Of a stretch of 64,000 nt of DNA, positions 1-64,000 are shown piece by piece. The notes below the pieces were generated by a model that had not been told where the DNA came from, did no database searches, and saw only the letters and a program-made list of their open reading frames with translations. The position numbers were made by a program, and so were the translations under genes. The DNA lies in assembly GCF_001984175.1 (NCBI RefSeq), contig NZ_MTQP01000060.1, positions 124,001-188,000 of the forward strand, written 5' to 3'. This stretch comes from Saccharothrix sp. ALI-22-I. GTDB lineage: Bacteria > Actinomycetota > Actinomycetes > Mycobacteriales > Pseudonocardiaceae. The stretch's first letter is position 1, and the number at the start of each line of letters is the position of its first letter.

Positions 1-212
1 TGGCTTCGACCCCGCGACTGCCGGTGGTCGACGATGCCCGGCGCCTTACCGGCGAATGCATCGAACCCCTGCGGCGTGCCCGACCTTTTATCGTGTCGCC
101 CGCGCAACCCGGTTGGACGAAGGGGCGAACGGGCAACCGTTCCCGCTTAAGGGCTCTGTGGCCCGGGGTCGATTCCTGGGCGTCCCGGACGTCCCTTCGT
201 CCACAGAAGACC

Positions 213-1466
213 CTAACCTTCCAGCGCGTCGGGTCGCCGCGCGGGGAAGGCGACCTGTTCGTCGTAGAGTTCTTCGCGGGCAAGGCAGCGGTGCAGGCAG
301 CCCAACAGCCGGCCGAACAGGTGCCGCAGCGCGGCGGCATAGCGGTCGCCTTGTTCGCGACGACGGTCGTAGTGGGCCCGGCAGCCAAGCGAACGCGTCA
401 GGGTCGCGAACGCCCAGGTGTGTCCGGTCGCTTTCAGACGCAGGTTGGCGATCCTGCGGTGGGTGACCGACGTGCTGGTGCTGCTGGCCCACGTCAGCGG
501 TGCGGCACCGGCATAGGCGCGCAGACCGCGTGCGTCGGCGAAGCGCAGTGGGTCGTCGCCGATCTCCGCCAGCAGCCGCGCGCCGGTCAGCACGCCGACG
601 CCGGGGAACGACAGGTAGATCTTGGCCTGGGGATGGCGCAGGAAAGCGTCCTCGATGCGCTCGGCCAGGGCATCGACCGTGGCGCACGCCAGGTCCAGCA
701 TGTCCAGGCACGCCAAGGCCTGCACACCCATCGCCTCCTCCACGCCGGGGCGGCGGCGCAGCACCGTGGCGCGGAACAGGGTGTGCAGCCGGTCGGCGTG
801 CTGGTCCAACAGCCGCGTGCGGCCGGCCTCGGCCAGCGTGCGACGAAGCTGTCGGATGGTCAGCCGCGCGGCGGAGCTCGGGGTGGGCGCCAGCCGCAGT
901 ACCGCGCGTGCCTCGGGGCGCAGCAGCCTGCCGGGCAGGTCGGCCCACGCGGTCAGCGCGGCCGGATGGTATTCGCGTAGCAACGACCTCAGCCGGTTGT
1001 ACTGGTACTGGCGTGTGCGCTGCGCCTGCCAGTGCGCACGCACCAGCACCGCGACCGCCTCGGCCGACTCGGAGTTCTCGGGCAGAGACCGGTGACGGTG
1101 ACCGTGGGTGCGCAGGATGTCGGCCAGCAGCGCCGCGTCGCCCTTGTCGCTTTTGCGTTTGGTGGGGGTCAGCTGCCCCCGGTAGTGGTCCACGACCGTG
1201 GGGTTGATCGCGATAACAGTCTGCCCGGCCGCCCGCAGCCCTTCCACCAGCAGGCTGCGAGTGGACTCGATGCCGATCGGCACCTGCTTGCGACTGTGCC
1301 GGTGACTGCTGCGCAACCCGGCCAGCAGCCTGAGCAGCTGCTTGACCCCCTCGGGGGATTCCTCGACGCGCGCCCGGGCCACCACCTCGCCGGATCGGTC
1401 GACCACGGCGACGTCGTTGAGGTTTTCCGACCAGTCCACGCCGGCGGTAAACAGCGGCGGCTTCAC
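213..1466 (-). CDS. IS110-family transposase
   Basis: The product (417 aa) is a DEDD-type IS110 transposase, which recombines DNA through a RuvC-like N-terminal domain and a C-terminal Transposase_20 domain. The acidic set is visible as D11 (GVDWSE), E67 (IGIESTR) and D107/D110 (KSDKGDAALLAD). The C-terminal domain is the FPGVGVLTGARLLAEIGDD region followed by the serine-rich ASSTST stretch. I chose the GTG start at 1466 because the homology begins there with KPPLFTAGVDW; the 76 codons upstream are Arg/Pro-rich noise. The length is normal for the family and the frame is intact. IS110 elements lack terminal inverted repeats, and I could not define the element ends. Confidence 0.93.
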   Translation of the reverse strand: MKPPLFTAGVDWSENLNDVAVVDRSGEVVARARVEESPEGVKQLLRLLAGLRSSHRHSRKQVPIGIESTRSLLVEGLRAAGQTVIAINPTVVDHYRGQLTPTKRKSDKGDAALLADILRTHGHRHRSLPENSESAEAVAVLVRAHWQAQRTRQYQYNRLRSLLREYHPAALTAWADLPGRLLRPEARAVLRLAPTPSSAARLTIRQLRRTLAEAGRTRLLDQHADRLHTLFRATVLRRRPGVEEAMGVQALACLDMLDLACATVDALAERIEDAFLRHPQAKIYLSFPGVGVLTGARLLAEIGDDPLRFADARGLRAYAGAAPLTWASSTSTSVTHRRIANLRLKATGHTWAFATLTRSLGCRAHYDRRREQGDRYAAALRHLFGRLLGCLHRCLAREELYDEQVAFPARRPDALEG

Positions 1467-2362
1467 ACCCGCACCCCCGCCGCGCGCGGGTCGGCGGGCC
1501 GGGCAGCTCGTTCTCTGCAGAGGGCTCGCCGGCCCGGGATCGCAATAGGCGTGCACCCGGCCCGCCGACCGCGCGACGCTAGCAGCAGCCCGCACGCCCG
1601 GTCCGCCGCGGTGGTGATCGCCTGCCACGTGCGGACAGGGTTGTCGCCGGGCGGCCGCACGGCGATGTCCGACTCCCGGAAGCGATGGCGACACGATCCG
1701 GTGTGACGGTCGAGACTCGGGTGCACGGTGAAACTCCGTTCAACGCAGGGATGAGGCAGGGAATCCGGGCGCGCGCAGGTGCCACGGGTGTCGTCGCGGA
1801 CGCACACCTCGTCGTTGGAATCCTCATCGGACCGCTGGTCGCCCGATGCCGGCTGCTCACCCCCGCTGACGCGGGGAAACGGTCACTGGCTCAGCAGCAG
1901 AGCCCCATGTGTCCGCGACAAAGCTTACGACCCACCACCGACACGATCGAGTCGGCGTGTCGTGCACGCCGATCGATCCCCCTGGGCGGACCTGCCTTCA
2001 CAGTCGGCAGGACGAAGACCTCCGCCACCGGCAACCACGAAGCCCTTCCGGGTGGACATCGGGTTTACCACTGATGTCGCGGCACTCCAGGAAGTCGGGT
2101 TCAGACTTGGACGATGGCCACCGCATGCGTTCGGCCGCGCTCCGCAGCGGGTTCACCCAGACCGCCCGTTGACGTCGGTGCGAGAAGCCCGCGCACTGTC
2201 CGCTGGCCGTCACCAGAGGGGACCGCTGCTAACGTCGCCCCGCGTGGTGGCCGACCTCGTACGCCCGAACCGGACCTGTTCGGACCGGCGGCCGGACCTC
2301 CTCGGGACGACGAACGCCACCAGACCCGCGCCCACCACCGACGCGAGGACCAAGCGCACCCG
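1467..2362. other. Non-coding gap right of the IS110 transposase
   Basis: About 900 bases have no convincing gene; open frames here are Arg/Pro/Gly-rich shadows. The first 100-250 bases lie upstream of the transposase start, where IS110-group elements encode their structured guide (bridge) RNA. A lone CRISPR-repeat-like palindrome lies at 1853-1882. The rest, up to the NUDIX start, shows no recognised signal. Confidence 0.5.
1853..1882. repeat. Single type I-E-like CRISPR repeat (orphan)
   Basis: The core CCCCGCTGACGCGGGG is a hairpin-forming palindrome followed by AAAC. It matches the plan of type I-E repeats, such as the E. coli repeat whose reverse complement has CCCCGCTGGCGCGGGG. I found no second copy about 61 bases to either side and no cas gene in the window. 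It may be a decayed array end or a chance hairpin. Confidence 0.3.
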
Positions 2363-2731
2363 ATGACCACGACCACCAGTCCAGCCCCACGCGTCGGCGC
2401 ACGCGTACTCCTGCTCGACTTGGCCAACCGCGTTCTGCTCGTCCACGCCCGCGACCCCGACCAACCCGGCCACCACTGGTGGGAACTGCCCAGCTGTGGC
2501 CAGGACCCCGGTGAAGCACTACCGGACACCGTCCGCCGCGAAGTCGGCGAGGAAACCGGCATCGTGCTCACCAGCATCGGCCCCGAACTCTGGGTCCACG
2601 AATCCCACTTCACCTACCGCGGCCGCGCCCACCACCGCGTCGACCGCGTCTTCCTCTGTTTTGCGAGGGGATCGACTCCGAAGCCGCGTTTTTCGACCGG
2701 TCAGGAGCCACGCCGAATGTCTGCGGCGTAG
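2363..2731 (+). CDS. NUDIX hydrolase, 3' end disrupted
   Basis: The frame encodes a NUDIX fold: an N-terminal strand (ARVLLLDLANRVLLVHARD), the WWELPS entry, then a NUDIX box CGQDPGE...RREVGEETGI. The first Gly of the box is replaced by Cys, while the catalytic RExxEE core is intact. Members hydrolyse nucleoside diphosphates linked to another group; the substrate cannot be read here. Homology ends near HHRVDRVFLC. After that the three frames give unrelated tails (this frame ends MSAA), and no usual C-terminal helix (WW-x-DEL type) follows. The gene therefore looks truncated or frameshifted at about 2655-2665. The ATG at 2363 starts exactly at the domain. Confidence 0.6.
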   Translation: MTTTTSPAPRVGARVLLLDLANRVLLVHARDPDQPGHHWWELPSCGQDPGEALPDTVRREVGEETGIVLTSIGPELWVHESHFTYRGRAHHRVDRVFLCFARGSTPKPRFSTGQEPRRMSAA

Positions 2732-2830
2732 GCGTGGCGAAGCTGCCGGGGTAGAGCTGGGTGCCTGCCTGGCCGATCGAACACCGAGTGAACGTGGGAA
2801 CTGATCCCCCACCCTTGGAACGCCGACGGC

Positions 2831-3184
2831 ATGGCCGTGCTGGCCGCCCGCATCGGGGACTGGCGTGGTCGCCGCCTGCACGTGGCCCCGGCCAGCAAGT
2901 TCGGCTGGTCCGGGCACCTGGTGGTGCGCGGTGCCCGTGCCGACATGCTGGTCTACGACGACAGCGCGACCGGCCTGTACGGCCGCCACGGATTCCTGCA
3001 CGAACTCGGCCACCTGGTGCTCGACCACGACGGCGTGACGTTCGACCCCGCCACGACGGCCGCCGCCGACGTGGCGCGCCGCCTGGCCGACCGCATCGGC
3101 TACGCCAACCAGGAGGAGAGAGACGCCGAGCTGTGGGCGACGCTGGTCGGCCTGGACACCATCGGTCCCAGCCCGGGTGACTGA
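2831..3184 (+). CDS. ImmA/IrrE-like metallopeptidase, 5' end truncated
   Basis: The 117-aa frame carries an HELGH zinc site (H57, E58, H61), as in ImmA/IrrE-family proteases, which often cleave repressors in mobile elements. The coding signal extends upstream of the ATG: the in-frame codons read WELIPHPWNADG, and PHPW(N/D)xD is a typical N-terminal motif of such actinobacterial proteins. An in-frame TGA at 2789 cuts this off, and no start codon other than the ATG at 2831 is available apart from a CTG at 2801. The gene probably lost its N-terminus. It lies just after a damaged NUDIX gene, so the pair looks like a decaying cassette. Confidence 0.55.
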   Translation: MAVLAARIGDWRGRRLHVAPASKFGWSGHLVVRGARADMLVYDDSATGLYGRHGFLHELGHLVLDHDGVTFDPATTAAADVARRLADRIGYANQEERDAELWATLVGLDTIGPSPGD

Positions 3185-3324
3185 CGTGTAAGAGGACTGT
3201 GACGTCCGGAGATTACCTTGCCCGTAAGGAGCCGTCGGGGGGACAGGCGCGGGGAACGTGCCGCAGTTCTCCGGTGATCGTCGCGGATGTCCGGACGTGC
3301 AACGACAACGGTCGGCGCGGAGAG

Positions 3325-3840
3325 TCAACCCGCGCGGAGGGCCGTGAACGAGATGGTCGGCTCGTGGTCGGAGAGGTCGATGTCGCGCAGATAGGGCAGC
3401 GCCCGCGGCAGTGGCCCGTCGAAGTGGCTGCCGTCATCGATGGCGCGGCGGGCGAACGGTACGAAGAACAGGTCGACGCTCTGCCGCACGCCGAGACTGC
3501 CGGCCAGGTGCCACGCGGTGACCGGCAGGTCCATGCACAGCCGCAGGATTACGAGATGCAGCTTGCGTCGGCCGTCGTCGTCGAGTTCGGCCAGGGCGTC
3601 GATGCTGCTCCAGCGCCCGAGGTTGCGCACGAGCGTTCCGGCGAGGTGTCGCGCGTTCCGACGCAACAGGCTCGGTGCCGTCGGTTCGGTGGCGATGCCG
3701 GTGCAGGAGGCGGCGACCGCGCGCAGCAGGCCCAGTGCCTGCTGCGGGTCGTCGAGTGCGTTGACACCGAGCAGGCGGGTCAGCTCCGCGCGGAGCTGGT
3801 CGAGTAGTCGGTCTGCGCGGGTGGGCGGCCCGTGCTTCAT
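3325..3840 (-). CDS. Hypothetical protein, partner of the FAD oxidase
   Basis: The 171-aa protein is not recognised. It is mostly helical by composition, with an N-terminal RLLDQLRAELTRLLG helix and a hydrophobic KLHLVILRLCMDLPVTAW stretch; there is no signal peptide. It lies 159 bases downstream of the cytokinin-oxidase-like gene on the same strand and may be co-transcribed. It may belong to the same pathway, but no function can be assigned. Confidence 0.6.
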   Translation of the reverse strand: MKHGPPTRADRLLDQLRAELTRLLGVNALDDPQQALGLLRAVAASCTGIATEPTAPSLLRRNARHLAGTLVRNLGRWSSIDALAELDDDGRRKLHLVILRLCMDLPVTAWHLAGSLGVRQSVDLFFVPFARRAIDDGSHFDGPLPRALPYLRDIDLSDHEPTISFTALRAG

Positions 3841-3999
3841 GGTCGGCTCCTGGTGGTGCGGTGCGGTGGGGTGGTCGCCGGCGCGCGTGCCCGCAATGGC
3901 GTTCTGGCTTGCGGGCCGGGTGTCGCGCTGACCGGCTGTTGTCCCGTCTTCCGTTGGACGGTGGCCGGACTACCGGATGGGTCGGGTGGGTATCGGGAG

Positions 4000-5541
4000 T
4001 CAGTAGTGGTGTCCGAAGACGGCCTGGCCGGTGGCGAGAATGCCGCTCGGGTCGTGGCGATGGCGCAGCTGCTCGACGCGTGTCCAGCGCTGTCCGTAGT
4101 GCCGTCGCCAGTCGTCGTAACCGAAGTCGAGCACGCCGATGGGGTAGCGGCGTCCGCCGGCGGGTTCGACGATGTCGCGCCACCAGAGGGCGTTGCGGGC
4201 CACCTTGATCTGCGCGTAGGCGGGGTCGTCGGTGGGGGGATGGGCGTCGAGGACGTCGAACAGGAACACGATCGGGCGGCCGTCCGTGCGGTGGCGGTCC
4301 GGGTCGGGCAGCCGTAGCTGGGGTCCGGTGAGGGTGTCGCGCAGGATGGGGAACAACAGGACGAACCCGCCGCCCGCGGGCGACCAGTCGGCCGGTTCCA
4401 TGGCCGCGATGACGCGGCTGACGACACCGGCCACGTCGTCGTCGGCCAGGAAGACGTCGAACCAGGGCTTCACCATGTCGTCCCAGCCGGCGTGCTCGCG
4501 GGCGTCGTTGATCGGCCCGGTGTACTGGGTGGCGTGGTGCAGGTAGTCGGAGTCCTCGGACTCCACCGGCGCGGCCGGATCGGGCAGTCCCCGCAGGAGG
4601 CGGGAGGGGGCGGGCAGGTCGTCGGGGGCGCCGAACGCGGCGACGATGACCGTGTAGGCCGGCGTGGTGTCCGGGCCCGGCGGGAAGATCATGCAGAAGA
4701 CCTCGTCGGCCTCGCCGCGGTCGACCAGGGTGGTCATCGCCGCGACTGCCGTGGCGGGGTCGGTGTAGAGCAGGCGGATCGTGCGTACCCGCTGCGGCAT
4801 CGGCACCAGGTCGAGCACGACGCGGGTGATGATGCCGTACTGGCCCAGGCCGCCCAGCACCGCTTGGCCCAGCTCGCTGTTGTGTTCGGCGTCGCACCAC
4901 TTGATCTCGCCGCGGCCCGTGACGACCTGGACGCGCACGACGTGGTCGATCTGCGCGCCCTGGCCGTAGGCGGCGCTGATGCCGCCCACCGACAGGGTTC
5001 CGCCCACGGTCAGGTCCAGGTAGCCGGTCAGACACGGGAACGCCAACCGGTGCTTGGCGGCGGTCGCGACCACGTGGGACCACGACGTGCCGGCGTCGGC
5101 GTCGACCCGACCACCGGAGTCGGTGGGGTCGATGGCGTGGATGGTGCGCAGGGCGGTCATGTCGATGACCAGCCCGCGGTGGACGAGTGCCTGGCCGTGC
5201 ATGGCGTGGCCGGTACCGCGTGCCGTGACGGGGATGTCGTGGCGTTGGCAGTAGGCGACCATCCGGGCGATGTCGGAGATATCGCCCGGGACCAGCACGG
5301 CCGAGGGCCTCGCGTACACGATGCGGCCCAGGTCCCGGCTCGCCCGGTCGACCCTCGGGCCGTCGGTGTGCAGCGTGCCGTGAAGGCTGGGGATGGGGTC
5401 GATCCGGCGTGCGGGGTCGGCGAGGGTCCAGCCGCCGCCGCGCGCGGAACTCCAGCCGATCGCCTCCACCGGGTCGTCGCCGCCCGGGTCCTGTGCGGTC
5501 TGATCGTGGCCGGTGGCGTCGTGCTCTGCTGTGTCTGTCAT
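4000..5541 (-). CDS. FAD-binding oxidoreductase, cytokinin oxidase/dehydrogenase-like
   Basis: The 513-aa protein has the FAD_binding_4 (PCMH) fold. PSAVLVPGDISDIARMV is followed by ARGTGHAMHGQA, where H112 is the residue that bonds FAD covalently in the family. The middle part (LDLTVGGTLSVGGIS, VVTGRGEIKWC, AVLGGLGQYGIITR) matches plant and bacterial cytokinin oxidases (CKX) closely, and KPWFDVFL matches the CKX substrate-domain motif. CKX enzymes cleave the N6 side chain of adenine cytokinins. The catalytic Asp of the CKX WTDYLGL motif aligns with Gly173 (LTGYLDL), so the substrate or chemistry may differ. There is no signal peptide. A 22-bp tandem repeat lies directly upstream of its ATG. 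Confidence 0.85.
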   Translation of the reverse strand: MTDTAEHDATGHDQTAQDPGGDDPVEAIGWSSARGGGWTLADPARRIDPIPSLHGTLHTDGPRVDRASRDLGRIVYARPSAVLVPGDISDIARMVAYCQRHDIPVTARGTGHAMHGQALVHRGLVIDMTALRTIHAIDPTDSGGRVDADAGTSWSHVVATAAKHRLAFPCLTGYLDLTVGGTLSVGGISAAYGQGAQIDHVVRVQVVTGRGEIKWCDAEHNSELGQAVLGGLGQYGIITRVVLDLVPMPQRVRTIRLLYTDPATAVAAMTTLVDRGEADEVFCMIFPPGPDTTPAYTVIVAAFGAPDDLPAPSRLLRGLPDPAAPVESEDSDYLHHATQYTGPINDAREHAGWDDMVKPWFDVFLADDDVAGVVSRVIAAMEPADWSPAGGGFVLLFPILRDTLTGPQLRLPDPDRHRTDGRPIVFLFDVLDAHPPTDDPAYAQIKVARNALWWRDIVEPAGGRRYPIGVLDFGYDDWRRHYGQRWTRVEQLRHRHDPSGILATGQAVFGHHY

Positions 5542-5551
5542 CGAGGATGGC

Positions 5552-5595
5552 TCCCTGCACGGTCTGGTCGGCTTCCCTGCACGGTCCGGTCGGCT
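5552..5595. promoter_or_regulatory. 22-bp tandem direct repeat upstream of the FAD oxidase
   Basis: Two adjacent 22-bp units (5552-5573 and 5574-5595) differ by one base and end just 10 bases upstream of the oxidase ATG (5541, minus strand). A GGTCGGC heptad recurs at an exact 22-bp (two helical turns) spacing. This is the arrangement used by direct-repeat-binding actinomycete activators such as SARPs. The regulatory role is inferred. Confidence 0.45.
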
Positions 5596-5967
5596 TCACG
5601 GCGGCGCGTGGCGCTGTGCGTCGACTGCCTGCCGGCGAACGCCGGTGATCCGTGCACACGGCCAGAGGTGGTGCTCCCCAGAACCTTCTGTGACCGGTGA
5701 CGACGCGTGACTGGCCGGCAGGTCAGACGAGGCGACGTGCTCCCCGCCGTGGTCCGCCGGAAGCAGCCCAAGTTTCGCCCCGACCACCCCCGGAAGCGCC
5801 AGGGGGCGAGATCCCAATTCCCGACCCAGGGGACACTCCGCCACCCCCCTGGATATCACTGTGCGTCGCTGGGGAGTCGCGTTCGGGTGACGGGGATGGT
5901 GTTCGAGGTGTGGTGTGACCGACGGTGAACCTGCCCGTTTTCTGCGGATCGACTGGACGAGGGCATT

Positions 5968-6019
5968 GTTGAGCGGGCACGATCGTCCGTCCGCTACGGT
6001 CGGTGGCGTCCCGCTCAAC
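5968..6019. promoter_or_regulatory. 10-bp perfect inverted repeat upstream of the STAND/LuxR gene
   Basis: GTTGAGCGGG (5968-5977) is repeated inverted as CCCGCTCAAC (6010-6019) with a 32-base spacer, ending 55 bases before the ATG at 6075. An 8-bp palindrome, ACGATCGT, sits in the spacer. It could be a two-site operator or a hairpin leader for the regulator gene. The rest of the divergent region 5596-5967 shows no other signal. Confidence 0.4.
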
Positions 6020-6074
6020 GGGATGTGACCACCTGATGTGTTACGCCGATCGTGGTCGGGCCGGGCGGAACGCG

Positions 6075-8636
6075 ATGGGGGACGACGCGGCGGTGAGGGG
6101 CATGACGGTGGAACGGGTACGGGGATCGGCGGGCGACGCTGCCGACGGGGCGTTGATCGGGCGCCGCGAGTTGGTGGCCGAGGTCGTGGACTTCCTCATG
6201 GGGCAGACCCTCGACCGGGTGGTGACACTGTTCGGCACCGGCGGCGTCGGTAAGACCGCTGTCGCCGAGGAGGCGGTGCGGGTGGCTGCCCGGCAGCACC
6301 AAGCCCGCCTGGAAGCCGCGGGCCGTGATCCCGATCCCGGCTACATCGCCGTCGCGAGCCTGGCCGACATCGAACAGCAGGACGAAGAGCGGCTGCACTG
6401 CACGGTGCAGGAGGCGCTGCGCATCACCAACCAGGGCACCGATCGGCCGCTGACCGTCATCGTCAACCACCTCAAACGGCGCGGTGACACGCTGCTGGTG
6501 CTCGACAACTGCGACGACCTGCTCGACGAGGTCGCGGACCTGGTCGAGGACCTGTTGGACGACGTGCCCGGCCTACGGGTGCTGGCCACCAGCCGCGGTT
6601 CGCTGAACATCGGCGACGAGCGGGTGGTGCCCGTGCCGCCGCTGTCGCTGGCCCCCGGCGACTGCGACTGCGACGACCGGTGCGAGGACCCGCGCTGCGG
6701 TGTGGCATCCGACGCCGAACGCCTGCTGGTCAAACGCCTCAACGACGGCGGATTGCCGCTGGACTCCCACTACGACTGGGACAGCCTGGGCGAGTTGGTC
6801 GCCTGGACCGACGGGTTGCCGCTGGCCCTGGAGCTGGTCGCCGTGCGCCTGATCGGCGGCATGGCGCCACGCGACGTGCTGGAACGCCTGGACGACGGCA
6901 GGCTGCTCAACGCCGAAGCCGGCGGCCGGCGGCGCAGCAGACGGGGCCTGGCCCGGCACCACCGCAAACTGGAGGAGACGATCAACCTCTCCTGGCGGTC
7001 GGTCACCCCGCAGCACCGCCGCCTGCTCGCCCGCATCTCCGCGTTCGCCGGCAGCGTCACCTTCGCCGACATCGAGGCCGTCTGCGCCGACGGCGGGAAC
7101 GAGGTCCTCGCGCAGGGCGGCACGGACGGCGTCACGGTGCCCCGCTCGGCGGTGGTCGACCTGGTGCAGGACCTGATCCACCAGTCGCTCCTCGAACGGG
7201 CCACCCCGGGGCGCGTGGCACAACTGGTGCCGCTGCGCCAGTACGGCAGGCTCCGGTTGATCGAGGACGGCGAGTACGAGCAGGTGCGCACACGCCATGC
7301 CCGGTATTTCCGCGACCTGGCCAAGCACTACGCCGACACCTGGTTCGGGCCCCGCGAGGTCGAGATCCTGCAACAGGCGTTCGACCAGATCGACAACTTC
7401 CGTGCCGCCCTGGACTGGTGCGCCGATCCGGCGAGCGGAGAGCACCACACCGGTCTGGAGATCCTCTACCACCTGGCCAGGCTGCGGTTGCCCTTCTTCC
7501 ATGCCCTGTTGGGCGAGTGGTCCGACGGGTTCGAGAAGTTCCTGGACCTGGTTCCCGTCGCACCGACGCCGGAGCGGATCGGCTCCACGACGCTGCTGGG
7601 ATGGATCCGGCTGTGCCAGGGCCAACCCGACAAGGCCGAGGTGCACCTGCGGCAGGCCCGCGAGCTGGCCGCGATGACCGGCCAACCCGCCGACGGGATC
7701 GCACCCCTGGTGTTTCTGGAAGGGGCGTGGCTGATGCTGGCCGTCGGCACCCCGGACTGCATCGACGTGCTCGGACGCGCCGTGGACCTGTTCGGGCAAC
7801 TCGGCCCCGAGTACCAGGGCGACCGCGCGAATTTCCTGCTGATGCGGGCACTGGGCGCCGGGTTCTGGGGGGACGACGACACCGGCGTGCGGGTCGCGCA
7901 GACGTGCCTGGAGGACGCCGAACGCGCCGGGGCGCGTTGGGCGATCAGCTGGGCACAATGGGCCCGAGGCCTGGCGCCGTTGATGCACGAGCGGCCGGTG
8001 GAGGCCACCAAGTGGTTCCGCGCCGGCCTGGAGACCCAGATCGAGCTCGGCGAGCAGTGGGGCTCGACCTGGGGCAGCGAGGCGTGCTTCTGGTCGCTGG
8101 CGGCCATCGCGGGGAAGCTGGCCGAGAACACATCCGCCGAGAGCGCCCGCGACGTCGCCGTGGACGCTGCGACGTTGATGGGCGGCGCGCTGGCCATCCA
8201 GCACGACACCAACGTCAACGTGGTCGGCCTGGCCCCGTTCCGTCGGCAACGCGAACGCGCCCGCGACACCCTGACCGTGCTGCTCAACGGCGAGTTCGAG
8301 CCGATCCTCGCGCAGGGCGCGGCGATGCCCGCGGCCGAGGTCCACCGCCTCGCGTTGACCGCGCACATCGTCGCGGGCGACGCCCTGCTGCTCAACGAAC
8401 AGCGCTACGCGAACGCCACCTGGAGCATCCTCACCGGCCGGCAACAGCAGATCACCGCTCTGGTCGCCGAAGGACTGACCAACCGCCAGATCGCACGGCG
8501 GCTGCATGTGTCGGAGAGCACGGTGGAGCAGCACCTGACCAGCACCTACCGTGCGTTGGGCGTCCCCGACCGTTGGGCGCTGGTCGAGTGGATGAGGCAG
8601 CTGCCGGTCAAGCAGTTGCCGGTCCAGGCGCCCTGA
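6075..8636 (+). CDS. STAND (NB-ARC-like) ATPase with LuxR-type HTH
   Basis: The 853-aa regulator has a P-loop GTGGVGKT (K60) and a Walker-B-like LLVLDNCDD. It also has the VLATSRGSL sensor motif, the GLPLALELVAVRL motif typical of NB-ARC/AfsR ATPases, and a TPR-like helical middle (about 380-760). At the C-terminus is a LuxR HTH (LTGRQQQITALVAEGLTNRQIARRL...). Such proteins are ligand- or partner-gated transcription activators. I chose the ATG at 6075 because a GGCGGA sequence precedes it; 6102 is possible. An unusual cysteine cluster, CDCDDRCEDPRC (C197, C199, C203, C208), is inserted after VPPLSL. The gene is divergent from the FAD oxidase and convergent with the P450, so it may control either. 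Confidence 0.9.
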   Translation: MGDDAAVRGMTVERVRGSAGDAADGALIGRRELVAEVVDFLMGQTLDRVVTLFGTGGVGKTAVAEEAVRVAARQHQARLEAAGRDPDPGYIAVASLADIEQQDEERLHCTVQEALRITNQGTDRPLTVIVNHLKRRGDTLLVLDNCDDLLDEVADLVEDLLDDVPGLRVLATSRGSLNIGDERVVPVPPLSLAPGDCDCDDRCEDPRCGVASDAERLLVKRLNDGGLPLDSHYDWDSLGELVAWTDGLPLALELVAVRLIGGMAPRDVLERLDDGRLLNAEAGGRRRSRRGLARHHRKLEETINLSWRSVTPQHRRLLARISAFAGSVTFADIEAVCADGGNEVLAQGGTDGVTVPRSAVVDLVQDLIHQSLLERATPGRVAQLVPLRQYGRLRLIEDGEYEQVRTRHARYFRDLAKHYADTWFGPREVEILQQAFDQIDNFRAALDWCADPASGEHHTGLEILYHLARLRLPFFHALLGEWSDGFEKFLDLVPVAPTPERIGSTTLLGWIRLCQGQPDKAEVHLRQARELAAMTGQPADGIAPLVFLEGAWLMLAVGTPDCIDVLGRAVDLFGQLGPEYQGDRANFLLMRALGAGFWGDDDTGVRVAQTCLEDAERAGARWAISWAQWARGLAPLMHERPVEATKWFRAGLETQIELGEQWGSTWGSEACFWSLAAIAGKLAENTSAESARDVAVDAATLMGGALAIQHDTNVNVVGLAPFRRQRERARDTLTVLLNGEFEPILAQGAAMPAAEVHRLALTAHIVAGDALLLNEQRYANATWSILTGRQQQITALVAEGLTNRQIARRLHVSESTVEQHLTSTYRALGVPDRWALVEWMRQLPVKQLPVQAP

Positions 8637-8762
8637 CCGACACGCGTCCCGGCCGCGCGAACAGGGGCCGTGGTGTAGGGCACCGACCGCGGCGGCGGTG
8701 TTGCACTGCCAACGCCGTACCCCCGCTGCCCGGCCGTGACCGGGTGGACCCGAGCCGACCGG

Positions 8763-10019
8763 TCACCCCGGCGTGCTGCCGCCCACCTTCCACCGCACCG
8801 GCACCGAACGCAGGCCGCGCAGCACGCCGAACGTGCGCCGGGGAGCGAACCCCTCCTCGGGCTCGAAATCGCCGAGGACCTCCAGCAACTCCTCGAAGAC
8901 CACACGCAGCTGAAGCCGCGCCAGGTGCATGCCCAGACACCGGTGCGCTCCGGCACCCCACCCGAGGTGGCGGGTCGGGTGGGCGCGGTCGAGACGGAAC
9001 CGCTCGCCGTCGGGGAAACGGGTCCGGTCGCGGTTGGCGCTGCCCCACACCAGCAACAGCCGGTCTCCCCGCACCAGGTCCACACCGGCGAGCACGGTGT
9101 CCCGGCGCGCGGTGCGTCCGGTGGCGGCCACCGCCGACTCGTGCCGCACGCTCTCCTCGATCACCGCGGGGAGCAACGTCCGGTCGGCCAGCACGCGAGC
9201 CCGGAGCCCGGCGTCGGTGGCCAGCACCAGGGCAGTGTTGGCGATGGTGTCGCCCGCCGTGAGAGTGCCCGCCGCCACCATCAGGAAGGCGTGCTTGAGC
9301 AGTTCCTCATCGGTCGCCGGCACACCGTCGACGGTGGTGTTGACCACCGCGCCGAGCACGTCGCGCACCGGAGCGCCGCGCCGTTCACCGATCAGTCCCG
9401 TCAGGAGCGCGGCGAGTCGACCGCCGGCCCCGGCGGCCTGCTCGGGTGACGTCGCTCCGAACAGGCCCCTGGTCAGGACGGCGAATTCCCCTCGGCGCGC
9501 ATCCGGCACGCCCAGGATCGTCGCGGTGACCAGCGGCGGGACTACCGCCGCGAACTCGGCCACCAGGTCCGCCTGCCCGCGAGGCGCCAACCGGGCCAGG
9601 ACCTCGCGCACCAGGCGCCGGATCTCGGGCTCGATCCGCGCTGCGGCGGCGGGGGTGAAGAACGGCTGCATCGCGCGCCGCCATACCGAGTGCCGGGGTC
9701 GGTCGGACTCGAACAGCGGTGCTGTCACCTTCTCCGACTGCGGCAGCACCATCGTCGCGCCCAGCCCGTCGACCGCGGAGGAGAACGTGTCGTCGTCCTT
9801 GGCCACCCGGTCGATCTCGTCCCAGCCGGTGACGACGAAGTAGCCGCCGTAGGCTCCGCTGTACGCCACTGGGCAGGCACTGCGCAGCTCGGCGGTCCGC
9901 TCGTGGATCACGTCACCGACGCCGGGCGCGAGGTGGTCGAAGTCCGCCATCCACCTCGGGGTCGACCCACCGCCTCCGCGGCTGCCGTGACCAGCGTCGA
10001 CCGCATCCCGACCCGCCAT
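8763..10019 (-). CDS. Cytochrome P450
   Basis: The 418-aa soluble bacterial P450 has the K-helix ExxR (EESVR), the heme loop LGWGAGAHRCLG with thiolate ligand C361, and the RFPDGERFRLDR meander. The I-helix reads AAGTLTAGDTIANT. Aligned with the usual AGx(D/E)T, the acidic residue is Leu while the Thr is kept, so proton delivery or reaction type may be unusual. The heme-loop Phe is replaced by Trp. I chose the start at 10019 (MAGRDAV); an ATG at 10040 would add 7 residues. No ferredoxin or reductase gene is adjacent. The gene converges with the LuxR-type regulator. Confidence 0.92.
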   Translation of the reverse strand: MAGRDAVDAGHGSRGGGGSTPRWMADFDHLAPGVGDVIHERTAELRSACPVAYSGAYGGYFVVTGWDEIDRVAKDDDTFSSAVDGLGATMVLPQSEKVTAPLFESDRPRHSVWRRAMQPFFTPAAAARIEPEIRRLVREVLARLAPRGQADLVAEFAAVVPPLVTATILGVPDARRGEFAVLTRGLFGATSPEQAAGAGGRLAALLTGLIGERRGAPVRDVLGAVVNTTVDGVPATDEELLKHAFLMVAAGTLTAGDTIANTALVLATDAGLRARVLADRTLLPAVIEESVRHESAVAATGRTARRDTVLAGVDLVRGDRLLLVWGSANRDRTRFPDGERFRLDRAHPTRHLGWGAGAHRCLGMHLARLQLRVVFEELLEVLGDFEPEEGFAPRRTFGVLRGLRSVPVRWKVGGSTPG

Positions 10020-10040
10020 CCGGACCTCCACTGTGATCAC

Positions 10041-11135
10041 TGTGTGTCAACAGGACTCGACATCCTCCGGCCGCCCCTTTCGGAGACAACCAGAGCTTGA
10101 TCACGAGCGGCACCCCCGGGTTGCCCGTCCATCCCGCACCGCCCGGACCTCCACCCCCAGTCGGTACGCGCACCTCCCCCTGAGCACATCCCATGCACCC
10201 CCTGGGTAGACATGCCCCACCCGGTACGGGACGCGCCTGATCGACCAGGGGGTTCGGTCTCGAAACCGGGGTTCGCAGGCGATTCCCTAGACCCGAAATC
10301 TGCGGCCCGGCCTCGTAGTCAATCCGGCGCGGTCATGGCCATGCTGGATCTTGCTCGGGCGGACACCGACCTGCCGTGCCAGGGGACGGCGACGGGTCGA
10401 CCGCAGCTTGCCGTCGGGGGGTGAGCTGCGGTCTGCCCGGCGCACACCGACGTCAAGGGGTCGGCGAGGTGCCCAGCTCCTCACCGACCCCGCATGTCGG
10501 CACAGGAAGGCGGGGGCAGATTATGAATACCGACGAGGGCGTCACGGCCTACACCTGGACGAGCTCGCCGTCCAGGCTGGCGTGGCAGTCGAGGCGTTGG
10601 AACGCTGGCGGCCGGACGCGTCGGACCGCCCGACGCCGAGGCTGACCGGACACTGGGTGCGAGGTGTTCGCCGTGGACCAGGCACGCATCGTTCTCGCAC
10701 GTGGATGAGCACCAGGGCATCCACTGTTCCTCCTCGACGAAGCCCGGCGGCAACAGGTGAATGTCCTCGGTGACGCGGTCGAGCGGGCCGTGGCCGCCTG
10801 TACCGATTCTCTGCGCGGTGTGGTCCGCGTCTTTGCATCGACCGACGCTGGGCCTGCTCCACCTGTACACCTTCGGACCAGGGCGAGGCCAGCCTCGTGG
10901 GTCGACATGAGGGTTGGGGGACCCCGGACGGGTCCACCCGGCAACAACGGCACCTCCCATGGGGCTATGACGAGCAAGGGGGATTCAGGGCGATGTGGAT
11001 CAGGGCCATTCGCGGTCACCGCGTCCGGGGGGCACGAACACGAAACTCACCTCCGCAGAGCCTCGGTCCCACGGCACGATTAAGCGGCGGCAAGTCATGG
11101 GGGGGCCACCTGTCGCTCGGTCGGGGAGAACTCGG
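10041..11135. other. Long gap with decayed coding remnants
   Basis: About 1.1 kb shows no intact gene. On the plus strand near 10550-10615 one frame reads HLDELAVQAGVAVEALERWR, which resembles the N-terminal helix-turn-helix of a MerR-type regulator. It has no usable start and its surroundings are noise, so it looks like a relic. No tRNA or clear attachment site was seen. Confidence 0.4.
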
Positions 11136-12542
11136 TTGAGCACCGGCATTATCCTCTGGCGGAAGCGGATCACCTCCGCACCAGTGCGGATTCGGCGGCA
11201 GGTATGCGCCTGGCAGTTGTGGAGCCGGCCGCGCGGTGTCGTGGTCTGGGTCCTGCTGGTCCACCTGTTCGTGGCCTGTGTAGGCGGTTGGCTGTCGGCA
11301 ACGGCCCGCGTGGCCGCGGACGATCTGATGCGCTTCGCCGCGCTGCTGACGGCGGCGGTGCTGCACATGGTGTTGACCAGGGAGCTCGAGGAACGCCGCC
11401 GCGGCACCCACCGCCCCGGTGGCGAATACGTGGACCAGACCAGCCTGTGGCTGGCCAGCGGCGCGCTCGTGCTGCCACTGCCGCTGACGCTGCTTCTGCT
11501 GGTGGGCGTCAGGACCCAGCGCTACCTCGTGGCCCGCCGTCCGCCGCACACCTTCGTGTTCACCACGTCCGCGGTCGCGGTGAGCATCCTGGGCACGGGC
11601 GCCGTGGCGACCGTGACGCGGCTGCGGGAATGGCTGACCGCCACCACGTCGCTGCCGGATCGCCCTGCCGAGATGGTCTGGGCGGCACTGGCCGTCGCGT
11701 CGGCCATGGCCAGCTACTTCGCCGGGCAGGCGGTGGTGATCGGCGTCGTGCGCGGACTGTCCACTAGGGACTGGTCGCCAGCCGGGCTGTTCGGTGACCG
11801 TGCCGCGAACATGGCCATCCTCAACACCTTGGCCCTGGCTGTCGGCATCGCCGTGCTCCAGATGCTCAGTCCGCTGCTCGTTCTGCTGCTCGTGCCCGTG
11901 GTCATTCGCTCAGCGCGCACCGAGCAACACCTCCAGCAGGCCCACGCCGACCGAGCGCAACTCAAGGCCGATGCCCTGCACGATCCACTGACCGGCCTGC
12001 TCAATCGCCGCGGCTTCGAGCCCGCTGCCGCGCTGGCCCTACTCGACGACGAACGCCTGGGGGAGCCGACAGCGTACTTGTTCGTCGACATCGACCGCTT
12101 CAAGCTGTGGAACGGTCGGATCGGACACCACGGTGCGGATGAGCTGCTCAGGGCGGTCGCCGAGGAACTGCGCCGGCAGATCAGACACCACGACGTGGTG
12201 TGCCGCTTCGGCGGCGAGGAAATGGTGGTGCTGCTGCGCGGCTCGGACCTCGACCAGGCCATGGAGGCGGGGGAGCGCATCCGCATCGCCGTCGAGGGCC
12301 TGCGTACGGCGGTCACCCTTCCCGCCGGTGGGAAACCGATCCGCATCGGCACCGACGGTGTTCCCTGTTGCACCGTGTCGGTCGGTATCGCCGTCACCCG
12401 GGGCGGCGGGAGCGACTTGGACGAACTCGCGCGGCGGGCCGACGGGGCGCTCTTCCGCGCCAAGAGCACGGGCCGTAACCGGGTGGTCGTAGCCACGGCA
12501 TCGTCGACCGCAGCTCTCGTCGAGACGGACACTCCCAGCTGA
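11136..12542 (+). CDS. Membrane diguanylate cyclase (GGDEF domain)
   Basis: The 468-aa protein has about six hydrophobic helices in its N-terminal half (for example VVVWVLLVHLFVACVGGWL and NTLALAVGIAVLQMLSPLLVLLL). A C-terminal GGDEF domain begins at HDPLTGLLNRRGFE. The active-site motif is GGEEM near residue 360, a variant of GG(D/E)EF with Met in place of Phe. An inhibitory I-site, RHHD, lies exactly five residues upstream, so product feedback is expected. It would make cyclic di-GMP from GTP at the membrane. I chose the TTG at 11136 because GGGGAGA lies 7 bases upstream; an ATG at 11097 has no good ribosome-binding site. It has no EAL domain. Confidence 0.88.
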   Translation: MSTGIILWRKRITSAPVRIRRQVCAWQLWSRPRGVVVWVLLVHLFVACVGGWLSATARVAADDLMRFAALLTAAVLHMVLTRELEERRRGTHRPGGEYVDQTSLWLASGALVLPLPLTLLLLVGVRTQRYLVARRPPHTFVFTTSAVAVSILGTGAVATVTRLREWLTATTSLPDRPAEMVWAALAVASAMASYFAGQAVVIGVVRGLSTRDWSPAGLFGDRAANMAILNTLALAVGIAVLQMLSPLLVLLLVPVVIRSARTEQHLQQAHADRAQLKADALHDPLTGLLNRRGFEPAAALALLDDERLGEPTAYLFVDIDRFKLWNGRIGHHGADELLRAVAEELRRQIRHHDVVCRFGGEEMVVLLRGSDLDQAMEAGERIRIAVEGLRTAVTLPAGGKPIRIGTDGVPCCTVSVGIAVTRGGGSDLDELARRADGALFRAKSTGRNRVVVATASSTAALVETDTPS

Positions 12543-13089
12543 GCTGCCGGAGCAAATCTCACGGAAAGTTACGTGTCACAGGAGCGGTGTACGCCATCCG
12601 AGTGTTAGTCTGACATTGGCTCGCGAAGCCGATCACCTCACGGTGAGCGACGACGCGAGTCGAATTGCCCCCGTAAGGGGGGATTGCGAACACGTTGCGT
12701 ATCCGCGATCGTCGTCGGGACGGGAGAACCCTGGCGGCGGTCGGCAATCCGGCGGGACCGGCGCGCCGCATTATCGAACACCCGTTCGGTATGGAGCGTC
12801 ACCGAGGGTGAAGGTCGCTGGACGGGTAAGCCGGGGGGCTGCGCCCGACCACGATCTTCACCGGCAATCGCCGGACGGTACGCGGCGGGACTCGTGATCT
12901 GGGGGCGGCAAGGTCTGGACGGGCAACCCGGCTCGTGTTGCCGGGAGGTGACAAGCCTCGGCTCGTCCAGACCGCCGCAGCAGCACCGCCCGACGCGCAG
13001 GCCCCGCCTACGCGCACCGGGCACGGGGGCCTCGGCATTGCGCCGAGACCCCACTGGGAGACGACGTCCCGGTCACCCGACCGGGCCCG
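12543..13089. other. Hairpin-rich leader region of the transfer operon
   Basis: The gap has no gene but several stem-loops: GGCT/AGCC (about 12618), CTCAC/GTGAG (about 12635), and CCCC-GTAA-GGGG (about 12670). A large nested inverted repeat lies at 12912-12973 (separate entry). Its position directly before the transfer genes fits a promoter or leader, or an origin of transfer. Confidence 0.45.
12912..12973. repeat. Nested inverted repeat, candidate origin of transfer or structured leader
   Basis: A perfect 10-bp outer arm, GGTCTGGACG (12912-12921) and CGTCCAGACC (12964-12973), encloses a 6-bp inner hairpin, CCCGGC (12927-12932) and GCCGGG (12940-12945). It lies 116 bases upstream of the first transfer-operon gene. 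Function is inferred from position and symmetry only. Confidence 0.45.
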
Positions 13090-13809
13090 ATGAACAGCAA
13101 CAGCGCCGTCGGACTGGCCCACCCGGCCGACGGTGACGGCAACGGCGCGACGCCGGTGCCGCGACCAGTGTCGGGGGACACGGTGACGGGTGGGCAATTC
13201 GAGCCATTGCGTGTGGCGGGTGTAGCCGGTGGCGCCGGGGTCGGCACGTTTGTGCGACTCCTGACGATGGCCTTTCCTCGATCTCCGATCGTCGACGCCA
13301 ACCGGTACGCGGGTGGGCGCATCGACGTACTGGTCACCAATAACACCGTCGCCTCGGCGATGAACGTCGGCCCGGCACTGAACGAGGCCCTCCGGTTCCA
13401 CAAGCCGATCCTGGTCGTGATGGACACCCAGCGCGGGGTCGTCAAGAACGCCAACGTGCATTTGAACCTGGCACGCACCCACGCGTTCGCGGTATTCGAG
13501 GTGAGGCACCGCCGCGAATGGGTGGGCATGGCAGCCGCCCCCGGAAAGGCGATGCCCAAAGGGCGAGACCTGGCGATCCTGTGGACGGAATTGCCCAAGG
13601 CGATCAAGTCCATGCGCGACCAACGCACGTACATGGCGCTGTTCCAGCCCCGGTCGGCGTTGCCGCCGATCATCCCTTCGCACGCCGCAGGTCCGCGCAA
13701 CATCCCGCCTCACGCGCCTGTCGCCGGCGGTCTGCGCCGGACGTCGCTGTCGCGCGCCGGTCCGGGCGGGATCGGACTGTGGCCGCCGCCCACCGCAGGG
13801 CGGCCATAG
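13090..13809 (+). CDS. Degenerate P-loop protein at the head of the transfer operon
   Basis: The 239-aa protein has a strand-loop-helix FEPLRVAGVAGGAGVGTFVRLL, shaped like a Walker A motif but without the lysine (GGAGVGT). DVLVTNNTVAS and KPILVVMDTQRG follow and resemble later strands of ParA/MinD-type folds. It may be a pseudo-ATPase related to the TadZ/ParA group, which would act in positioning a secretion machine. The C-terminus after about 190 is Pro/Gly/Arg-rich. It is followed closely by transfer genes on the same strand. The family assignment is tentative. Confidence 0.6.
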   Translation: MNSNSAVGLAHPADGDGNGATPVPRPVSGDTVTGGQFEPLRVAGVAGGAGVGTFVRLLTMAFPRSPIVDANRYAGGRIDVLVTNNTVASAMNVGPALNEALRFHKPILVVMDTQRGVVKNANVHLNLARTHAFAVFEVRHRREWVGMAAAPGKAMPKGRDLAILWTELPKAIKSMRDQRTYMALFQPRSALPPIIPSHAAGPRNIPPHAPVAGGLRRTSLSRAGPGGIGLWPPPTAGRP

Positions 13810-13884
13810 GTCGCAGTCGCATTCTTTCGCGGCGGCCAGGGGGGCCGACCGCGCATTCCATATCACGTTGGGGGATCAGGCTTA

Positions 13885-14190
13885 ATGAGCGTGCATACGG
13901 TTGTGCTCGAATTCACTGACTTTCTTTCGCAGATCGAACTTCCCGATCCGGAGCCGATGGCGCCGGAAGGGCCGTTGGCAGATGGCGCGGAAACCATGCT
14001 GGCGTGGATGAAATGGGGTGGACTGGTCGGTGCGGTCGGTTGCGGGATGTGGGTCGGCATCGCGATGATCGTCGGTCGGCGCAATCGCAACAACATGGCG
14101 ATCGAGGGCGCCCTGGGAATTCCCTGGATTGTCGGCGGCGTCGCCATGGTGCTCGGGGCCGCCTCGTTCGTCGGATTCTTCGTCTCATGA
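13885..14190 (+). CDS. Small two-helix membrane protein (pilin/VirB2-like position)
   Basis: The 101-aa protein has a short acidic N-terminus and two hydrophobic segments, GGLVGAVGCGMWVGIAMIV and IVGGVAMVLGAASFVGFFV. They are separated by a basic loop, GRRNRNN. Size and topology resemble VirB2/TrbC pilin-like subunits and small channel proteins of actinobacterial transfer systems. No cleavable signal peptide is clear. Its stop overlaps the next start (ATGA), so the two genes are translationally coupled. The pilin role is inferred from context. Confidence 0.7.
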   Translation: MSVHTVVLEFTDFLSQIELPDPEPMAPEGPLADGAETMLAWMKWGGLVGAVGCGMWVGIAMIVGRRNRNNMAIEGALGIPWIVGGVAMVLGAASFVGFFVS

Positions 14191-15032
14191 GCCGCCACGA
14201 TGTGCACGGGCCGGCAACGCCCGTCGCGATGCTTGCCAGGGTCGCCGCGACCCTGCTGCTGGCGGTCTCCGCCCTGCTGACGGCCGCAGTCGGCGGCGTC
14301 GCCGCCGCAGGGGCCGACTCCGCGTCGTCGCAGGCTCAGGACCGGCCTCTGCCTGCCGAGTTGACGAAGTACGTGCCGGACTCGGCCGAGTGGAAGCGCG
14401 CCGCATGGATGGTGATCCCGACGTGCGCCGGGCGCGGCGGGGACTTCTCGCTGTGGGTGATCAGCGTTCTGCGCGACACCCCGGCACTGCTGGAGCACTA
14501 CCAGCCCAGCGCCTCGGCCGCCGCCGCACGGAACAAGGCGATCCTGGACGGCTACCGCGCGCTCGGCGAGAACGCCCTGGACACCGTGCCCGCCGGGTAC
14601 TGCGTCGACGACGTGCGCCGGTGGGCCGGTGCCGACGAGACGATGAAGCCCTTCGGGTTCGCGTGGGGCACCACCGGGCAGAGCTCCTTCTACTGCACCG
14701 ACCGCGACCCGGACTCGACCCGCGAGCAGGAGTACAACCGGCACGTCGGAGCCGAACGCGGCCCGTGCGACGGGTTCGCCATCTCCTGCGACGGCGCGAA
14801 GACCACGGGCGCGAAGACCGCGTGCGCGCAGTGGAACGCCTTCGCGGAGAACCACGTACGCCGGGTCGAGCAGGTGCGGCGCGACGCCATCGCGGCGCAC
14901 CCTGCGGTCGCTCGGGCGGCCGTCACGACGAGCGGCTCCTGGCTGCCGATGATCGGCATCGGCGCCGCTGGGCTGGCCGCGTTGCTGCTGGTGCCGCTGG
15001 TGCATCGCCGGGTCTCGCGCGGGAGGCGTTGA
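14187..15032 (+). CDS. Secreted cysteine-rich protein with C-terminal anchor
   Basis: The 281-aa protein has an N-terminal signal sequence (LARVAATLLLAVSALLTAAVGGVAAAGA) and a cysteine-rich extracellular domain. A C-terminal membrane helix (IGIGAAGLAALLLVPLV) precedes a basic tail. The domain carries the pattern KYVPDSxxWK, GGDFxLW, YCVDDVRRWAG, KPFGFxWG, YCTDR and AERxPCDGF. The same domain opens the next gene. Paired cysteines suggest disulfides outside the membrane. I chose the ATG at 14187, which overlaps the previous stop, rather than upstream codons. The family is not recognised; as part of the transfer apparatus it probably acts in the cell-envelope layer. Confidence 0.8.
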   Translation: MSRHDVHGPATPVAMLARVAATLLLAVSALLTAAVGGVAAAGADSASSQAQDRPLPAELTKYVPDSAEWKRAAWMVIPTCAGRGGDFSLWVISVLRDTPALLEHYQPSASAAAARNKAILDGYRALGENALDTVPAGYCVDDVRRWAGADETMKPFGFAWGTTGQSSFYCTDRDPDSTREQEYNRHVGAERGPCDGFAISCDGAKTTGAKTACAQWNAFAENHVRRVEQVRRDAIAAHPAVARAAVTTSGSWLPMIGIGAAGLAALLLVPLVHRRVSRGRR

Positions 15033-15035
15033 CCG

Positions 15036-17033
15036 GTGCCCCGCCTCGACCGCTCCCGTCCGCGCCTTCGCGCCCGTGTACGGCGACCGGCGCTGCTCGT
15101 CCTGCTGCTGGGCGTGCTGGCCCTGGTCACGGGTGCGCCGGCCGCGGCCGCACCGGTGACCGGCCTGGACGGCCTGCCCGCCGGCTTGCAGAAATACGTG
15201 CCCGACAGCGACGGCTGGAAGTCCTCGCCGTGGATGACCGCCCCGGACTGCGGGGACAAGGGCGGTGACTTCGGACTGTGGGCGGCAAGCATCATCGTCG
15301 ACACCCCCGAGCTGCTGGAACACTTCCAGGCCGGCGCGTTCGGTGCGGAGGTCGAGGCGCAGGACAAGCCGCGCAACGACGCCATTCTCGCGGGCTACCG
15401 CAGGCTGCCCGGCGAGATCGCCGCGTCGATCCCGCGCGACTACTGCGTGGACGACGTGCGGCGCTGGGCCGGTACCAGCCCGGACACCAAGCCCTTCGGC
15501 TTTCCGTGGGGCGTCACCGCGGGCGACGGGCACCAGACCTCGTACTACTGCACCGACCGGGCATCGGACGCCACCCGGGCCGGGGAGACCAACCGGTTCT
15601 TCGGCGCCGAACGCGCTCCTTGTGACGGCTTCCACATCGGCTGCGACAACGCCCAGGAGGTCGAGAAGCAGCGCTGCCAGGCATGGAACACCTTCAGCGA
15701 CGACTACGTGCGCCGCATCGAGGCGTTCCGCGCCAAGGCGCTCAACGACTTCCCCGCGCAAGGCGACGCGGACACCACCACCACGCTCAAGAGCCCCGGC
15801 GAGATCGCGCAGGACGTCACCGACTCGTGGTTCGGCGGCCTGACCGAGACCCTCGTCGAGGGCGCGGCGACCCTGCTGACCGAGTCGATGACCTGGTATC
15901 TGCGCGACGACCGCAGCGAAATGCTGTCCAGCCCCGCGATCGGCGAGATCCACGGCATGCTGCGCTATGTCGGGATCGCGCTGCTGGTCGGCGGGGTGAT
16001 CTGGCAGGGAATCCTGCTGATGTACCGCCGCAAGGCCGATCCGCTGGTCACGACCGGGATGGGCCTGCTGTCGTTCGTCGCCTGGTCCTCGCTCGGCGGC
16101 ACCGTCGCCATCCTGATCCACGAGGGCGGCGTCGCCCTGGTCGACCAGGTCCTCGACGACAGCATCCAGGACTTCTCCGAATCCACGACCGCCACACTGC
16201 TGGTGCTCACCCCGACGGCGCCGGGCGCCGTCTTCGGCCTGGCGCTGATCCTGCTGGTGCTCTCCTTCATCCAGTGGGGTCTGGGTTTCCTCCGTCTCGC
16301 GGGCTTGCTCGTCCTGTTGGCGCTGCTGCCTACGGCGGCGGCCGGGCAGATGACCGAGCGGACCAAGCCGTGGCTGCCCAAGGTGTTGGGCGTCGGCCTG
16401 GCCATCGACCTCCACCAGCCGGTCTCCGGGGTCATCTACGCCGTCGGATTCAAGTTCATGGGCACAGGCGGCACCCTCGCGTCCGCCCTGGTCGGCATCG
16501 CCGTGATCTTCCTCGCGGTCTTCAGCATGTCCACGTTGTTCAAGTTCTTCGACTGGGGCGGCCAGCAACTCGTCTCGGGCGGCGGGGGCGGCGGAGGTGC
16601 CGCGGCGATGGGGGCCGCCGCGTCGGCACTGGGCGGCGGGAGCGGAGCCGGCGCGTTCAGCCGGTTCATGGACCGCAGCGGCCCCGCCGGCAACCAGGAC
16701 GGAAACGACAGCGACGCGGCGTCGGTGACCCCCGCCCACAACGGCGACGGCCCATCCGGCGGACCGACAGGCGATCCGTCCGCGACGACCGCCCAGCCTC
16801 CGGGCAACGGCACAGCGACCCAACCCGCGCAGGGTGGCGACAACTCCGGAGTCGTCCCCGCCACCGGCGGCACCGGCATCCAGGGGGCGGCTGCGGGCAC
16901 GACGGCCACGGCGGGCGCGGCGGCCGGCCCTGTCGTCGCCGCGACCGCGGCGGCCGAGCAGGGCACGCAACAGATCGGTGGGGCGATGACCGGCTCGGAC
17001 GGTGCGGCCTCGAACGACGGGAACACACGATGA
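15036..17033 (+). CDS. VirB6/TrbL-like channel protein with cysteine-rich extracellular domain
   Basis: The 665-aa protein starts with GTG at 15036 (GGGAGG upstream, 3 bases after the previous stop). A signal-like helix (ALLVLLLGVLALVTGAPAAAA) is followed by the same cysteine-rich domain as the preceding gene (about 45-240). Five to seven membrane helices follow (about 305-505; for example YVGIALLVGGVIWQGILLMY and LVGIAVIFLAVFSMSTLFKF), as in VirB6/TrbL inner-membrane channel subunits. The tail, about 510-665, is a Gly/Ala/Thr/Pro-rich low-complexity stretch. It would form part of the DNA-transfer pore. The stop overlaps the next ATG by 4 bases. Confidence 0.82.
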   Translation: MPRLDRSRPRLRARVRRPALLVLLLGVLALVTGAPAAAAPVTGLDGLPAGLQKYVPDSDGWKSSPWMTAPDCGDKGGDFGLWAASIIVDTPELLEHFQAGAFGAEVEAQDKPRNDAILAGYRRLPGEIAASIPRDYCVDDVRRWAGTSPDTKPFGFPWGVTAGDGHQTSYYCTDRASDATRAGETNRFFGAERAPCDGFHIGCDNAQEVEKQRCQAWNTFSDDYVRRIEAFRAKALNDFPAQGDADTTTTLKSPGEIAQDVTDSWFGGLTETLVEGAATLLTESMTWYLRDDRSEMLSSPAIGEIHGMLRYVGIALLVGGVIWQGILLMYRRKADPLVTTGMGLLSFVAWSSLGGTVAILIHEGGVALVDQVLDDSIQDFSESTTATLLVLTPTAPGAVFGLALILLVLSFIQWGLGFLRLAGLLVLLALLPTAAAGQMTERTKPWLPKVLGVGLAIDLHQPVSGVIYAVGFKFMGTGGTLASALVGIAVIFLAVFSMSTLFKFFDWGGQQLVSGGGGGGGAAAMGAAASALGGGSGAGAFSRFMDRSGPAGNQDGNDSDAASVTPAHNGDGPSGGPTGDPSATTAQPPGNGTATQPAQGGDNSGVVPATGGTGIQGAAAGTTATAGAAAGPVVAATAAAEQGTQQIGGAMTGSDGAASNDGNTR

Positions 17034-18520
17034 AGACGAGGACATACGGCGGGTGGCGCGCACGGCGTGGTTTCGGTGTCGGCCGGCTGACCGAGGCGCA
17101 GACCGCGGCCATGACCGCGTGCCTGTTCGTCCCACTCGGTGTGTGGATGGTGATCGCCACCTTCGGCCTGCCGCTGCTGATCCTGCCGGTCGTCATCGCC
17201 GTCGCGGTGATCACCGCCGCGTTGACGCTGATCCCGCACCGTGCCCACGGCACCTCGATCGGCGGCGCGGTGGTGATCTGGGTACGCACCCGCACCGCCC
17301 GGCGACGCGGGTGGACGGACTGGGAAAGCGGCGTGTTCACCACACACCCGCGCCGTCACGAACTGCCCGGCGTCCTGGCGCCGGTCATGCCGCTGTCCAC
17401 TCAGGACGGACTCGGGCAGCCCTACGGGCTGCTGTGGGACCGGCGGACCGGCCGGTTGACCTCGAGCGTGCGCGTCGCGCCGGTGGGAACCGTGCTGGCC
17501 GACCAGGAACGCACCGATCTGTGGATCGGGAGCTTCGCCGGCTGGCTGGCGTCACTGGGCTACGAGCCGACCATCGAACACATCGCGATCGTCGTGGAAT
17601 CCGCGCCGGCCACCGGCGTCGAACTCGCCGACTACGTCGCCGAACGTCTCGACCCCGCGGCCCCGGCCGTGGCACGCGAGACGATGATCGACGTCGCCGA
17701 GGCGCATCGCGGCGCGACGGCCGACATCAGCGCACGGGTCAACATGACGTTCCAACCACAACGCGCCCGGCCCGCGCCGAAGGACGACTCCGAACGCGTC
17801 GCCGAGGTCAGCCGGGCACTGACCGGTCTGGAGGGCGACCTGCCGCTGACCGGCGTCGCCACCCTGGGACGGGCGACCGCGGCGCAGTGGACGCACTGGC
17901 TGCGCAGCGCCTACGACCCTCACGCCCGCGGCGAACTGGGTCGCCTGGCCGAACAGAACCACCTTCTCGCCTGGGCCGACGCCGGACCGGTGCGCGCCGA
18001 GTCGCTGACCGACCACTACTGGCACGACTCCGGCTGGAGCGTGTCGTGGGCGATGGCCGCGCTGCCCGAGCAGAACGTCACCTCCACCATCCTCGCGCCG
18101 CTGGTCACCCCCGGCCGCTACCACCGCCGGGTCTGCATCACCTACCAGCCCTACCCCGCCGACCAGGCCGGCGACGTCGTGACCCGGGAGGCGTCGGGCA
18201 GCTCGTTCCGCCGCCAGCTGCGCCACCGCCGCGGTGTCGACGACACCGCCCGCGACCGCGCCGACGAAGCCCGCGCCGTCCAGGCCGCCGAGGAGGAAGC
18301 CCACGGCGCCGGTGTGGGGCTGTGGGCCATGTACGTCACCACCACCGTGTCCGACCCGGGTCAACTGCCCGACGCCATCGCCGACATGGAGTCGCGCGCC
18401 CGCAACGCCAAACTGCGGCTGCGCCGCTGCTGGGGCTGGCAGCACGCCGGTTTCGTCGCCTCGCTCGGGGCCGGCATCTACCCGCCGGAACTGTCCAAGA
18501 GGGGCCGGTGGGCGCGGTGA
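17030..18520 (+). CDS. SCO6880-family membrane protein (PrgI/VirB4-N-like)
   Basis: The 496-aa protein has two N-terminal membrane helices (about 28-68; VPLGVWMVIATFGLPLLIL and AVAVITAALTLIPH). A large cytoplasmic domain of the SCO6880 type follows, typically encoded next to a VirB4-like ATPase in actinobacterial conjugation clusters. Motifs include YGLLWDRRTGRLTSSVRV, TDLWIGSFAGWLASLGYEP, ESLTDHYWHDSGWSVSWAM and an RRWGWQ-like C-terminal part. It has no P-loop. In this system the PrgI-like anchor plus the VirB4 N-terminal half seem to be one protein and the motor the next. The start overlaps the previous stop (ATGA). A coding-like stretch continues in this frame beyond the stop. Confidence 0.82.
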   Translation: MKTRTYGGWRARRGFGVGRLTEAQTAAMTACLFVPLGVWMVIATFGLPLLILPVVIAVAVITAALTLIPHRAHGTSIGGAVVIWVRTRTARRRGWTDWESGVFTTHPRRHELPGVLAPVMPLSTQDGLGQPYGLLWDRRTGRLTSSVRVAPVGTVLADQERTDLWIGSFAGWLASLGYEPTIEHIAIVVESAPATGVELADYVAERLDPAAPAVARETMIDVAEAHRGATADISARVNMTFQPQRARPAPKDDSERVAEVSRALTGLEGDLPLTGVATLGRATAAQWTHWLRSAYDPHARGELGRLAEQNHLLAWADAGPVRAESLTDHYWHDSGWSVSWAMAALPEQNVTSTILAPLVTPGRYHRRVCITYQPYPADQAGDVVTREASGSSFRRQLRHRRGVDDTARDRADEARAVQAAEEEAHGAGVGLWAMYVTTTVSDPGQLPDAIADMESRARNAKLRLRRCWGWQHAGFVASLGAGIYPPELSKRGRWAR

Positions 18521-18666
18521 CCAGACTGCCCCGCCCCGACCGGCGCCCCGTCCGGCGCACACCGCCGCCCCGGCCATTCCGACCGCGCGGCGGCCGGCGA
18601 CGACTCCCCGCCCGCGGACGCCGACGGAGACCACGCACCGGGCGACGTCGCGGCCACGGGCCGTGA
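18517..18666 (+). CDS. Possible small arginine-rich ORF
   Basis: The 49-codon frame starts with a GTG that overlaps the previous stop (GTGA), as real genes do in this operon. The product is almost half Arg and Pro, which is also what a non-coding frame of GC-rich DNA gives. It lies in the 223-base gap before the VirB4-like gene. Kept only as a candidate. Confidence 0.2.
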   Translation: MTRLPRPDRRPVRRTPPPRPFRPRGGRRRLPARGRRRRPRTGRRRGHGP

Positions 18667-18743
18667 CGCGCACGTCGACGACGAGCGCACGCCGGTCGGG
18701 GGACCGGCACAAGACCAGGCTTTCCGAGTCGTTGGGGGACGAC

Positions 18744-20381
18744 ATGCTGTGGACACGACGAAGGCGCGGCCGTACCGCCGCGAAGCACGGACAGGCGCCG
18801 ACGCCGACACCCGGGCCGGCGGGCCAACCGCCCAAGGGCGCGAAGGGAGCGAAGGGAGCACCTCCCGACGCCTCCGCGCCCTTCGACGGCGGGGGCGTGC
18901 CGCAGACGGTGGCCGCCGCCGCGGCGCGGGTCGTGCCGGCCAGGCTCGACCCGCTGGCCGATCTGCGCGCCCGGCCCGTTCCGCCCGCCCGCGGCTGGGC
19001 GACCGCCGGCGGCGGCCGGGACCACCACGTCGGCAGCGCCACGGTGTGGCAGGGCACGACCGCGCAACTGGCCGGCCTGTATCCGTTCGTCGGCGGCAGC
19101 GGTTCGCGGGTGCGCGGCGTGCCGATCGGCCACGACCTGTTCACGCACGAGCCCGTGGGTCTCCACCCCGGCGACTGGCTGAAAATGGGGCTCATTTCCA
19201 ATACCGGTCTGTGGGTGCAAGCCCAACCGGGTGTGGGCAAGAGCGCGTTCGCCAAGCGCCTGGGCACCGGTCTGGTCGCCATGGGATGGAACCTGTTCGT
19301 ACCGGCGGACGTGAAGGGGGAGTACTCGGCGTTGATCGCCAACCTCGGCGGCACCGTCATCAAGGTCGGCCGGGGCCACGACGCGATCAACCCGCTCGAT
19401 CCCGGGCCGCTGGGACAGGTGCTGGCCCGGGAGCCGGCGGGGCGGCGACGCGACGCGCTGCGGGAAAGCATCCGGGCACGCCAGTCCGCGCTGCTGGAGG
19501 GGCTGCTGCTGCTGGAGTTGGACCGCCAGCCGACCCCGACCGAGCGCAACATCGTCAGCCGCGCCCTGGACCTGGCAGCCGACGCCGACATCGACGGCCA
19601 ACCCACCATCCCCGAGGTCCTGCGGGTGCTCGACCAGGCGCCGGCGAGGCTGCTGGACGCCGCGCGCGTCGAGGCTGACGTCAGGCGGTACTTCGACCTG
19701 ATGCGGCCGGTGCTGTCGGCGCTGGACCTGCTGGTCGAAGGGCCACTGCGGGGCCTGTTCGACCGGCGCAGCACCGCACGCCTGGACCCGGAGTCGCCGG
19801 CGACCAGCCTGGACATCAGCGCACTGGACGAGGAGACCGACGAGGTCGTCGCCGCCGCGATGCTGTGCAGCTGGGCCTGGGGCAGCGGCATGATCGAAGC
19901 CCGCCAGGCCGGCGCCGGCCGCAACATCCTGTGGGTCCAGGACGAAGCGTGGCGGGCGCTGCGCACCGGCCCCGGCCTGGTCGAGAAGTCCGACCGGATG
20001 ACGAGGTTGAACCGCCACAAGGGCGTGGCGTCGATGTACCTGACGCACTCCATGGACGACCTGGAGGCCCTGCCCACCGCCGAGGACCGGGCCAAGGCCC
20101 GCGGCATCGCCAGCAGGTGCGCCGTGCACGTCTACGGCGGACTCCCGGCCACCGAACTGGGTTCGCTGGCCACGACGCTGTCCAGCCGCGAGGCCGAACT
20201 GCTGGCCTCCTGGCAGAGCGCGGGCACCTGGGTGCCCGGCCAGCGCCACCCCGGACGCGGTCTCTACCTGATCAAGGCCGGTGAGCGCGCCGGGCTGCCG
20301 GTGCGCATGCACCTGCACCGCCGCGAACTGGAGCTCTACAACACCGACGCCGCGTTCCAGCACACCGGGCCGGCGGCATGA
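18744..20381 (+). CDS. VirB4/TraC-like conjugation ATPase
   Basis: The 545-aa protein carries the motor half of VirB4-type ATPases. It has Walker A QPGVGKSAFAK (K166), Walker B ILWVQDEAW (D400, E401) and a VKGEY segment binding the edge of the RecA fold. The LTHSMDDLEALPTAEDRAKARG and FGGLPATELGSL-like C-terminal motifs of the family also appear. It would power substrate handling and pilus or channel assembly at the membrane. I chose the ATG at 18744, which has GGGGGA 5-10 bases upstream; the frame is open further upstream, so a longer N-terminus is possible. The membrane partner is the preceding SCO6880 protein. Confidence 0.88.
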   Translation: MLWTRRRRGRTAAKHGQAPTPTPGPAGQPPKGAKGAKGAPPDASAPFDGGGVPQTVAAAAARVVPARLDPLADLRARPVPPARGWATAGGGRDHHVGSATVWQGTTAQLAGLYPFVGGSGSRVRGVPIGHDLFTHEPVGLHPGDWLKMGLISNTGLWVQAQPGVGKSAFAKRLGTGLVAMGWNLFVPADVKGEYSALIANLGGTVIKVGRGHDAINPLDPGPLGQVLAREPAGRRRDALRESIRARQSALLEGLLLLELDRQPTPTERNIVSRALDLAADADIDGQPTIPEVLRVLDQAPARLLDAARVEADVRRYFDLMRPVLSALDLLVEGPLRGLFDRRSTARLDPESPATSLDISALDEETDEVVAAAMLCSWAWGSGMIEARQAGAGRNILWVQDEAWRALRTGPGLVEKSDRMTRLNRHKGVASMYLTHSMDDLEALPTAEDRAKARGIASRCAVHVYGGLPATELGSLATTLSSREAELLASWQSAGTWVPGQRHPGRGLYLIKAGERAGLPVRMHLHRRELELYNTDAAFQHTGPAA

Positions 20382-20509
20382 CGGCCGGACACCGCCCGCG
20401 CACCCGGCGCGCATCGCGCCGAGTCCACCGGTGGCACCGGACGCCCTGACCGGGTCGTCGACGCACACCGCCACGCACACCGCCACATCACTGTTCGGGG
20501 GGACAGGGG

Positions 20510-20620
20510 ATGACCAGCACCGACAGCACAACCGCACATCCGCGGCGGCGACCGCGACGTCCGCCGCCGACGTACGGCGCACAGCGGCACGACGCACGCC
20601 TGAACACCGTGCGGATGTGA
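20510..20620 (+). CDS. Possible small basic ORF between the two transfer ATPases
   Basis: The 36-codon ORF has an ATG and a very good ribosome-binding site (GGGGGGACAGGGG directly upstream), and it ends 9 bases before the coupling-protein start. The product is Arg/Pro-rich. It could be a leader peptide that couples translation to the next gene. There is no homology signal by eye. Confidence 0.35.
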   Translation: MTSTDSTTAHPRRRPRRPPPTYGAQRHDARLNTVRM

Positions 20621-20629
20621 CGAGCCGCC

Positions 20630-22495
20630 ATGTCCAGTCCGTACACACGCCGTAACGCCGGCGGCGGGGCACCGGTCGCGCCCTGGCTGATCACCGGCGT
20701 GATCGGCTTGATCTTCGCCGCGCTGGGCGCGGCGTGGGTCGCCGCCCACCTCGCGTCGGCCGACGGGTTCACGGTGCCGCCCTACGGCGACGTCGCCACC
20801 ACCCTGAAGAAACAGGGCCTGCCCGGACTGATCGGCACCGACGGGTCCACACCCCTGTTCTTCATCGTCCTTTGCGGACAAGTCGTCGTGGTGTCGGGCG
20901 TCGCGATCACGGTGACGCTACTGGTCATCCGTCGTCGCAGCCCGCGCGACGGGCGGCGGGCGATGACCGCGCCCCGCGCGTTCCGCGACCTGCAACTGCG
21001 CGCGGTGGCCAAACGCGCCATCGGGCTGCGCCCCTCGCTCAAGGGCCGCAAGCCCAAGACGCTGCGCCCCCTCGAGGTCGGCGTGTCCCTCGGCGACGTC
21101 TCGGGCACCACGCTCTACAAGTCCTTCGAGGACGTCGAACTGGTCATCTGCGGCCCCCGCTCCAACAAGACCAGCGCCAAGGTCGTGCCGGACATCCTCG
21201 CCGCGCCGGGCCCGGTCGTCGCGACCAGCAACAAGCCCGACGTGTGGCTGCTGACCGCCACCGTGCGGGCGAAGAAGGGCCCCGTCTTCCTGTTCGACCC
21301 CCAGCTGATCACCTACCAGCAGCAGCGCTTCTGGTGGAACCCGCTGGCGACGGTGACCAGCGTCGAGTCCGCCTCCCGCATGGCCTCCTACTTCATGCGC
21401 GAGGTCGGCGGCGGCGGGGGGACCGAGCGGGCCGACCCGTTCTTCACCCCGGCGTCGCAGAAGACGTTGCGGCAGATGCTGCTGGCGGCCGCGTGCTCCG
21501 GACACACCCTGCGCGATGTCGTGATGTGGGTGGCGACCCGCTCCGAGGAACCCGCGTTCCATCTGGAGAAGGCCGGGTACGGCGACCAGGCGGCCAGCCT
21601 GAAGTCCACTCTGGAGTTGGCGCCGGAGACCAAGGGCGGCATCTACGAAGGCGTCGCCACCGCGTTGTCGTGCCTGGAGTCCGAGGCGCTGCTGCGCTGG
21701 GTGACCCCGCCCTCGACCTGGCGGCAGCCACCGTCGGACCCGAAATCCATCGCCGAGTTGCGCCTGTGGACCCTGATCACCCGCGGCGTCGGCCCGCACC
21801 CCACCCTCTATCTGCTCTCCCGCGAGGGCGAGGGCAGCGGCCGGCCGGTGGTCGCCGCGATCGTCGGTGAGCTGATCGAGATCTGCACGCGCGCCGCCCA
21901 GGCCAACGGCGGACGCCTGGACCCCACGGTCTGCATGAGCCTCGACGAAGCGGCGAACATCGTCCGCCTGCCCGAACTTCCGAACTGGTACAGCTACTTC
22001 GGGTCGATGGGCCTGATGGTGACCGTGATCCTCCAGTCGCGGGAGCAGGGCCGCGCGGTCTGGGGCAAGGAGGGCTTCGACGCGCTCTGGTCCGCGGCGA
22101 CGATCAAGACCGTCGGCGCCGGTGTCCAGGACGCGGATTTCGCCGAATACCTCTCGCAGTTGGTCGGCGACCACAAGGTCGAGGAAGTCTCGACCTCCTA
22201 CTCCAGCGGCGGCGGCTCGACCTCACGGTCACTGCGCACCGAGCGGATCATGCCCGCCTCGGAGATCGCGGCGCTGCCCAAGACCCACGCGTTGATGTTC
22301 AGCGCCGGCCGCCGCACCGCTCTGCTCACCTTGCACCCCTGGTACGCCGAACGCGACCCGCTCACCGAACAGATCACCACCTACTCGCGCGAGGCCACCT
22401 CCCAGGTCCAGCAGGCCGCCATCGACTACCTCGGCCCCGACAACCCCGTCGCCGCGGCACTCACCGCCGAACTGGCAGCAGGTGGCCGCCGATGA
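20630..22495 (+). CDS. VirD4/TraG-like type IV coupling ATPase
   Basis: The 621-aa protein has two N-terminal membrane helices (LITGVIGLIFAALGAAWVAA and FFIVLCGQVVVVSGVAITVTLLVI). A TraG/VirD4 nucleotide-binding core with VVATSNKPDVW, FDPQ and the TVILQSREQGRAVWG C-terminal motifs follows. The Walker B is CMSLDEAANI (D439, E440). The P-loop reads GPRSNKTS (175-182) and lacks the Gly before Lys of the usual GPTGSGKT. It would dock DNA-protein substrates to the transfer channel. The stop overlaps the next start (ATGA). Confidence 0.88.
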   Translation: MSSPYTRRNAGGGAPVAPWLITGVIGLIFAALGAAWVAAHLASADGFTVPPYGDVATTLKKQGLPGLIGTDGSTPLFFIVLCGQVVVVSGVAITVTLLVIRRRSPRDGRRAMTAPRAFRDLQLRAVAKRAIGLRPSLKGRKPKTLRPLEVGVSLGDVSGTTLYKSFEDVELVICGPRSNKTSAKVVPDILAAPGPVVATSNKPDVWLLTATVRAKKGPVFLFDPQLITYQQQRFWWNPLATVTSVESASRMASYFMREVGGGGGTERADPFFTPASQKTLRQMLLAAACSGHTLRDVVMWVATRSEEPAFHLEKAGYGDQAASLKSTLELAPETKGGIYEGVATALSCLESEALLRWVTPPSTWRQPPSDPKSIAELRLWTLITRGVGPHPTLYLLSREGEGSGRPVVAAIVGELIEICTRAAQANGGRLDPTVCMSLDEAANIVRLPELPNWYSYFGSMGLMVTVILQSREQGRAVWGKEGFDALWSAATIKTVGAGVQDADFAEYLSQLVGDHKVEEVSTSYSSGGGSTSRSLRTERIMPASEIAALPKTHALMFSAGRRTALLTLHPWYAERDPLTEQITTYSREATSQVQQAAIDYLGPDNPVAAALTAELAAGGRR

Positions 22496-23283
22496 CCGCC
22501 CCCGACCGCCTGGCACAGCTGGAGCAGCGCGTGGCCGCGCTGGAAGCCGACAACTTCGAGCTGGTCACCGAAGTCCACGAACTGCGCGGCCTGACCCAGT
22601 GGGCGGCCAAGGGCCTCGACGACGTCGAAACCTCCGTCCGCACCCTGGCCATGCACTACGTCGAACACGCCGACACGCTCACCACCCTCACCCGCCAGGG
22701 CACCCCCGGCGACGACCCCGACGGCCCCGACGGCCCCGGCCCGTCCGTGTTCGACGAGGGTCTTTTCGGCGCCTACGGCCCCGACCGGGAGCCGGGAGCC
22801 GACAGCGGGGCGGGCGGCCCCGTCGCCGGCGGTGTCGACGTGCTGTTCGGCGGCGGCGACCTCGTGCCGCTGTTCGACGGCGGAGCACCACCCCCCGACG
22901 GCACACCGACCGCCGGAGCGACCCCCGGCCCGGACCTGCCGGTCCTGCACGCGTGGGTGGAAACCCACATCGCGCCGATGGTCCGCAAGACCAGCACCTC
23001 CGGCGAAGGCAACGGCATCCGCTGGTGCCGCACCTGGTGGCTGCACCACGACGCCGTCCAGCGCTTCATCGCCTTGTTCCTGTCCTGGCACGAACTGTCC
23101 GGCGAGGAATCCGCGACCTGGCTGTCGGTCTACCTGCGCGACCACCTCGACCCCCACCTGAGCACCCTGACCAGCCCGTTCGGGCCGTTCTACCTGTGCT
23201 CGCCCACCCGCCACAGCGACGCCACCCAGCCACTGGGCCAAGCCGACCTCAGCCAGGCACCGGCACCGGGAGCAACGGCATGA
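22492..23283 (+). CDS. DUF4913 domain protein
   Basis: The 263-aa protein has an N-terminal coiled coil (RLAQLEQRVAALEADNFELV), a Gly/Asp/Pro-rich linker (about 70-145) and a C-terminal DUF4913 domain. The domain is marked by the Trp-rich core GIRWCRTWWLHHDAVQRF and LYLRDHLDPH-type motifs. DUF4913 proteins recur beside TraG-like ATPases in actinobacterial mobile elements; their role is unknown. It is translationally coupled to the coupling ATPase before it and to the next gene after it. Confidence 0.8.
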   Translation: MTAPDRLAQLEQRVAALEADNFELVTEVHELRGLTQWAAKGLDDVETSVRTLAMHYVEHADTLTTLTRQGTPGDDPDGPDGPGPSVFDEGLFGAYGPDREPGADSGAGGPVAGGVDVLFGGGDLVPLFDGGAPPPDGTPTAGATPGPDLPVLHAWVETHIAPMVRKTSTSGEGNGIRWCRTWWLHHDAVQRFIALFLSWHELSGEESATWLSVYLRDHLDPHLSTLTSPFGPFYLCSPTRHSDATQPLGQADLSQAPAPGATA

Positions 23284-23675
23284 ACAACTCCTCCCACGAC
23301 CACACGGCCCCGAATCCCCAGGCGGCCGGCATACCCGACGTGGCTGCCTCGATGGCGGCCTTGGAAGCGAACTGGGTCGACCTCACCGATCACATTCGTC
23401 GACTCCGTGACTTCGACGCGCGAACCGCGGTCGGACTCGACGGGCTGTTGGAGGAACTCACGGAGCTCGCGGACGGAGTCTTCGCCGTCATCGACCCGAT
23501 CGCCTGGACACAGGCCCGCCTCGGCACCCACGGTCTGACCACTCCCGCCGTCGACCTCTCCGACCCGCAGCGAACCCACCAGGACAGCACAAGCAGCCCC
23601 CGCGCAACCGACCACACGGGCGAGGCACCCGGCGCCACCGCCTCGCCGGAACCACCCGCGGGGAGCCGACCATGA
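23280..23675 (+). CDS. Small hypothetical protein, helical core
   Basis: The 131-aa protein starts at the ATG overlapping the previous stop. A helical core (VAASMAALEANWVDLTDHIRRLRDF through LLEELTELADGVFAVIDPI) is followed by a disordered Pro/Thr/Ser tail. There is no membrane segment and no family is recognised. The stop overlaps the ATG at 23672 that opens the giant frame. It is probably a cytoplasmic accessory protein of the transfer operon. Confidence 0.65.
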   Translation: MNNSSHDHTAPNPQAAGIPDVAASMAALEANWVDLTDHIRRLRDFDARTAVGLDGLLEELTELADGVFAVIDPIAWTQARLGTHGLTTPAVDLSDPQRTHQDSTSSPRATDHTGEAPGATASPEPPAGSRP

Positions 23676-26600
23676 CCACACCCGGCCATCCGACGGGAGG
23701 GCCCGGCGACGACCGCGTGCCGAACCCCGACGTGCACACTGGTCCCGAGGAGGAAGTCCATGCCGATGAACCACTACGGGCTCCAGGCCAAAGAGCACTG
23801 GCAGAAGGACCGGCCGCAGGAGTACGCACGACTGGAGGACCCGGAGGCGTACTTCACGCAGGTGGGCGAGGACCTGGAGGAACGGATCGACCAGCGCAGG
23901 CTGGCCTTGGAGGCGACGGCACCCTCGACCTCGAGCTACCTGGCCAACGTGGCGGCGCTGAACACGGCCTGGCAGACAGCGGAGTCGGAGGTGCTCAGGG
24001 AATACTTCGGGGAGGACGAGACCGGCCCGGAGACGACGCCGGAGTAGCCCGCTTCACCCCCGAGAGCCAGGACGACTTCGCCCGCTCGGGTGCCAGGACC
24101 AAGGTCCGCGACAACCTCGCCGCGTTGCGGGTGCTGCGCCTGCTCGACGAGCAGGACAGGCCCGCCACCGCCGAGGAACAGGCCGTGCTGGCCCGCTGGG
24201 GCGGCTGGGGCTCGGTGCCCCAGGTGTTCGACAAGCCGGAGTTCGAGCAGGAACGCGCCGAACTGCGCGAGTTGCTCAGCGAGGCCGACTACGCCGAGGC
24301 GTCCGCCTCCACGCTCAACGCCCACTACACCCACGCCGGGATGGTCACGGCAATCTGGAACGGCCTGGCCCGCCTGGGCTTCGCCGGCGGTGACGTGCTC
24401 GAACCAGGCTGCGGCCCGGGGCACTTCATCGGCCTGGCGCCCGAGGACGCACGGATGGTCGGCGTCGAACTGGACCCGACCACGGCCGCCATCGCACGGG
24501 CCCTCTACCCCGACGTGCACGTCGTCACCGGCGACTTCGCCGACCTGGACGCCGCCGAGGGCAGCTTCGACGCCGTCGTGGGCAACGTGCCCTTCGGCGA
24601 CTGGCAGGTGCGCGACGAACGCCACAATCCGGGCACCCGGCTGGTGCTGCACGACCACTTCATCGTCAAGAGCCTGCACCTGGTCCGGCCCGGCGGCCTC
24701 GTGGCGGTGCTGACCTCGTCCGGGACGATGGACAAGATCAATCCCGAGGCGCGGCGGCGCATGGCACAGCTGGGCGACCTGGTCGGAGCGATCCGCCTGC
24801 CCACCGACGCCCACCAGCGCGCCGCCGGCACCGACGTCGTCACGGACCTGCTCATCCTGCGCCGCCGCCACCCCGACGAGCAGATCCGGGTGCACTCGGA
24901 GACCTGGGAGCGGTCGCTGCCGGTCGAGATCGGCCAGGACGGCACCGTCCTCAACGTCAACCGCTATTTCCTCGACCACCCGGAGAACGTGCTGGGCACG
25001 TTCGACGCCCAGCGCCGCCAGTACGACAGCAAGGAACTCGTGGTCCGCGGCGACCCGGCCACCGTCGTGGAACAGTTCGCCGAGGCGGTGGACCGGGTGG
25101 CCGGCGAGGCCCTGTGGGTCCGGTTCACCCGTCCCCTCCCGACACCTGCGGCCGAGACGCGCCCGCTGGGACAGATCGGGCTGCTGGAGGCCGAGGACCG
25201 GCGTTTCGACGGCATGTTCACCGCCCACGACGACGGCACCTTCACCCGGCTGGTCCGCGGCGAGCAGCAGCCCTACGAGCCGCCCGAGGACGAAGCCGAC
25301 GAACTGCGCCGCCTGATCTCCCTGCGCGACATCACCATCGCCCTGCACCGCGCCGAACAGACCACCGTCGAGGACAGCGCCGAGATCGCCGGGCTGCGCG
25401 CCCGGCTCAACAGTGTCTACGACGACTACGTGCGGCTCTACGGGCCGGTCAAGCGGTTCACGGTCACCGAACCCCTGGAGCAGGGCCGCTACGTCTACGG
25501 CAAGTGGTGCGACAAGCGCAACCTCGACAAGTACCCGCCCACCGCCGAGCAGCTCGCCGAGTTCTTCACCGGCCTGCGGAACCAGGGAATCGGCCAGGAC
25601 CTGCTGTCGACGTACCTGGAGTCGATCCGCAAGGACCACGCCAACGCCCGCAAGCGCCGGGTGAAGAAGGCGATCAAGGTTCTACTGGACAGTGAGCAGT
25701 ACAGGGGCGCCGAGGACGCGCAGAGCCTGCTGGACGCGCTTGCCGAGTCCAACCCCGCTCTGCTGCTGTCGCGGGCCGAGATCAAGGACATCCCGCCGCG
25801 TCCGGACGCCTACCCGCCCGCCGAGACGATCATCGCCACCGCGCCGCCGGAGACCGATCCCGACCTGGACCTGGACGAGCTGGGGCTCAGGACCACCAGG
25901 ACCGAGCACCCCAAGCAGGGCGGATTCCGCCGCGACCCCCTGTCCAGCCGGGTGCGGGGCCTGGAGGACTACGACCCGGCCGCCGGCACCGCCCGTAAGT
26001 CCGACATCTTCACCAAGCGCGTGTCCAACCCGCGACCGGAGCGCCTGGGCGCCGACACCCCCGAGGAAGCGCTGTCGATCTGCCTGGACAGCCACTCCCG
26101 GGTCGACCTCGACGTGATCGCCGAGTTGCTCGGCATGCCCGACGCCGCACAGGCGCGCGAAGCGCTGGGCGAGCTGGTCTACGACGAACCCGGACGCGAG
26201 GATCCGGTGTGGGCGCGGGAGTACCTGTCGGGCAACGTGCGCGCCAAGCTCGCCCGCGCCCGCGAAGCAGCCCGGGAGGACGACCGGTTCGCCGTCAACG
26301 TCGCCGCCCTCGAACGCGTGGTGCCCGCCGACCTGGGGCCCGCGGAGATCGAGATCCGGCTCGGCTCCTGGATCGGCCCCTCCTACGTCCAGCAGTTCCT
26401 GCGCGAACTGTTGGACGACCAGGGCATCCGCGTCGAGGAGAAGCTCGGCTACTGGGCGATCACCGGCGGCAACGAGAACTCCGTGCTGGCGACCCAGATC
26501 TGGGGCACGGCCGGCAAGCACGCCCTGGACCTGGCCCAGGACCTGCTCGACGGCCGCGAGATCGTGGTGACCAGGATGGTCCCCACCGTGAGGGGAGGCG

Positions 26601-29600
26601 AGGCCAAGGAGGAACCGGTCTTCGACCCCGAGGGGACCGACCTGGCCTTGGACAAGGCCGAGGAGATCGGGGACCGGTTCGCCGGGTGGGTGTGGGAGGA
26701 CACCGACCGCGCCCAGGAGTTGATCACCCAGTACAACGACCTGTTCAACTCCGAGATCCCGCCGGACTACTCCGGGATCGAGTTGTCCCTGCCGGGCCTG
26801 TCCGACGTGTATGCGCTCGAGCCGCACCAGATCAACGCCATCGGCCGGGTCATCTACCAGCCCGCCACCGGCCTGGTGCACGGCACGGGCGCAGGCAAGA
26901 CCCTCGAAATCATCGTCGGTCTCATGGAACGCCGGCGACGCGGCCTGTCGAACAAGCCGGTCGTGGTGGTGCGCAACGACAGCATCGCGGCGCAGTTCGA
27001 GACCGAGTGGATGCGGGCCTACCCCAACGCCACCCTGCTCGTCGCCACCAGTCACGACCTGCGCATCGACAGGAAGAAGGGGATCAACTACCGCGCCGAC
27101 TTCGTCTCCTACGCGGCCGAGAACGACTTCGACTGCATCATCATGACCAAGGAGGCGTTCCAGAGGATCCCGGTCGAGCCGGAATTCCAGGAGAAATGGC
27201 TCCAGCGTGAACTGGACGCGCTGCTCGCCGCCAAGACCGGCTCGGAGCAGGACGGCAGCAGCAAGACCATGACCAAGACGCTGGAGAGGGCGGCCAAGCA
27301 AGCCAAGAAAACCCTGGAGGACATGATCGCCGGCGTCCCCCGTGACGCCGAAGGGGCCACGTTCAAGGATCTGAAACCCGACATCGTCGGCTTGGACGAG
27401 GCACAGGACTGGAAGAACGGCATGATCCACAGCCAGTCCGCCGACCTTGCGATCGCCGGGGCCAAGCGGGCCATCGACCTGGACATGAAGCTGGACTGGC
27501 TGACGGAGCAGTACGGCGGACCGCGCGTCGTCCTCGCCACCGCCACGCCGTTTACCAACAAATTCACCGAGGTCTACCTGTGGATGCGTCGACTGGGACA
27601 CAAACTGCCCCACTTCGACGCGTGGATCCGCACCTACTGCGTCGCGCTCTCCACCATGGAGATGACTCCGGGCGGCACCCTCAAGTCCAACTTCCGGATG
27701 CGCGGCACCATCAACGAGCCGGAACTGTGGCTGGCGCTGCGGCTGACGTCCGATTTCAAGAGCAAGAAAGAACTCGGACTTCCCGAGCCGCGCTTGCGCG
27801 GTGGACGCATCCGCGTCCTGCAGGCATCCGCGCCGGAGGAAGCGCGGATCTACACCCTGGACCTCGCGCGCCGCGAACGGATCATGAAGCAGGCCGCGCG
27901 CGACGGCGAGGACGAGGACGAGGAGAACCTCAAGGACATCGCGCTGACCATCCACAACGACGGCGAGAAGGTCGCCCTCGATGTGCGACTGGTCGGCCTG
28001 ACCACCGACGAACCGCAGAAGATCGACGTCGTCGCCGACGACATCCACGAGCAGTGGGAGGCGAACAAGGACAACGTCTACCTTCGCCGCGACGGCACCG
28101 AACACCCCGTCCGCGGCGGCCTGATCCTGGTGTTCTGCGACCTGTCCACCCCCGGCAGGGGGTGGAACGTCTACGACGAGTTGAAAGACCTCCTGGTCCG
28201 GAGGGGCATGCCCGCGGATTCGATCCGCTTCATCCACGAGGCGGGCAACTCGCCCGAACGCAAAGCGAACCTCTACGCGCTGGCGCGCGACGGCTCCGTG
28301 TCGGTGCTGATCGGCTCGTCCTCGAAGATGGGCGCGGGCCTCAACATCCAGGATCGTGCGACCGACGGCTACGAACTGCACGGCCACTGGCGTGCGGACA
28401 TCAGTCCGCAGAACCAGGGTCGCATTTTCCGGCAGCACAACCAGAACGCGGAGGCCGGATACACGAGGGCGGTCACCTCGCCGTCGATGGACGCGAAGAA
28501 GCACGAGATCGCACTCCAGAAACTCAACATGTTCGCACCGCTGTACTCGAACGAGAAGCCCGCCCGCAGCCGCATGCTCGACGACAACGAGGCGATCGAC
28601 CTGGCGGATGTGATGGCGGCGGCCACCGGAGACCGTCGCTACCGCGAGAAGGCCGAACTCGACCAGGAATACAAGCGTCTGTCCCGGCAGGCCGACGCCC
28701 ACCACCGCAACCAGCAACGGCTCAAGTACGAGATCGCCAAAGCCGCCGAGACCATTCCACGCCTGGAACGGTTCAAGGCCCGGCAGGAGGAACAGCTCAC
28801 GCGGCTGGTCGACACCCGCGGTGACGCTTTCGCGATCACCCTGGCCGGCGAGCACCACACCAAACGCGCCGAGGCCGCCGAGTCGCTCAAGGCCACGCTG
28901 ATGCAGGAATGGGCATCGACCCGCCTCGGCGCCCGGTGGCGGACCGTCGCACTGGGAAGCCTCGGAGGGTTCGACTTCGAAGCCGCGATGAACCGCAGCT
29001 CCTTCTGGGACAACGGCATCCTACTGCGTTTTCCCGAACTCGCCGAGTCCATACCGGAAGTCTGGTTGAAGGGCGCGGAACTGCCGGACAGGCACGGCAT
29101 CATCACCCGGCTGGAGAACGCACTGCGTGAACTGCCGGACGCGGTCCTCGTCACCGAGGACAACATCCAGCAGGCCAAGCAGGACCTGTCCGCCGCCGAG
29201 CAGGAGGTGGGCAAACCGTTCCCTCTCCAGCAGCGGCGGGAGGAGGTGGCGAAACGACGCCTCGAACTGATCGCCGAACTGGCCGACCCCTTCGACGACT
29301 TCGTCGACCCCAACCTGCCCGCGGACTCGCCCGAGGCCATCGCCCGCGCCCAGCGGATCGAGGCTCACGCCGCGCTCATGCGCGAGGTGCAGGAACACGC
29401 GACGTCGTTCGCGCGCGTCAACGGGTTCCGCGACGAGGCCGCCGAACGCTTCGCCGGCTGGTACGTGGCGATCGTCGACCGGGTCAGCGTCGACAAGCAC
29501 CCGTCGCTGGAGAAGTCGCTGAAGGTCTGGTTGCAGATCGGCTCCCCCGACCGCAGCGAGCGCGGCCGGAAAGCGGACTCGCGCGGCGGCGGACAGGACG

Positions 29601-32600
29601 TCGACATGCCGATCGACGACGAGGCCGTCCCGACGGTGGTCGACGGGATGTGGGAGGAGATCACGCCGCAGCAGGTGCCGCATGCCGAACCGGATCCCAC
29701 CTCGGCCGAGCCCACCCCGACCCGGCCTGCCGACATGCCTCCGCGCGACAGCGCACCGGCGCGTCCGTCGGAGACGACACCCGCGACGACACCCGCGGCG
29801 ACCGGCGGTCGCGCCGCCGGACCGCGGCCTACGCGACCCGGCTCTGCCCCGCCTGGACGGGACCGGCCCGCACGCGCGGCCCGTGCGCGGGCCGAACACA
29901 CCCGCAAGTCCCTGCCGACGTTGCTACGGGAGTGGGCGGAGACCACCGGTCACCAGGTCGACATCGGCACGGAAACCGGCGACCAGGGCCCCCTGATGGT
30001 CTACAAGGTCGACGGCGCCCGGTTGGAGCGCCACCACCTGACCGAGGTCATGGAGACCGGCTCGCTCACCTGGCCGCTCCAGCCCGCCTCACAACGCCGG
30101 CCCGCGAGCGTGCCGGAAACCGCCCCGACCACGACACTCGGGAATGACCTTCCCGATCCTGCGCCCACACACGCCACCGGTACCGACGGCACGCCCCCGG
30201 GATCTCCGGGTGACGACAGCCCGACCGCAAGTGACGTGTGGCTGCGGGAACGGACGCTTCAACAGCTCGCAGGACCCGACGCCGTCGACACATTGCGCAA
30301 CGCGGTCGAGGAGATCGAGCGTGCGAACTACTACTACCTGCGGTCGGCAGACGTCGAGTACGGCACCGTCGACAACACGGAGCGCATCGTGTTCTCCCGA
30401 GCCGGACTGCCGCCGGCCGACGAGTTGCGCGACTTGTTGCCCTTCCTGCAAGCCATTCGAGAGGAAGTCAACCGCGACGCGGCCGAGGCTGCGGTGGAGG
30501 GCATCCTCACGGCTCACGACGTGCATGACGAGGACCATGGCGACGAACTGCGGCGGGCGATCACGGAAGCCGGAGTCCGTGGTCCCGCAGAGTGGGCCGT
30601 CCTCGGGGCGCTGCGCGACGTCGCTGCGCTGCGCCGCATCGCCGCCGCAGCGCCGTCCACGAAGGACGCCCGACTGCGGCTGCTCAACGGCCGGGAAGAG
30701 TCAGTCGCTGAACTCGGCTGGCTGCCGCTGAGCCGGCGCAACAGCCAGGTCTGGGCCCGTTGGGGCGAGATGGAGATCGGCGCGTCGCGTCAGGGAGGCG
30801 GACGCTGGTTGCTTCACCTTGCCGCCGCAGACGCCGGCCACATGTTGTACGAGGTGGAGGCAGATTTCGACAACGGCGACCGAGTGATGCGGGCCACGGT
30901 GGCGACGGCGGCCAAGACCGCTCAGCAGCGCCTGCTGGACGCCGTCAACATCGTGGCCGCGGCACTGCCCATCCCGCAGCCCGCCCACTCGCCCACCGCT
31001 TCCGCGCCTGGCGGCGAGCCTGCTGTCCGGCTCGACTCGGCCGTGCCGGAACCGGCGGGCATCGACTTCGCCCACAGAGGCGCCCTACGCCCTGCCGACC
31101 TCGTGCAAGAGCTGGGTATCACCGCCGAGCAAGCCGAGTGGATGAACCGGGTGTTCGTGCGGGTATCACTGGCCGACACGGTGCACGACACCGTTCGCGA
31201 CCACGCCGGCGAGCTCACCGCAGCGATCAATGCCGGCGACGTCCAGCACCGGCTGGTCGGTGAGATCGGCACAGTGCTGGGCCGTCACCTGCTGGAACCG
31301 ACCAGAGACCGGGAGAACCACGGACGTCAGTCGTCTTTCCCGGAGGCGGTGGCAGTCGTGTCCGGGCGGTATCGCGACGAGCCTTTCGCCGCGCGGGTCC
31401 GGCAGCTCGCCCTGGAGGTCATGGTCGGGCGCCTGCTGCGCAACCTCGGCGCGCCGCTGCCCCAGCTGATCGAGCACCACGCCGCCGACATGGGGCTTGC
31501 GGTCGAGCCACAGCACGCCGTGTGGTTGCGGGACTGGATCACCCAAGCGGCCAACGACCCCGGAATCCGGCAGACGGCCCTGAACAACGACAAGGGCAGG
31601 CTCGGCCAGGTCCTGACCGGCCACCTCATCGACACGTCCTGGACCGCGTTCGACGAGGCCACCCGCCTGAACACGCTGCTGCCCGACCACGTCTTCGACG
31701 ACCGCTACGCCCGGTTGTGGCACGACCTGGCCCGTCACGTGGTGTTCGACCACGTCCGCGGCCTGCGCGACGTCGGCCTTTCCGCCGCGTACCCCATGCC
31801 TGCGGTCGAAGCCGACACATCCGACGCCGCACTCGACGCCGCGACCGGGACGACCGACGGCGAGCACCACGAGATCGGGGGAAGGCCGACGGGCACCACC
31901 GACCGGGACACCGTCGAGCCGTGGGACGTGGCGGCCGTGTCGAGCGAGCTGCGCCACGTCGTGGGTCTGGACGAGCCGCAGGCCGGGTGGCTGGTCGGCG
32001 AGCTGGTCGGGCTGTCGATGTCCGGTGCGGTGCGGGCGACCGTGCGCAACACCCCCGACAACCTGTGGGCGATGCTGCCGGGCGAGATCACCAGGGTCTT
32101 CACCGTGCCGCTGACCGCCCTGGGCTCCGCCGGTGACGAGGCGGTCGTGCCCGAGGCCCTGGCGCCGGCGCGCCGGTTCGCGAACGAACCCGAGTTCGCG
32201 GCCGAGGTGACTCGGATCGCCTCGGCGTTCGTCCGGGCCCGCACCGAACGTGACCTCGCCGCCGACCTGCCCCGGCTGATCGGCCACCTCATGAACGATC
32301 TCGGGTTGCCGCGCGACCCGGCTCACGCCGCGTTGCTGCGCGACTGGATCGGCGCGGCGGCCACCGACGAGACCGTGTTGGAGCTGGCCCGCACTTCCGA
32401 GGCGGACGAGTTCGCCGAGCACGTGCTCGGCGAGTTCCTGCAAGAACGGGCCATCACCTCGGCAGCCGAGGACCCGGGCGTGGACGACACGGTCGCGGGC
32501 TACGTCCTGGACCAGACCCCGCAGGCCACCCACTGGCTCGCCCTGGCCCGCAACGTCGTGGTCGACACCGCGCACGGCCTCGGTCCCGCCCTGGACGCGA

Positions 32601-35600
32601 CGCCCGCGCCCGACGAACCACGGGCAACACCTCCGGCCCGACCCGAACGGGCCGAGAAGACCGAGCCGGGCCCCGACCGGGTCGCCACGCCCGTCGAACA
32701 GCAGCAACCAGCCGACGCGCCGGAGCCCGCGCCGGGCGTGGACGTCACGGCCGTCGAGCCGGAGGACTACGCCCACCTGCGGACGGTGGCCGCGCATCGA
32801 CGTCTGCGCGCCCGCGCCGTCGCCGACGAGTTCACCGCGTGGGAGAAGCAGGTCGACGCGGTCGCGTGGGCCCGCGAGATCGCCGCGACCACGCCACCGG
32901 GTGGGCTGCGCGTCCACGACACGGACACCTCGCGATGGAAGATCACCACCGCCGCGGGCGTCACGGTCATCGGCGGGAAGTCCTTCTACCGGGGCGACCG
33001 CAGCGTGGCGCCGCGCGTGAGCCAGGAGCAGGCGGACGACCTCGCGGCGCGTCTGGTCGCGCTGCGCAACGACGAGGGCAACCCCGCGCCGTTCGCGGCC
33101 TCGGACTGGGCGGTGTGGTCCTATGGGTGGCGTGACGCCGATGGGCGCACGTTCACCGACGCGGTCAACCTGGTGGCCGAGGCGTGGGCCGCGGCCTACG
33201 GGTTCCGCATCGTCGGCCTACGCGAGCCGACGGTGGCGCTGCCGCCCGGCGGCATCACCGACACCGAGGGATTCAGCCTGGGGCGCCCGGCGTCGGAGGT
33301 GGCGCCGGGCGACGTGGTCCGGGTCGACGGCGAACCCCGCCGGGTCGTCGAGAGCGGGCCGCGGACCATCCAGTACCCGGTCAAGTACGGCCGGCGCACC
33401 CGCAGCCTGACCAGGCAGATCCATCGGCTGACGTTCGACGACGGCACAGCCTTGCAACTGCTCGGCGACGGCGCGCGGCTCGACGTGCGGTTCGCGGCGC
33501 ACCCCGACGCGATCACGGCCGGACACGACCCGGGCATGGGTCGCTGGGTGAGCCTTCCCGAGCCCTTGCGGTACACCGGCTACGTCGACCACTTCACGGT
33601 CATCGACACGGCTGACGCCACGGCGGAGTGGGTACGGCGGATCGCGCCCGGCACCGCGCTGCTGTTCACCCCGCGCGCCGACACCGTTTACGACGGCCGG
33701 GCGCGGGTCGGCGAGGTGACCGCACAGGTGGCGCACTTCCCCCACCGACAGACCTCGCCCAAGCGGGAATACGAACACGTCGTCCGCTTCGCCGACGGCA
33801 CCTTCGACGTGCTGGACCTCGACGACGCCGACCGCGTGACGGTGGCACCCGACGCCGAGCAACTCCGGCAGGCCCTCGACGCCTGGAACAGCGCACCACC
33901 GGTCCCGCCGCAGCCCCGCGACCTGCCCGACCCGGCTCCGGCACCGCCGAGGCCGGAGCGGCCGACCCTGGGCCACGTCGAGGCGATCCTGCGTGACCAC
34001 GGCCTGGACCGCACGGGCGAGGTGAAGGAACGTGGCGGTTCCTACCTCGACGGAGCCCGCCCCGAGTTGGCCCCGCAGGAATTCGTCATCGAGTGGTTCC
34101 GGCCGGCGGACACGATCACCTCCAGGTTCGTCGTGCTGGAAGCGGGGATCTCGTCCGCGGGTGTGATCACCTGGGTCCAGGAACGCCCCGGCGTGCTCGA
34201 CGGCACCAATCCGAGGATCACCGAACCGGAGTTGCACCAGGTCCTCGAAGCCGCCGGTATCGCTCCCGAGACGGCCGCAGCCGATGAACGGTCGTCGGGT
34301 CACGCCCCCGGACACGAACGACAGGACCACGCCACCCAGGCCGCGACACCCGTGCGGGACAAGCCCCGCCCCGAAGGTGTCGCGGTGGAAGAAGACGCCG
34401 TCGACGTCCAGGACGCCACCGTCCTGAGCGACGACCAGCGCAACACCGCCGAGGTCGTGCTCAGCACCGTGAGCGGGGCGACTCCGGACGCGACGCGTGA
34501 TCTGCTCCATGCCGAGATCACCGACGCCGGCTACACCTGGACCAACACCGCCGGCGTCGGCGTGGGCCGCCTCGACCACACCAGCCGGACCTTGCACACC
34601 GACCCGTCCTGGTCGGGCGAGGACGAACTGCTCGCCCTCGCGGACGGGGTCGGTGACCTGCGCAAGCACCTCCACGACGACACGGCACAGGCCGTGATCG
34701 ACGCGCTGCTGGTCGAGAATCCCACGCTCACCGCGGACCTGGACGACCTCAAGACAGTGGTCCAAGCGTTGCGGACGGCAGGCGTTCAAAGCCCGATCGG
34801 CCAGTTCATCCGCGACCGGCTGGCCACCGCGACCGCACTGCGGCACATCAGCCACGTCGCGTCGTCCATCGAGAACGAGGTCGTGCGGACGCGCAATCCC
34901 GGCACCGGCGAACTCGGCCGGGCACTGGACGTGGACGAGGACTGGTCGAGGCTGGTCGGCTCCCGCACAGGCAGCACCGGCGAACTGGTCTGGGGGCGCT
35001 TGCGGATCAACGCGTCCCGCGAGATCGCCGGAGGGCTGTCGCTGGCACTGTCGTCGGAGTCGGCACCCGGCGCGGTGCACCGGGTGAGAGCCGCCGGCCC
35101 GTCGGCCCGCCTGGTAGTGGTCGAGACCGTCACGACCGCAGCCGGGACGATGCGGCAGGCGCGGCAAGCCGCTGTCCGCGCGGTCGCCCGTCACCTGCCC
35201 ATCAGCTCCGACACGCTGCCCGCGCACCTGGACCGGATCCGGCCGCTGCTGCTGGAACACGGCTGGCGGCACACGGCGACCGTGGAGAAGGGGCGCTTTC
35301 CCGAGCCGAAGCCGTACGCGTACGAACTGATCTGGGAACGCGGCACACAGCGGCTGGAACTCATCCACGCCGGCGACGACGTGCTCGGCAAGGCCGTGCT
35401 GGACGGCCGCCGGCTCCCGGCGACACCTCTCGGGCTGCGCGCGGGCATCCAGACGCCTTCCGCGGCACCAGACGCGCCCACCGACACCCCCGCGACGCCC
35501 GTCGACGCCGCGGACGTGCGGCCATCCACAGTCGACATCCCGCACCAGCCGGTACCCGCGCAAGCAGCCGACGCGACCGTCGACGGCCGCGACGAACCGG

Positions 35601-38600
35601 GCGGGCCGGACAAGGCAGACGCGCCTGAAGCGGCAACCGGTGCGGCGGACGGATCGGCGGAGCAGACCCGTGTGTTGACCGTGCACTTCAGCACCGCCGC
35701 CGGCGGGCTGATCCTCGGTACGGCCGACACGGACGACATCTTCGACACGTTGCAACCGGAACGCGCCGGATGGAAATGGCGGCAGGTGCGCAACAGTCCC
35801 GACGGTGCCGCCAGGGCCTGGGTGCTGCCCAAGAGCCATGACCAGAATCGCACCGGCCGCAGCCTTGTCAACTTCCACGGCCGACTGGTCAGGAAGCTCA
35901 CCGGAGCGGCCAAGCGCCTGTCCGACGCCGGGTTCGAGGTCCGGTTCGACATCCGTGACCTGCCGCAGCGGGTGCTGACCCGGTTCGAGGAGTGGCAGGC
36001 ACGCAACCTGCCTGCGGCCCCGCCCGTGCCCGCACCGGTGCCGACGGCCGCCGTGCCGCAGGACGACACGCCCGGCGACCCGCGACCCGTCGGTGCTCCG
36101 ACACCCGGCGCGACGCCCGCGCACGGCTTCACGGTCGTGGCGCGTCCGGGACCGTGGACACGCCGTATCGGCATCCGGGTCACCGGCGACACAGCGATCG
36201 TGTCCGGCACCCAGCCCGACGATCCCAAAACGCTGCGCGCGGCGCTGCTGGACAACGGGTTCAAGTACACCCGTGAACTCAACGGATGGGAGTACGTTCC
36301 CGGCCGGCGCAGGGTCACCAGGGAAGAGGCGGTGCAGGCGCTGCGCGAGACGCTGCGCGCCTTGGACGAGCAGGTGGCCGAGCGGCGCGCGGCGCGGAGC
36401 GGTCCGACGTTCCCGCCGACCCCGCAGCAGCAGGCGATCATCGACGCCTACGCCGCCGGCCAGGACGTCGCGGTGCGGGCTCTGGCCGGCACCGGCAAGA
36501 CCACGACCCTGCGGCTGCTGGCGGCATGGCTGGAGCGACACGCCCCGGAGACGACGATCGTCTACGTCGCGTTCAACCGGTCGATCGCGGACGAGGCGCA
36601 GGAAGCCTTCGGGTCCAACGTGATCGCCGACACGATGCACGCCTTCGCCCGCCAGGCCCTGCGCAACGACCCCCGCTACGCCGACAAGATCAACGCCACG
36701 ATCGCGAAGAAGGACGGGTGGCCCGAGGACGTCGCCCGCGACCTGGGCCTCGGCCTCGACCAGACCTCCCGCCGTCTCCTCGCGGGCGATCCGGACGCCG
36801 ACCACACCGTCGGACGCTTCGCCGGCATGGCCCTGGCCACCGTCAAGAACTTCCGGGAAAGCCCGGACGCCGGGATCGGCCGCGGCCACCTGCCCGCCAC
36901 CGTGATCGACGCCCGCTCCCGCGACCTGGAAGCGTTGGTGCTCGACTACGCCCGGCGCATCTGGGCCGACAAGACCTCCCCACAGGGCAGGCTCGCGTTC
37001 ACCCACGACGACTACCTCAAGATCTGGGCGCTGGGCAACCCGACCCTGCCGGGCCAGGTGATCTTCTTCGACGAGGTGCAGGACGTCAACGGGCTGCAAG
37101 CGGCCCTGGTGCAGGCCCACACCGCGCAGACCGTGGTCGTCGGCGACACCTACCAGTCCATCTACGGCTTCCGCGGCGCCCGTGACTTCCTCACCGGCTG
37201 GCCCGCCGACGCGGTGCTCGATCTGACGAAGAGTTGGCGCTTCGGCACCGCCGTGCAGGACTTGGGCAACCAGTTCCTGGAACTGCTCGGCTCCGACTTG
37301 CGGCTGGAGGGCAATCCGGCGCTCGACACCCGTCTGGAGCCCGTGCCCGACCCCGACGCGGTGCTCGCGCGCACCAACGCCGGAGCGGTCGCCGCGGTCG
37401 TCGAGGGCTTCGAGGCCGGCAGGCGCGTCGCCCTGGTCGGCGGCGGCGACGACCTCAAGGACATCGCCAAGGCAGCCCAGGCCCTGCAACGCGGTCGACG
37501 CACCCGCCACCCGGAGTTGAAGAACTTCAGGACCTGGTCGGACGTGCGCCGCTTCGTCGACGACAACGACGAAGGCAAGTCGCTGCGTGCGTTCGTGAAG
37601 ATGGTCGACAAGTACGGCCCCGAGGAGCTGATCCGCCTCGCCGACGACCTGGTGGACGAGCACGCCACCGCCGAGGACCTCAAGCCGCAGCTGATCGTGT
37701 CCACCGCGCACAAGGCCAAGGGCCGCGAGTGGGACAGGGTCAAGATCGCCGACGACTTCAAAGGCCCTACCGTCGACGACGAGGGCAACACGGTGCTTCC
37801 CGAGCCCGAGGAACTGCGGCTGTCCTACGTCACCGTCACCCGCGCCAAACTGCGGCTGGAACTGGGGTCGCTGTCCTGGATCCACGACTTCACCCCGGCC
37901 TCGGCGACCACCGCGGCACCCGCGCCCAGCCCGCGACGAGCCGTGGCCCCCGAGGACACGCCCGACGTCCGGGCACAGACCGCGCCGTCGTTGATCACAC
38001 CCGCTCCACCGTTCACCGCGCCGGACCCCGCCTCGCCGCTCGACGCGCGCGGTGACGAACCGGCCCTCGCGCCAGGGGCAGACGACGTCCGCGTCGGACC
38101 CGACCCGGTCGTGGTCGTGCACTTCTCCCACCACGACGGGCTGAGGCTGCTGGTCCCGGCCGACCTCGATGTCGAGCCGGTGCTGGCGGCCACACAAGCC
38201 GGGTGGGCTCCGGGGCAGTCCATCCCGGAGCAGAGGGCACCGATGGCGTGGACGCTGCCGCGCACCCGCGCGGTCACCCTCGACGGACACCGCCTGGCAC
38301 GCTTCCACGACCGGCTGGTCTTCCGGATCGACGAGGTGATGACCGGGTTGGTGCTGGCCGGCATGCCGGTGCGCCTGGAAACGGGTCAGCTGCCCGACAG
38401 CGTCGTGGAGCGTCTGCCGGAGTGGCAGGTGGTCCCAGCGCCTGGACTCCTGCCCGGCCGTCTGGCGAAAGCCGATGACGAAGCGCTGCGCCGCGAAGCA
38501 CAGCTCGAACAGCAACGGCAGAAGCGGTTCCGTCAGCAGCACGCCGAGTTGCGGCGCGAGATCCGGCAGGCACTGACCGCCGCCGCTTACCTCTGGACGC

Positions 38601-41600
38601 CTGCTACCGCTCCCGACGGCGGTGAGATCGACAGCCGGATCGACCACGATGCGCGCGAGATCGTCACCGACCGCAGCTTGCCGGACCTTGAGCAGACCCT
38701 GGAACTGTCGGCGCTGCTCGACGAGGTGACCGAGCACCGCGAAGGGCTCGCGGAGCAGGCCCGCACGCTGCTGCTGGAGCGCAACGGCGACAACGAGCAG
38801 CAGTGGCAGCAGGCTGCCCGCTGGTGGGCCGACTCCGTCACGCTCGACCTCGTCGCCCAAGCCGCCGCAGCAGCCTTGATCTCGCGCAACGAGCGGTTCG
38901 TGATTCCGGGCGCCGTTATCTCCGACCAGCTCAACAAGTTCACCACCGCCCCGGCGCTGCTGTTCTTCGCCCGCTGCGCCCGCGACGGCCTGCGCCCGTC
39001 CCAGGCGCAAGGCAAGCCCGCCAACGTCCTGCTGTTCAGCGACCACCTGACCCTGGGCGACACCGTGATCCGTTTCACCGCCGAGGAGGGCGCGGTGTCG
39101 GCCGAGCTGGGTGCCAAGGACCACGGCCACCACTACCGGGTCGAGATCGACACCGCCTGGCTTGACGCCCCGGACGGCGGCGAGAAGATCCGCGACCTGC
39201 TGATGGACAGCATCAGGCACGCTGCGCGCCGCGCCGACGACCTGCGTCGTGACCTGGTGAGCGCACTGACCACCGCAGCAGCGTCCACCCCCGCCCAACC
39301 GCCGTCACCGGTTGCTTCTGCGGAGCAACCCGCCGCGACGGTCACCGACGCGGCGGCAGTCCAGACGCCGTCCGGGCAAGCGGAGACCGGCCCGACCGAC
39401 ACCACCTCGATCACCCCCGTCCGCCGCGAGCCCGATGAAGCCCTGCCGACGTCGGCCGGAAGCGACGAAGCGCCGGAGGACGAGCCGCTGGCGTTGTTCG
39501 GCGCCGAGGACGCCGGGGTCGACCCGGCCGAGTTCGCCCTGGCGCAGCGCCTTCCCAAGCGCACGACGCTCGATCCCGACGCCGATCGGGCGCTGTCCCA
39601 GGCCATGAGCGACAACCGCGTCACCGGCTGGCAACTGGAGCAGCTGCTGGACCTGCACACCCAAGGGGATCCCGACGACACCGAGTCCTGGCTGCCCAAG
39701 TGGAAACTGCTGCACACCGACCCGCTGTCGCCGTCGCACTACTACTCGGCACCCCATCCCGACTACAACCGCGTCATCGGCCGGTGGACCGCCGCCCTGG
39801 CACTGGAACTGGCCAAGCACGGGATGACTGTGCGGCACTTCCGCTCCAACGCCAAGAGCATCACGACCCAGCACGAGGTGCACGACGACCTCGGGGTGCT
39901 GCTGCTCAACAGCCGACTGCCCGCAGGCACCCAGGCGTCCATCCTCACCGACGCGCTGGCCCAGCGGCGGCAGGGCACCGTGCACGCCACGTCCGAGACC
40001 GACGGGTGGCGCCCCGACCCGGTGATCGAGCGGGACACCCGGCTGCTGCTGCGGCTGCCCGCCTCCAGCGGGTTCGATCTCGAGGCCGATGTGGCGTTGG
40101 ACCGGCTCCTGCCCGACACCTCGATCACCGGCGCGGACGTGGACCGGCTGCTGGAGCTGTATGCCCAGGGCGAGAAGGGCAAGACCGACACCTGGCTGCC
40201 CGCGCACGAGATGATGAGCACCGACCCGCGCACCGGCCGCCGGTACGGCGGCAACGACGGCGAGGACTTCGCGCGGGTGGTGAACCGGTGGAATGCCGTC
40301 CTGACCCGCGCGCTCGCCGGGCACGGCCTGGTCGTGCGGCACTTCCGGCCCGGCTCCCGGCGCGAACGCCTCCACCATGAGGTGCACGACGACCTGGACG
40401 TGGTGCTGCTCAACAGCCGCATCCCGCCGATCACGCAGGCCCAGGCACTGACGGGGGTGTTGGCCGACGTGCGCCGGCGCGCGCCCGCGCAATCCGACAC
40501 CGAGGCGTCCCGAACGCCCGAGCCGCGCCGAGAGACCGCGCCACGGGACGCCACGCCGCAGACGGCCCAGGCCACGGTCTCGCAGCCGTCGCTGACCTGG
40601 TGGCGGGAACAGGCCGATCCCCACGGGCTGGACGTGCGGGTGGTCCGCGTCGCCGACAAGGCGTGGATCACCGTGCGCGAGCGGCACGCCTCCGACCTGC
40701 CGATCCCGCCGGCGCTGTCGTACTCGGTCGACACCGGGCAGGTGGTCGACGGCGCGGCACGTCCCATGCCGCTGTCCGCCGTGGCCGACTACCTGGCCCG
40801 CTACCGCGAGTCGGTGCCCGAGGAGCTGTTCGCCGCCCCGGCTGCGATGACGGATTGGGCACGGCGGGTCGCCAACCTGGCCCCGTACGCGGTGGTCGGT
40901 TCGCACTACCTGCCAGAGGTGAGCGCACTCCTGGACAACGCGCACCACGCCGTCGTCGACGGCGACCTGGACGAAGCCGAGAACTGGATGCGCGCGGCCG
41001 AGGCGCGAGTGGACAAGGCCGTGGGCGGCCACCGGTTGACCCCTGAGCGCGAACAGCAGGTGCTGCGGGTCATCGGCGACTACGCGGCGGCCTACGCGTC
41101 GATCGCGCCGGACGTGGGGCGCTTCCTCACCGAGTCGCCGAACCTGCTCAACGGCTCGGAACGGGAGTGGGAGTGGATCAACAACCATCTCGGTGACCAC
41201 CCCGAGCTGCGTCATCGGCGGCCACCGGACGACGCGGCCATCCGTGCCCGCAACGCCGCCGAGCGCGCCGAGCAGGAACGCCGCGGCAAGGAGATCGAGA
41301 AGCAGGCCGTGGCCGCGTACTCCGACGGTGACCTGGTGCGGTCCCTGGAGCTGCTCGACGCTGCCGAGATCGCCGACCCTGTCCAGCGGCAATACTGGGA
41401 CAACCTCCGCGTCGCGATTCGGGAGCAATCGGCTACCGCACAGGGCGACGCCGCCGCGCGGACTGCCGTGGAAGCAGACGCCGTTGTCGACGCGGCGGTG
41501 AGCACCATGCCGACGCCGACGGCGGGACCATCGCCCACCGCCGAGACCACACTCGCCACCGGCCCTGCAGCGGCCACGCCGTCGCGTCTCGCCGAGGAGC

Positions 41601-44600
41601 AGGATCAGGCGTTCCCGACGGCCGCGGCGGACATCGAAGACCCGGCGTCGATCACCGCCGAGCGCCTGCTGGCCCGGTACGCGGCGATCAACCAGGCGGC
41701 GGCCGACTGGTTCGAACGGCAGTACGACCAGTCCAGGACCGCCCGCCGCTACCTGGAGGACCGACTGGGCGGTGCGGAGAAGGTGGCCCTCGCCCGTGGC
41801 CGCGCGGGCAGCGGGGTCGGGCTGACCATCGGCTACGCCCCGCACCAGCGCACCGTCCTGGTCGAGCACCTGCGCACGCTCGGCTACCGCGACCAGGACA
41901 TGGTCGACGCCGGGGTTGCCGGCCACACCGGCAAGGGCGTGCAGGACTTCTTCCGCGACCGGATCGTGTTCGCCATCCGCGACGAGCAGGGCCGCATCGC
42001 CGGGTTCACCGGGCGCGCCCTGTACGACAACGTCACGCCGAAGTACCTCAACACCCGCGCCACACCACTGTTCGACAAGTCCTCGCTGCTGTTCGGCCTG
42101 TGGGAGCAGCGCGACCTCATCGGCCACGCACTGCCCGTCGTGATCGAAGGACCGATGGACGTCGCCGCGCTGAGGGCCGCCGGCCCGCAGCAGCGGCTGC
42201 TGCCGGCGGCGACTCTCGGCACAGCGGTCACCCCGCACCACTGGGACCTGCTCGACCGCGTCCTGCCTGCCGGACAGCAGCGGGCGGTGGGCCTGGACGG
42301 CGACGGGCCCGGTGTGAAGGCGGCTCTCAGGGCCACGGAGTTCGGTGTCCGCCGCCACGCGGACCTGCTGGCCACCATCCTCCCCGACGACATGGACGCC
42401 GCCGAGTTCGCCAAGGTCCGGTCGTCCGAGGAGCTGATCGCGGCCTACTTCGATCCCCGCTACACCCATCCCGCGCTCGACGTGCTGGTCGAGTCCCGTA
42501 TCGCCGTGTTCGCCGACAGGCTGCAGGAGGTCGAAGGTCAGGTCGGCGCCGGGCGCGAGGTGGCGCGACTGCTGGTCGATGTCGGCTTGGAACACGCGGT
42601 CGGCCGCGTCAACCGGCTGGACACCAGGCTGGGAACGCGACCCGGCGCGATGGCGGCGTTCGTCGTGGAGGCGTGGCTGGACGCCCAGGCGCCCGGCGGC
42701 ACCGATGCCGTTCCCCGTGTCGTCGAACTGCTGGCGGCGATGGACGACGAGCGCGCTGACGAGCTGATGGACGACATCGCCACCGCGCTGCGCCTGACCC
42801 GCAATCGCCTGGCCGACCTCGTGGTCAGCGCCCTGAACAGCCGGCCGTCGGTGACCGCCGATGACGGCGACACCATGGCGGAAGCGGCCACATCTGACCA
42901 CGTACCCGTCGTCGTGCCGCCGCGCGGCCCCGATCAGCCCGTCATCGACACCGATCCCTTGGTCGTGCGCGCACGCGAGTCGGGCCTGTCCGCCCGCGTC
43001 GACCTGATCGGTGACCGGTGGTGGATCACGCTCGCCGAACCCGCCGCGCCCGCCACGCCGGTGCTGACGTGGCCGGACAAGAGCCTGAACGTCATCACGG
43101 GCACCGGCGCAACCTTCGGGCTTCCCCGCGCCCACTTCTACCTGGACAACTACCGGCAGAACGTGCCTGTCGACCAGGAGACCGAACACGCCAAGGCACT
43201 GGGCGTGCCGACCTCCGTGCCCGGTTGGGCCGAGCGCGTGGCCCGGCTGCTGCCCTACACCCTCACCGGCCCGTCCTACCGGCGCGGCGTGGGCGAACAC
43301 CTCGACACGGCCATCCGCATGGCCCGCCACGGCGCTCGCGACGACGAGGCCCTGCACTGGTTGGAGCGCGCCGAGCGCCTTGCACCGACACTGCCCGTGC
43401 CGCCCGTCGACAACGCCCCGGTCGTGGAGGAGGCGAGCGCCGGCACCACCGCGTCGGAGGCGGCGCCGGACCTGACGGCGGCGGAGATCGAGCGACGCTA
43501 CGACGAGGAGGGCTACCAGCTCATCGCAGGCCTCACCGAGGTCCCCGCCCTCCTGGAGCAGCACCACTGGCACCTGCTGGAGGCCAACCAGGAGGAGTTC
43601 GGGGGCGTGGTCACCGGGCACTGGCGTCGCCACGACGTGTCCCTGAGTCTCGCCGTGACCCCTCCCGAGGAGGGGCACCGGACGTTGACGTGGGCGGCTG
43701 TCCTGTATGGACCGTTCGAGGACAACCGGTGGCGGGAGGGCGAGTTCCTCACGGCCGAGGCGCTGCGCAGGTTCGTCGAGCACGCCGGTCTGTACGGGAT
43801 CGCGCGTCCCACGCGGCTACCGGGCCGGTGGCGTGTGCAAACGGTGGACCACCCCGACGATCTGGTCGCCGCGTTCGCCGAGGAGCCCGACGGGAGCCAG
43901 GCGCAGATCGCCGTCCGCGCGGCGGACGCGGTGCAGGAGGACTGGTACTTCACCGTCGGCGAGGCGCCGATCCCGCTCGCACCGCCACTGCCCGACATCC
44001 CGGCGGAGGACCGCGACCAGCTGGTGACCTGGCTGCTGGGCGACAACGACCGCAGCCTGCGGCCGTGGGTGTCGTTCGTCCTGGGAGGCAAGGCACCCAA
44101 GGGACACAAGTACCTGGACTTCCCCGAGGGGTTCGCGCACCTGGCCGAACACGACCGGGAGCTGTACCGGCGCGCGGTGGCGGCCAGTGCCGGGCGACCT
44201 GCGAGGAACGGCAAGTTCAAACTCGACAAGGCGCGCACCGCGCTGGAACGCCTGATCGAGGGCGACCCGTCCCTGCCGTTGAACAGCGTGGGCTCGTACG
44301 TGGAGATCCGCGCGGGCGACGCCCCCGAGGGCTGGCACGTCAACCAGCGCGGGCTGACCCGCGGAGTGGTCCTCGACGTCCGGGTTTCCCGGGTCGTGGG
44401 CCAGATGGTCATCGCCATCGAACGGGACGAGCCCGACAAGCGCGGCAAACTGCTGGCGTGGGCCGAGGTCGAGCCCGACACCGTGCTCAAGGTCCTCGCC
44501 CTCGAACAGCGCCCGGCGCGGCGAGAGCCCGACGTGCTTGCCGTGCTGCGCAGTCCGGAGCACCTTATCGCCTCGAGCGAGCTGGCCGATCCCTCCTCCT

Positions 44601-47600
44601 TCATCGCGCTCCGTGGCGCGTTCCTCGCGGCGCGAGCCGGCCGCGACAGGGTGGGGCTGTTGTGGTTGGGCAGCGCGCTGCTCCTGGATCGTCACGACGT
44701 CGACCACCCTGCCGTGGGGGTGGTCTACGACGCCCTGGCCGCGCACGCGACCGGCACCGGACTCGATATCGACGACCACGCCCGGCGCCTGGCGCAGGCC
44801 GGACATGGCTCCGATACCGCCGAGGCCCTGCATGTCCTGGCCGACTGGATGCTTTCCCTGGCCGAACAGGCGAAGAGGGACGAAGAAACGTCCGACGCGG
44901 CGGAAGGCCCGGACGAAACACCTTTCGCCCTGCTCGCGAGCACGGCCACCGCGGTGGCCGACGGCATCATCCGACACGGCGAGGCCGCGGAACCGGAGGC
45001 GGTCGCCGACCCCACGACACCGGCCTTGGGCGCCGCCGCCGATGATGCCCGAGAGCCGGGAGACGAGGTCGCGGCTCACGGCGACGCGGCCGAGGCGAGC
45101 GCCGAGCCCGATCCGAGCACGCTTGCGGACGCGCTGGACGAACCGCCGGCGCGCCCGGCGGGACGCGAGCTGTTCCCGGATGTCCCCGGCCAGGAACAGC
45201 CGTCCGTGGACCTGCTCGGCACACCGTTCCCCGTCGCGCCCGAGCTTGCGGACTTGGCCGGTGTCGAGCATTTCGGGGCGTGGGCCCGGCAGCAGGAGGA
45301 CCGGTTGCCCGGCGAGGTCGACGGGGTGCCGACCCCGCCGGCGCGTGTCGCCCTGGCAGTCGCCCGCTTGGTCGCCGCCAGCGGCGGTGACCTCCCGACC
45401 CGCCAAGTCGCGATCCGGGTGGCCTACGAGGACCTGTTCCCGCTGCACACCGCCGTGCGGGTGCGGCAGTTGGCCGACCTGGTCGACACGCTGGTACCCG
45501 ACGCCGAGGCGCTGCGGGAGGCCCTGGGCACCCACCGCAAGGGCCGCACCTTCACCGAGCAGTTGCGCGCCGTCGGCGACCGGATCGAGCGGATCGCCCG
45601 CAACCCGATGACGTTGGCGCGGGCCCAGGCGCACGCGCTGTTCAAGCAGGTGACGGCCCTTACCGTCGAGGGCGCGGCCACGGCGTTGCAGGACGGCGAC
45701 GGCGGGGACCCGGTGCGGGACTTCCTGGGCCACACCGTGTCACCGACGCTGCTGGCGGTCGTGGACCCCTTCGCCCTGGGGGTGCTGAAGGACTCGTTCA
45801 CCGCTCTGGTGCGCGGTGGACGGTTCGACCCGCAGCAGCGGGCGGAGAAGGAAGTCGACGCCGGCCGGGGGTTCCGGACCGCGGTCATGCTGCGTGCCCT
45901 GGCGGTCGAGGCCAGGGCCCGGATCAGCGTTGGCGATCCGGCGGGGCGGGCACTCAAGCGCCACGCCGGGATGGGAGTGGTCGTCCAGCGCCTGGAGCAG
46001 GTCGCGCAAGGCATGGCCGACTCGGGCTGGTTCGACCTGCCCGACGCCGACGCGCCGTCCGCGCCGTCGCGACGGGTGCGGCAGAGCCCCGGCGTCGCGC
46101 CCGTCGACGCGCCCGAGGACGAACCCCTGACCGAGGCCGACATCGTCCGGGGGTTGTCCACCTACCTGGACGGGCCTGCCTTCGCCCGCCTCGTGTACGA
46201 CATCGAGCAGGAGGAGCTCGGCTCCCCGTTCCGCGACGCGGACGGCAACGCGCCCATCGGCGGCACGGGAGTCGACGGCACCCGCGTCGAGTACGACCCG
46301 AAGTCGATCACGATCGACATCTACACCCCCACGCAGCACCACCAGGGGCGGATGACCTGGAAGCAGGTGCACGACTTCGTCCGGCCCGGCATCACCCCCG
46401 CCGCCGGCCGCATCCTGCTCGACGCCACCACCGCGCGCCAGGGCTTCGAGAACGCCCTCAGCCGGTTCGGCGCGCTCGGTGAACAGCACCTTGCCCGCGA
46501 CGTCGTGCGAGAGCTGTCGGACTACCAGAGCCGGGCGATGGACACGATTCTGGCCGCCGCCCGTGCGGCGCGCGAGGCGGGCACGGCGCGCAAGGCGACG
46601 CGCCGCAGCCGCAGCGACTCCACACGCCTGGCGAGGAAGCTCCTCGTCCCGGTCGAGGAGTTGGAGAACCTGTCCGCGGACGACGCCGCGGTCCTCGACC
46701 GGATAGCCGTGCTCAGCATCCACCTGCCCTCCGGACCGGCGGCATCCAAGAGGACGTCCAGCCTCAAGCCGGGCGACACGCTCGACCGCGACGGCGAGCC
46801 GTTCCGGTTGGACACCGGACCGGCCGTGGCCGACGGCCACCTTGAGCTGACCGGATATCGGTTCCCGACCAGCGGAGAAGCCGGTGAACAGGAGGTGTGG
46901 CGGCTTCCTCTCGACGGTGACGCCGCCGAACCGCGACTGGACCTGGCGGTGTTGCCCGAGTCGCTGGCCGACATCGGTGCCCCACCGGCGTTGCCGTCCC
47001 CGGCAGTTCCCGACGCACCGTCCGGGACGACGTCCACCGGTGTGACCGGCGCCGATGACCTCGACCCGGCCGAGTTCGGCTGGCATCGCGTCGAGCGGGC
47101 CTTCGACGAGCACGACCGCACGGTCGAGCGGTGGCACCGGGGCACCTCCACCCTGATCCTGCTGTGGCAGGTCACCGATCAGGGCGTGGAGGTCGTCAGC
47201 CCGGTGTCGATCGACGGCACCCGACATCACGTCCAGGCCTTCGATCAGCTGTACCGGCTGCTCACCGACAGCAGCGGCGCGAGCACCGCGCCGGTCGACG
47301 AGCAGCCGGCGGAGCAGGAACCGGTTGAACAGCCCGACGACCCGCAGATGGGGCTGTTCAACCTCGCAGAGCCCGCCCCGATGCCCGTATCGAGCACCGC
47401 CGGGACCGAGGGCGGTCCTCACGCGGGGGCACCCGGTGAACCCTTGCCTGCGGCACAGCCCCACCCCGGGACCGGTGCGACCGGGCAGTCCGAACAGGAC
47501 ACGACCACAGGCGAAGACACCGTGCCCGCCTCCGTGCAGCCTGGGGACAGCCCGCTGCGTGACGGGACGGCCAAGCTGTTGTGGACGGTGGGGAAGGGAC

Positions 47601-50557
47601 ACGCCGGCAAGTGGCAGACCCTGATCGGTGAGGTCGAGCGCGCCGGCTACCGCCATGAATCCGTCCCCGGAGCCGGCTCCGGCGGGATCGACCACGACAC
47701 GCGCACGCTGGTCACCGACCCGACGATGCTTCTCAAGGACAGGGTCGTCGTGCTCGCCGACCATGTGGTCGCCATGTACGTGCACGTCAATCACGCCGCG
47801 GCCGAAGTCTTTGTGGACACCGTTCTGCGCGAGCACGACATCTTCGACCTCGGCGAGTCCGATCGCGATCTGGGGCCGGCCATGTCGGCGATTTCAGCGG
47901 CGGGAATCGAATTCCCCTCCACGCTCTTCGACTCGTTGCGGCACGTCGCGGCGCTGCGTCGCATCGCCGAGGTGGCCCCCTCCACGGCCGGTTCGCGTTT
48001 CCGGCTGCGGGACGCCGACGGGGTCACGATCGCCGAGCACGACCACCTGGTGATCGACCCTGTCGAGGAAGAACAGCTGTGGAACTGGGGCAACCTGCTC
48101 ATCACATCCTGGGTCCGCGGCGACGACAGGCAACCCGTTCTGCGACTCGCCGCAGTCGATGCGCCCCACATCACCTTTGGCGTGAAGTTGGTCGACGACA
48201 TCACCACGCCACGCACCTATCTCTTCAATGGGCTGATCTCCGAAGGTCCGGTGGAGCGGGTAGTGCGCCACGTGGTCGCCACGGCCGGTGAGCAGGCACG
48301 ACGACGGCGACTCGATGCGATCCGAGCAGCAGCCATGCAGTTGCCCCTGTCACCAGTCGCGGCCCCGGCCGACAGCGCGGTCGTGGCGCGGCAACACCTG
48401 GAGCCGGCGAGGGCAGCCGAGGCCGTAGGCGATGAGCACATCCTCGCCGCGCAGACCGTGGACATCGGCGACACCGACCGGCAACCGCAGGCACAGCCGG
48501 CCGCAGGACCGACGGCACCCGCCGACCCGGGCAGCGCGCAACCTGCCGCGGACACCGCGTCGGTCGGGCTGTTCGGCCTCGACTCGGGCCCCGTCACGGT
48601 CGAACAACCCGACCAGGTACTCCCTTCCGACCAGAGCACCGCCGCAGCAGGCGAGGTCACGACACCGGGAGACGACCTACCCCGTTCGCTCGACATCGCC
48701 GCCCAGGACGGGCCCGCGCCGATGGGATCGGCGCAGTCCACGGGCACTGCGCCGACGTCCGACGACCCCGCCGGGTACGTCGACACGGCCGGGACGACAC
48801 GCGAAGTGCCCGAGTCGCCTCAGCCGCCGGAACGGTTCGCGGCGTCCGACGAACCGCCCGGCCCCATCCCGGCCCCATCGCGAACAGGACCCCAAGCGCC
48901 GCAGCCGTCAAGCCGCGAATCGGTCTCCCGGACCGCCGCCGAGCCCGTCGAGGACGCACCGGCACAGGACGAGCACGGCCCGGATCGGGCCCGCGGGCGC
49001 CTCGTGGACGTGGTTGAGGGAGCACCGGCTGAGGTGACGTCCACTGCACTACCCCCGGCGGTCCTCGACCCGGCACCTTCCGACGCGCCAACCGTCGCCT
49101 CGACCTCGTCCGTTCCGGACGGCCCGTCGCCGCAGACCGCCGGGCCCGTCACCGTGCCCGTGACGCCCGGGAGCGCCGCCCGCGACGACGACGTCGACAC
49201 CGACCGGCCGGAAACGTATTCGCCTGTATCCGAGGAGACACAGGACGCCCGGCACGACCGCCCCGCGCCGACGCCGGCTTCGGTCGACCTCGCGGGTGAC
49301 GCCGACTTCGAGGAGGACTTCCACCACGACGTGGAACCCGAGGCCATGACCGACGATCGCCGCGCCGATCCGGACGAGGAGGTCGAGGACGACAGCCACG
49401 ACCCCTTCTACGCCATGGCCGACGATCCCGAGTTCGCGCTCGGCGAGGGCGGGACAGCCGCCGAGGTGGACATCCCGCCGTCGGTCGAGACCGAGACCGA
49501 GCGGTCCGTGAAGCCGGCAGTTCCAGTGGACGCCGGCCCCACTCCCACTCCGGAGCCGGCACCGATGCCGGTCGAGCCGGTCGAGCCACCGTCACCGGCC
49601 GCCGATCCGATCCGGGCAGGCGAGGGAGGCACGGCGACGCAACACCCTCCGGCTGGGCGGGGCACCGCACAACCCGATCCGCGCACCGAGGTCGAACCGG
49701 CCGCCGGGATCCGCGGCGAGGACACGACACCGACCGGACCGGCACCGGCAGCGGGGTGGTTCGACCCCGTGACCCCGGCACCGGAGGAAACGTCCACCGC
49801 GACCGTCGACGACCTCCGCGGGTCCGATCGCGCCGAGGACGCGGCCACGGCCGGTTCCCGCGAGGAACCAGGCGACCTGCGGGATGCGATCAGGCGGAAC
49901 TGGGCGGACTTGGTGGCCGACGCCGCCGCACTCGGGTTCTCCGTGCGCGGCAGCTGGAGAGCAGGCGGCTCCACAGTCGATCACGACACCGACACCATCG
50001 TGATCGCGAACGGACAGGGGCCGATCGAACGGCTGGTGGACCTGGCCACACACCTGGTGCGGATCGACACCGAGCGCTCCGGGCTCGCCCGTCGACAGGT
50101 CGACCACCTTCCCCTGCAACGGGCGACCGAGCCACAGACCGCCGACCTCGACCCGATCCGGCCGCTGCTGCTCGACGTGCTGTCCGAACCGCCCGACATG
50201 CCCTTCGAACCGCGGACCGCCGACCTCGACCCGATCTGGCCGCTGCTGGTCGACGTGCTGTCCGAACTCCCCGACGTGCCCTTCGAACCGCAGACCGCGC
50301 CGGTCACGACGGTGTTCCACTCGCCGGGGCACTGGACGATGTCCGGATTGTTCGACGAACCCCTGCCACGCAGCGGTCACCACGGCGACGACGGGCAAGC
50401 CCGGACACGGTGGGCGAGCCCGACGGACACCCGGCCACGACAGGACCTGGTCGTCTCCGCGGCGCCGGCCGCTCACGGCGGGGTCGACGGGCGCTTCCCA
50501 GGGCGCGGCACCGCCCACACAGGCGGGGTCGGACCCGCGCGAGGGGGGTCGCGGTGA
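23672..50557 (+). CDS. Giant polyvalent protein: DNA methyltransferase, SF2 helicase, SF1 helicase, primase
   Basis: One uninterrupted frame of 8961 codons. Credible sequence starts at about residue 127 (RFTPESQDDF). The methyltransferase has a SAM motif DVLEPGCGPG (D241) and catalytic NVPF (305-308), as in DarB-like adenine methylases. The SF2/Snf2-like helicase has GTGAGKT (K1076), DEAQ (1242-1245), TATPFTNK (about 1290) and QGRIFRQ (about 1582-1588). The SF1 UvrD-like helicase has AGTGKT (K4276), DEVQD (4467-4471), GDTYQSIYGFRGA, STAHKAKGREW and VTVTRAK. A DnaG-type primase core lies at about 5997-6340, with TOPRIM E6159 (EGPMD) and D6209/D6211 (LDGDGPG). Between them are repeated unnamed modules and an acidic Pro-rich region (about 8270-8730). 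This matches the polyvalent-protein concept in phages and conjugative elements: one injected or early protein that shields and replicates incoming DNA. The true start is unresolved. Confidence 0.88.
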   Translation: MTTPGHPTGGPGDDRVPNPDVHTGPEEEVHADEPLRAPGQRALAEGPAAGVRTTGGPGGVLHAGGRGPGGTDRPAQAGLGGDGTLDLELPGQRGGAEHGLADSGVGGAQGILRGGRDRPGDDAGVARFTPESQDDFARSGARTKVRDNLAALRVLRLLDEQDRPATAEEQAVLARWGGWGSVPQVFDKPEFEQERAELRELLSEADYAEASASTLNAHYTHAGMVTAIWNGLARLGFAGGDVLEPGCGPGHFIGLAPEDARMVGVELDPTTAAIARALYPDVHVVTGDFADLDAAEGSFDAVVGNVPFGDWQVRDERHNPGTRLVLHDHFIVKSLHLVRPGGLVAVLTSSGTMDKINPEARRRMAQLGDLVGAIRLPTDAHQRAAGTDVVTDLLILRRRHPDEQIRVHSETWERSLPVEIGQDGTVLNVNRYFLDHPENVLGTFDAQRRQYDSKELVVRGDPATVVEQFAEAVDRVAGEALWVRFTRPLPTPAAETRPLGQIGLLEAEDRRFDGMFTAHDDGTFTRLVRGEQQPYEPPEDEADELRRLISLRDITIALHRAEQTTVEDSAEIAGLRARLNSVYDDYVRLYGPVKRFTVTEPLEQGRYVYGKWCDKRNLDKYPPTAEQLAEFFTGLRNQGIGQDLLSTYLESIRKDHANARKRRVKKAIKVLLDSEQYRGAEDAQSLLDALAESNPALLLSRAEIKDIPPRPDAYPPAETIIATAPPETDPDLDLDELGLRTTRTEHPKQGGFRRDPLSSRVRGLEDYDPAAGTARKSDIFTKRVSNPRPERLGADTPEEALSICLDSHSRVDLDVIAELLGMPDAAQAREALGELVYDEPGREDPVWAREYLSGNVRAKLARAREAAREDDRFAVNVAALERVVPADLGPAEIEIRLGSWIGPSYVQQFLRELLDDQGIRVEEKLGYWAITGGNENSVLATQIWGTAGKHALDLAQDLLDGREIVVTRMVPTVRGGEAKEEPVFDPEGTDLALDKAEEIGDRFAGWVWEDTDRAQELITQYNDLFNSEIPPDYSGIELSLPGLSDVYALEPHQINAIGRVIYQPATGLVHGTGAGKTLEIIVGLMERRRRGLSNKPVVVVRNDSIAAQFETEWMRAYPNATLLVATSHDLRIDRKKGINYRADFVSYAAENDFDCIIMTKEAFQRIPVEPEFQEKWLQRELDALLAAKTGSEQDGSSKTMTKTLERAAKQAKKTLEDMIAGVPRDAEGATFKDLKPDIVGLDEAQDWKNGMIHSQSADLAIAGAKRAIDLDMKLDWLTEQYGGPRVVLATATPFTNKFTEVYLWMRRLGHKLPHFDAWIRTYCVALSTMEMTPGGTLKSNFRMRGTINEPELWLALRLTSDFKSKKELGLPEPRLRGGRIRVLQASAPEEARIYTLDLARRERIMKQAARDGEDEDEENLKDIALTIHNDGEKVALDVRLVGLTTDEPQKIDVVADDIHEQWEANKDNVYLRRDGTEHPVRGGLILVFCDLSTPGRGWNVYDELKDLLVRRGMPADSIRFIHEAGNSPERKANLYALARDGSVSVLIGSSSKMGAGLNIQDRATDGYELHGHWRADISPQNQGRIFRQHNQNAEAGYTRAVTSPSMDAKKHEIALQKLNMFAPLYSNEKPARSRMLDDNEAIDLADVMAAATGDRRYREKAELDQEYKRLSRQADAHHRNQQRLKYEIAKAAETIPRLERFKARQEEQLTRLVDTRGDAFAITLAGEHHTKRAEAAESLKATLMQEWASTRLGARWRTVALGSLGGFDFEAAMNRSSFWDNGILLRFPELAESIPEVWLKGAELPDRHGIITRLENALRELPDAVLVTEDNIQQAKQDLSAAEQEVGKPFPLQQRREEVAKRRLELIAELADPFDDFVDPNLPADSPEAIARAQRIEAHAALMREVQEHATSFARVNGFRDEAAERFAGWYVAIVDRVSVDKHPSLEKSLKVWLQIGSPDRSERGRKADSRGGGQDVDMPIDDEAVPTVVDGMWEEITPQQVPHAEPDPTSAEPTPTRPADMPPRDSAPARPSETTPATTPAATGGRAAGPRPTRPGSAPPGRDRPARAARARAEHTRKSLPTLLREWAETTGHQVDIGTETGDQGPLMVYKVDGARLERHHLTEVMETGSLTWPLQPASQRRPASVPETAPTTTLGNDLPDPAPTHATGTDGTPPGSPGDDSPTASDVWLRERTLQQLAGPDAVDTLRNAVEEIERANYYYLRSADVEYGTVDNTERIVFSRAGLPPADELRDLLPFLQAIREEVNRDAAEAAVEGILTAHDVHDEDHGDELRRAITEAGVRGPAEWAVLGALRDVAALRRIAAAAPSTKDARLRLLNGREESVAELGWLPLSRRNSQVWARWGEMEIGASRQGGGRWLLHLAAADAGHMLYEVEADFDNGDRVMRATVATAAKTAQQRLLDAVNIVAAALPIPQPAHSPTASAPGGEPAVRLDSAVPEPAGIDFAHRGALRPADLVQELGITAEQAEWMNRVFVRVSLADTVHDTVRDHAGELTAAINAGDVQHRLVGEIGTVLGRHLLEPTRDRENHGRQSSFPEAVAVVSGRYRDEPFAARVRQLALEVMVGRLLRNLGAPLPQLIEHHAADMGLAVEPQHAVWLRDWITQAANDPGIRQTALNNDKGRLGQVLTGHLIDTSWTAFDEATRLNTLLPDHVFDDRYARLWHDLARHVVFDHVRGLRDVGLSAAYPMPAVEADTSDAALDAATGTTDGEHHEIGGRPTGTTDRDTVEPWDVAAVSSELRHVVGLDEPQAGWLVGELVGLSMSGAVRATVRNTPDNLWAMLPGEITRVFTVPLTALGSAGDEAVVPEALAPARRFANEPEFAAEVTRIASAFVRARTERDLAADLPRLIGHLMNDLGLPRDPAHAALLRDWIGAAATDETVLELARTSEADEFAEHVLGEFLQERAITSAAEDPGVDDTVAGYVLDQTPQATHWLALARNVVVDTAHGLGPALDATPAPDEPRATPPARPERAEKTEPGPDRVATPVEQQQPADAPEPAPGVDVTAVEPEDYAHLRTVAAHRRLRARAVADEFTAWEKQVDAVAWAREIAATTPPGGLRVHDTDTSRWKITTAAGVTVIGGKSFYRGDRSVAPRVSQEQADDLAARLVALRNDEGNPAPFAASDWAVWSYGWRDADGRTFTDAVNLVAEAWAAAYGFRIVGLREPTVALPPGGITDTEGFSLGRPASEVAPGDVVRVDGEPRRVVESGPRTIQYPVKYGRRTRSLTRQIHRLTFDDGTALQLLGDGARLDVRFAAHPDAITAGHDPGMGRWVSLPEPLRYTGYVDHFTVIDTADATAEWVRRIAPGTALLFTPRADTVYDGRARVGEVTAQVAHFPHRQTSPKREYEHVVRFADGTFDVLDLDDADRVTVAPDAEQLRQALDAWNSAPPVPPQPRDLPDPAPAPPRPERPTLGHVEAILRDHGLDRTGEVKERGGSYLDGARPELAPQEFVIEWFRPADTITSRFVVLEAGISSAGVITWVQERPGVLDGTNPRITEPELHQVLEAAGIAPETAAADERSSGHAPGHERQDHATQAATPVRDKPRPEGVAVEEDAVDVQDATVLSDDQRNTAEVVLSTVSGATPDATRDLLHAEITDAGYTWTNTAGVGVGRLDHTSRTLHTDPSWSGEDELLALADGVGDLRKHLHDDTAQAVIDALLVENPTLTADLDDLKTVVQALRTAGVQSPIGQFIRDRLATATALRHISHVASSIENEVVRTRNPGTGELGRALDVDEDWSRLVGSRTGSTGELVWGRLRINASREIAGGLSLALSSESAPGAVHRVRAAGPSARLVVVETVTTAAGTMRQARQAAVRAVARHLPISSDTLPAHLDRIRPLLLEHGWRHTATVEKGRFPEPKPYAYELIWERGTQRLELIHAGDDVLGKAVLDGRRLPATPLGLRAGIQTPSAAPDAPTDTPATPVDAADVRPSTVDIPHQPVPAQAADATVDGRDEPGGPDKADAPEAATGAADGSAEQTRVLTVHFSTAAGGLILGTADTDDIFDTLQPERAGWKWRQVRNSPDGAARAWVLPKSHDQNRTGRSLVNFHGRLVRKLTGAAKRLSDAGFEVRFDIRDLPQRVLTRFEEWQARNLPAAPPVPAPVPTAAVPQDDTPGDPRPVGAPTPGATPAHGFTVVARPGPWTRRIGIRVTGDTAIVSGTQPDDPKTLRAALLDNGFKYTRELNGWEYVPGRRRVTREEAVQALRETLRALDEQVAERRAARSGPTFPPTPQQQAIIDAYAAGQDVAVRALAGTGKTTTLRLLAAWLERHAPETTIVYVAFNRSIADEAQEAFGSNVIADTMHAFARQALRNDPRYADKINATIAKKDGWPEDVARDLGLGLDQTSRRLLAGDPDADHTVGRFAGMALATVKNFRESPDAGIGRGHLPATVIDARSRDLEALVLDYARRIWADKTSPQGRLAFTHDDYLKIWALGNPTLPGQVIFFDEVQDVNGLQAALVQAHTAQTVVVGDTYQSIYGFRGARDFLTGWPADAVLDLTKSWRFGTAVQDLGNQFLELLGSDLRLEGNPALDTRLEPVPDPDAVLARTNAGAVAAVVEGFEAGRRVALVGGGDDLKDIAKAAQALQRGRRTRHPELKNFRTWSDVRRFVDDNDEGKSLRAFVKMVDKYGPEELIRLADDLVDEHATAEDLKPQLIVSTAHKAKGREWDRVKIADDFKGPTVDDEGNTVLPEPEELRLSYVTVTRAKLRLELGSLSWIHDFTPASATTAAPAPSPRRAVAPEDTPDVRAQTAPSLITPAPPFTAPDPASPLDARGDEPALAPGADDVRVGPDPVVVVHFSHHDGLRLLVPADLDVEPVLAATQAGWAPGQSIPEQRAPMAWTLPRTRAVTLDGHRLARFHDRLVFRIDEVMTGLVLAGMPVRLETGQLPDSVVERLPEWQVVPAPGLLPGRLAKADDEALRREAQLEQQRQKRFRQQHAELRREIRQALTAAAYLWTPATAPDGGEIDSRIDHDAREIVTDRSLPDLEQTLELSALLDEVTEHREGLAEQARTLLLERNGDNEQQWQQAARWWADSVTLDLVAQAAAAALISRNERFVIPGAVISDQLNKFTTAPALLFFARCARDGLRPSQAQGKPANVLLFSDHLTLGDTVIRFTAEEGAVSAELGAKDHGHHYRVEIDTAWLDAPDGGEKIRDLLMDSIRHAARRADDLRRDLVSALTTAAASTPAQPPSPVASAEQPAATVTDAAAVQTPSGQAETGPTDTTSITPVRREPDEALPTSAGSDEAPEDEPLALFGAEDAGVDPAEFALAQRLPKRTTLDPDADRALSQAMSDNRVTGWQLEQLLDLHTQGDPDDTESWLPKWKLLHTDPLSPSHYYSAPHPDYNRVIGRWTAALALELAKHGMTVRHFRSNAKSITTQHEVHDDLGVLLLNSRLPAGTQASILTDALAQRRQGTVHATSETDGWRPDPVIERDTRLLLRLPASSGFDLEADVALDRLLPDTSITGADVDRLLELYAQGEKGKTDTWLPAHEMMSTDPRTGRRYGGNDGEDFARVVNRWNAVLTRALAGHGLVVRHFRPGSRRERLHHEVHDDLDVVLLNSRIPPITQAQALTGVLADVRRRAPAQSDTEASRTPEPRRETAPRDATPQTAQATVSQPSLTWWREQADPHGLDVRVVRVADKAWITVRERHASDLPIPPALSYSVDTGQVVDGAARPMPLSAVADYLARYRESVPEELFAAPAAMTDWARRVANLAPYAVVGSHYLPEVSALLDNAHHAVVDGDLDEAENWMRAAEARVDKAVGGHRLTPEREQQVLRVIGDYAAAYASIAPDVGRFLTESPNLLNGSEREWEWINNHLGDHPELRHRRPPDDAAIRARNAAERAEQERRGKEIEKQAVAAYSDGDLVRSLELLDAAEIADPVQRQYWDNLRVAIREQSATAQGDAAARTAVEADAVVDAAVSTMPTPTAGPSPTAETTLATGPAAATPSRLAEEQDQAFPTAAADIEDPASITAERLLARYAAINQAAADWFERQYDQSRTARRYLEDRLGGAEKVALARGRAGSGVGLTIGYAPHQRTVLVEHLRTLGYRDQDMVDAGVAGHTGKGVQDFFRDRIVFAIRDEQGRIAGFTGRALYDNVTPKYLNTRATPLFDKSSLLFGLWEQRDLIGHALPVVIEGPMDVAALRAAGPQQRLLPAATLGTAVTPHHWDLLDRVLPAGQQRAVGLDGDGPGVKAALRATEFGVRRHADLLATILPDDMDAAEFAKVRSSEELIAAYFDPRYTHPALDVLVESRIAVFADRLQEVEGQVGAGREVARLLVDVGLEHAVGRVNRLDTRLGTRPGAMAAFVVEAWLDAQAPGGTDAVPRVVELLAAMDDERADELMDDIATALRLTRNRLADLVVSALNSRPSVTADDGDTMAEAATSDHVPVVVPPRGPDQPVIDTDPLVVRARESGLSARVDLIGDRWWITLAEPAAPATPVLTWPDKSLNVITGTGATFGLPRAHFYLDNYRQNVPVDQETEHAKALGVPTSVPGWAERVARLLPYTLTGPSYRRGVGEHLDTAIRMARHGARDDEALHWLERAERLAPTLPVPPVDNAPVVEEASAGTTASEAAPDLTAAEIERRYDEEGYQLIAGLTEVPALLEQHHWHLLEANQEEFGGVVTGHWRRHDVSLSLAVTPPEEGHRTLTWAAVLYGPFEDNRWREGEFLTAEALRRFVEHAGLYGIARPTRLPGRWRVQTVDHPDDLVAAFAEEPDGSQAQIAVRAADAVQEDWYFTVGEAPIPLAPPLPDIPAEDRDQLVTWLLGDNDRSLRPWVSFVLGGKAPKGHKYLDFPEGFAHLAEHDRELYRRAVAASAGRPARNGKFKLDKARTALERLIEGDPSLPLNSVGSYVEIRAGDAPEGWHVNQRGLTRGVVLDVRVSRVVGQMVIAIERDEPDKRGKLLAWAEVEPDTVLKVLALEQRPARREPDVLAVLRSPEHLIASSELADPSSFIALRGAFLAARAGRDRVGLLWLGSALLLDRHDVDHPAVGVVYDALAAHATGTGLDIDDHARRLAQAGHGSDTAEALHVLADWMLSLAEQAKRDEETSDAAEGPDETPFALLASTATAVADGIIRHGEAAEPEAVADPTTPALGAAADDAREPGDEVAAHGDAAEASAEPDPSTLADALDEPPARPAGRELFPDVPGQEQPSVDLLGTPFPVAPELADLAGVEHFGAWARQQEDRLPGEVDGVPTPPARVALAVARLVAASGGDLPTRQVAIRVAYEDLFPLHTAVRVRQLADLVDTLVPDAEALREALGTHRKGRTFTEQLRAVGDRIERIARNPMTLARAQAHALFKQVTALTVEGAATALQDGDGGDPVRDFLGHTVSPTLLAVVDPFALGVLKDSFTALVRGGRFDPQQRAEKEVDAGRGFRTAVMLRALAVEARARISVGDPAGRALKRHAGMGVVVQRLEQVAQGMADSGWFDLPDADAPSAPSRRVRQSPGVAPVDAPEDEPLTEADIVRGLSTYLDGPAFARLVYDIEQEELGSPFRDADGNAPIGGTGVDGTRVEYDPKSITIDIYTPTQHHQGRMTWKQVHDFVRPGITPAAGRILLDATTARQGFENALSRFGALGEQHLARDVVRELSDYQSRAMDTILAAARAAREAGTARKATRRSRSDSTRLARKLLVPVEELENLSADDAAVLDRIAVLSIHLPSGPAASKRTSSLKPGDTLDRDGEPFRLDTGPAVADGHLELTGYRFPTSGEAGEQEVWRLPLDGDAAEPRLDLAVLPESLADIGAPPALPSPAVPDAPSGTTSTGVTGADDLDPAEFGWHRVERAFDEHDRTVERWHRGTSTLILLWQVTDQGVEVVSPVSIDGTRHHVQAFDQLYRLLTDSSGASTAPVDEQPAEQEPVEQPDDPQMGLFNLAEPAPMPVSSTAGTEGGPHAGAPGEPLPAAQPHPGTGATGQSEQDTTTGEDTVPASVQPGDSPLRDGTAKLLWTVGKGHAGKWQTLIGEVERAGYRHESVPGAGSGGIDHDTRTLVTDPTMLLKDRVVVLADHVVAMYVHVNHAAAEVFVDTVLREHDIFDLGESDRDLGPAMSAISAAGIEFPSTLFDSLRHVAALRRIAEVAPSTAGSRFRLRDADGVTIAEHDHLVIDPVEEEQLWNWGNLLITSWVRGDDRQPVLRLAAVDAPHITFGVKLVDDITTPRTYLFNGLISEGPVERVVRHVVATAGEQARRRRLDAIRAAAMQLPLSPVAAPADSAVVARQHLEPARAAEAVGDEHILAAQTVDIGDTDRQPQAQPAAGPTAPADPGSAQPAADTASVGLFGLDSGPVTVEQPDQVLPSDQSTAAAGEVTTPGDDLPRSLDIAAQDGPAPMGSAQSTGTAPTSDDPAGYVDTAGTTREVPESPQPPERFAASDEPPGPIPAPSRTGPQAPQPSSRESVSRTAAEPVEDAPAQDEHGPDRARGRLVDVVEGAPAEVTSTALPPAVLDPAPSDAPTVASTSSVPDGPSPQTAGPVTVPVTPGSAARDDDVDTDRPETYSPVSEETQDARHDRPAPTPASVDLAGDADFEEDFHHDVEPEAMTDDRRADPDEEVEDDSHDPFYAMADDPEFALGEGGTAAEVDIPPSVETETERSVKPAVPVDAGPTPTPEPAPMPVEPVEPPSPAADPIRAGEGGTATQHPPAGRGTAQPDPRTEVEPAAGIRGEDTTPTGPAPAAGWFDPVTPAPEETSTATVDDLRGSDRAEDAATAGSREEPGDLRDAIRRNWADLVADAAALGFSVRGSWRAGGSTVDHDTDTIVIANGQGPIERLVDLATHLVRIDTERSGLARRQVDHLPLQRATEPQTADLDPIRPLLLDVLSEPPDMPFEPRTADLDPIWPLLVDVLSELPDVPFEPQTAPVTTVFHSPGHWTMSGLFDEPLPRSGHHGDDGQARTRWASPTDTRPRQDLVVSAAPAAHGGVDGRFPGRGTAHTGGVGPARGGSR
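23760..24047 (+). CDS. Small helper protein nested at the start of the giant frame
   Basis: The 95-aa protein has a strong ribosome-binding site, GAGGAGGA, about 7 bases upstream. It has normal protein composition, with helices around KEHWQKDRPQEYARL, DPEAYFTQVGEDLEERID and YLANVAALNTAWQTAESEVL. Small proteins of this DPEA(Y/F)FxxxGE type precede large methyltransferase-helicase genes in actinobacterial mobile elements (recollection, not checked). It overlaps codons 30-125 of the giant frame in another phase. There the giant frame reads as Gly/Arg/Pro-rich noise, so this ORF is the real coding frame in that stretch. Its TAG lies at the point where the giant protein's homology begins. Confidence 0.75.
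   Translation: MPMNHYGLQAKEHWQKDRPQEYARLEDPEAYFTQVGEDLEERIDQRRLALEATAPSTSSYLANVAALNTAWQTAESEVLREYFGEDETGPETTPE
30287..50100 (+). repeat. Repeated protein modules inside the giant ORF
   Basis: At least five module types recur. A: about 230-250 aa at residues 2206-2433, 3596-3847, 4957-5200 and 7979-8230, and partly at 8737-8810 (pattern GIDHDTRTLVTDP and VAALRRIA.APST). B: tandem at 2464-2706 and 2748-2977. C: 4001-4110 and 4812-4927 (VHFS...WVLP...FHxRLV). D: tandem at 5282-5437 and 5455-5604 (TWLP, VRHFR, HEVHDDL, LLNSR). E: 5638-5785 and 6420-6574. Boundaries are by eye. Confidence 0.65.
50135..50290 (+). repeat. 78-bp tandem repeat (2 copies) near the giant ORF end
   Basis: Two in-frame 26-codon units (50135-50212 and 50213-50290) encode QTADLDPIRPLLLDVLSEPP-type repeats ending in PFEP. 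Differences are few, so the duplication is recent. A third start (QTA) follows. Confidence 0.85.
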
Positions 50558-51084
50558 CCGGCGAACCGGCCACGGGTGAGCCGACGATGCCTCGGGCACA
50601 CCACCAGGACCCACCGGCCCCCTGGCTGCACCACGCCTACGTGCACGCGGTGACGCAGGCGCTGCTCCACCACCGTGTCCGGATCGTCGGCCGTGAGGTC
50701 GTGCTGTTGCCGGGCCCGCCCCGGTTCGCATCCCTGGCGATCGGTGAACCCGTCCCCGACTCCGACTGGCCGGACACGTTCTGGCCGGACGCGGAGTGGA
50801 TGCGTCTGCTGTGGGACGAGCACACCGGGTGGTCCTGGCGGGTGAAGCTCGCACACGAGCCCTCGGCCCGTGACGCCGTCCACTTCGACCTCACACCGAC
50901 ACCCGCACCGGGAGTGCTGGCGACCTGGGTACGCGTGCTGCTGGCGCACCGCGACGTCGCGATCACACGCCACACCGACCCGCGGACGTCGCCGGTGTGG
51001 CCGGCGAGCGCCGTGGATGCCGCGCTCGCCGCCTACGAGGCCGCGCGGCGCGCGGAGACGGAGGTGACCGACGAGCACGACTAG
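50554..51084 (+). CDS. DUF6292-like protein
   Basis: The 176-aa protein starts at a GTG that overlaps the giant gene's stop (GTGA), so it is translationally coupled. The core, HHAYVHAVTQALLHHRV followed by the Trp/Asp-rich DSDWPDTFWPDAEWMRLLWDEHTGWSW, and VLATWVRVLLAHRD resemble DUF6292 proteins of actinomycetes. Their function is unknown. There is no signal or membrane segment. It is the last gene before a strong hairpin, so it probably closes the transcription unit that includes the giant gene. Confidence 0.75.
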   Translation: MTGEPATGEPTMPRAHHQDPPAPWLHHAYVHAVTQALLHHRVRIVGREVVLLPGPPRFASLAIGEPVPDSDWPDTFWPDAEWMRLLWDEHTGWSWRVKLAHEPSARDAVHFDLTPTPAPGVLATWVRVLLAHRDVAITRHTDPRTSPVWPASAVDAALAAYEAARRAETEVTDEHD

Positions 51085-51087
51085 CCG

Positions 51088-51112
51088 GCCGCCCGCGTAG
51101 CACGCGGGCGGC
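51088..51112 (+). terminator. GC-rich hairpin terminator after the giant-gene operon
   Basis: An 11-bp perfect stem, GCCGCCCGCGT (51088-51098) and ACGCGGGCGGC (51102-51112), has a 3-base loop, 3 bases after the stop at 51084. There is no T-tract, as is common for actinomycete terminators. It separates the transfer/giant unit from the envelope genes. Confidence 0.7.
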
Positions 51113-51190
51113 GACAACCCAGAGCGGTCGCCGTCGCCGGGGGTCTCGGCACCGAGTTCCTGATCACCACCGCATCGAAGGGGGACGATC

Positions 51191-51778
51191 GTGGGTGGAG
51201 CGCGCCCAAAAACAGCCACATCACCAGCTATCTCAGCAGGATCACTCGGGATCATCGCGGTCGCGGCGGCACTGTCGGCCGTCGGCTGCTCCGGCATCGG
51301 GCAACCCGATCCGCCGTCAACCACCACGGCGGGCACCGAGCGGACCGCCGACGCCCGGACGGTGACCCAGGAGACGTGCAGCGCCTTCGCGCTGGCCGCG
51401 CTGAGCGGCGACACCACCGTCGACCGCGGGCCCGCCGACGCCCGCAGGCGGGCCGCCGCGCAGTTCGGCACACCGCAACTGGTCGAGCAGCTCGCGGGCG
51501 AAGGCCGCGACCACGACTGGGACGCGCTCGCCGATCGGGGTGCCCGCATCCTGGTCGACACCCGCCCCATCGGCGACGACCCGCCGCCGATGCGGGCCGA
51601 CCGCGCCGCGGCCGGGGTGGTGGCCGGCCGGGTCGCGGTCGCCGACGACGGCCGGCGCCAGGACCTGACCTCCACGGCGGTGTACTGCACCCTGGTCCGC
51701 ACCGACCAGGGCTGGAGGGTCGCCGACGTCGCCTTCTCCGACGCGCCGGGCACCGGCGGCGCGGGGAGCGCGCCGTGA
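51191..51778 (+). CDS. Lipoprotein of the transfer apparatus (possible VirB8/NTF2-like)
   Basis: The 195-aa protein starts at GTG 51191, with AGGGGGA upstream. The signal sequence (ISAGSLGIIAVAAALSAVGCSG) ends in a lipobox with AVGC, so it should be lipid-anchored outside the membrane. The mature part has QETCSAFALAALSGD, a helical DARRRAAAQFGTPQLVEQL segment and a final pair of strands, YCTLVRTDQGWRVADVAF. That ending is typical of NTF2-like or VirB8-like folds, but the fold assignment is only suggestive. It overlaps the next gene by 4 bases (GTGA), coupling it to the cell-wall hydrolase. Confidence 0.72.
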   Translation: MGGARPKTATSPAISAGSLGIIAVAAALSAVGCSGIGQPDPPSTTTAGTERTADARTVTQETCSAFALAALSGDTTVDRGPADARRRAAAQFGTPQLVEQLAGEGRDHDWDALADRGARILVDTRPIGDDPPPMRADRAAAGVVAGRVAVADDGRRQDLTSTAVYCTLVRTDQGWRVADVAFSDAPGTGGAGSAP

Positions 51779-52830
51779 ACGGCAAGGTGATCGGCGCCGT
51801 CGCCGTGCTGCTGGTCGCCGTGCTGCTGCTCATCCTCGGCGGCGGGGCGCAGGAGGAGCAGAAACGCACCCTGACCGGCCCGATGACCGGCGGCTGCCAA
51901 CTCGACGAGGATGCCGTACCCGAGCCGATGCGTGCGCCGCTGCGCCGCGCCGCGGCCACGTGCCCGGAAGCCACGGGCTGCATCCTCGCCGCCCAACTCG
52001 AGACCGAGTCCAACTGGAACCCCGACGCCTACAACGTCGGGTCGCAGGCCACCGGCCTGGCGCAGTTCATCCCCACGACCTGGGCCGCCTACGGCGTCGA
52101 CGGTGACGGCGACGGCACGGCCGACCCGCGCGACCCGCCCGACGCGATCGCCACCCAGGCGATCTACATGTGCCACCTCGTCGACTTCGTCACCGAACGG
52201 ACCGGCCTGACCGGCGAGATCATCGAACTGGCCCTGGCCGCCTACAACGCCGGCCCCGGCAACGTCGAACGCTTCGGCGGCATCCCACCGTTCGCGGAGA
52301 CCACGAACTACGTCACGAAGATCCGTGACCTGGCCTCGGGCAAGTACACCCTGGAACGTTCCGCGCTCCCGGTGGAAGGGCTGCACGGCCGCGCGGCCGA
52401 GGTGATCCGGTTCGCGGACCAGCAGCGGGGCGTCATGTACGCCTGGGGCGGCGGCACCCTCAACGGCCCCGGTGAGGGATTCGGCATCGACGCCGGCGTC
52501 GTGGGCTTCGACTGCTCCAGCCTCGTCCGCTACGCCTACTACCAAGGCAGCGGCCAGACCATCACCCTGCCCAGGGTCACCGACGCCCAGTACGACGCGA
52601 CGAAGTCCCAACCGGTGCCGGTCGACCGACTGCAACCCGGTGACCTGTTGTTCTGGGGCGTCCTCGGAAACATCCACCACGTCGCGCTGTACGTCGGCGA
52701 CGGACAAATGATCGAAGCGCCTCAATCCGGGCAGACAATCCTTGTCACCCCGATCCGGACCGGTGGGGACTATTTCGGGGCGACTCGCGTATTCGGCGGA
52801 CCACTCGACGCGACCGCGGTGGCAGCGTAG
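51775..52830 (+). CDS. Bifunctional lytic transglycosylase and NlpC/P60 peptidase
   Basis: The 351-aa enzyme is anchored or secreted by an N-terminal helix (VIGAVAVLLVAVLLLILGGG). An SLT-type lytic transglycosylase domain (about 60-185) has the ES motif at E78-S79, with GLAQFIPTTW and LALAAYNAGPGNVERFGG. An NlpC/P60 domain (about 205-340) has catalytic Cys247 (FDCSSLV), GDLLFWG and a His pair at 301-302 (NIHHVALYVGDG). It opens glycan strands and stem peptides so the transfer channel can cross the cell wall, like VirB1 and the Gram-positive TcpG/Orf14-type hydrolases. The GTG start overlaps the lipoprotein's stop. Confidence 0.93.
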   Translation: MNGKVIGAVAVLLVAVLLLILGGGAQEEQKRTLTGPMTGGCQLDEDAVPEPMRAPLRRAAATCPEATGCILAAQLETESNWNPDAYNVGSQATGLAQFIPTTWAAYGVDGDGDGTADPRDPPDAIATQAIYMCHLVDFVTERTGLTGEIIELALAAYNAGPGNVERFGGIPPFAETTNYVTKIRDLASGKYTLERSALPVEGLHGRAAEVIRFADQQRGVMYAWGGGTLNGPGEGFGIDAGVVGFDCSSLVRYAYYQGSGQTITLPRVTDAQYDATKSQPVPVDRLQPGDLLFWGVLGNIHHVALYVGDGQMIEAPQSGQTILVTPIRTGGDYFGATRVFGGPLDATAVAA

Positions 52831-52859
52831 ATGAACACGACAAGCGACCGGGAGTTCAC

Positions 52860-53414
52860 GTGACACATCCGAATGGAGACGGGTTCGCCGGCTTCAACGC
52901 CATGCAGGTTTCGGGCACACCCGTCGACTATTTCGCGAAGGCGGATCGCCCGACAGCGGTCACGAACTTCGCGGGTCACTTCCGCAACGAGGGAAGGCGA
53001 CACACCGAGTCGCTGACGGGCAACCTCATCATCGCCACACTGCTCGGCAGCAACCTGTCTCCGCTGGCCGAGTCGACCTCCTCGTTCCGACCGGACACCC
53101 CGGCCCAACATCTGTACGCCAGCGGGGTGCGGAACCAGTTAACGGCAGACGCAATCTCACTCCGGATGATCGTCGAGGCGCGTGAGAGCGGACTCCACTC
53201 GACCTATATTCCATCGTCCATGCCTCATCTGGCCGCGGTGGCGGGTCTGCCGAACGACAAATGCCTGGCTCTTGCAGAGGCAATGGAAGTGATCGTTGCG
53301 AAATCCGCGAACGTCGCCGGCTCGATGCGGGAACCGGGCCCTCACGTCATGAACAGTCCGGCCGGACGACCGCTGGGATTACCGACAGAGGGTCCGGTCG
53401 CCCTGCGCCGCTGA
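52860..53414 (+). CDS. Hypothetical protein downstream of the cell-wall hydrolase
   Basis: The 184-aa soluble, mostly helical protein starts at GTG 52860, with GGGAG 9-13 bases upstream and a 29-base gap after the hydrolase. No domain is recognised. Its sequence is less Arg/Ala-rich than its neighbours and shows TESLTGNLIIATLLGSNLSPLA and ISLRMIVEARESGLHSTY stretches. It may be a cytoplasmic accessory of the transfer unit; nothing more can be said. Confidence 0.65.
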   Translation: MTHPNGDGFAGFNAMQVSGTPVDYFAKADRPTAVTNFAGHFRNEGRRHTESLTGNLIIATLLGSNLSPLAESTSSFRPDTPAQHLYASGVRNQLTADAISLRMIVEARESGLHSTYIPSSMPHLAAVAGLPNDKCLALAEAMEVIVAKSANVAGSMREPGPHVMNSPAGRPLGLPTEGPVALRR

Positions 53415-53584
53415 AAGCGGTTACTGCGCTGCCGGGGAGTCGGGCGACACCACTGACCTCCGGCGGCCCAGGTGGCCAACCGACACCGCGCCGACGCGGA
53501 TCTCCGTGAAGTCGAACTCGAACAGAGCATGTTCCGGCTTGTGCGACCCCTTCCCGGATTCATCATCACAATGGCTGGACAACC

Positions 53585-54298
53585 ATGAATCAATCCCGTT
53601 CGACCGCGCCGCCGACCGATCGCGCGAAATCTGCCACGTCCCATGGATTCAGGATGCCGGAAAGCTGGCGACCCGAACAGTGGGGCTGGGAGTTCTTCGG
53701 CGGAGCCCGCTACCCGGACAGGCCCGTAGACGTCGAAATCTTCGTGAGACCCGACACTCCCGAAGGCTGGACAATCTCCCTAGAGTTCGACCGGGCAGAC
53801 CGGCACATGCTCCTCAATCCGATTTCGGTGAGCGTGAACGGCACCCATTCCGAATTCTGGCCCGACTCCATGGAAAACCTCCAAGCGCTGTTCCTGCAAG
53901 TCGGACGCCATGGTTACGCGAGTCCCGTGCCGGGAGGATGGACGGTGCGGGCGACGACCACCGCCGCGACGGCTCACGCTGCCGCAGCAGCCGACGGGCG
54001 GCGCCGTACGGTAAACCGCGACACCGCCGGAACCGGATGGGTGTTCACCGGGACCGGTTCGGTCGTCCCCGTCGTGGGCGAAGCCGTGGATACAGCGGAA
54101 TCCGCCGCCTCGCTCGCGGTACCTCGGTCCGCCGATTCCGGACTCACCGCCGATTCGGCCCACACGACAAGCGATAACAGACTCACGGGCAGAGCACCGT
54201 CGCGACGGTCTGCCGTACTGCCGGGCAGCCGGACAGGGCCGCACCGAACCGCCGGACTCGACGGGCGTACGGCTCCGCACACCGGGCGGTCGCTGTGA
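53585..54298 (+). CDS. Hypothetical protein with disordered tail
   Basis: The 237-aa protein has an N-terminal part (about 25-125) with normal globular composition. It shows WRPEQWGWEFFGGARYP, alternating strands (DVEIFVRPD, WTISLEFDRADRHMLLNP) and ENLQALFLQVGRHGYASP. The C-terminal half is Ser/Thr/Arg-rich and probably unfolded. No family is recognised. It overlaps the next gene by 4 bases (GTGA). A 170-base gap precedes it, and the ATG at 53585 is the first start of the globular frame. Confidence 0.65.
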   Translation: MNQSRSTAPPTDRAKSATSHGFRMPESWRPEQWGWEFFGGARYPDRPVDVEIFVRPDTPEGWTISLEFDRADRHMLLNPISVSVNGTHSEFWPDSMENLQALFLQVGRHGYASPVPGGWTVRATTTAATAHAAAAADGRRRTVNRDTAGTGWVFTGTGSVVPVVGEAVDTAESAASLAVPRSADSGLTADSAHTTSDNRLTGRAPSRRSAVLPGSRTGPHRTAGLDGRTAPHTGRSL

Positions 54299-55467
54299 CC
54301 GACGATCCGCATCGGCCTCGACCGGATCTCTCGGCGGACCGCACGTTCACCGGCATCACCGGCGTCATGGTCGATCCCGTCCCGGACCAGGAGGCCGTCG
54401 ACCGGACCTTCGACTACGACCACGACTACGACCCCGGCAAGACCGAACAGCACCTGTGGGAACAGGCCGCCGCCGACGCCACGACGGTGATCGGCCATCT
54501 GGTGACACTGGTTCACGGCGGGACCGCGGTGCCGTTCGATCCGGACCGGGCGGTGGCGGTCTTCGGCGCGGACCTCGGCGTCGACCAACTCCGGTACGTC
54601 GAGGACCTGTGCGGAATCCTGGCGGGCGAAGCGGTCCAGCTCCGACACCTGCACGCCGCCATCCCCGCCGAGCAGTGGGACCAGAGCACCGAGCCGGGGC
54701 AGCCGTGGGTCGGCGTCGGGCACGAGTTCGCCCCGGTGCTGGCCGACCGACTCGACGACCTGGCTCGTGCCCTGACCGGCACAGTGGGACTCGACCTGCC
54801 CCCGGTGCTGCAGGAGGCCGACCGCCTACGCGACCAGCCGCGGCAGGACGCAACGGCCCTGGCCGCACTGATCGACGACTACGCCGCGCACGAGACCTTT
54901 CCACGGCTGATCGCCCCGCACCTCCCACCGGAGCGGGTGCCCGCCCTGTTGGCGGGACTGGCACAGCGGATCACCCCCACGATCGACCGGCTGCCACACC
55001 TGGTCGAGGCGCTGCCCGTGGACCGCGTCGCGGTGCTGGCGACCCTCGCGCCGCTGCCTGCTTGGCGGGCGGGCACCATCCCGGAACGTCCGGTCGAACC
55101 CGAGTTCGGGGTATTCGACAGATCCGCGCGCAAGCTGTTAGCCCAACTGCTGCACCCGGTCTGGCAGTTGTCCTCGGCGACCCCGGCACAGCTGGCCCAG
55201 GCGGCACCGGTGCGGCGGCTGGTGGCGATGCACCACGCCCGCCCCGACTACGCCGCCGGCCTGCCGCCGGCGATGGCGGGTCTGCTTCGGCACCTGGCCG
55301 CCCTCACCCCCGAGCGCCCCATGCCCACACCGGTCGGCGCCGCGCCGAGACGGGTGGACGAGATGCAGCGCAAGTCCGCACTGCCGGGACTGCAACCGCC
55401 CGGCACGGCCGGTGTCCGCCACATCTCCACCGCACCCGGCCACGGAGCACGGGGCTTAGCGCGGTGA
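54295..55467 (+). CDS. Hypothetical helical protein
   Basis: The 390-aa all-helical soluble protein has many Leu/Ala/Asp helices, for example QLRYVEDLCGILAGEAVQL, FAPVLADRLDDLARALTG and PHLVEALPVDRVAVLATLAP, and a disordered C-terminus. No motif or family is recognised. The GTG start overlaps the preceding stop, so these two unknown genes form a coupled pair. It is the last plus-strand gene of the transfer segment before a convergent gene. Confidence 0.68.
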   Translation: MTDDPHRPRPDLSADRTFTGITGVMVDPVPDQEAVDRTFDYDHDYDPGKTEQHLWEQAAADATTVIGHLVTLVHGGTAVPFDPDRAVAVFGADLGVDQLRYVEDLCGILAGEAVQLRHLHAAIPAEQWDQSTEPGQPWVGVGHEFAPVLADRLDDLARALTGTVGLDLPPVLQEADRLRDQPRQDATALAALIDDYAAHETFPRLIAPHLPPERVPALLAGLAQRITPTIDRLPHLVEALPVDRVAVLATLAPLPAWRAGTIPERPVEPEFGVFDRSARKLLAQLLHPVWQLSSATPAQLAQAAPVRRLVAMHHARPDYAAGLPPAMAGLLRHLAALTPERPMPTPVGAAPRRVDEMQRKSALPGLQPPGTAGVRHISTAPGHGARGLAR

Positions 55468-55659
55468 GCACGACGCCACTCACCCCGTAACGTGCCGCAT
55501 GCGCGCAGACCAGCGGCGAGCGCCCGACGTATCAGCGCCCGACAGGAATTCCCCGCTCGCAACCATGTGCGCGGACTGTCTCAAGCCACCATCCACCGTG
55601 GAGCGTCATCGGCGGCGTTGCTGTACCGGTTCGACTCAGTGTTCTCAGCCTCAAGCCGT

Positions 55660-56163
55660 TCAACCCGCGCCCGCGGCCCGGTGCTGGTTCCGTTCGGCGA
55701 GCAGCTTCAGGTTCAGCAACTGCCGTCGGGCCATGATCAGATCGCCGACCGACAGACCGAGGGCCGCCCAGCGGCTGGTGTGCATGACGACCTTGAGCAG
55801 CAGCCGCGTCGTGTCGTGATCCCGGGGCACGAGGACGTAGGACATGAAGGCGCCCATGATGGTGCCTGTCAGCTGGGTCCCCGGTTCGACCGAGACGATC
55901 CGGCCCAGCTCGCGCCCGCCGGCGGTGGTGAACCGTTCTCCGACTCGAGGCTCGGGAAGGTCTACCAGCTCGCGAGGTGAGCGGCGGCCGAGGTTGTCGA
56001 TCCAGTCGTAGGAGTACGGCGCGATCCTTACTTGCGCGACCCACGGCCACACCGCTTCGGCAGGCGCCTCGACACCCACGCCCCGCCACGCCCGCAGCGC
56101 GGGTGAGGTGACGAAGTCGTCGCACGGGTAGGAGCGCAGGATCTCGCTGTCGCTCACCCCCAC
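55660..56163 (-). CDS. SRPBCC-fold protein
   Basis: The 167-aa protein has the START/polyketide-cyclase-like (SRPBCC) pattern. A leading strand and helix (WRGVGVEAPAEAVWPWVAQ) is followed by RIAPYSYDWIDNLGRRSPREL and GRIVSVEPGTQLTG. A final long amphipathic helix (HTSRWAALGLSVGDLIMARRQLLNLKLLAERN) closes the cavity in this fold. Such proteins bind small hydrophobic ligands; the ligand is unknown. It is convergent with the transfer segment, so it is probably independent cargo or a boundary gene. Confidence 0.8.
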   Translation of the reverse strand: MGVSDSEILRSYPCDDFVTSPALRAWRGVGVEAPAEAVWPWVAQVRIAPYSYDWIDNLGRRSPRELVDLPEPRVGERFTTAGGRELGRIVSVEPGTQLTGTIMGAFMSYVLVPRDHDTTRLLLKVVMHTSRWAALGLSVGDLIMARRQLLNLKLLAERNQHRAAGAG

Positions 56164-57309
56164 CGGTCACCGATCATGCATCCATCCTCCACCACCATCC
56201 TCGTCGGCCGGGTTGTGAAGGTTGGTACGCGCGTCAGCGGGTAGGACGACCGGACCGCACCAGTCTCATCGCCATCGTTACACGACGTATCCCTGCCACC
56301 ACCAGATAACTCCCCACTAATCGGCCGTCGGCGGGGAATCGGAACCGGCCACCGACACCCCACGCGGGTTGTACGCAGGACGTCGGCACGGGCAGACGTG
56401 ACAGGTGGGACGACCGCACGCAGTCGAGGTCGGCAGCGGATGCCATCTCGGCGGCCGACACCTTCCTGTGCGGCGACGGGCGTCGCGTCCCCGGGGACGC
56501 AATCCGGTCGGTGATCAATGGATCTGCTTCGGTGGAGGTCGTGCTTCGAGTCGGTTCTGCCGCGCGCCTGCCCGATCGCCATCGGCATGGCGTGCCCACG
56601 GGGCCGAGGACGGGTGGAGTCCTCGCGACGACGGGGTCGTTGATCGGCAGGAGAGGACATGGTGACGTGGAGCATGCTCGCCGGTGACGCCACCGTCATC
56701 GACCCGCACGACGTGCGCGAGTACCCGGCCCCGTTCGGCGGACTCGAACGGTTCGCGGTGCGCGGCGACGAGCTGGAGGACCTGCTGGAGCGGATATCCG
56801 GGGACCACCGCACGTGCGGTTGAGGACGACAACGCCTGCAACGGCTCGTGTACGGGCGCGTCCACCATCTGCCGCGCCGGCAATGTCGCGATCTCCGGCG
56901 ATTGCCTGCACCTAGCCGTGCCGCACACTGCCGCCCGAAGGCGGCAGCCGCGCCTCCACTCCCACGGCGGTCCGCGCCCTGGCCGAGTCCGCCGGCCGCC
57001 TGACCGTGAGCACCGGCCGGTCGGCACCGCCGTCCTACCTCCGGCCGGTGGTGCCGACCAAACCCTCGTCCGCGTGTCCGGGAGGCACCTTGCTCCTTAT
57101 CCGGTCGTGTACGGAATGACGCCACCCCGTGCTGGTCAGGGTCTGACGACTCGATCGGGTGAACCCGTCCGGGTAACCGTGAAATTGCGGGGCGGGGTGC
57201 AGGCTGACCGCTAGCTTCCGGCTCGACCCACCACAACAACCACAGGGGTCGGGCGCCGACCGGCGGTTGCGGGGATGTCGACCTGTGCCCCCGACGAGGA
57301 GAACCACGC
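56164..57309. other. Gap with small ORF and decayed coding fragments
   Basis: No intact gene is seen except a 54-codon ORF at 56659. On the plus strand near 56930-57110 one frame (LPPEGGSRASTPTAVRALAESAGRLTVSTG and on) looks coding but has no start, and it may be the disrupted continuation of that ORF. Positions 56164-56650 show nothing convincing. Confidence 0.4.
56659..56823 (+). CDS. Short ORF, possible truncated gene
   Basis: The 54-codon ORF has an ATG and a good ribosome-binding site (GGAGAGG) a few bases upstream. The product, with AGDATVIDPHDVREYPAPFG and RGDELEDLLERISGD, has normal acidic composition, so it is probably or was recently coding. It ends abruptly at TGA, and downstream frames look like remnants. 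The family is not recognised; it may be the 5' part of a broken gene. Confidence 0.4.
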   Translation: MVTWSMLAGDATVIDPHDVREYPAPFGGLERFAVRGDELEDLLERISGDHRTCG

Positions 57310-57945
57310 GTGGACGCTGACGAGCAGCAGATCCGGGTGTCCGTGGGCGTGTATGCCCGCGTGCGTACCGACGACGGCCTGTGGAACGTCCTGGTCGACA
57401 CCGGTCGCGGTTTCCGGCCGCTGGGCGGCGCTGTCCAGTACCGCGAGACCACGAAGCCGGCCTTGGAGTCGGTGAAGTTCCGGCGCGAACACCCCTACGA
57501 GCCGGATCTGCGCGGCCGGCTGCCCCGGCGGCGACTGGACGGCTTCAAGTACTGGCTCGGCAGCGGCGAGGACCGCGAGGGCGACGGGCCCGCCCTGCTG
57601 CGCGAGGTCGCGGAGGAGCTGGCCGAGATCGGACATCCGGAGCTTGCGGCGAACGTTCGGGCCACCTATTTCGTCCCGGCCTACGTGGTCACGGAGGAGA
57701 CGGAACCGACGGAGCGGGAGCCCTGGTGGCAGTTCCGGCGGCTCGCCGTCTTCGACCTGACGGCCGTCGGCACGGTCGACGTGGCGTTCCGCGACCGCCT
57801 CGTGGCGCTCGCCCACGATCCGACCGAGCGCGCGGTGGTGGCGGCGACGGCGGTCGAGATCGGCCGCGGTCGTCTGTCGACCGGGCAGAACATCGCCCCG
57901 CAGGCGAAGCACCTGGTGGCGGGCACCGCTCGCCTGGCGTCCTGA
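57310..57945 (+). CDS. SMODS-associated-NUDIX-like protein, copy 1
   Basis: The 211-aa protein starts at GTG 57310, with GAGGAGA upstream. Its plan fits the S-NUDIX family, a NUDIX variant linked to CD-NTase/SMODS nucleotide-signalling systems. It has RPLGGAVQY, then DLRGRLPRRRLDGFKYWLGSGEDRE, then the catalytic helix LLREVAEELAEIG (R98, E99, E102, E103) and a WWQFRRLAVFDLT C-terminal strand. Members may sense or hydrolyse a nucleotide signal. A paralogue follows 13 bases downstream. No CD-NTase is in the window. A substrate cannot be named. Confidence 0.7.
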   Translation: MDADEQQIRVSVGVYARVRTDDGLWNVLVDTGRGFRPLGGAVQYRETTKPALESVKFRREHPYEPDLRGRLPRRRLDGFKYWLGSGEDREGDGPALLREVAEELAEIGHPELAANVRATYFVPAYVVTEETEPTEREPWWQFRRLAVFDLTAVGTVDVAFRDRLVALAHDPTERAVVAATAVEIGRGRLSTGQNIAPQAKHLVAGTARLAS

Positions 57946-57958
57946 GACTGGGGGTGAC

Positions 57959-58621
57959 ATGGAGGGCGACGAGGTAACGCCCGAGCAGGTTCGGATGTCC
58001 GTGGCCGCGCTGGCCCGCGTGCGCACCGACGACGGGTTGTGGTTCGTCCTGATCGGCACCCCGAGAGGACTCGCGCCGCTCGGCGGGGCGATCCAGTACC
58101 GGCGCCGGTCGGAGCTGCTTCTCAGGTCGCTGCGGTTCCAACCCGAGCGTGGTGAGCCCGACCTGCGGGGCCTGTTACCGGCCGCGAACCTGCCGGAGTT
58201 CCGCAGTTGGCCGGCCACCGGCGTCGACCGGGAGACGGCGGACGAAGCTCTACTGCGGGAGATCGCGGAGGAGCTCGGCGAGGTCGGTCAGGAGGCGCTC
58301 GCGGCCACGCTGCCGAAGCTGGAGTTCGCGCCGGCCCACGTGCTGGTCGAGGAGCCGGCGCCGGTGCCGGACAAGCCGTGGTGGCAGTTCCGGCACTTCG
58401 AGGTCTACGACCTGGTGGCGCACAGCCGGCAGGCCGTGCGGTTCCGCGACCGGCTCGTGGCGCTCGCCGCCGACCCGGCCGTGCCAACGGTGGCCCTGGC
58501 AACCGGGGCGCACATCGCCCGCGGCGAGCTGGGCGACCACCCCATCGCGCCGCAGAGCCGCTACTTGCTGGGCAGCACTCCGGCCGTGGGGTCGGCGCAC
58601 GACTGGCTGCATGAGCGATGA
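57959..58621 (+). CDS. SMODS-associated-NUDIX-like protein, copy 2
   Basis: The 220-aa paralogue of the preceding gene shares RVRTDDGLWFVLI, APLGGAIQY, DLRGLLPAANLPEF, ALLREIAEELGEVG (R100, E101, E104, E105), PWWQFRHFEVYDL, RFRDRLVALA and IAPQSRYLL. The ATG at 57959 is preceded by GGGGGTG. Both copies keep the RExxEE core, so neither looks like a dead partner, and they may form a heterodimer. It converges with the minus-strand DnaB-N-like operon. Confidence 0.7.
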   Translation: MEGDEVTPEQVRMSVAALARVRTDDGLWFVLIGTPRGLAPLGGAIQYRRRSELLLRSLRFQPERGEPDLRGLLPAANLPEFRSWPATGVDRETADEALLREIAEELGEVGQEALAATLPKLEFAPAHVLVEEPAPVPDKPWWQFRHFEVYDLVAHSRQAVRFRDRLVALAADPAVPTVALATGAHIARGELGDHPIAPQSRYLLGSTPAVGSAHDWLHER

Positions 58622-58742
58622 CGTTGGTGACGTCGGCGCGGAGCCGGCGTCCGACGCCGACCAGCCCACCGCAAGCCGTGCTCTGACCGACCGTCCGCGC
58701 TGCATGCCGGTCTCACCGGGCGGCGTGCAGCGCGGCCCGGGG

Positions 58743-59912
58743 TCAGCGTGTGCGAGGGTGTCCGCCCGGCACCGCCGGCCGGGTCGTCGACGGGACGACC
58801 TCGCGTTCGCCGGCCAGGCGATTGCTCAGACTCGGTATGCCCGGTTGCGTCGTGCCGCGGATGCCGGTCAAGCGCTCGACGTGGCGCAGCACGTCCTGAC
58901 CCGCGCGCTGGGCGGCGTCCACCACCTGTCCCGGTGCGAGCCGCCGATCGCCCGCCGCGGTAGCGATGGCATCGGCGGCCTGCCGTGCCGTGCGGATCAA
59001 CGCGGCGCGGACCACCACCGCGACCAGGTCGGCGGTTCGGTCGCCGGCTCCGCCGGTGACACGCGAACCGGCGTCGAGCGCGGCGAACTCCTCCGCGCCG
59101 ATCCGGGGCTGCGCGCCGGGCGCGACAGGGGAGCCGGCCTCCCACCAGACGGTCACCGCGGTGACGACCCCACCGCGCTCGGCCAGCGCGCCCACGGCCC
59201 GCCACGCGGTGGCGTGCAGCGGGTCGCCGAAGTCCTCGGGGGCCAGGCGGTCGAGCAGGTCCCGTCGCTGCGGATCGGCGATGACGGTGTGCACGAGATC
59301 GCGTTCCGCAGCGTGCACCACCGTCCGGGGCGGCGGGTTGAGGGCCGCCAGGCGGGGGATGGGCACCGTGGCGACGGGCGGCGGGACGGCGTGCGGTCCG
59401 GCGCGGACGGCGGCGAGTTGGGCCGCCAGCCGCGTCAGCCGTTGGTCCATCGCGGCCACGACGACGTGCAGCGGTGCGTGGTCCCCGCCGACGGTCTGCT
59501 CGGCGGTCGCCGCGAGACGCATCTGCAACCCTTGGAATCGGGCTTCGCGTCGCAACGCCAGCTCCAACACGATGGAGCCGTAGGCGTGGACGTGCGCCTC
59601 GCTGGTCGTCATGCCCGCCGCGGCCAGCCCGCGCAGCTCGCCGGTCAGGTTGCCGGTGAGGGCAGTGCCGAAGCGGCCCGCGCGCAGCGCGTGCTGGACG
59701 GCCATCACGTTGTCGGTGAACGCCCGCCACGCGGTCGGGTCCGGCCCGGACAGCTCGGCGCGCCCGGCGGGCACCACCCGCAGGCCACCCTCCCGTTGAA
59801 GGCCCACGATCGCGGCGAACACCGCTTGGTGGATCGGGCGGGCGAACGCGTTCGGGTCCAGCCACCGCTCCAGCACGGCGGCGTGGTCCGGGCGCACGAA
59901 CAACGCGCCCAA
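58743..59912 (-). CDS. Twin DnaB-N-like domain protein, 5' end frameshifted
   Basis: The open frame (389 aa) holds two copies of a DnaB N-terminal-like helical domain. One starts right at the 5' end (LLGALFVRPDHAAVLERWLDP, FARPIHQAVFAAIVGLQ). The other is at about 196-255 (AERDLVHTVIADPQRRDLLDRL, FGDPLHATAWRAVGAL). There is no P-loop and no RecA-type ATPase domain. The natural start is probably the ATG at 59994, which overlaps the upstream stop (ATGA) and reads MSMPQLAVAAPDDVLDKEAWFPE. That frame then shifts by one base near 59925-59935 into NSQRLLGALF of this ORF. Either a real frameshift or a sequence error is possible. It may act as a helicase-loader mimic. Confidence 0.65.
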   Translation of the reverse strand: MGALFVRPDHAAVLERWLDPNAFARPIHQAVFAAIVGLQREGGLRVVPAGRAELSGPDPTAWRAFTDNVMAVQHALRAGRFGTALTGNLTGELRGLAAAGMTTSEAHVHAYGSIVLELALRREARFQGLQMRLAATAEQTVGGDHAPLHVVVAAMDQRLTRLAAQLAAVRAGPHAVPPPVATVPIPRLAALNPPPRTVVHAAERDLVHTVIADPQRRDLLDRLAPEDFGDPLHATAWRAVGALAERGGVVTAVTVWWEAGSPVAPGAQPRIGAEEFAALDAGSRVTGGAGDRTADLVAVVVRAALIRTARQAADAIATAAGDRRLAPGQVVDAAQRAGQDVLRHVERLTGIRGTTQPGIPSLSNRLAGEREVVPSTTRPAVPGGHPRTR

Positions 59913-59990
59913 CAGGCGCTGGCTGTTCCGGGAACCACGCCTCCTTGTCGAGAACGTCGTCCGGGGCAGCCACGGCGAGCTGCGGCATGC

Positions 59991-60392
59991 TCATCGCGGA
60001 GGTGAGGAGTGCGCGCCCGTCGAGGGCGCCGTCATGGCGGCCACCTCGGCTCGAGCGCGTTCCCTGAGTTCGAAGGCGGTGCGGAAGTGCGTCAACCTCG
60101 CCGACTCTTCTTCGCTCAGGCGCTCGTAGGCGTCGGAGCCCTCACGCAGCCCCCACCACCAGCCGCCGATTTCGACGATCGTCACCAGCAGACCACCGGC
60201 GGGTTCGGTCCAGCGCGTCGCCTGCCCGTCCTCGACGAGACGGTCGATCTCCCCGACTGGGATCCTCGTGATCAGCGTCTCCGCGGGGCCGGTGTCCGCA
60301 GGCATGTGCTCCGCCGTGACGCGCTGTGCGGTGACGTGCTCGGACGTGGTGTGCTCGGACGTGGTGTGCTCGGACGTGGTGTGCTCGGTCAT
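59991..60392 (-). CDS. Small protein with TTSEH repeat N-terminus
   Basis: The 133-aa protein starts at the ATG at 60392, overlapping the upstream stop by 4 bases, with GGGAAGGG upstream. The N-terminus is a repetitive TTSEH stretch (three copies) encoded by 15-bp repeats. A compact domain follows: TLITRIPVGEIDRLVEDGQATRW, LLVTIVEIGGWWWGLREGSDAY and a C-terminal helix, LSEEESARLTHFRTAFELRERARAEV. The family is not recognised. It lies between the two DnaB-N-like genes in one coupled operon. Confidence 0.65.
   Translation of the reverse strand: MTEHTTSEHTTSEHTTSEHVTAQRVTAEHMPADTGPAETLITRIPVGEIDRLVEDGQATRWTEPAGGLLVTIVEIGGWWWGLREGSDAYERLSEEESARLTHFRTAFELRERARAEVAAMTAPSTGAHSSPPR
60336..60388. repeat. 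15-bp tandem repeat (3.5 copies)
   Basis: GTGCTCGGACGTGGT is repeated perfectly at 60336-60350, 60351-60365 and 60366-60380, then partly to 60388. It encodes the TTSEH repeats at the N-terminus of the small minus-strand protein. Copy number is likely unstable between strains. Confidence 0.9.
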
Positions 60393-63160
60393 CGCGATGC
60401 CCTTCCCTGTACGGCGTTGACCGCCGTGGCTTGCTCGTGTCGTCGCAGCGCGGTGGTCGCGCGCTCCTTGAGCCAGTCGACCGCTTTGGCGGTCTCGTCC
60501 AGTTTCGCGGCCACCGGAACGTCGCTCGCCGTGACCGCCGCGACCGCCTTGCCCGTGTCGCTGGTCATGCGCGCCAACGCCGAGTTGACCACCGTGCGCA
60601 GGGCGCTCGCGACCTTCTCCCGGTCGATCTCCTTGGTCTCCGGGTCGACCGGTGGCGCGGCCATCCGGGTGAGGTACTCCAGCGACGGCAGCGGACGGTG
60701 CCCGTCCGGGTTGTGCTCGGCTTCGAGCATCACGGCCACGTAGTTGACGGGCTTGCCGGCGGCACGCAGGTCCTGGACGGTCCGCCACACGTTGGCGTGC
60801 CGGCGGTCGCTGAACTGCTCGGGGTCCAGGTCGAGCACCGCCCGGGGTACCTGGTCGAGCCGTCCGGCGTGCAGGACCAGGTGCAGCAGCAGACGCTCGG
60901 CACGGTGCTGGAAGGGACGCAGCACCGGATTGAGCTGTTCACGCAATCCCTCCGTCTTCCGTGCCACCCAACCCGGTCGGGTGGCACGGTCGGCGGCTTC
61001 GGCGGCCGGGGTCGAGTCGACGGGCTGGACCTGTCGACCGGCGCGCAGGGTGGCCTCGGTCAGCCGGGCGGCCATGTCCTCGACGTTGGCGGCGAGCTCC
61101 TCCAGCGTCTCGAGCTGATCGCGGACATCCTCCTCGGTCGGCTTCCTGATCGACAGCAGCGGCCGGTCGGGCTTCAGCTCCAGGTGCAGCTTGCGTGCCT
61201 CGCGCACGAACGCCGCCTCCAGCACCTTGCCGCCCAGTTCGACCTGGGCGGCCGGCTCGTACACGCCCTTGTAGGGCAGCGCGGAGGTCGGGGCGGCGGC
61301 GTTCATCCGGGCGATTACGCGGGCCGGGTTGGCCACGACGTGCTCGGCGTAGGCCTGCCCGCGCAAGGCCGTGATCAGCTTGACGTGGTTCTCGTTCGCC
61401 GCATCCGTCCGCTCCTGCTCCGGCAGCGACACCACGTCGTGCAGCATGCCGTCGTGGTGGAGCCCGAGCAGGGTCCTGTAGACGGCCCTGGTGTCCTCGT
61501 GGGCAAAGTTGGCGGCCTCCAGGAAGGTCTCCAGGTGGGACAGCACACCGGGGGCGTGCAACAGGCTGCCCAGCAGCGCGTACTCGGCGGCGACCTCGGG
61601 ATCGACCGTGAGATCGGGAGTGGTCGACCGCGGCTCCACCGGGCCGCTCGCCGGGGTGGTCAACCGGGCGGGCGGGGCCGGCGCGGTCGGATCCGGTGCC
61701 TGGGCCGGGACGGGGTGCGCCGGTGCAGCCGCACTGGGGTCCGCTCCGCCGGGTGCTGCGGTGCCGCGCACTCGGGAGGCACCGGGTGCCGGAGCCGATG
61801 CGGGTGCTGCGGTGCCGCGCACTCGGGAGGCACCGGGTGCCGGAGCCGATGCGGGTGCTGCGGTGCCGCGCACTCGGGAGGCACCGGGTGTCGGAGCCGA
61901 TGCGGGTGCTGCGGTGCCGGGGGCGGGCTGCGCCGGTGTGCCCGGTGTCGACGATTCGGCTGTTGATTCGGCCTGCGGAGCAGGCGTGAACAGACTGCGA
62001 TGGGTCACCGACGGACGAGGCGGCCGGCCGGTGGCTTGTCCAGGGCGAGCGCCTTGGACGGCCTCGATGACGGCACGCTCCACACCTCGCAGTGCCGCCT
62101 CGTCGATCAGACCGTTCGCCGGGGTGGCGAACAGGTTCCACGATCGTGCCTGCGTCCGCTGGTAGTCGTGGCCGAGGATCTGGTCGATTTGTTCCGCGAC
62201 GCCGCGCAGGTGTTCTGTCAGGGTGTTGACGTCGTAGGCGCCCAACGCCAACGCCTGTGTGCCCGCCTCACGTTGCTTGGCCTCGACCAGGTTGGCGAAC
62301 TGGCGTAGTCGCGCCGCCGTGGCCGCGGGCCGCGGGTCGATCGCGACCACGCGCTGCGCCTGGGCGAGAGCGGTGGGATCTCCACGATTGAGCATGATCT
62401 GCTGGGTCACCGTCAGCGCCATGACCATCCCGGACGAGATCTGCCTCGGGTCGTCGCGTGCGGTGATGAGCAGCCTCTCCGTCGCCTGGCTCAGGGTCTT
62501 CCTGTCGCGTACGTCGGCTCCGGCCAGCACGCCCGGGAACTGATCGGTGTTCAGCACCGGTGGCAGTGGTGCCTTGTCGAAGCCGCGCGGGTCGATCAGG
62601 GCGCGGGCGACGGCACGCGGCGTGAGGCGGTCGAACAGCCATCGGGCGTCATCGGCGAAGGGCGAAGGATCGGCGGCGGTGCCGGTGCGGGTCTCGATCG
62701 CTCCGATCACTCCCTCGACCCGTTCGAACGCCGAGCGCATCCGGGGGTCGTCGGGGTCGTTCAACTGCTGGGCGAGTGGTCCGTTCCCGAGGGCTCGGGC
62801 CCTCATCTCGGCGACCAGTGCGCGCAGCGATCCGGCAGTGGCGATCACGTCGTCCGCAGGGGCCTGCCCCAACCGGGCCATCCAGGCGTCCAGGTACTGA
62901 TCGGTGCTGTTGTTCGCGGTCGTGGCCAGCATCTCGCGTACCAGTTGCACGGCGGTGCCGGTGACCGTCACTGCGGGACGCGCGGCGAGGTCGGCGGCGG
63001 TGCGCGGTTGCGTGGCAGCCTGCGCCGACGCTGCCGTCGACGTCGGCGCCAGGTTGGAGGCCGCGGTCGGGCTCGCCGACGCCGGCGTGGGCTGGGGCAC
63101 CTGCCCGGCGCGAGGTGGCTGTTGCGGTAGTGGTGGATGTGTGGTGTTCGGGCTGGTCAT
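60389..63160 (-). CDS. Large protein with two DnaB-N-like domains, no ATPase
   Basis: The 923-aa protein has a Pro/Ala-rich N-terminal tail and a long helical region (about 65-360). A repetitive Pro/Ala linker (about 380-510) contains a 17-residue repeat. One DnaB-N-like domain lies at about 520-600 (AAEYALLGSLLHAPGVLSHL, TRAVYRTLLGLHHDGMLHDV) and a second at about 750-830 (AERLLLHLVLHAGRLDQV, FSDRRHANVWRTVQDLRAAG). No Walker motif is present, so it is not itself a helicase. In DnaB this domain binds primase and helps the ring assemble, so the protein may recruit or poison the host replicative helicase (inference). The ATG at 63160 has GGGGGAA upstream; the stop overlaps the next start (ATGA). 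Confidence 0.75.
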   Translation of the reverse strand: MTSPNTTHPPLPQQPPRAGQVPQPTPASASPTAASNLAPTSTAASAQAATQPRTAADLAARPAVTVTGTAVQLVREMLATTANNSTDQYLDAWMARLGQAPADDVIATAGSLRALVAEMRARALGNGPLAQQLNDPDDPRMRSAFERVEGVIGAIETRTGTAADPSPFADDARWLFDRLTPRAVARALIDPRGFDKAPLPPVLNTDQFPGVLAGADVRDRKTLSQATERLLITARDDPRQISSGMVMALTVTQQIMLNRGDPTALAQAQRVVAIDPRPAATAARLRQFANLVEAKQREAGTQALALGAYDVNTLTEHLRGVAEQIDQILGHDYQRTQARSWNLFATPANGLIDEAALRGVERAVIEAVQGARPGQATGRPPRPSVTHRSLFTPAPQAESTAESSTPGTPAQPAPGTAAPASAPTPGASRVRGTAAPASAPAPGASRVRGTAAPASAPAPGASRVRGTAAPGGADPSAAAPAHPVPAQAPDPTAPAPPARLTTPASGPVEPRSTTPDLTVDPEVAAEYALLGSLLHAPGVLSHLETFLEAANFAHEDTRAVYRTLLGLHHDGMLHDVVSLPEQERTDAANENHVKLITALRGQAYAEHVVANPARVIARMNAAAPTSALPYKGVYEPAAQVELGGKVLEAAFVREARKLHLELKPDRPLLSIRKPTEEDVRDQLETLEELAANVEDMAARLTEATLRAGRQVQPVDSTPAAEAADRATRPGWVARKTEGLREQLNPVLRPFQHRAERLLLHLVLHAGRLDQVPRAVLDLDPEQFSDRRHANVWRTVQDLRAAGKPVNYVAVMLEAEHNPDGHRPLPSLEYLTRMAAPPVDPETKEIDREKVASALRTVVNSALARMTSDTGKAVAAVTASDVPVAAKLDETAKAVDWLKERATTALRRHEQATAVNAVQGRASR
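61753..61905. repeat. 51-bp tandem repeat (3 copies)
   Basis: Units at 61753-61803, 61804-61854 and 61855-61905 are nearly identical (one substitution in the third) and encode the 17-residue GTAAPASAPAPGASRVR-type linker repeat of the large minus-strand protein. Confidence 0.92.
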
Positions 63161-63312
63161 GGAATTCCCCCGGTCGGTTGCGGTGTTGCGGGGCCTGCCT
63201 CGGTCGGTCCCGGTGCGTCGACGGCACCTGCGAAGCCGGTCAGGACTTCGGCGTGGACGCCGAAGGCGCGCGGTTGTGGCTGATTGCCCGATGAGGTGCG
63301 TGGTGCGCGGGC

Positions 63313-64000
63313 TCAGCGGTGCCGGTCGCGGTCCGGCACGACGATGACCCGGTGGGTCGTGCGCCGTACGACCGGTGACTGCTCGCCGGGCACGCCGGCG
63401 GCCAGGCCGTGATGGGTGGCCGCGTGGCCGTGCTCGCCTGCACCGGTGGCCAGTCCGGCGTCGTGCTCGTCCTGCGGCGTGCTCGGGTTGTCCGGCGTGG
63501 CACGTCCGGCGGCAGCGGCGACCTCGCCGTCGTGGGCGAGGTTGTGGTGCGCGGCGGCCTGCGCCTCGGGGAACCCGTTCGGGTACAGCACCCGGACGCG
63601 CTCCTCGATGCGCTCGTTGCCTGCGAACTTCTCGGCGATGGCCTGGTCCACCGCGGGCGCGGTGTGGCCGAGCATGTAGAACGCCTCACGCTGGTGCGCC
63701 GTCGTGCCGGGATCGAGCTCGGCGACCCTCGCCTTGTGCTCCTCGACGGCGACGGGCCCGGCCGGCGTCTCGACCGCGACCTCGACCGCACCGGTCACGC
63801 CGGTTACCGGCGAGGCGGCCCGCGCATCCCGCGGCTCGGTCACGACGTCGGCGGCGAGACCCGGGAACTTCGTCAGCAGCACCTGGTCCACCGCAGGGGG
63901 GAAGTGGCCGAGCATCTGCCGCGCGGCCAAGCGGTCGAGGGGATTGTCGGGGTCCAGGTTCTGCGCGAACAGCAACGCCGGCGCGGGCCTGTCCACCCGG
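63313..64000 (-). CDS. Hypothetical protein, 5' end beyond the window
   Basis: At least 228 codons are open to the right edge, so the true start may lie outside; a GTG at 63996 is the only internal candidate at the edge. The sequence contains two related helical segments, each with MLGHxxPAVDQ (ARQMLGHFPPAVDQVLLTKF and FYMLGHTAPAVDQAIAEKF), separated by an acidic linker. A His/Ala-rich region and a basic end follow. The family is not recognised. It lies 152 bases upstream of the large DnaB-N-like gene in the same direction and may belong to the same operon. Confidence 0.6.
   Translation of the reverse strand, partial: RVDRPAPALLFAQNLDPDNPLDRLAARQMLGHFPPAVDQVLLTKFPGLAADVVTEPRDARAASPVTGVTGAVEVAVETPAGPVAVEEHKARVAELDPGTTAHQREAFYMLGHTAPAVDQAIAEKFAGNERIEERVRVLYPNGFPEAQAAAHHNLAHDGEVAAAAGRATPDNPSTPQDEHDAGLATGAGEHGHAATHHGLAAGVPGEQSPVVRRTTHRVIVVPDRDRHR

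Follow-up and report, generated by a model that had tools for sequence, protein, structure and literature searches.

A giant polyvalent protein gene joining methylase, SNF2, UvrD and primase modules in a transfer operon of Saccharothrix sp. ALI-22-I, with a TnpV-like reading frame nested at its 5' end

We describe a single reading frame of 8961 codons (23672–50557, +) that joins modules of four DNA-processing enzymes: an adenine methyltransferase, an SNF2-type translocase, a UvrD-type helicase and a DnaG-like primase core. It lies in a 64,000-nucleotide stretch of the genome of Saccharothrix sp. ALI-22-I, referred to here as the window. We think that the giant is one polyvalent protein, probably an establishment machine that acts on DNA arriving in a new cell. 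Judging from the sequence, its 5' end appears to be dual-coding, with a TnpV-like gene nested in it and the large frame held open through that gene.

The window corresponds to bases 124001–188000 of a 269-kb contig in a draft genome of 10.3 Mb and 69 contigs. The frame runs from ATG to TGA and contains no N; it has no internal stop, as the first-pass annotation had described it, and the near-megadalton product announced there agrees with the computed mass of 971,056 Da (971 kDa; pI 5.0). Base composition alone predicts about 113–156 stops over the frame where none is observed, and the GC content at third codon positions is 0.81–0.94 in each 500-codon block. The draft state of the assembly, with its 69 contigs, could suggest an artefact or a frame left open by chance at high GC. 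We give this practically no credence, because the stop count is far under expectation and homologous long frames occur in independent assemblies, including the complete plasmid of Amycolatopsis sp. AA4.

Two of these homologues, from A. rubida and the AA4 plasmid, are colinear nearly from end to end. In a MAFFT alignment 22,201 of the 22,229 aligned nucleotides share the frame, and 23 of the 24 indels are multiples of three, the sole exception preceding the likely start. When blastn gaps were counted for the same pair without regard to frame, 25 were divisible by three and 21 (of 46) were not; we judge the latter to result from gap placement in repetitive stretches, and the count still stands against the single-frame reading. 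A frame broken by sequencing error, which the first-pass annotation had raised, is thus unlikely, given the recurrence of long single frames in independent assemblies and the prevalence of triplet indels in this pair.

Profile searches with Pfam, NCBIfam and PHROG models detect a methyltransferase, an SNF2/ResIII ATPase, UvrD, and the DnaG N-domain with Toprim; the NCBIfam helicase and dnaG matches lie below the full-length cut-offs of those models. The first 1930 residues, which hold the methyltransferase and the SNF2-like ATPase, match phrog_10089 ('DarB-like antirestriction', E 9e-293); for the methyltransferase, phrog_11801 matches as well. The DarB-like adenine methyltransferase module (MT, 24053–25045, +) shows motif I EPGCG, motif IV NVPF and, near residue 178, a GWGS segment that we compared by motif only with the LPD36 motif GXG(G/A/S). 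Fused C-terminal to it, as in DarB-like dyads, is the SNF2-type translocase module (25988–28738, +) with GAGKT, DEAQ, TAT and GRxxRQ. The UvrD-type SF1 helicase (U, 36149–37891, +; about residues 4234–4730) has its five motifs intact, and the DnaG-like core (P, 41678–42673, +; about residues 6000–6340) combines PF08275 with Toprim and displays EGPMD and DGDGPG.

The catalytic motifs of all four enzymes are therefore intact in the window giant, and the methylase, the UvrD-type helicase and the primase are present in one frame as first annotated. Of the 'two helicases' named there, the UvrD-type enzyme stands, while the other is an SNF2-type translocase, a group that section 14 of PMC5512222 describes as translocating on duplex without strand separation. 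Across 16 giants including the window's, NVPF is invariant and has V as its second residue in place of the P of NPP(Y/F)-type motifs; motif I was found by our search pattern in 10 of the 16. The pattern for SNF2 motif III missed all 16, although LATATPF is present in the window giant, and the patterns for Walker A, motif I, UvrD and primase missed some relatives, which we do not take as loss.

The primase matches PF08275 (7e-25) and TIGR01391 (4e-38, yet under its full-length cut-off). Since no Pfam match to the CHC2 zinc-binding domain was found in the giant at E 0.1, we call this part a DnaG-like core only. DnaG catalytic cores are the best PDB matches for it, though the structure model is poor there: an AlphaFold model of module Q plus primase has a mean pLDDT of 57.8, with most of the primase part under 50, and we therefore claim no fold for Q.

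Between and beyond the enzymes, the giant is built of further modules, several of them repeated, giving the order MT-SNF-R-X-X-Y-R-X-V-U-V-D-Q-P-Q-S-K-K-L-R-X-T. Self-BLAST at E 0.01 showed no internal repeats in the giant; a profile search did reveal them. All modules lie on the + strand. Module R occurs at 30311–30661 (a putative ImmA/IrrE-like core without HExxH, followed by a second domain), at 34514–34867 (the copy used for the structure model) and at 47630–47986. Two copies of X span 30761–32581, and Y (32828–34243) is common to the window, the Pseudonocardiaceae strain G006 and a Saccharothrix MAG. V flanks the helicase (35666–35983 and 38108–38413), followed by the R-related module D (38555–39199); Q, mostly helical in its first copy (40586–41410, directly before the primase), recurs at 42971–43495. 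S (43505–44308), K (45617–46045), L (46289–47203) and T, the last conserved block (49895–50056), follow. A solo homologue of module S is encoded downstream of the giant in the window (53510–54295, +) and in the AA4 plasmid (L003, 45003–45815).

The AlphaFold model of module R reaches a pLDDT of 85. Its first 63 residues align to IrrE/PprI and to one Mtb regulator in the top seven VIA matches (Z 5.6–8.7, rmsd 1.9–2.3); matches past the seventh have Z of 4.5 or less, and values under 8 can reflect a common arrangement. Foldseek gave no match for module R at E ≤ 0.001, and the HExxH zinc motif is absent anywhere in the giant. The model suggests that module R resembles the ImmA/IrrE core. Metallopeptidase domains occur in polyvalent proteins (PMC5512222), and module R may be such a domain in decayed form.

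The genes around the giant place it in a transfer operon, confirming an earlier claim. Upstream are a TraG/VirD4-type coupling protein (20630–22495, +), a DUF4913 protein (22492–23283, +) and a 131-aa ORF (23280–23675, +) whose stop overlaps the giant's start. Downstream, a 176-aa ORF (50554–51084, +; DUF6292 below its cut-off) has a start that overlaps the giant's stop, and a 138-aa ORF separates it from a peptidoglycan hydrolase with SLT and NlpC/P60 domains (51775–52830, +), which we take to be VirB1-like. Overlaps of 4 nt are found on both sides of the giant, within a run of overlapping genes that extends from the coupling protein to the 176-aa ORF, and a relaxase (PF03432) lies on the same contig about 8 kb beyond the window end. 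The giant is thus encoded by an element with a T4SS-like system, a feature of DarB-like polyvalent proteins. A similar gene order surrounds the 7285-aa homologue on the AA4 plasmid, which is complete, circular, 306 kb in size and of the MOBP type. The actinobacterial element that carries the giant is probably conjugative or mobilizable, and probably a plasmid. Directly preceding the transfer genes is a GGDEF diguanylate cyclase gene (11241–12542, +), and a GGDEF gene is similarly placed in the AA4 plasmid. Farther downstream, on the opposite strand, two genes (58743–59897 and 60389–63100, −) encode proteins in which only a DnaB N-terminal domain was recognised.

The giant is neither unique nor the largest of its kind. 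In a survey of 150 genomes of the family, the methylase-SNF2 core occurs in 11 (own included), four of them with open frames above 4000 codons; in a class survey of 394 genomes the corresponding figures are 22 (own included) and four. The longest open frames in 20 selected genomes, measured from stop to stop and hence somewhat over gene length, are those of A. anabasis (9863 codons), strain G006 (8812), the Saccharothrix MAG (8104), A. rubida (7666) and A. coloradensis (7213). A plasmid of Kitasatospora sp. NBC_01519 holds one unannotated ORF of 12,069 aa (L149, 5121–41330) with methylase, SNF2, UvrD and primase. Typical relatives are far smaller: of 62 frames that close within the DNA fetched around 81 core loci, 43 have 1500–2700 codons, 17 are longer and two are shorter. 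As first stated, the giant is far larger than such relatives; it is itself exceeded by the A. anabasis frame of 9863 codons and the Kitasatospora ORF of 12,069 aa.

The suggestion that it is exceptional in kind is not sustained, as such giants are already in print. Section 14 of PMC5512222 (2017) describes a 12,242-aa plasmid protein of Streptomyces viridifaciens, OJH72069.1, likewise a single giant chain, set in a conjugative context, that unites a DarB-like methylase, SNF2 and UvrD. That section makes no mention of a primase in it; we liken the two by description, and the Kitasatospora NBC_01519 protein, our stand-in for it, has all four enzymes. Toprim primases in polyvalent proteins of conjugative elements are also discussed in parts of PMC5512222. 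DarB-like methylase-SNF2 antirestriction proteins (phage P1 DarB; phrog_10089) have the same MT-SNF2 core as the window giant; in the typical relatives of 1500–2700 codons UvrD was not found and a primase is present in some only. The protein of Amycolatopsis sp. AA4 (WP_100267205.1, 7285 aa) is 49% identical over 64% of a 3000-aa N-terminal query and shares a similar operon order, the primase, the R, Q, D, K, S, L and T modules and the nested TnpV-like ORF, but differs in its module order and in that the UvrD module was not found. What is new here is the four-enzyme set with its permuted module order, and the nested gene.

To compare module order, 16 giants were mapped with profiles from window segments; as giants were chosen for size, proportions among them are not frequencies. 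MT is followed by SNF and then by variable modules, with a Q-like match ahead of MT-SNF in two giants (Streptosporangium and Planomonospora). Both UvrD and primase are present in four giants, primase only in four, UvrD only in five and neither in three. The helicase precedes the primase in the window and in A. anabasis; the Saccharothrix MAG and G006 have the reverse order. Some smaller relatives encode the primase as a solo gene or fused N-terminal to MT-SNF. This variation in module presence and order, together with the solo and N-terminally fused primases, indicates that enzymes have repeatedly been added to, and moved within, one frame. In A. anabasis, a second SNF2-bearing open frame of 1542 codons (L057, 4336–8961) lies just upstream of the giant.

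Selection along the chain was assessed in the A. rubida and AA4 pair, where each of the 30 sliced segments gives a dN/dS under one (range 0.14–0.92). The SNF2 domain has values of 0.14–0.40 and the primase 0.72 and 0.42; elsewhere they reach 0.92. Several stretches at 0.8–0.92 suggest that much of the chain is weakly constrained; that these stretches still keep the frame favours translation as one chain. Alternatively, the frame could be real and yet be expressed as several shorter proteins through internal initiation or proteolysis, and the modules are indeed separable, as the solo primases, the P-MT-SNF fusions in relatives and the variable module order attest; the possible resemblance of module R to the ImmA/IrrE core points the same way. 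We consider such expression unlikely. HExxH is missing from the whole giant, and the A. rubida and AA4 pair shows no frameshift past the start. An in-frame ATG or GTG with an SD-like site is absent within 80 codons upstream of UvrD in seven of nine giants and upstream of the primase in seven of eight, the window being among both sets; with 0.28 expected per 80 codons, this is a weak test. The search thus lends no support to the separate internal products that had been envisaged as an alternative outcome. The stop-free state of the regions between modules is partly by construction, since giants were chosen as open frames.

The nested ORF (23760–24047, +; 95 aa) overlaps about codons 30–125 of the giant in another frame, ends in TAG and is preceded by GAGGAGGAAG. 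It and its relatives make up a single family, some members of which are recognised as TnpV: four of 14 nested ORFs match the TnpV profile PF14198 (best 1e-21), and PGAP names two relatives TnpV, whereas the window copy misses E 0.01. TnpV in print is a solo transposon gene (Tn4451, Tn6104) with a postulated excision role (PMC3158075), and nesting is therefore not a property of the whole TnpV family. We found no description of such nesting in searches of the open-access literature, which covered the TnpV passages of PMC3158075, PMC5633684, PMC11913394 and PMC7785942.

The arrangement is nearly fixed. Among the 81 core loci, which include two genomes twice, there are 65 TnpV-like hits in 62 loci; relative frame 2 accounts for 59 of the 65, of which 58 have no stop in the giant frame. 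The exceptions are L081 (frame 2, with stops and an own ATG), L128 (frame 0, own ATG), two Streptomyces loci with a second, separate TnpV-like ORF in frame 0 upstream of the nested copy (L066, 9119–9373; L076, 9092–9346), and L071, L130 and L096 (frame 1 with stops); L096 has a second fragment in frame 2, and the MT/SNF frames of L071 and L130 are broken.

We compared the stops in the large frame over the small ORF with the number expected from permutation of the small ORF's synonymous codons, a model that leaves phylogeny outside and in which loci are not independent events. For 37 non-redundant loci, 15.2 (sd 3.1) were expected and none was seen, in either half of the small ORF; no such deficit is evident in the other frame (135 observed against 127.7 expected). 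This count and the 38-locus counts exclude hits with E > 1e-15, hits whose small-ORF stop lies over 300 nt away from the anchor, and hits more than 85% identical. A disjoint set of 78 viral, faecal and clostridial loci contains 38 hits, 37 of them nested (exception L224), the remaining 40 loci being without a hit. Leaving out L224 and near-identical rows (37 to 29), large-frame stops again number 0, against 16.3 expected in 10 loci with GC below 0.55 and 8.4 in 19 loci above it. No relatives came up when viral contigs were searched with a clostridial query. Among another 11 plasmid loci, five have a TnpV-like ORF, nested in all five (among them a desulfovibrio and Subdoligranulum; L229 is weak, E 2e-4), and six are without one: four proteobacteria, a cyanobacterium and a Lactococcus plasmid. 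Nesting is thus found in actinobacteria and clostridia, in a desulfovibrio and in viral contigs. A large non-actinobacterial member, the 13.9-kb 'N-6 DNA methylase' gene of the Glaciecola plasmid pGLAAG01 (L232), has no TnpV-like ORF in the stretch examined.

The two frames differ in how they are constrained. Over 10 pairs the small frame has a pN/pS of 0.40, with pN above pS in one pair (L153/L170), and the giant frame in the overlap has 1.56; among 2551 pairs below 40% identity, the giant frame is the more similar of the two in 852. These ratios indicate purifying selection on the small frame, and that over the overlap only the openness of the large frame is kept. In the 38 loci, most of them in GC-rich hosts, the small ORF ends in TAG (26), TAA (8) or TGA (4), and TGA as the small stop would place an NTG codon in the large frame.

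Since selection acts on the small frame and preserves the large one there just as an open frame, the simplest reading is that the giant is translated through the small ORF from an upstream start. ATG 23672, which lies in the 4-nt ATGA overlap with the preceding gene and follows GGGGAG, is the best-supported start from the sequence. A start downstream of the nested ORF (TTG 24125 or GTG 24131) was dropped, as conserved residues lie upstream without any start codon; the stop depletion over the nested ORF and the A. rubida and AA4 alignment also oppose it. The small ORF of Kitasatospora NBC_01519 stops about 60 nt upstream of the first start codon of the giant.

The almost constant relative frame (59 of 65 hits) could also mean that translation begins in the TnpV-like ORF and, close to the stop of that ORF, shifts by −1 to the large frame, leaving ATG 23672 unused, and 20 of the 38 non-redundant loci have no ATG, GTG or TTG between the small-ORF start and the conserved motif. 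However, all 20 of these have a start codon upstream of the small ORF (12 with a loosely defined SD-like site), the window's ATG sits in a gene overlap, and no slippery site was apparent by eye. Moreover, neither half of the small ORF contains a large-frame stop, a condition that late slippage would not require. Slippage is therefore quite improbable. Under the preferred upstream start, we tentatively propose an old dual-coding region in many methylase-SNF2 genes, in which a TnpV-family gene is selected in a fixed frame and the large frame is only held open. Such an arrangement would ensure that a small partner, such as a delivery chaperone or a regulator, is inherited and expressed together with the large T4SS-associated protein, letting module gain inflate the large gene to megadalton size with the partner retained. 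If translated, the nested gene would form a deeply conserved bacterial overlapping gene pair and give the TnpV-like family a physical, perhaps functional, partner; it would also explain why automatic annotation starts inside conserved sequence (AA4, M. zamorensis).

The establishment role that we propose for the giant rests on knowledge of the family and on operon context. The DnaG-like core would make primers for the complementary strand on incoming single-stranded DNA, with the UvrD-type helicase clearing or unwinding ssDNA. Next, the methylase-SNF2 pair would travel along the new duplex, methylating before restriction acts, and the remaining modules would serve as scaffold, DNA- or protein-binding parts. 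Action in the recipient would follow delivery through the T4SS, which is plausible, or early expression there. We infer single-chain translation, the enzyme activities, their order of action and action in the recipient. A single establishment machine, as first suggested, fits the enzymes and the T4SS operon, and the four-enzyme set is not obligatory, as only four of the 16 mapped giants carry all four.

Substrates of VirB/D4 systems are known to carry a C-terminal T4SS signal. The last 30 residues have a charge of +3 or more in 16 of 17 giants, several of them close relatives, compared with five of 43 small relatives; in eight of 17 giants and three of 43 small relatives, their charge ranks within the highest 5% of all windows along the same protein. 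The window giant's tail is mildly basic (+3, with 8.6% of its windows as high). The giants are acidic overall (−45 per 1000 aa for the window giant), the small relatives less so (median −22 per 1000). Basic tails fit such a signal and are only suggestive.

A less probable reading is that the giant works in the donor only, as a plasmid maintenance or replication factor (priming, unwinding and self-methylation against host restriction) that is not moved to recipients. It would accord with the two downstream genes with DnaB N-terminal domains, with a tail of just +3 in the window giant, and with the unfolding that an 8961-aa substrate would need to pass the T4SS. The giant's position between the coupling protein and the peptidoglycan hydrolase, with 4-nt overlaps with its neighbours, speaks against it, as do the basic tails of 16 of 17 giants relative to five of 43 small relatives and the prediction, in passages of PMC5512222, that polyvalent proteins travel with DNA. 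We therefore prefer the establishment role, which fits the enzymes and the context. The giant contributes one more case, with a set for comparison, to the very large proteins linked to conjugation in which module order changes inside a single frame, and it makes delivery of an establishment machine as one chain testable in soil actinomycetes.

In the family survey, the fragments most similar to the window core besides the window itself (58–62% identical; L016, L018 and L014, from genomes G128 and G111) are short frames on 4.8- and 5.4-Mb contigs, with two pieces 12 kb apart in G128. Elsewhere in the window, an FAD-linked oxidase gene with a cytokinin-dehydrogenase-type domain match (4000–5541, −) and a cytochrome P450 gene (8763–9950, −) lie near a LuxR-type ATPase regulator (6075–8636), and an IS110-family transposase is encoded at 213–1466 (−).
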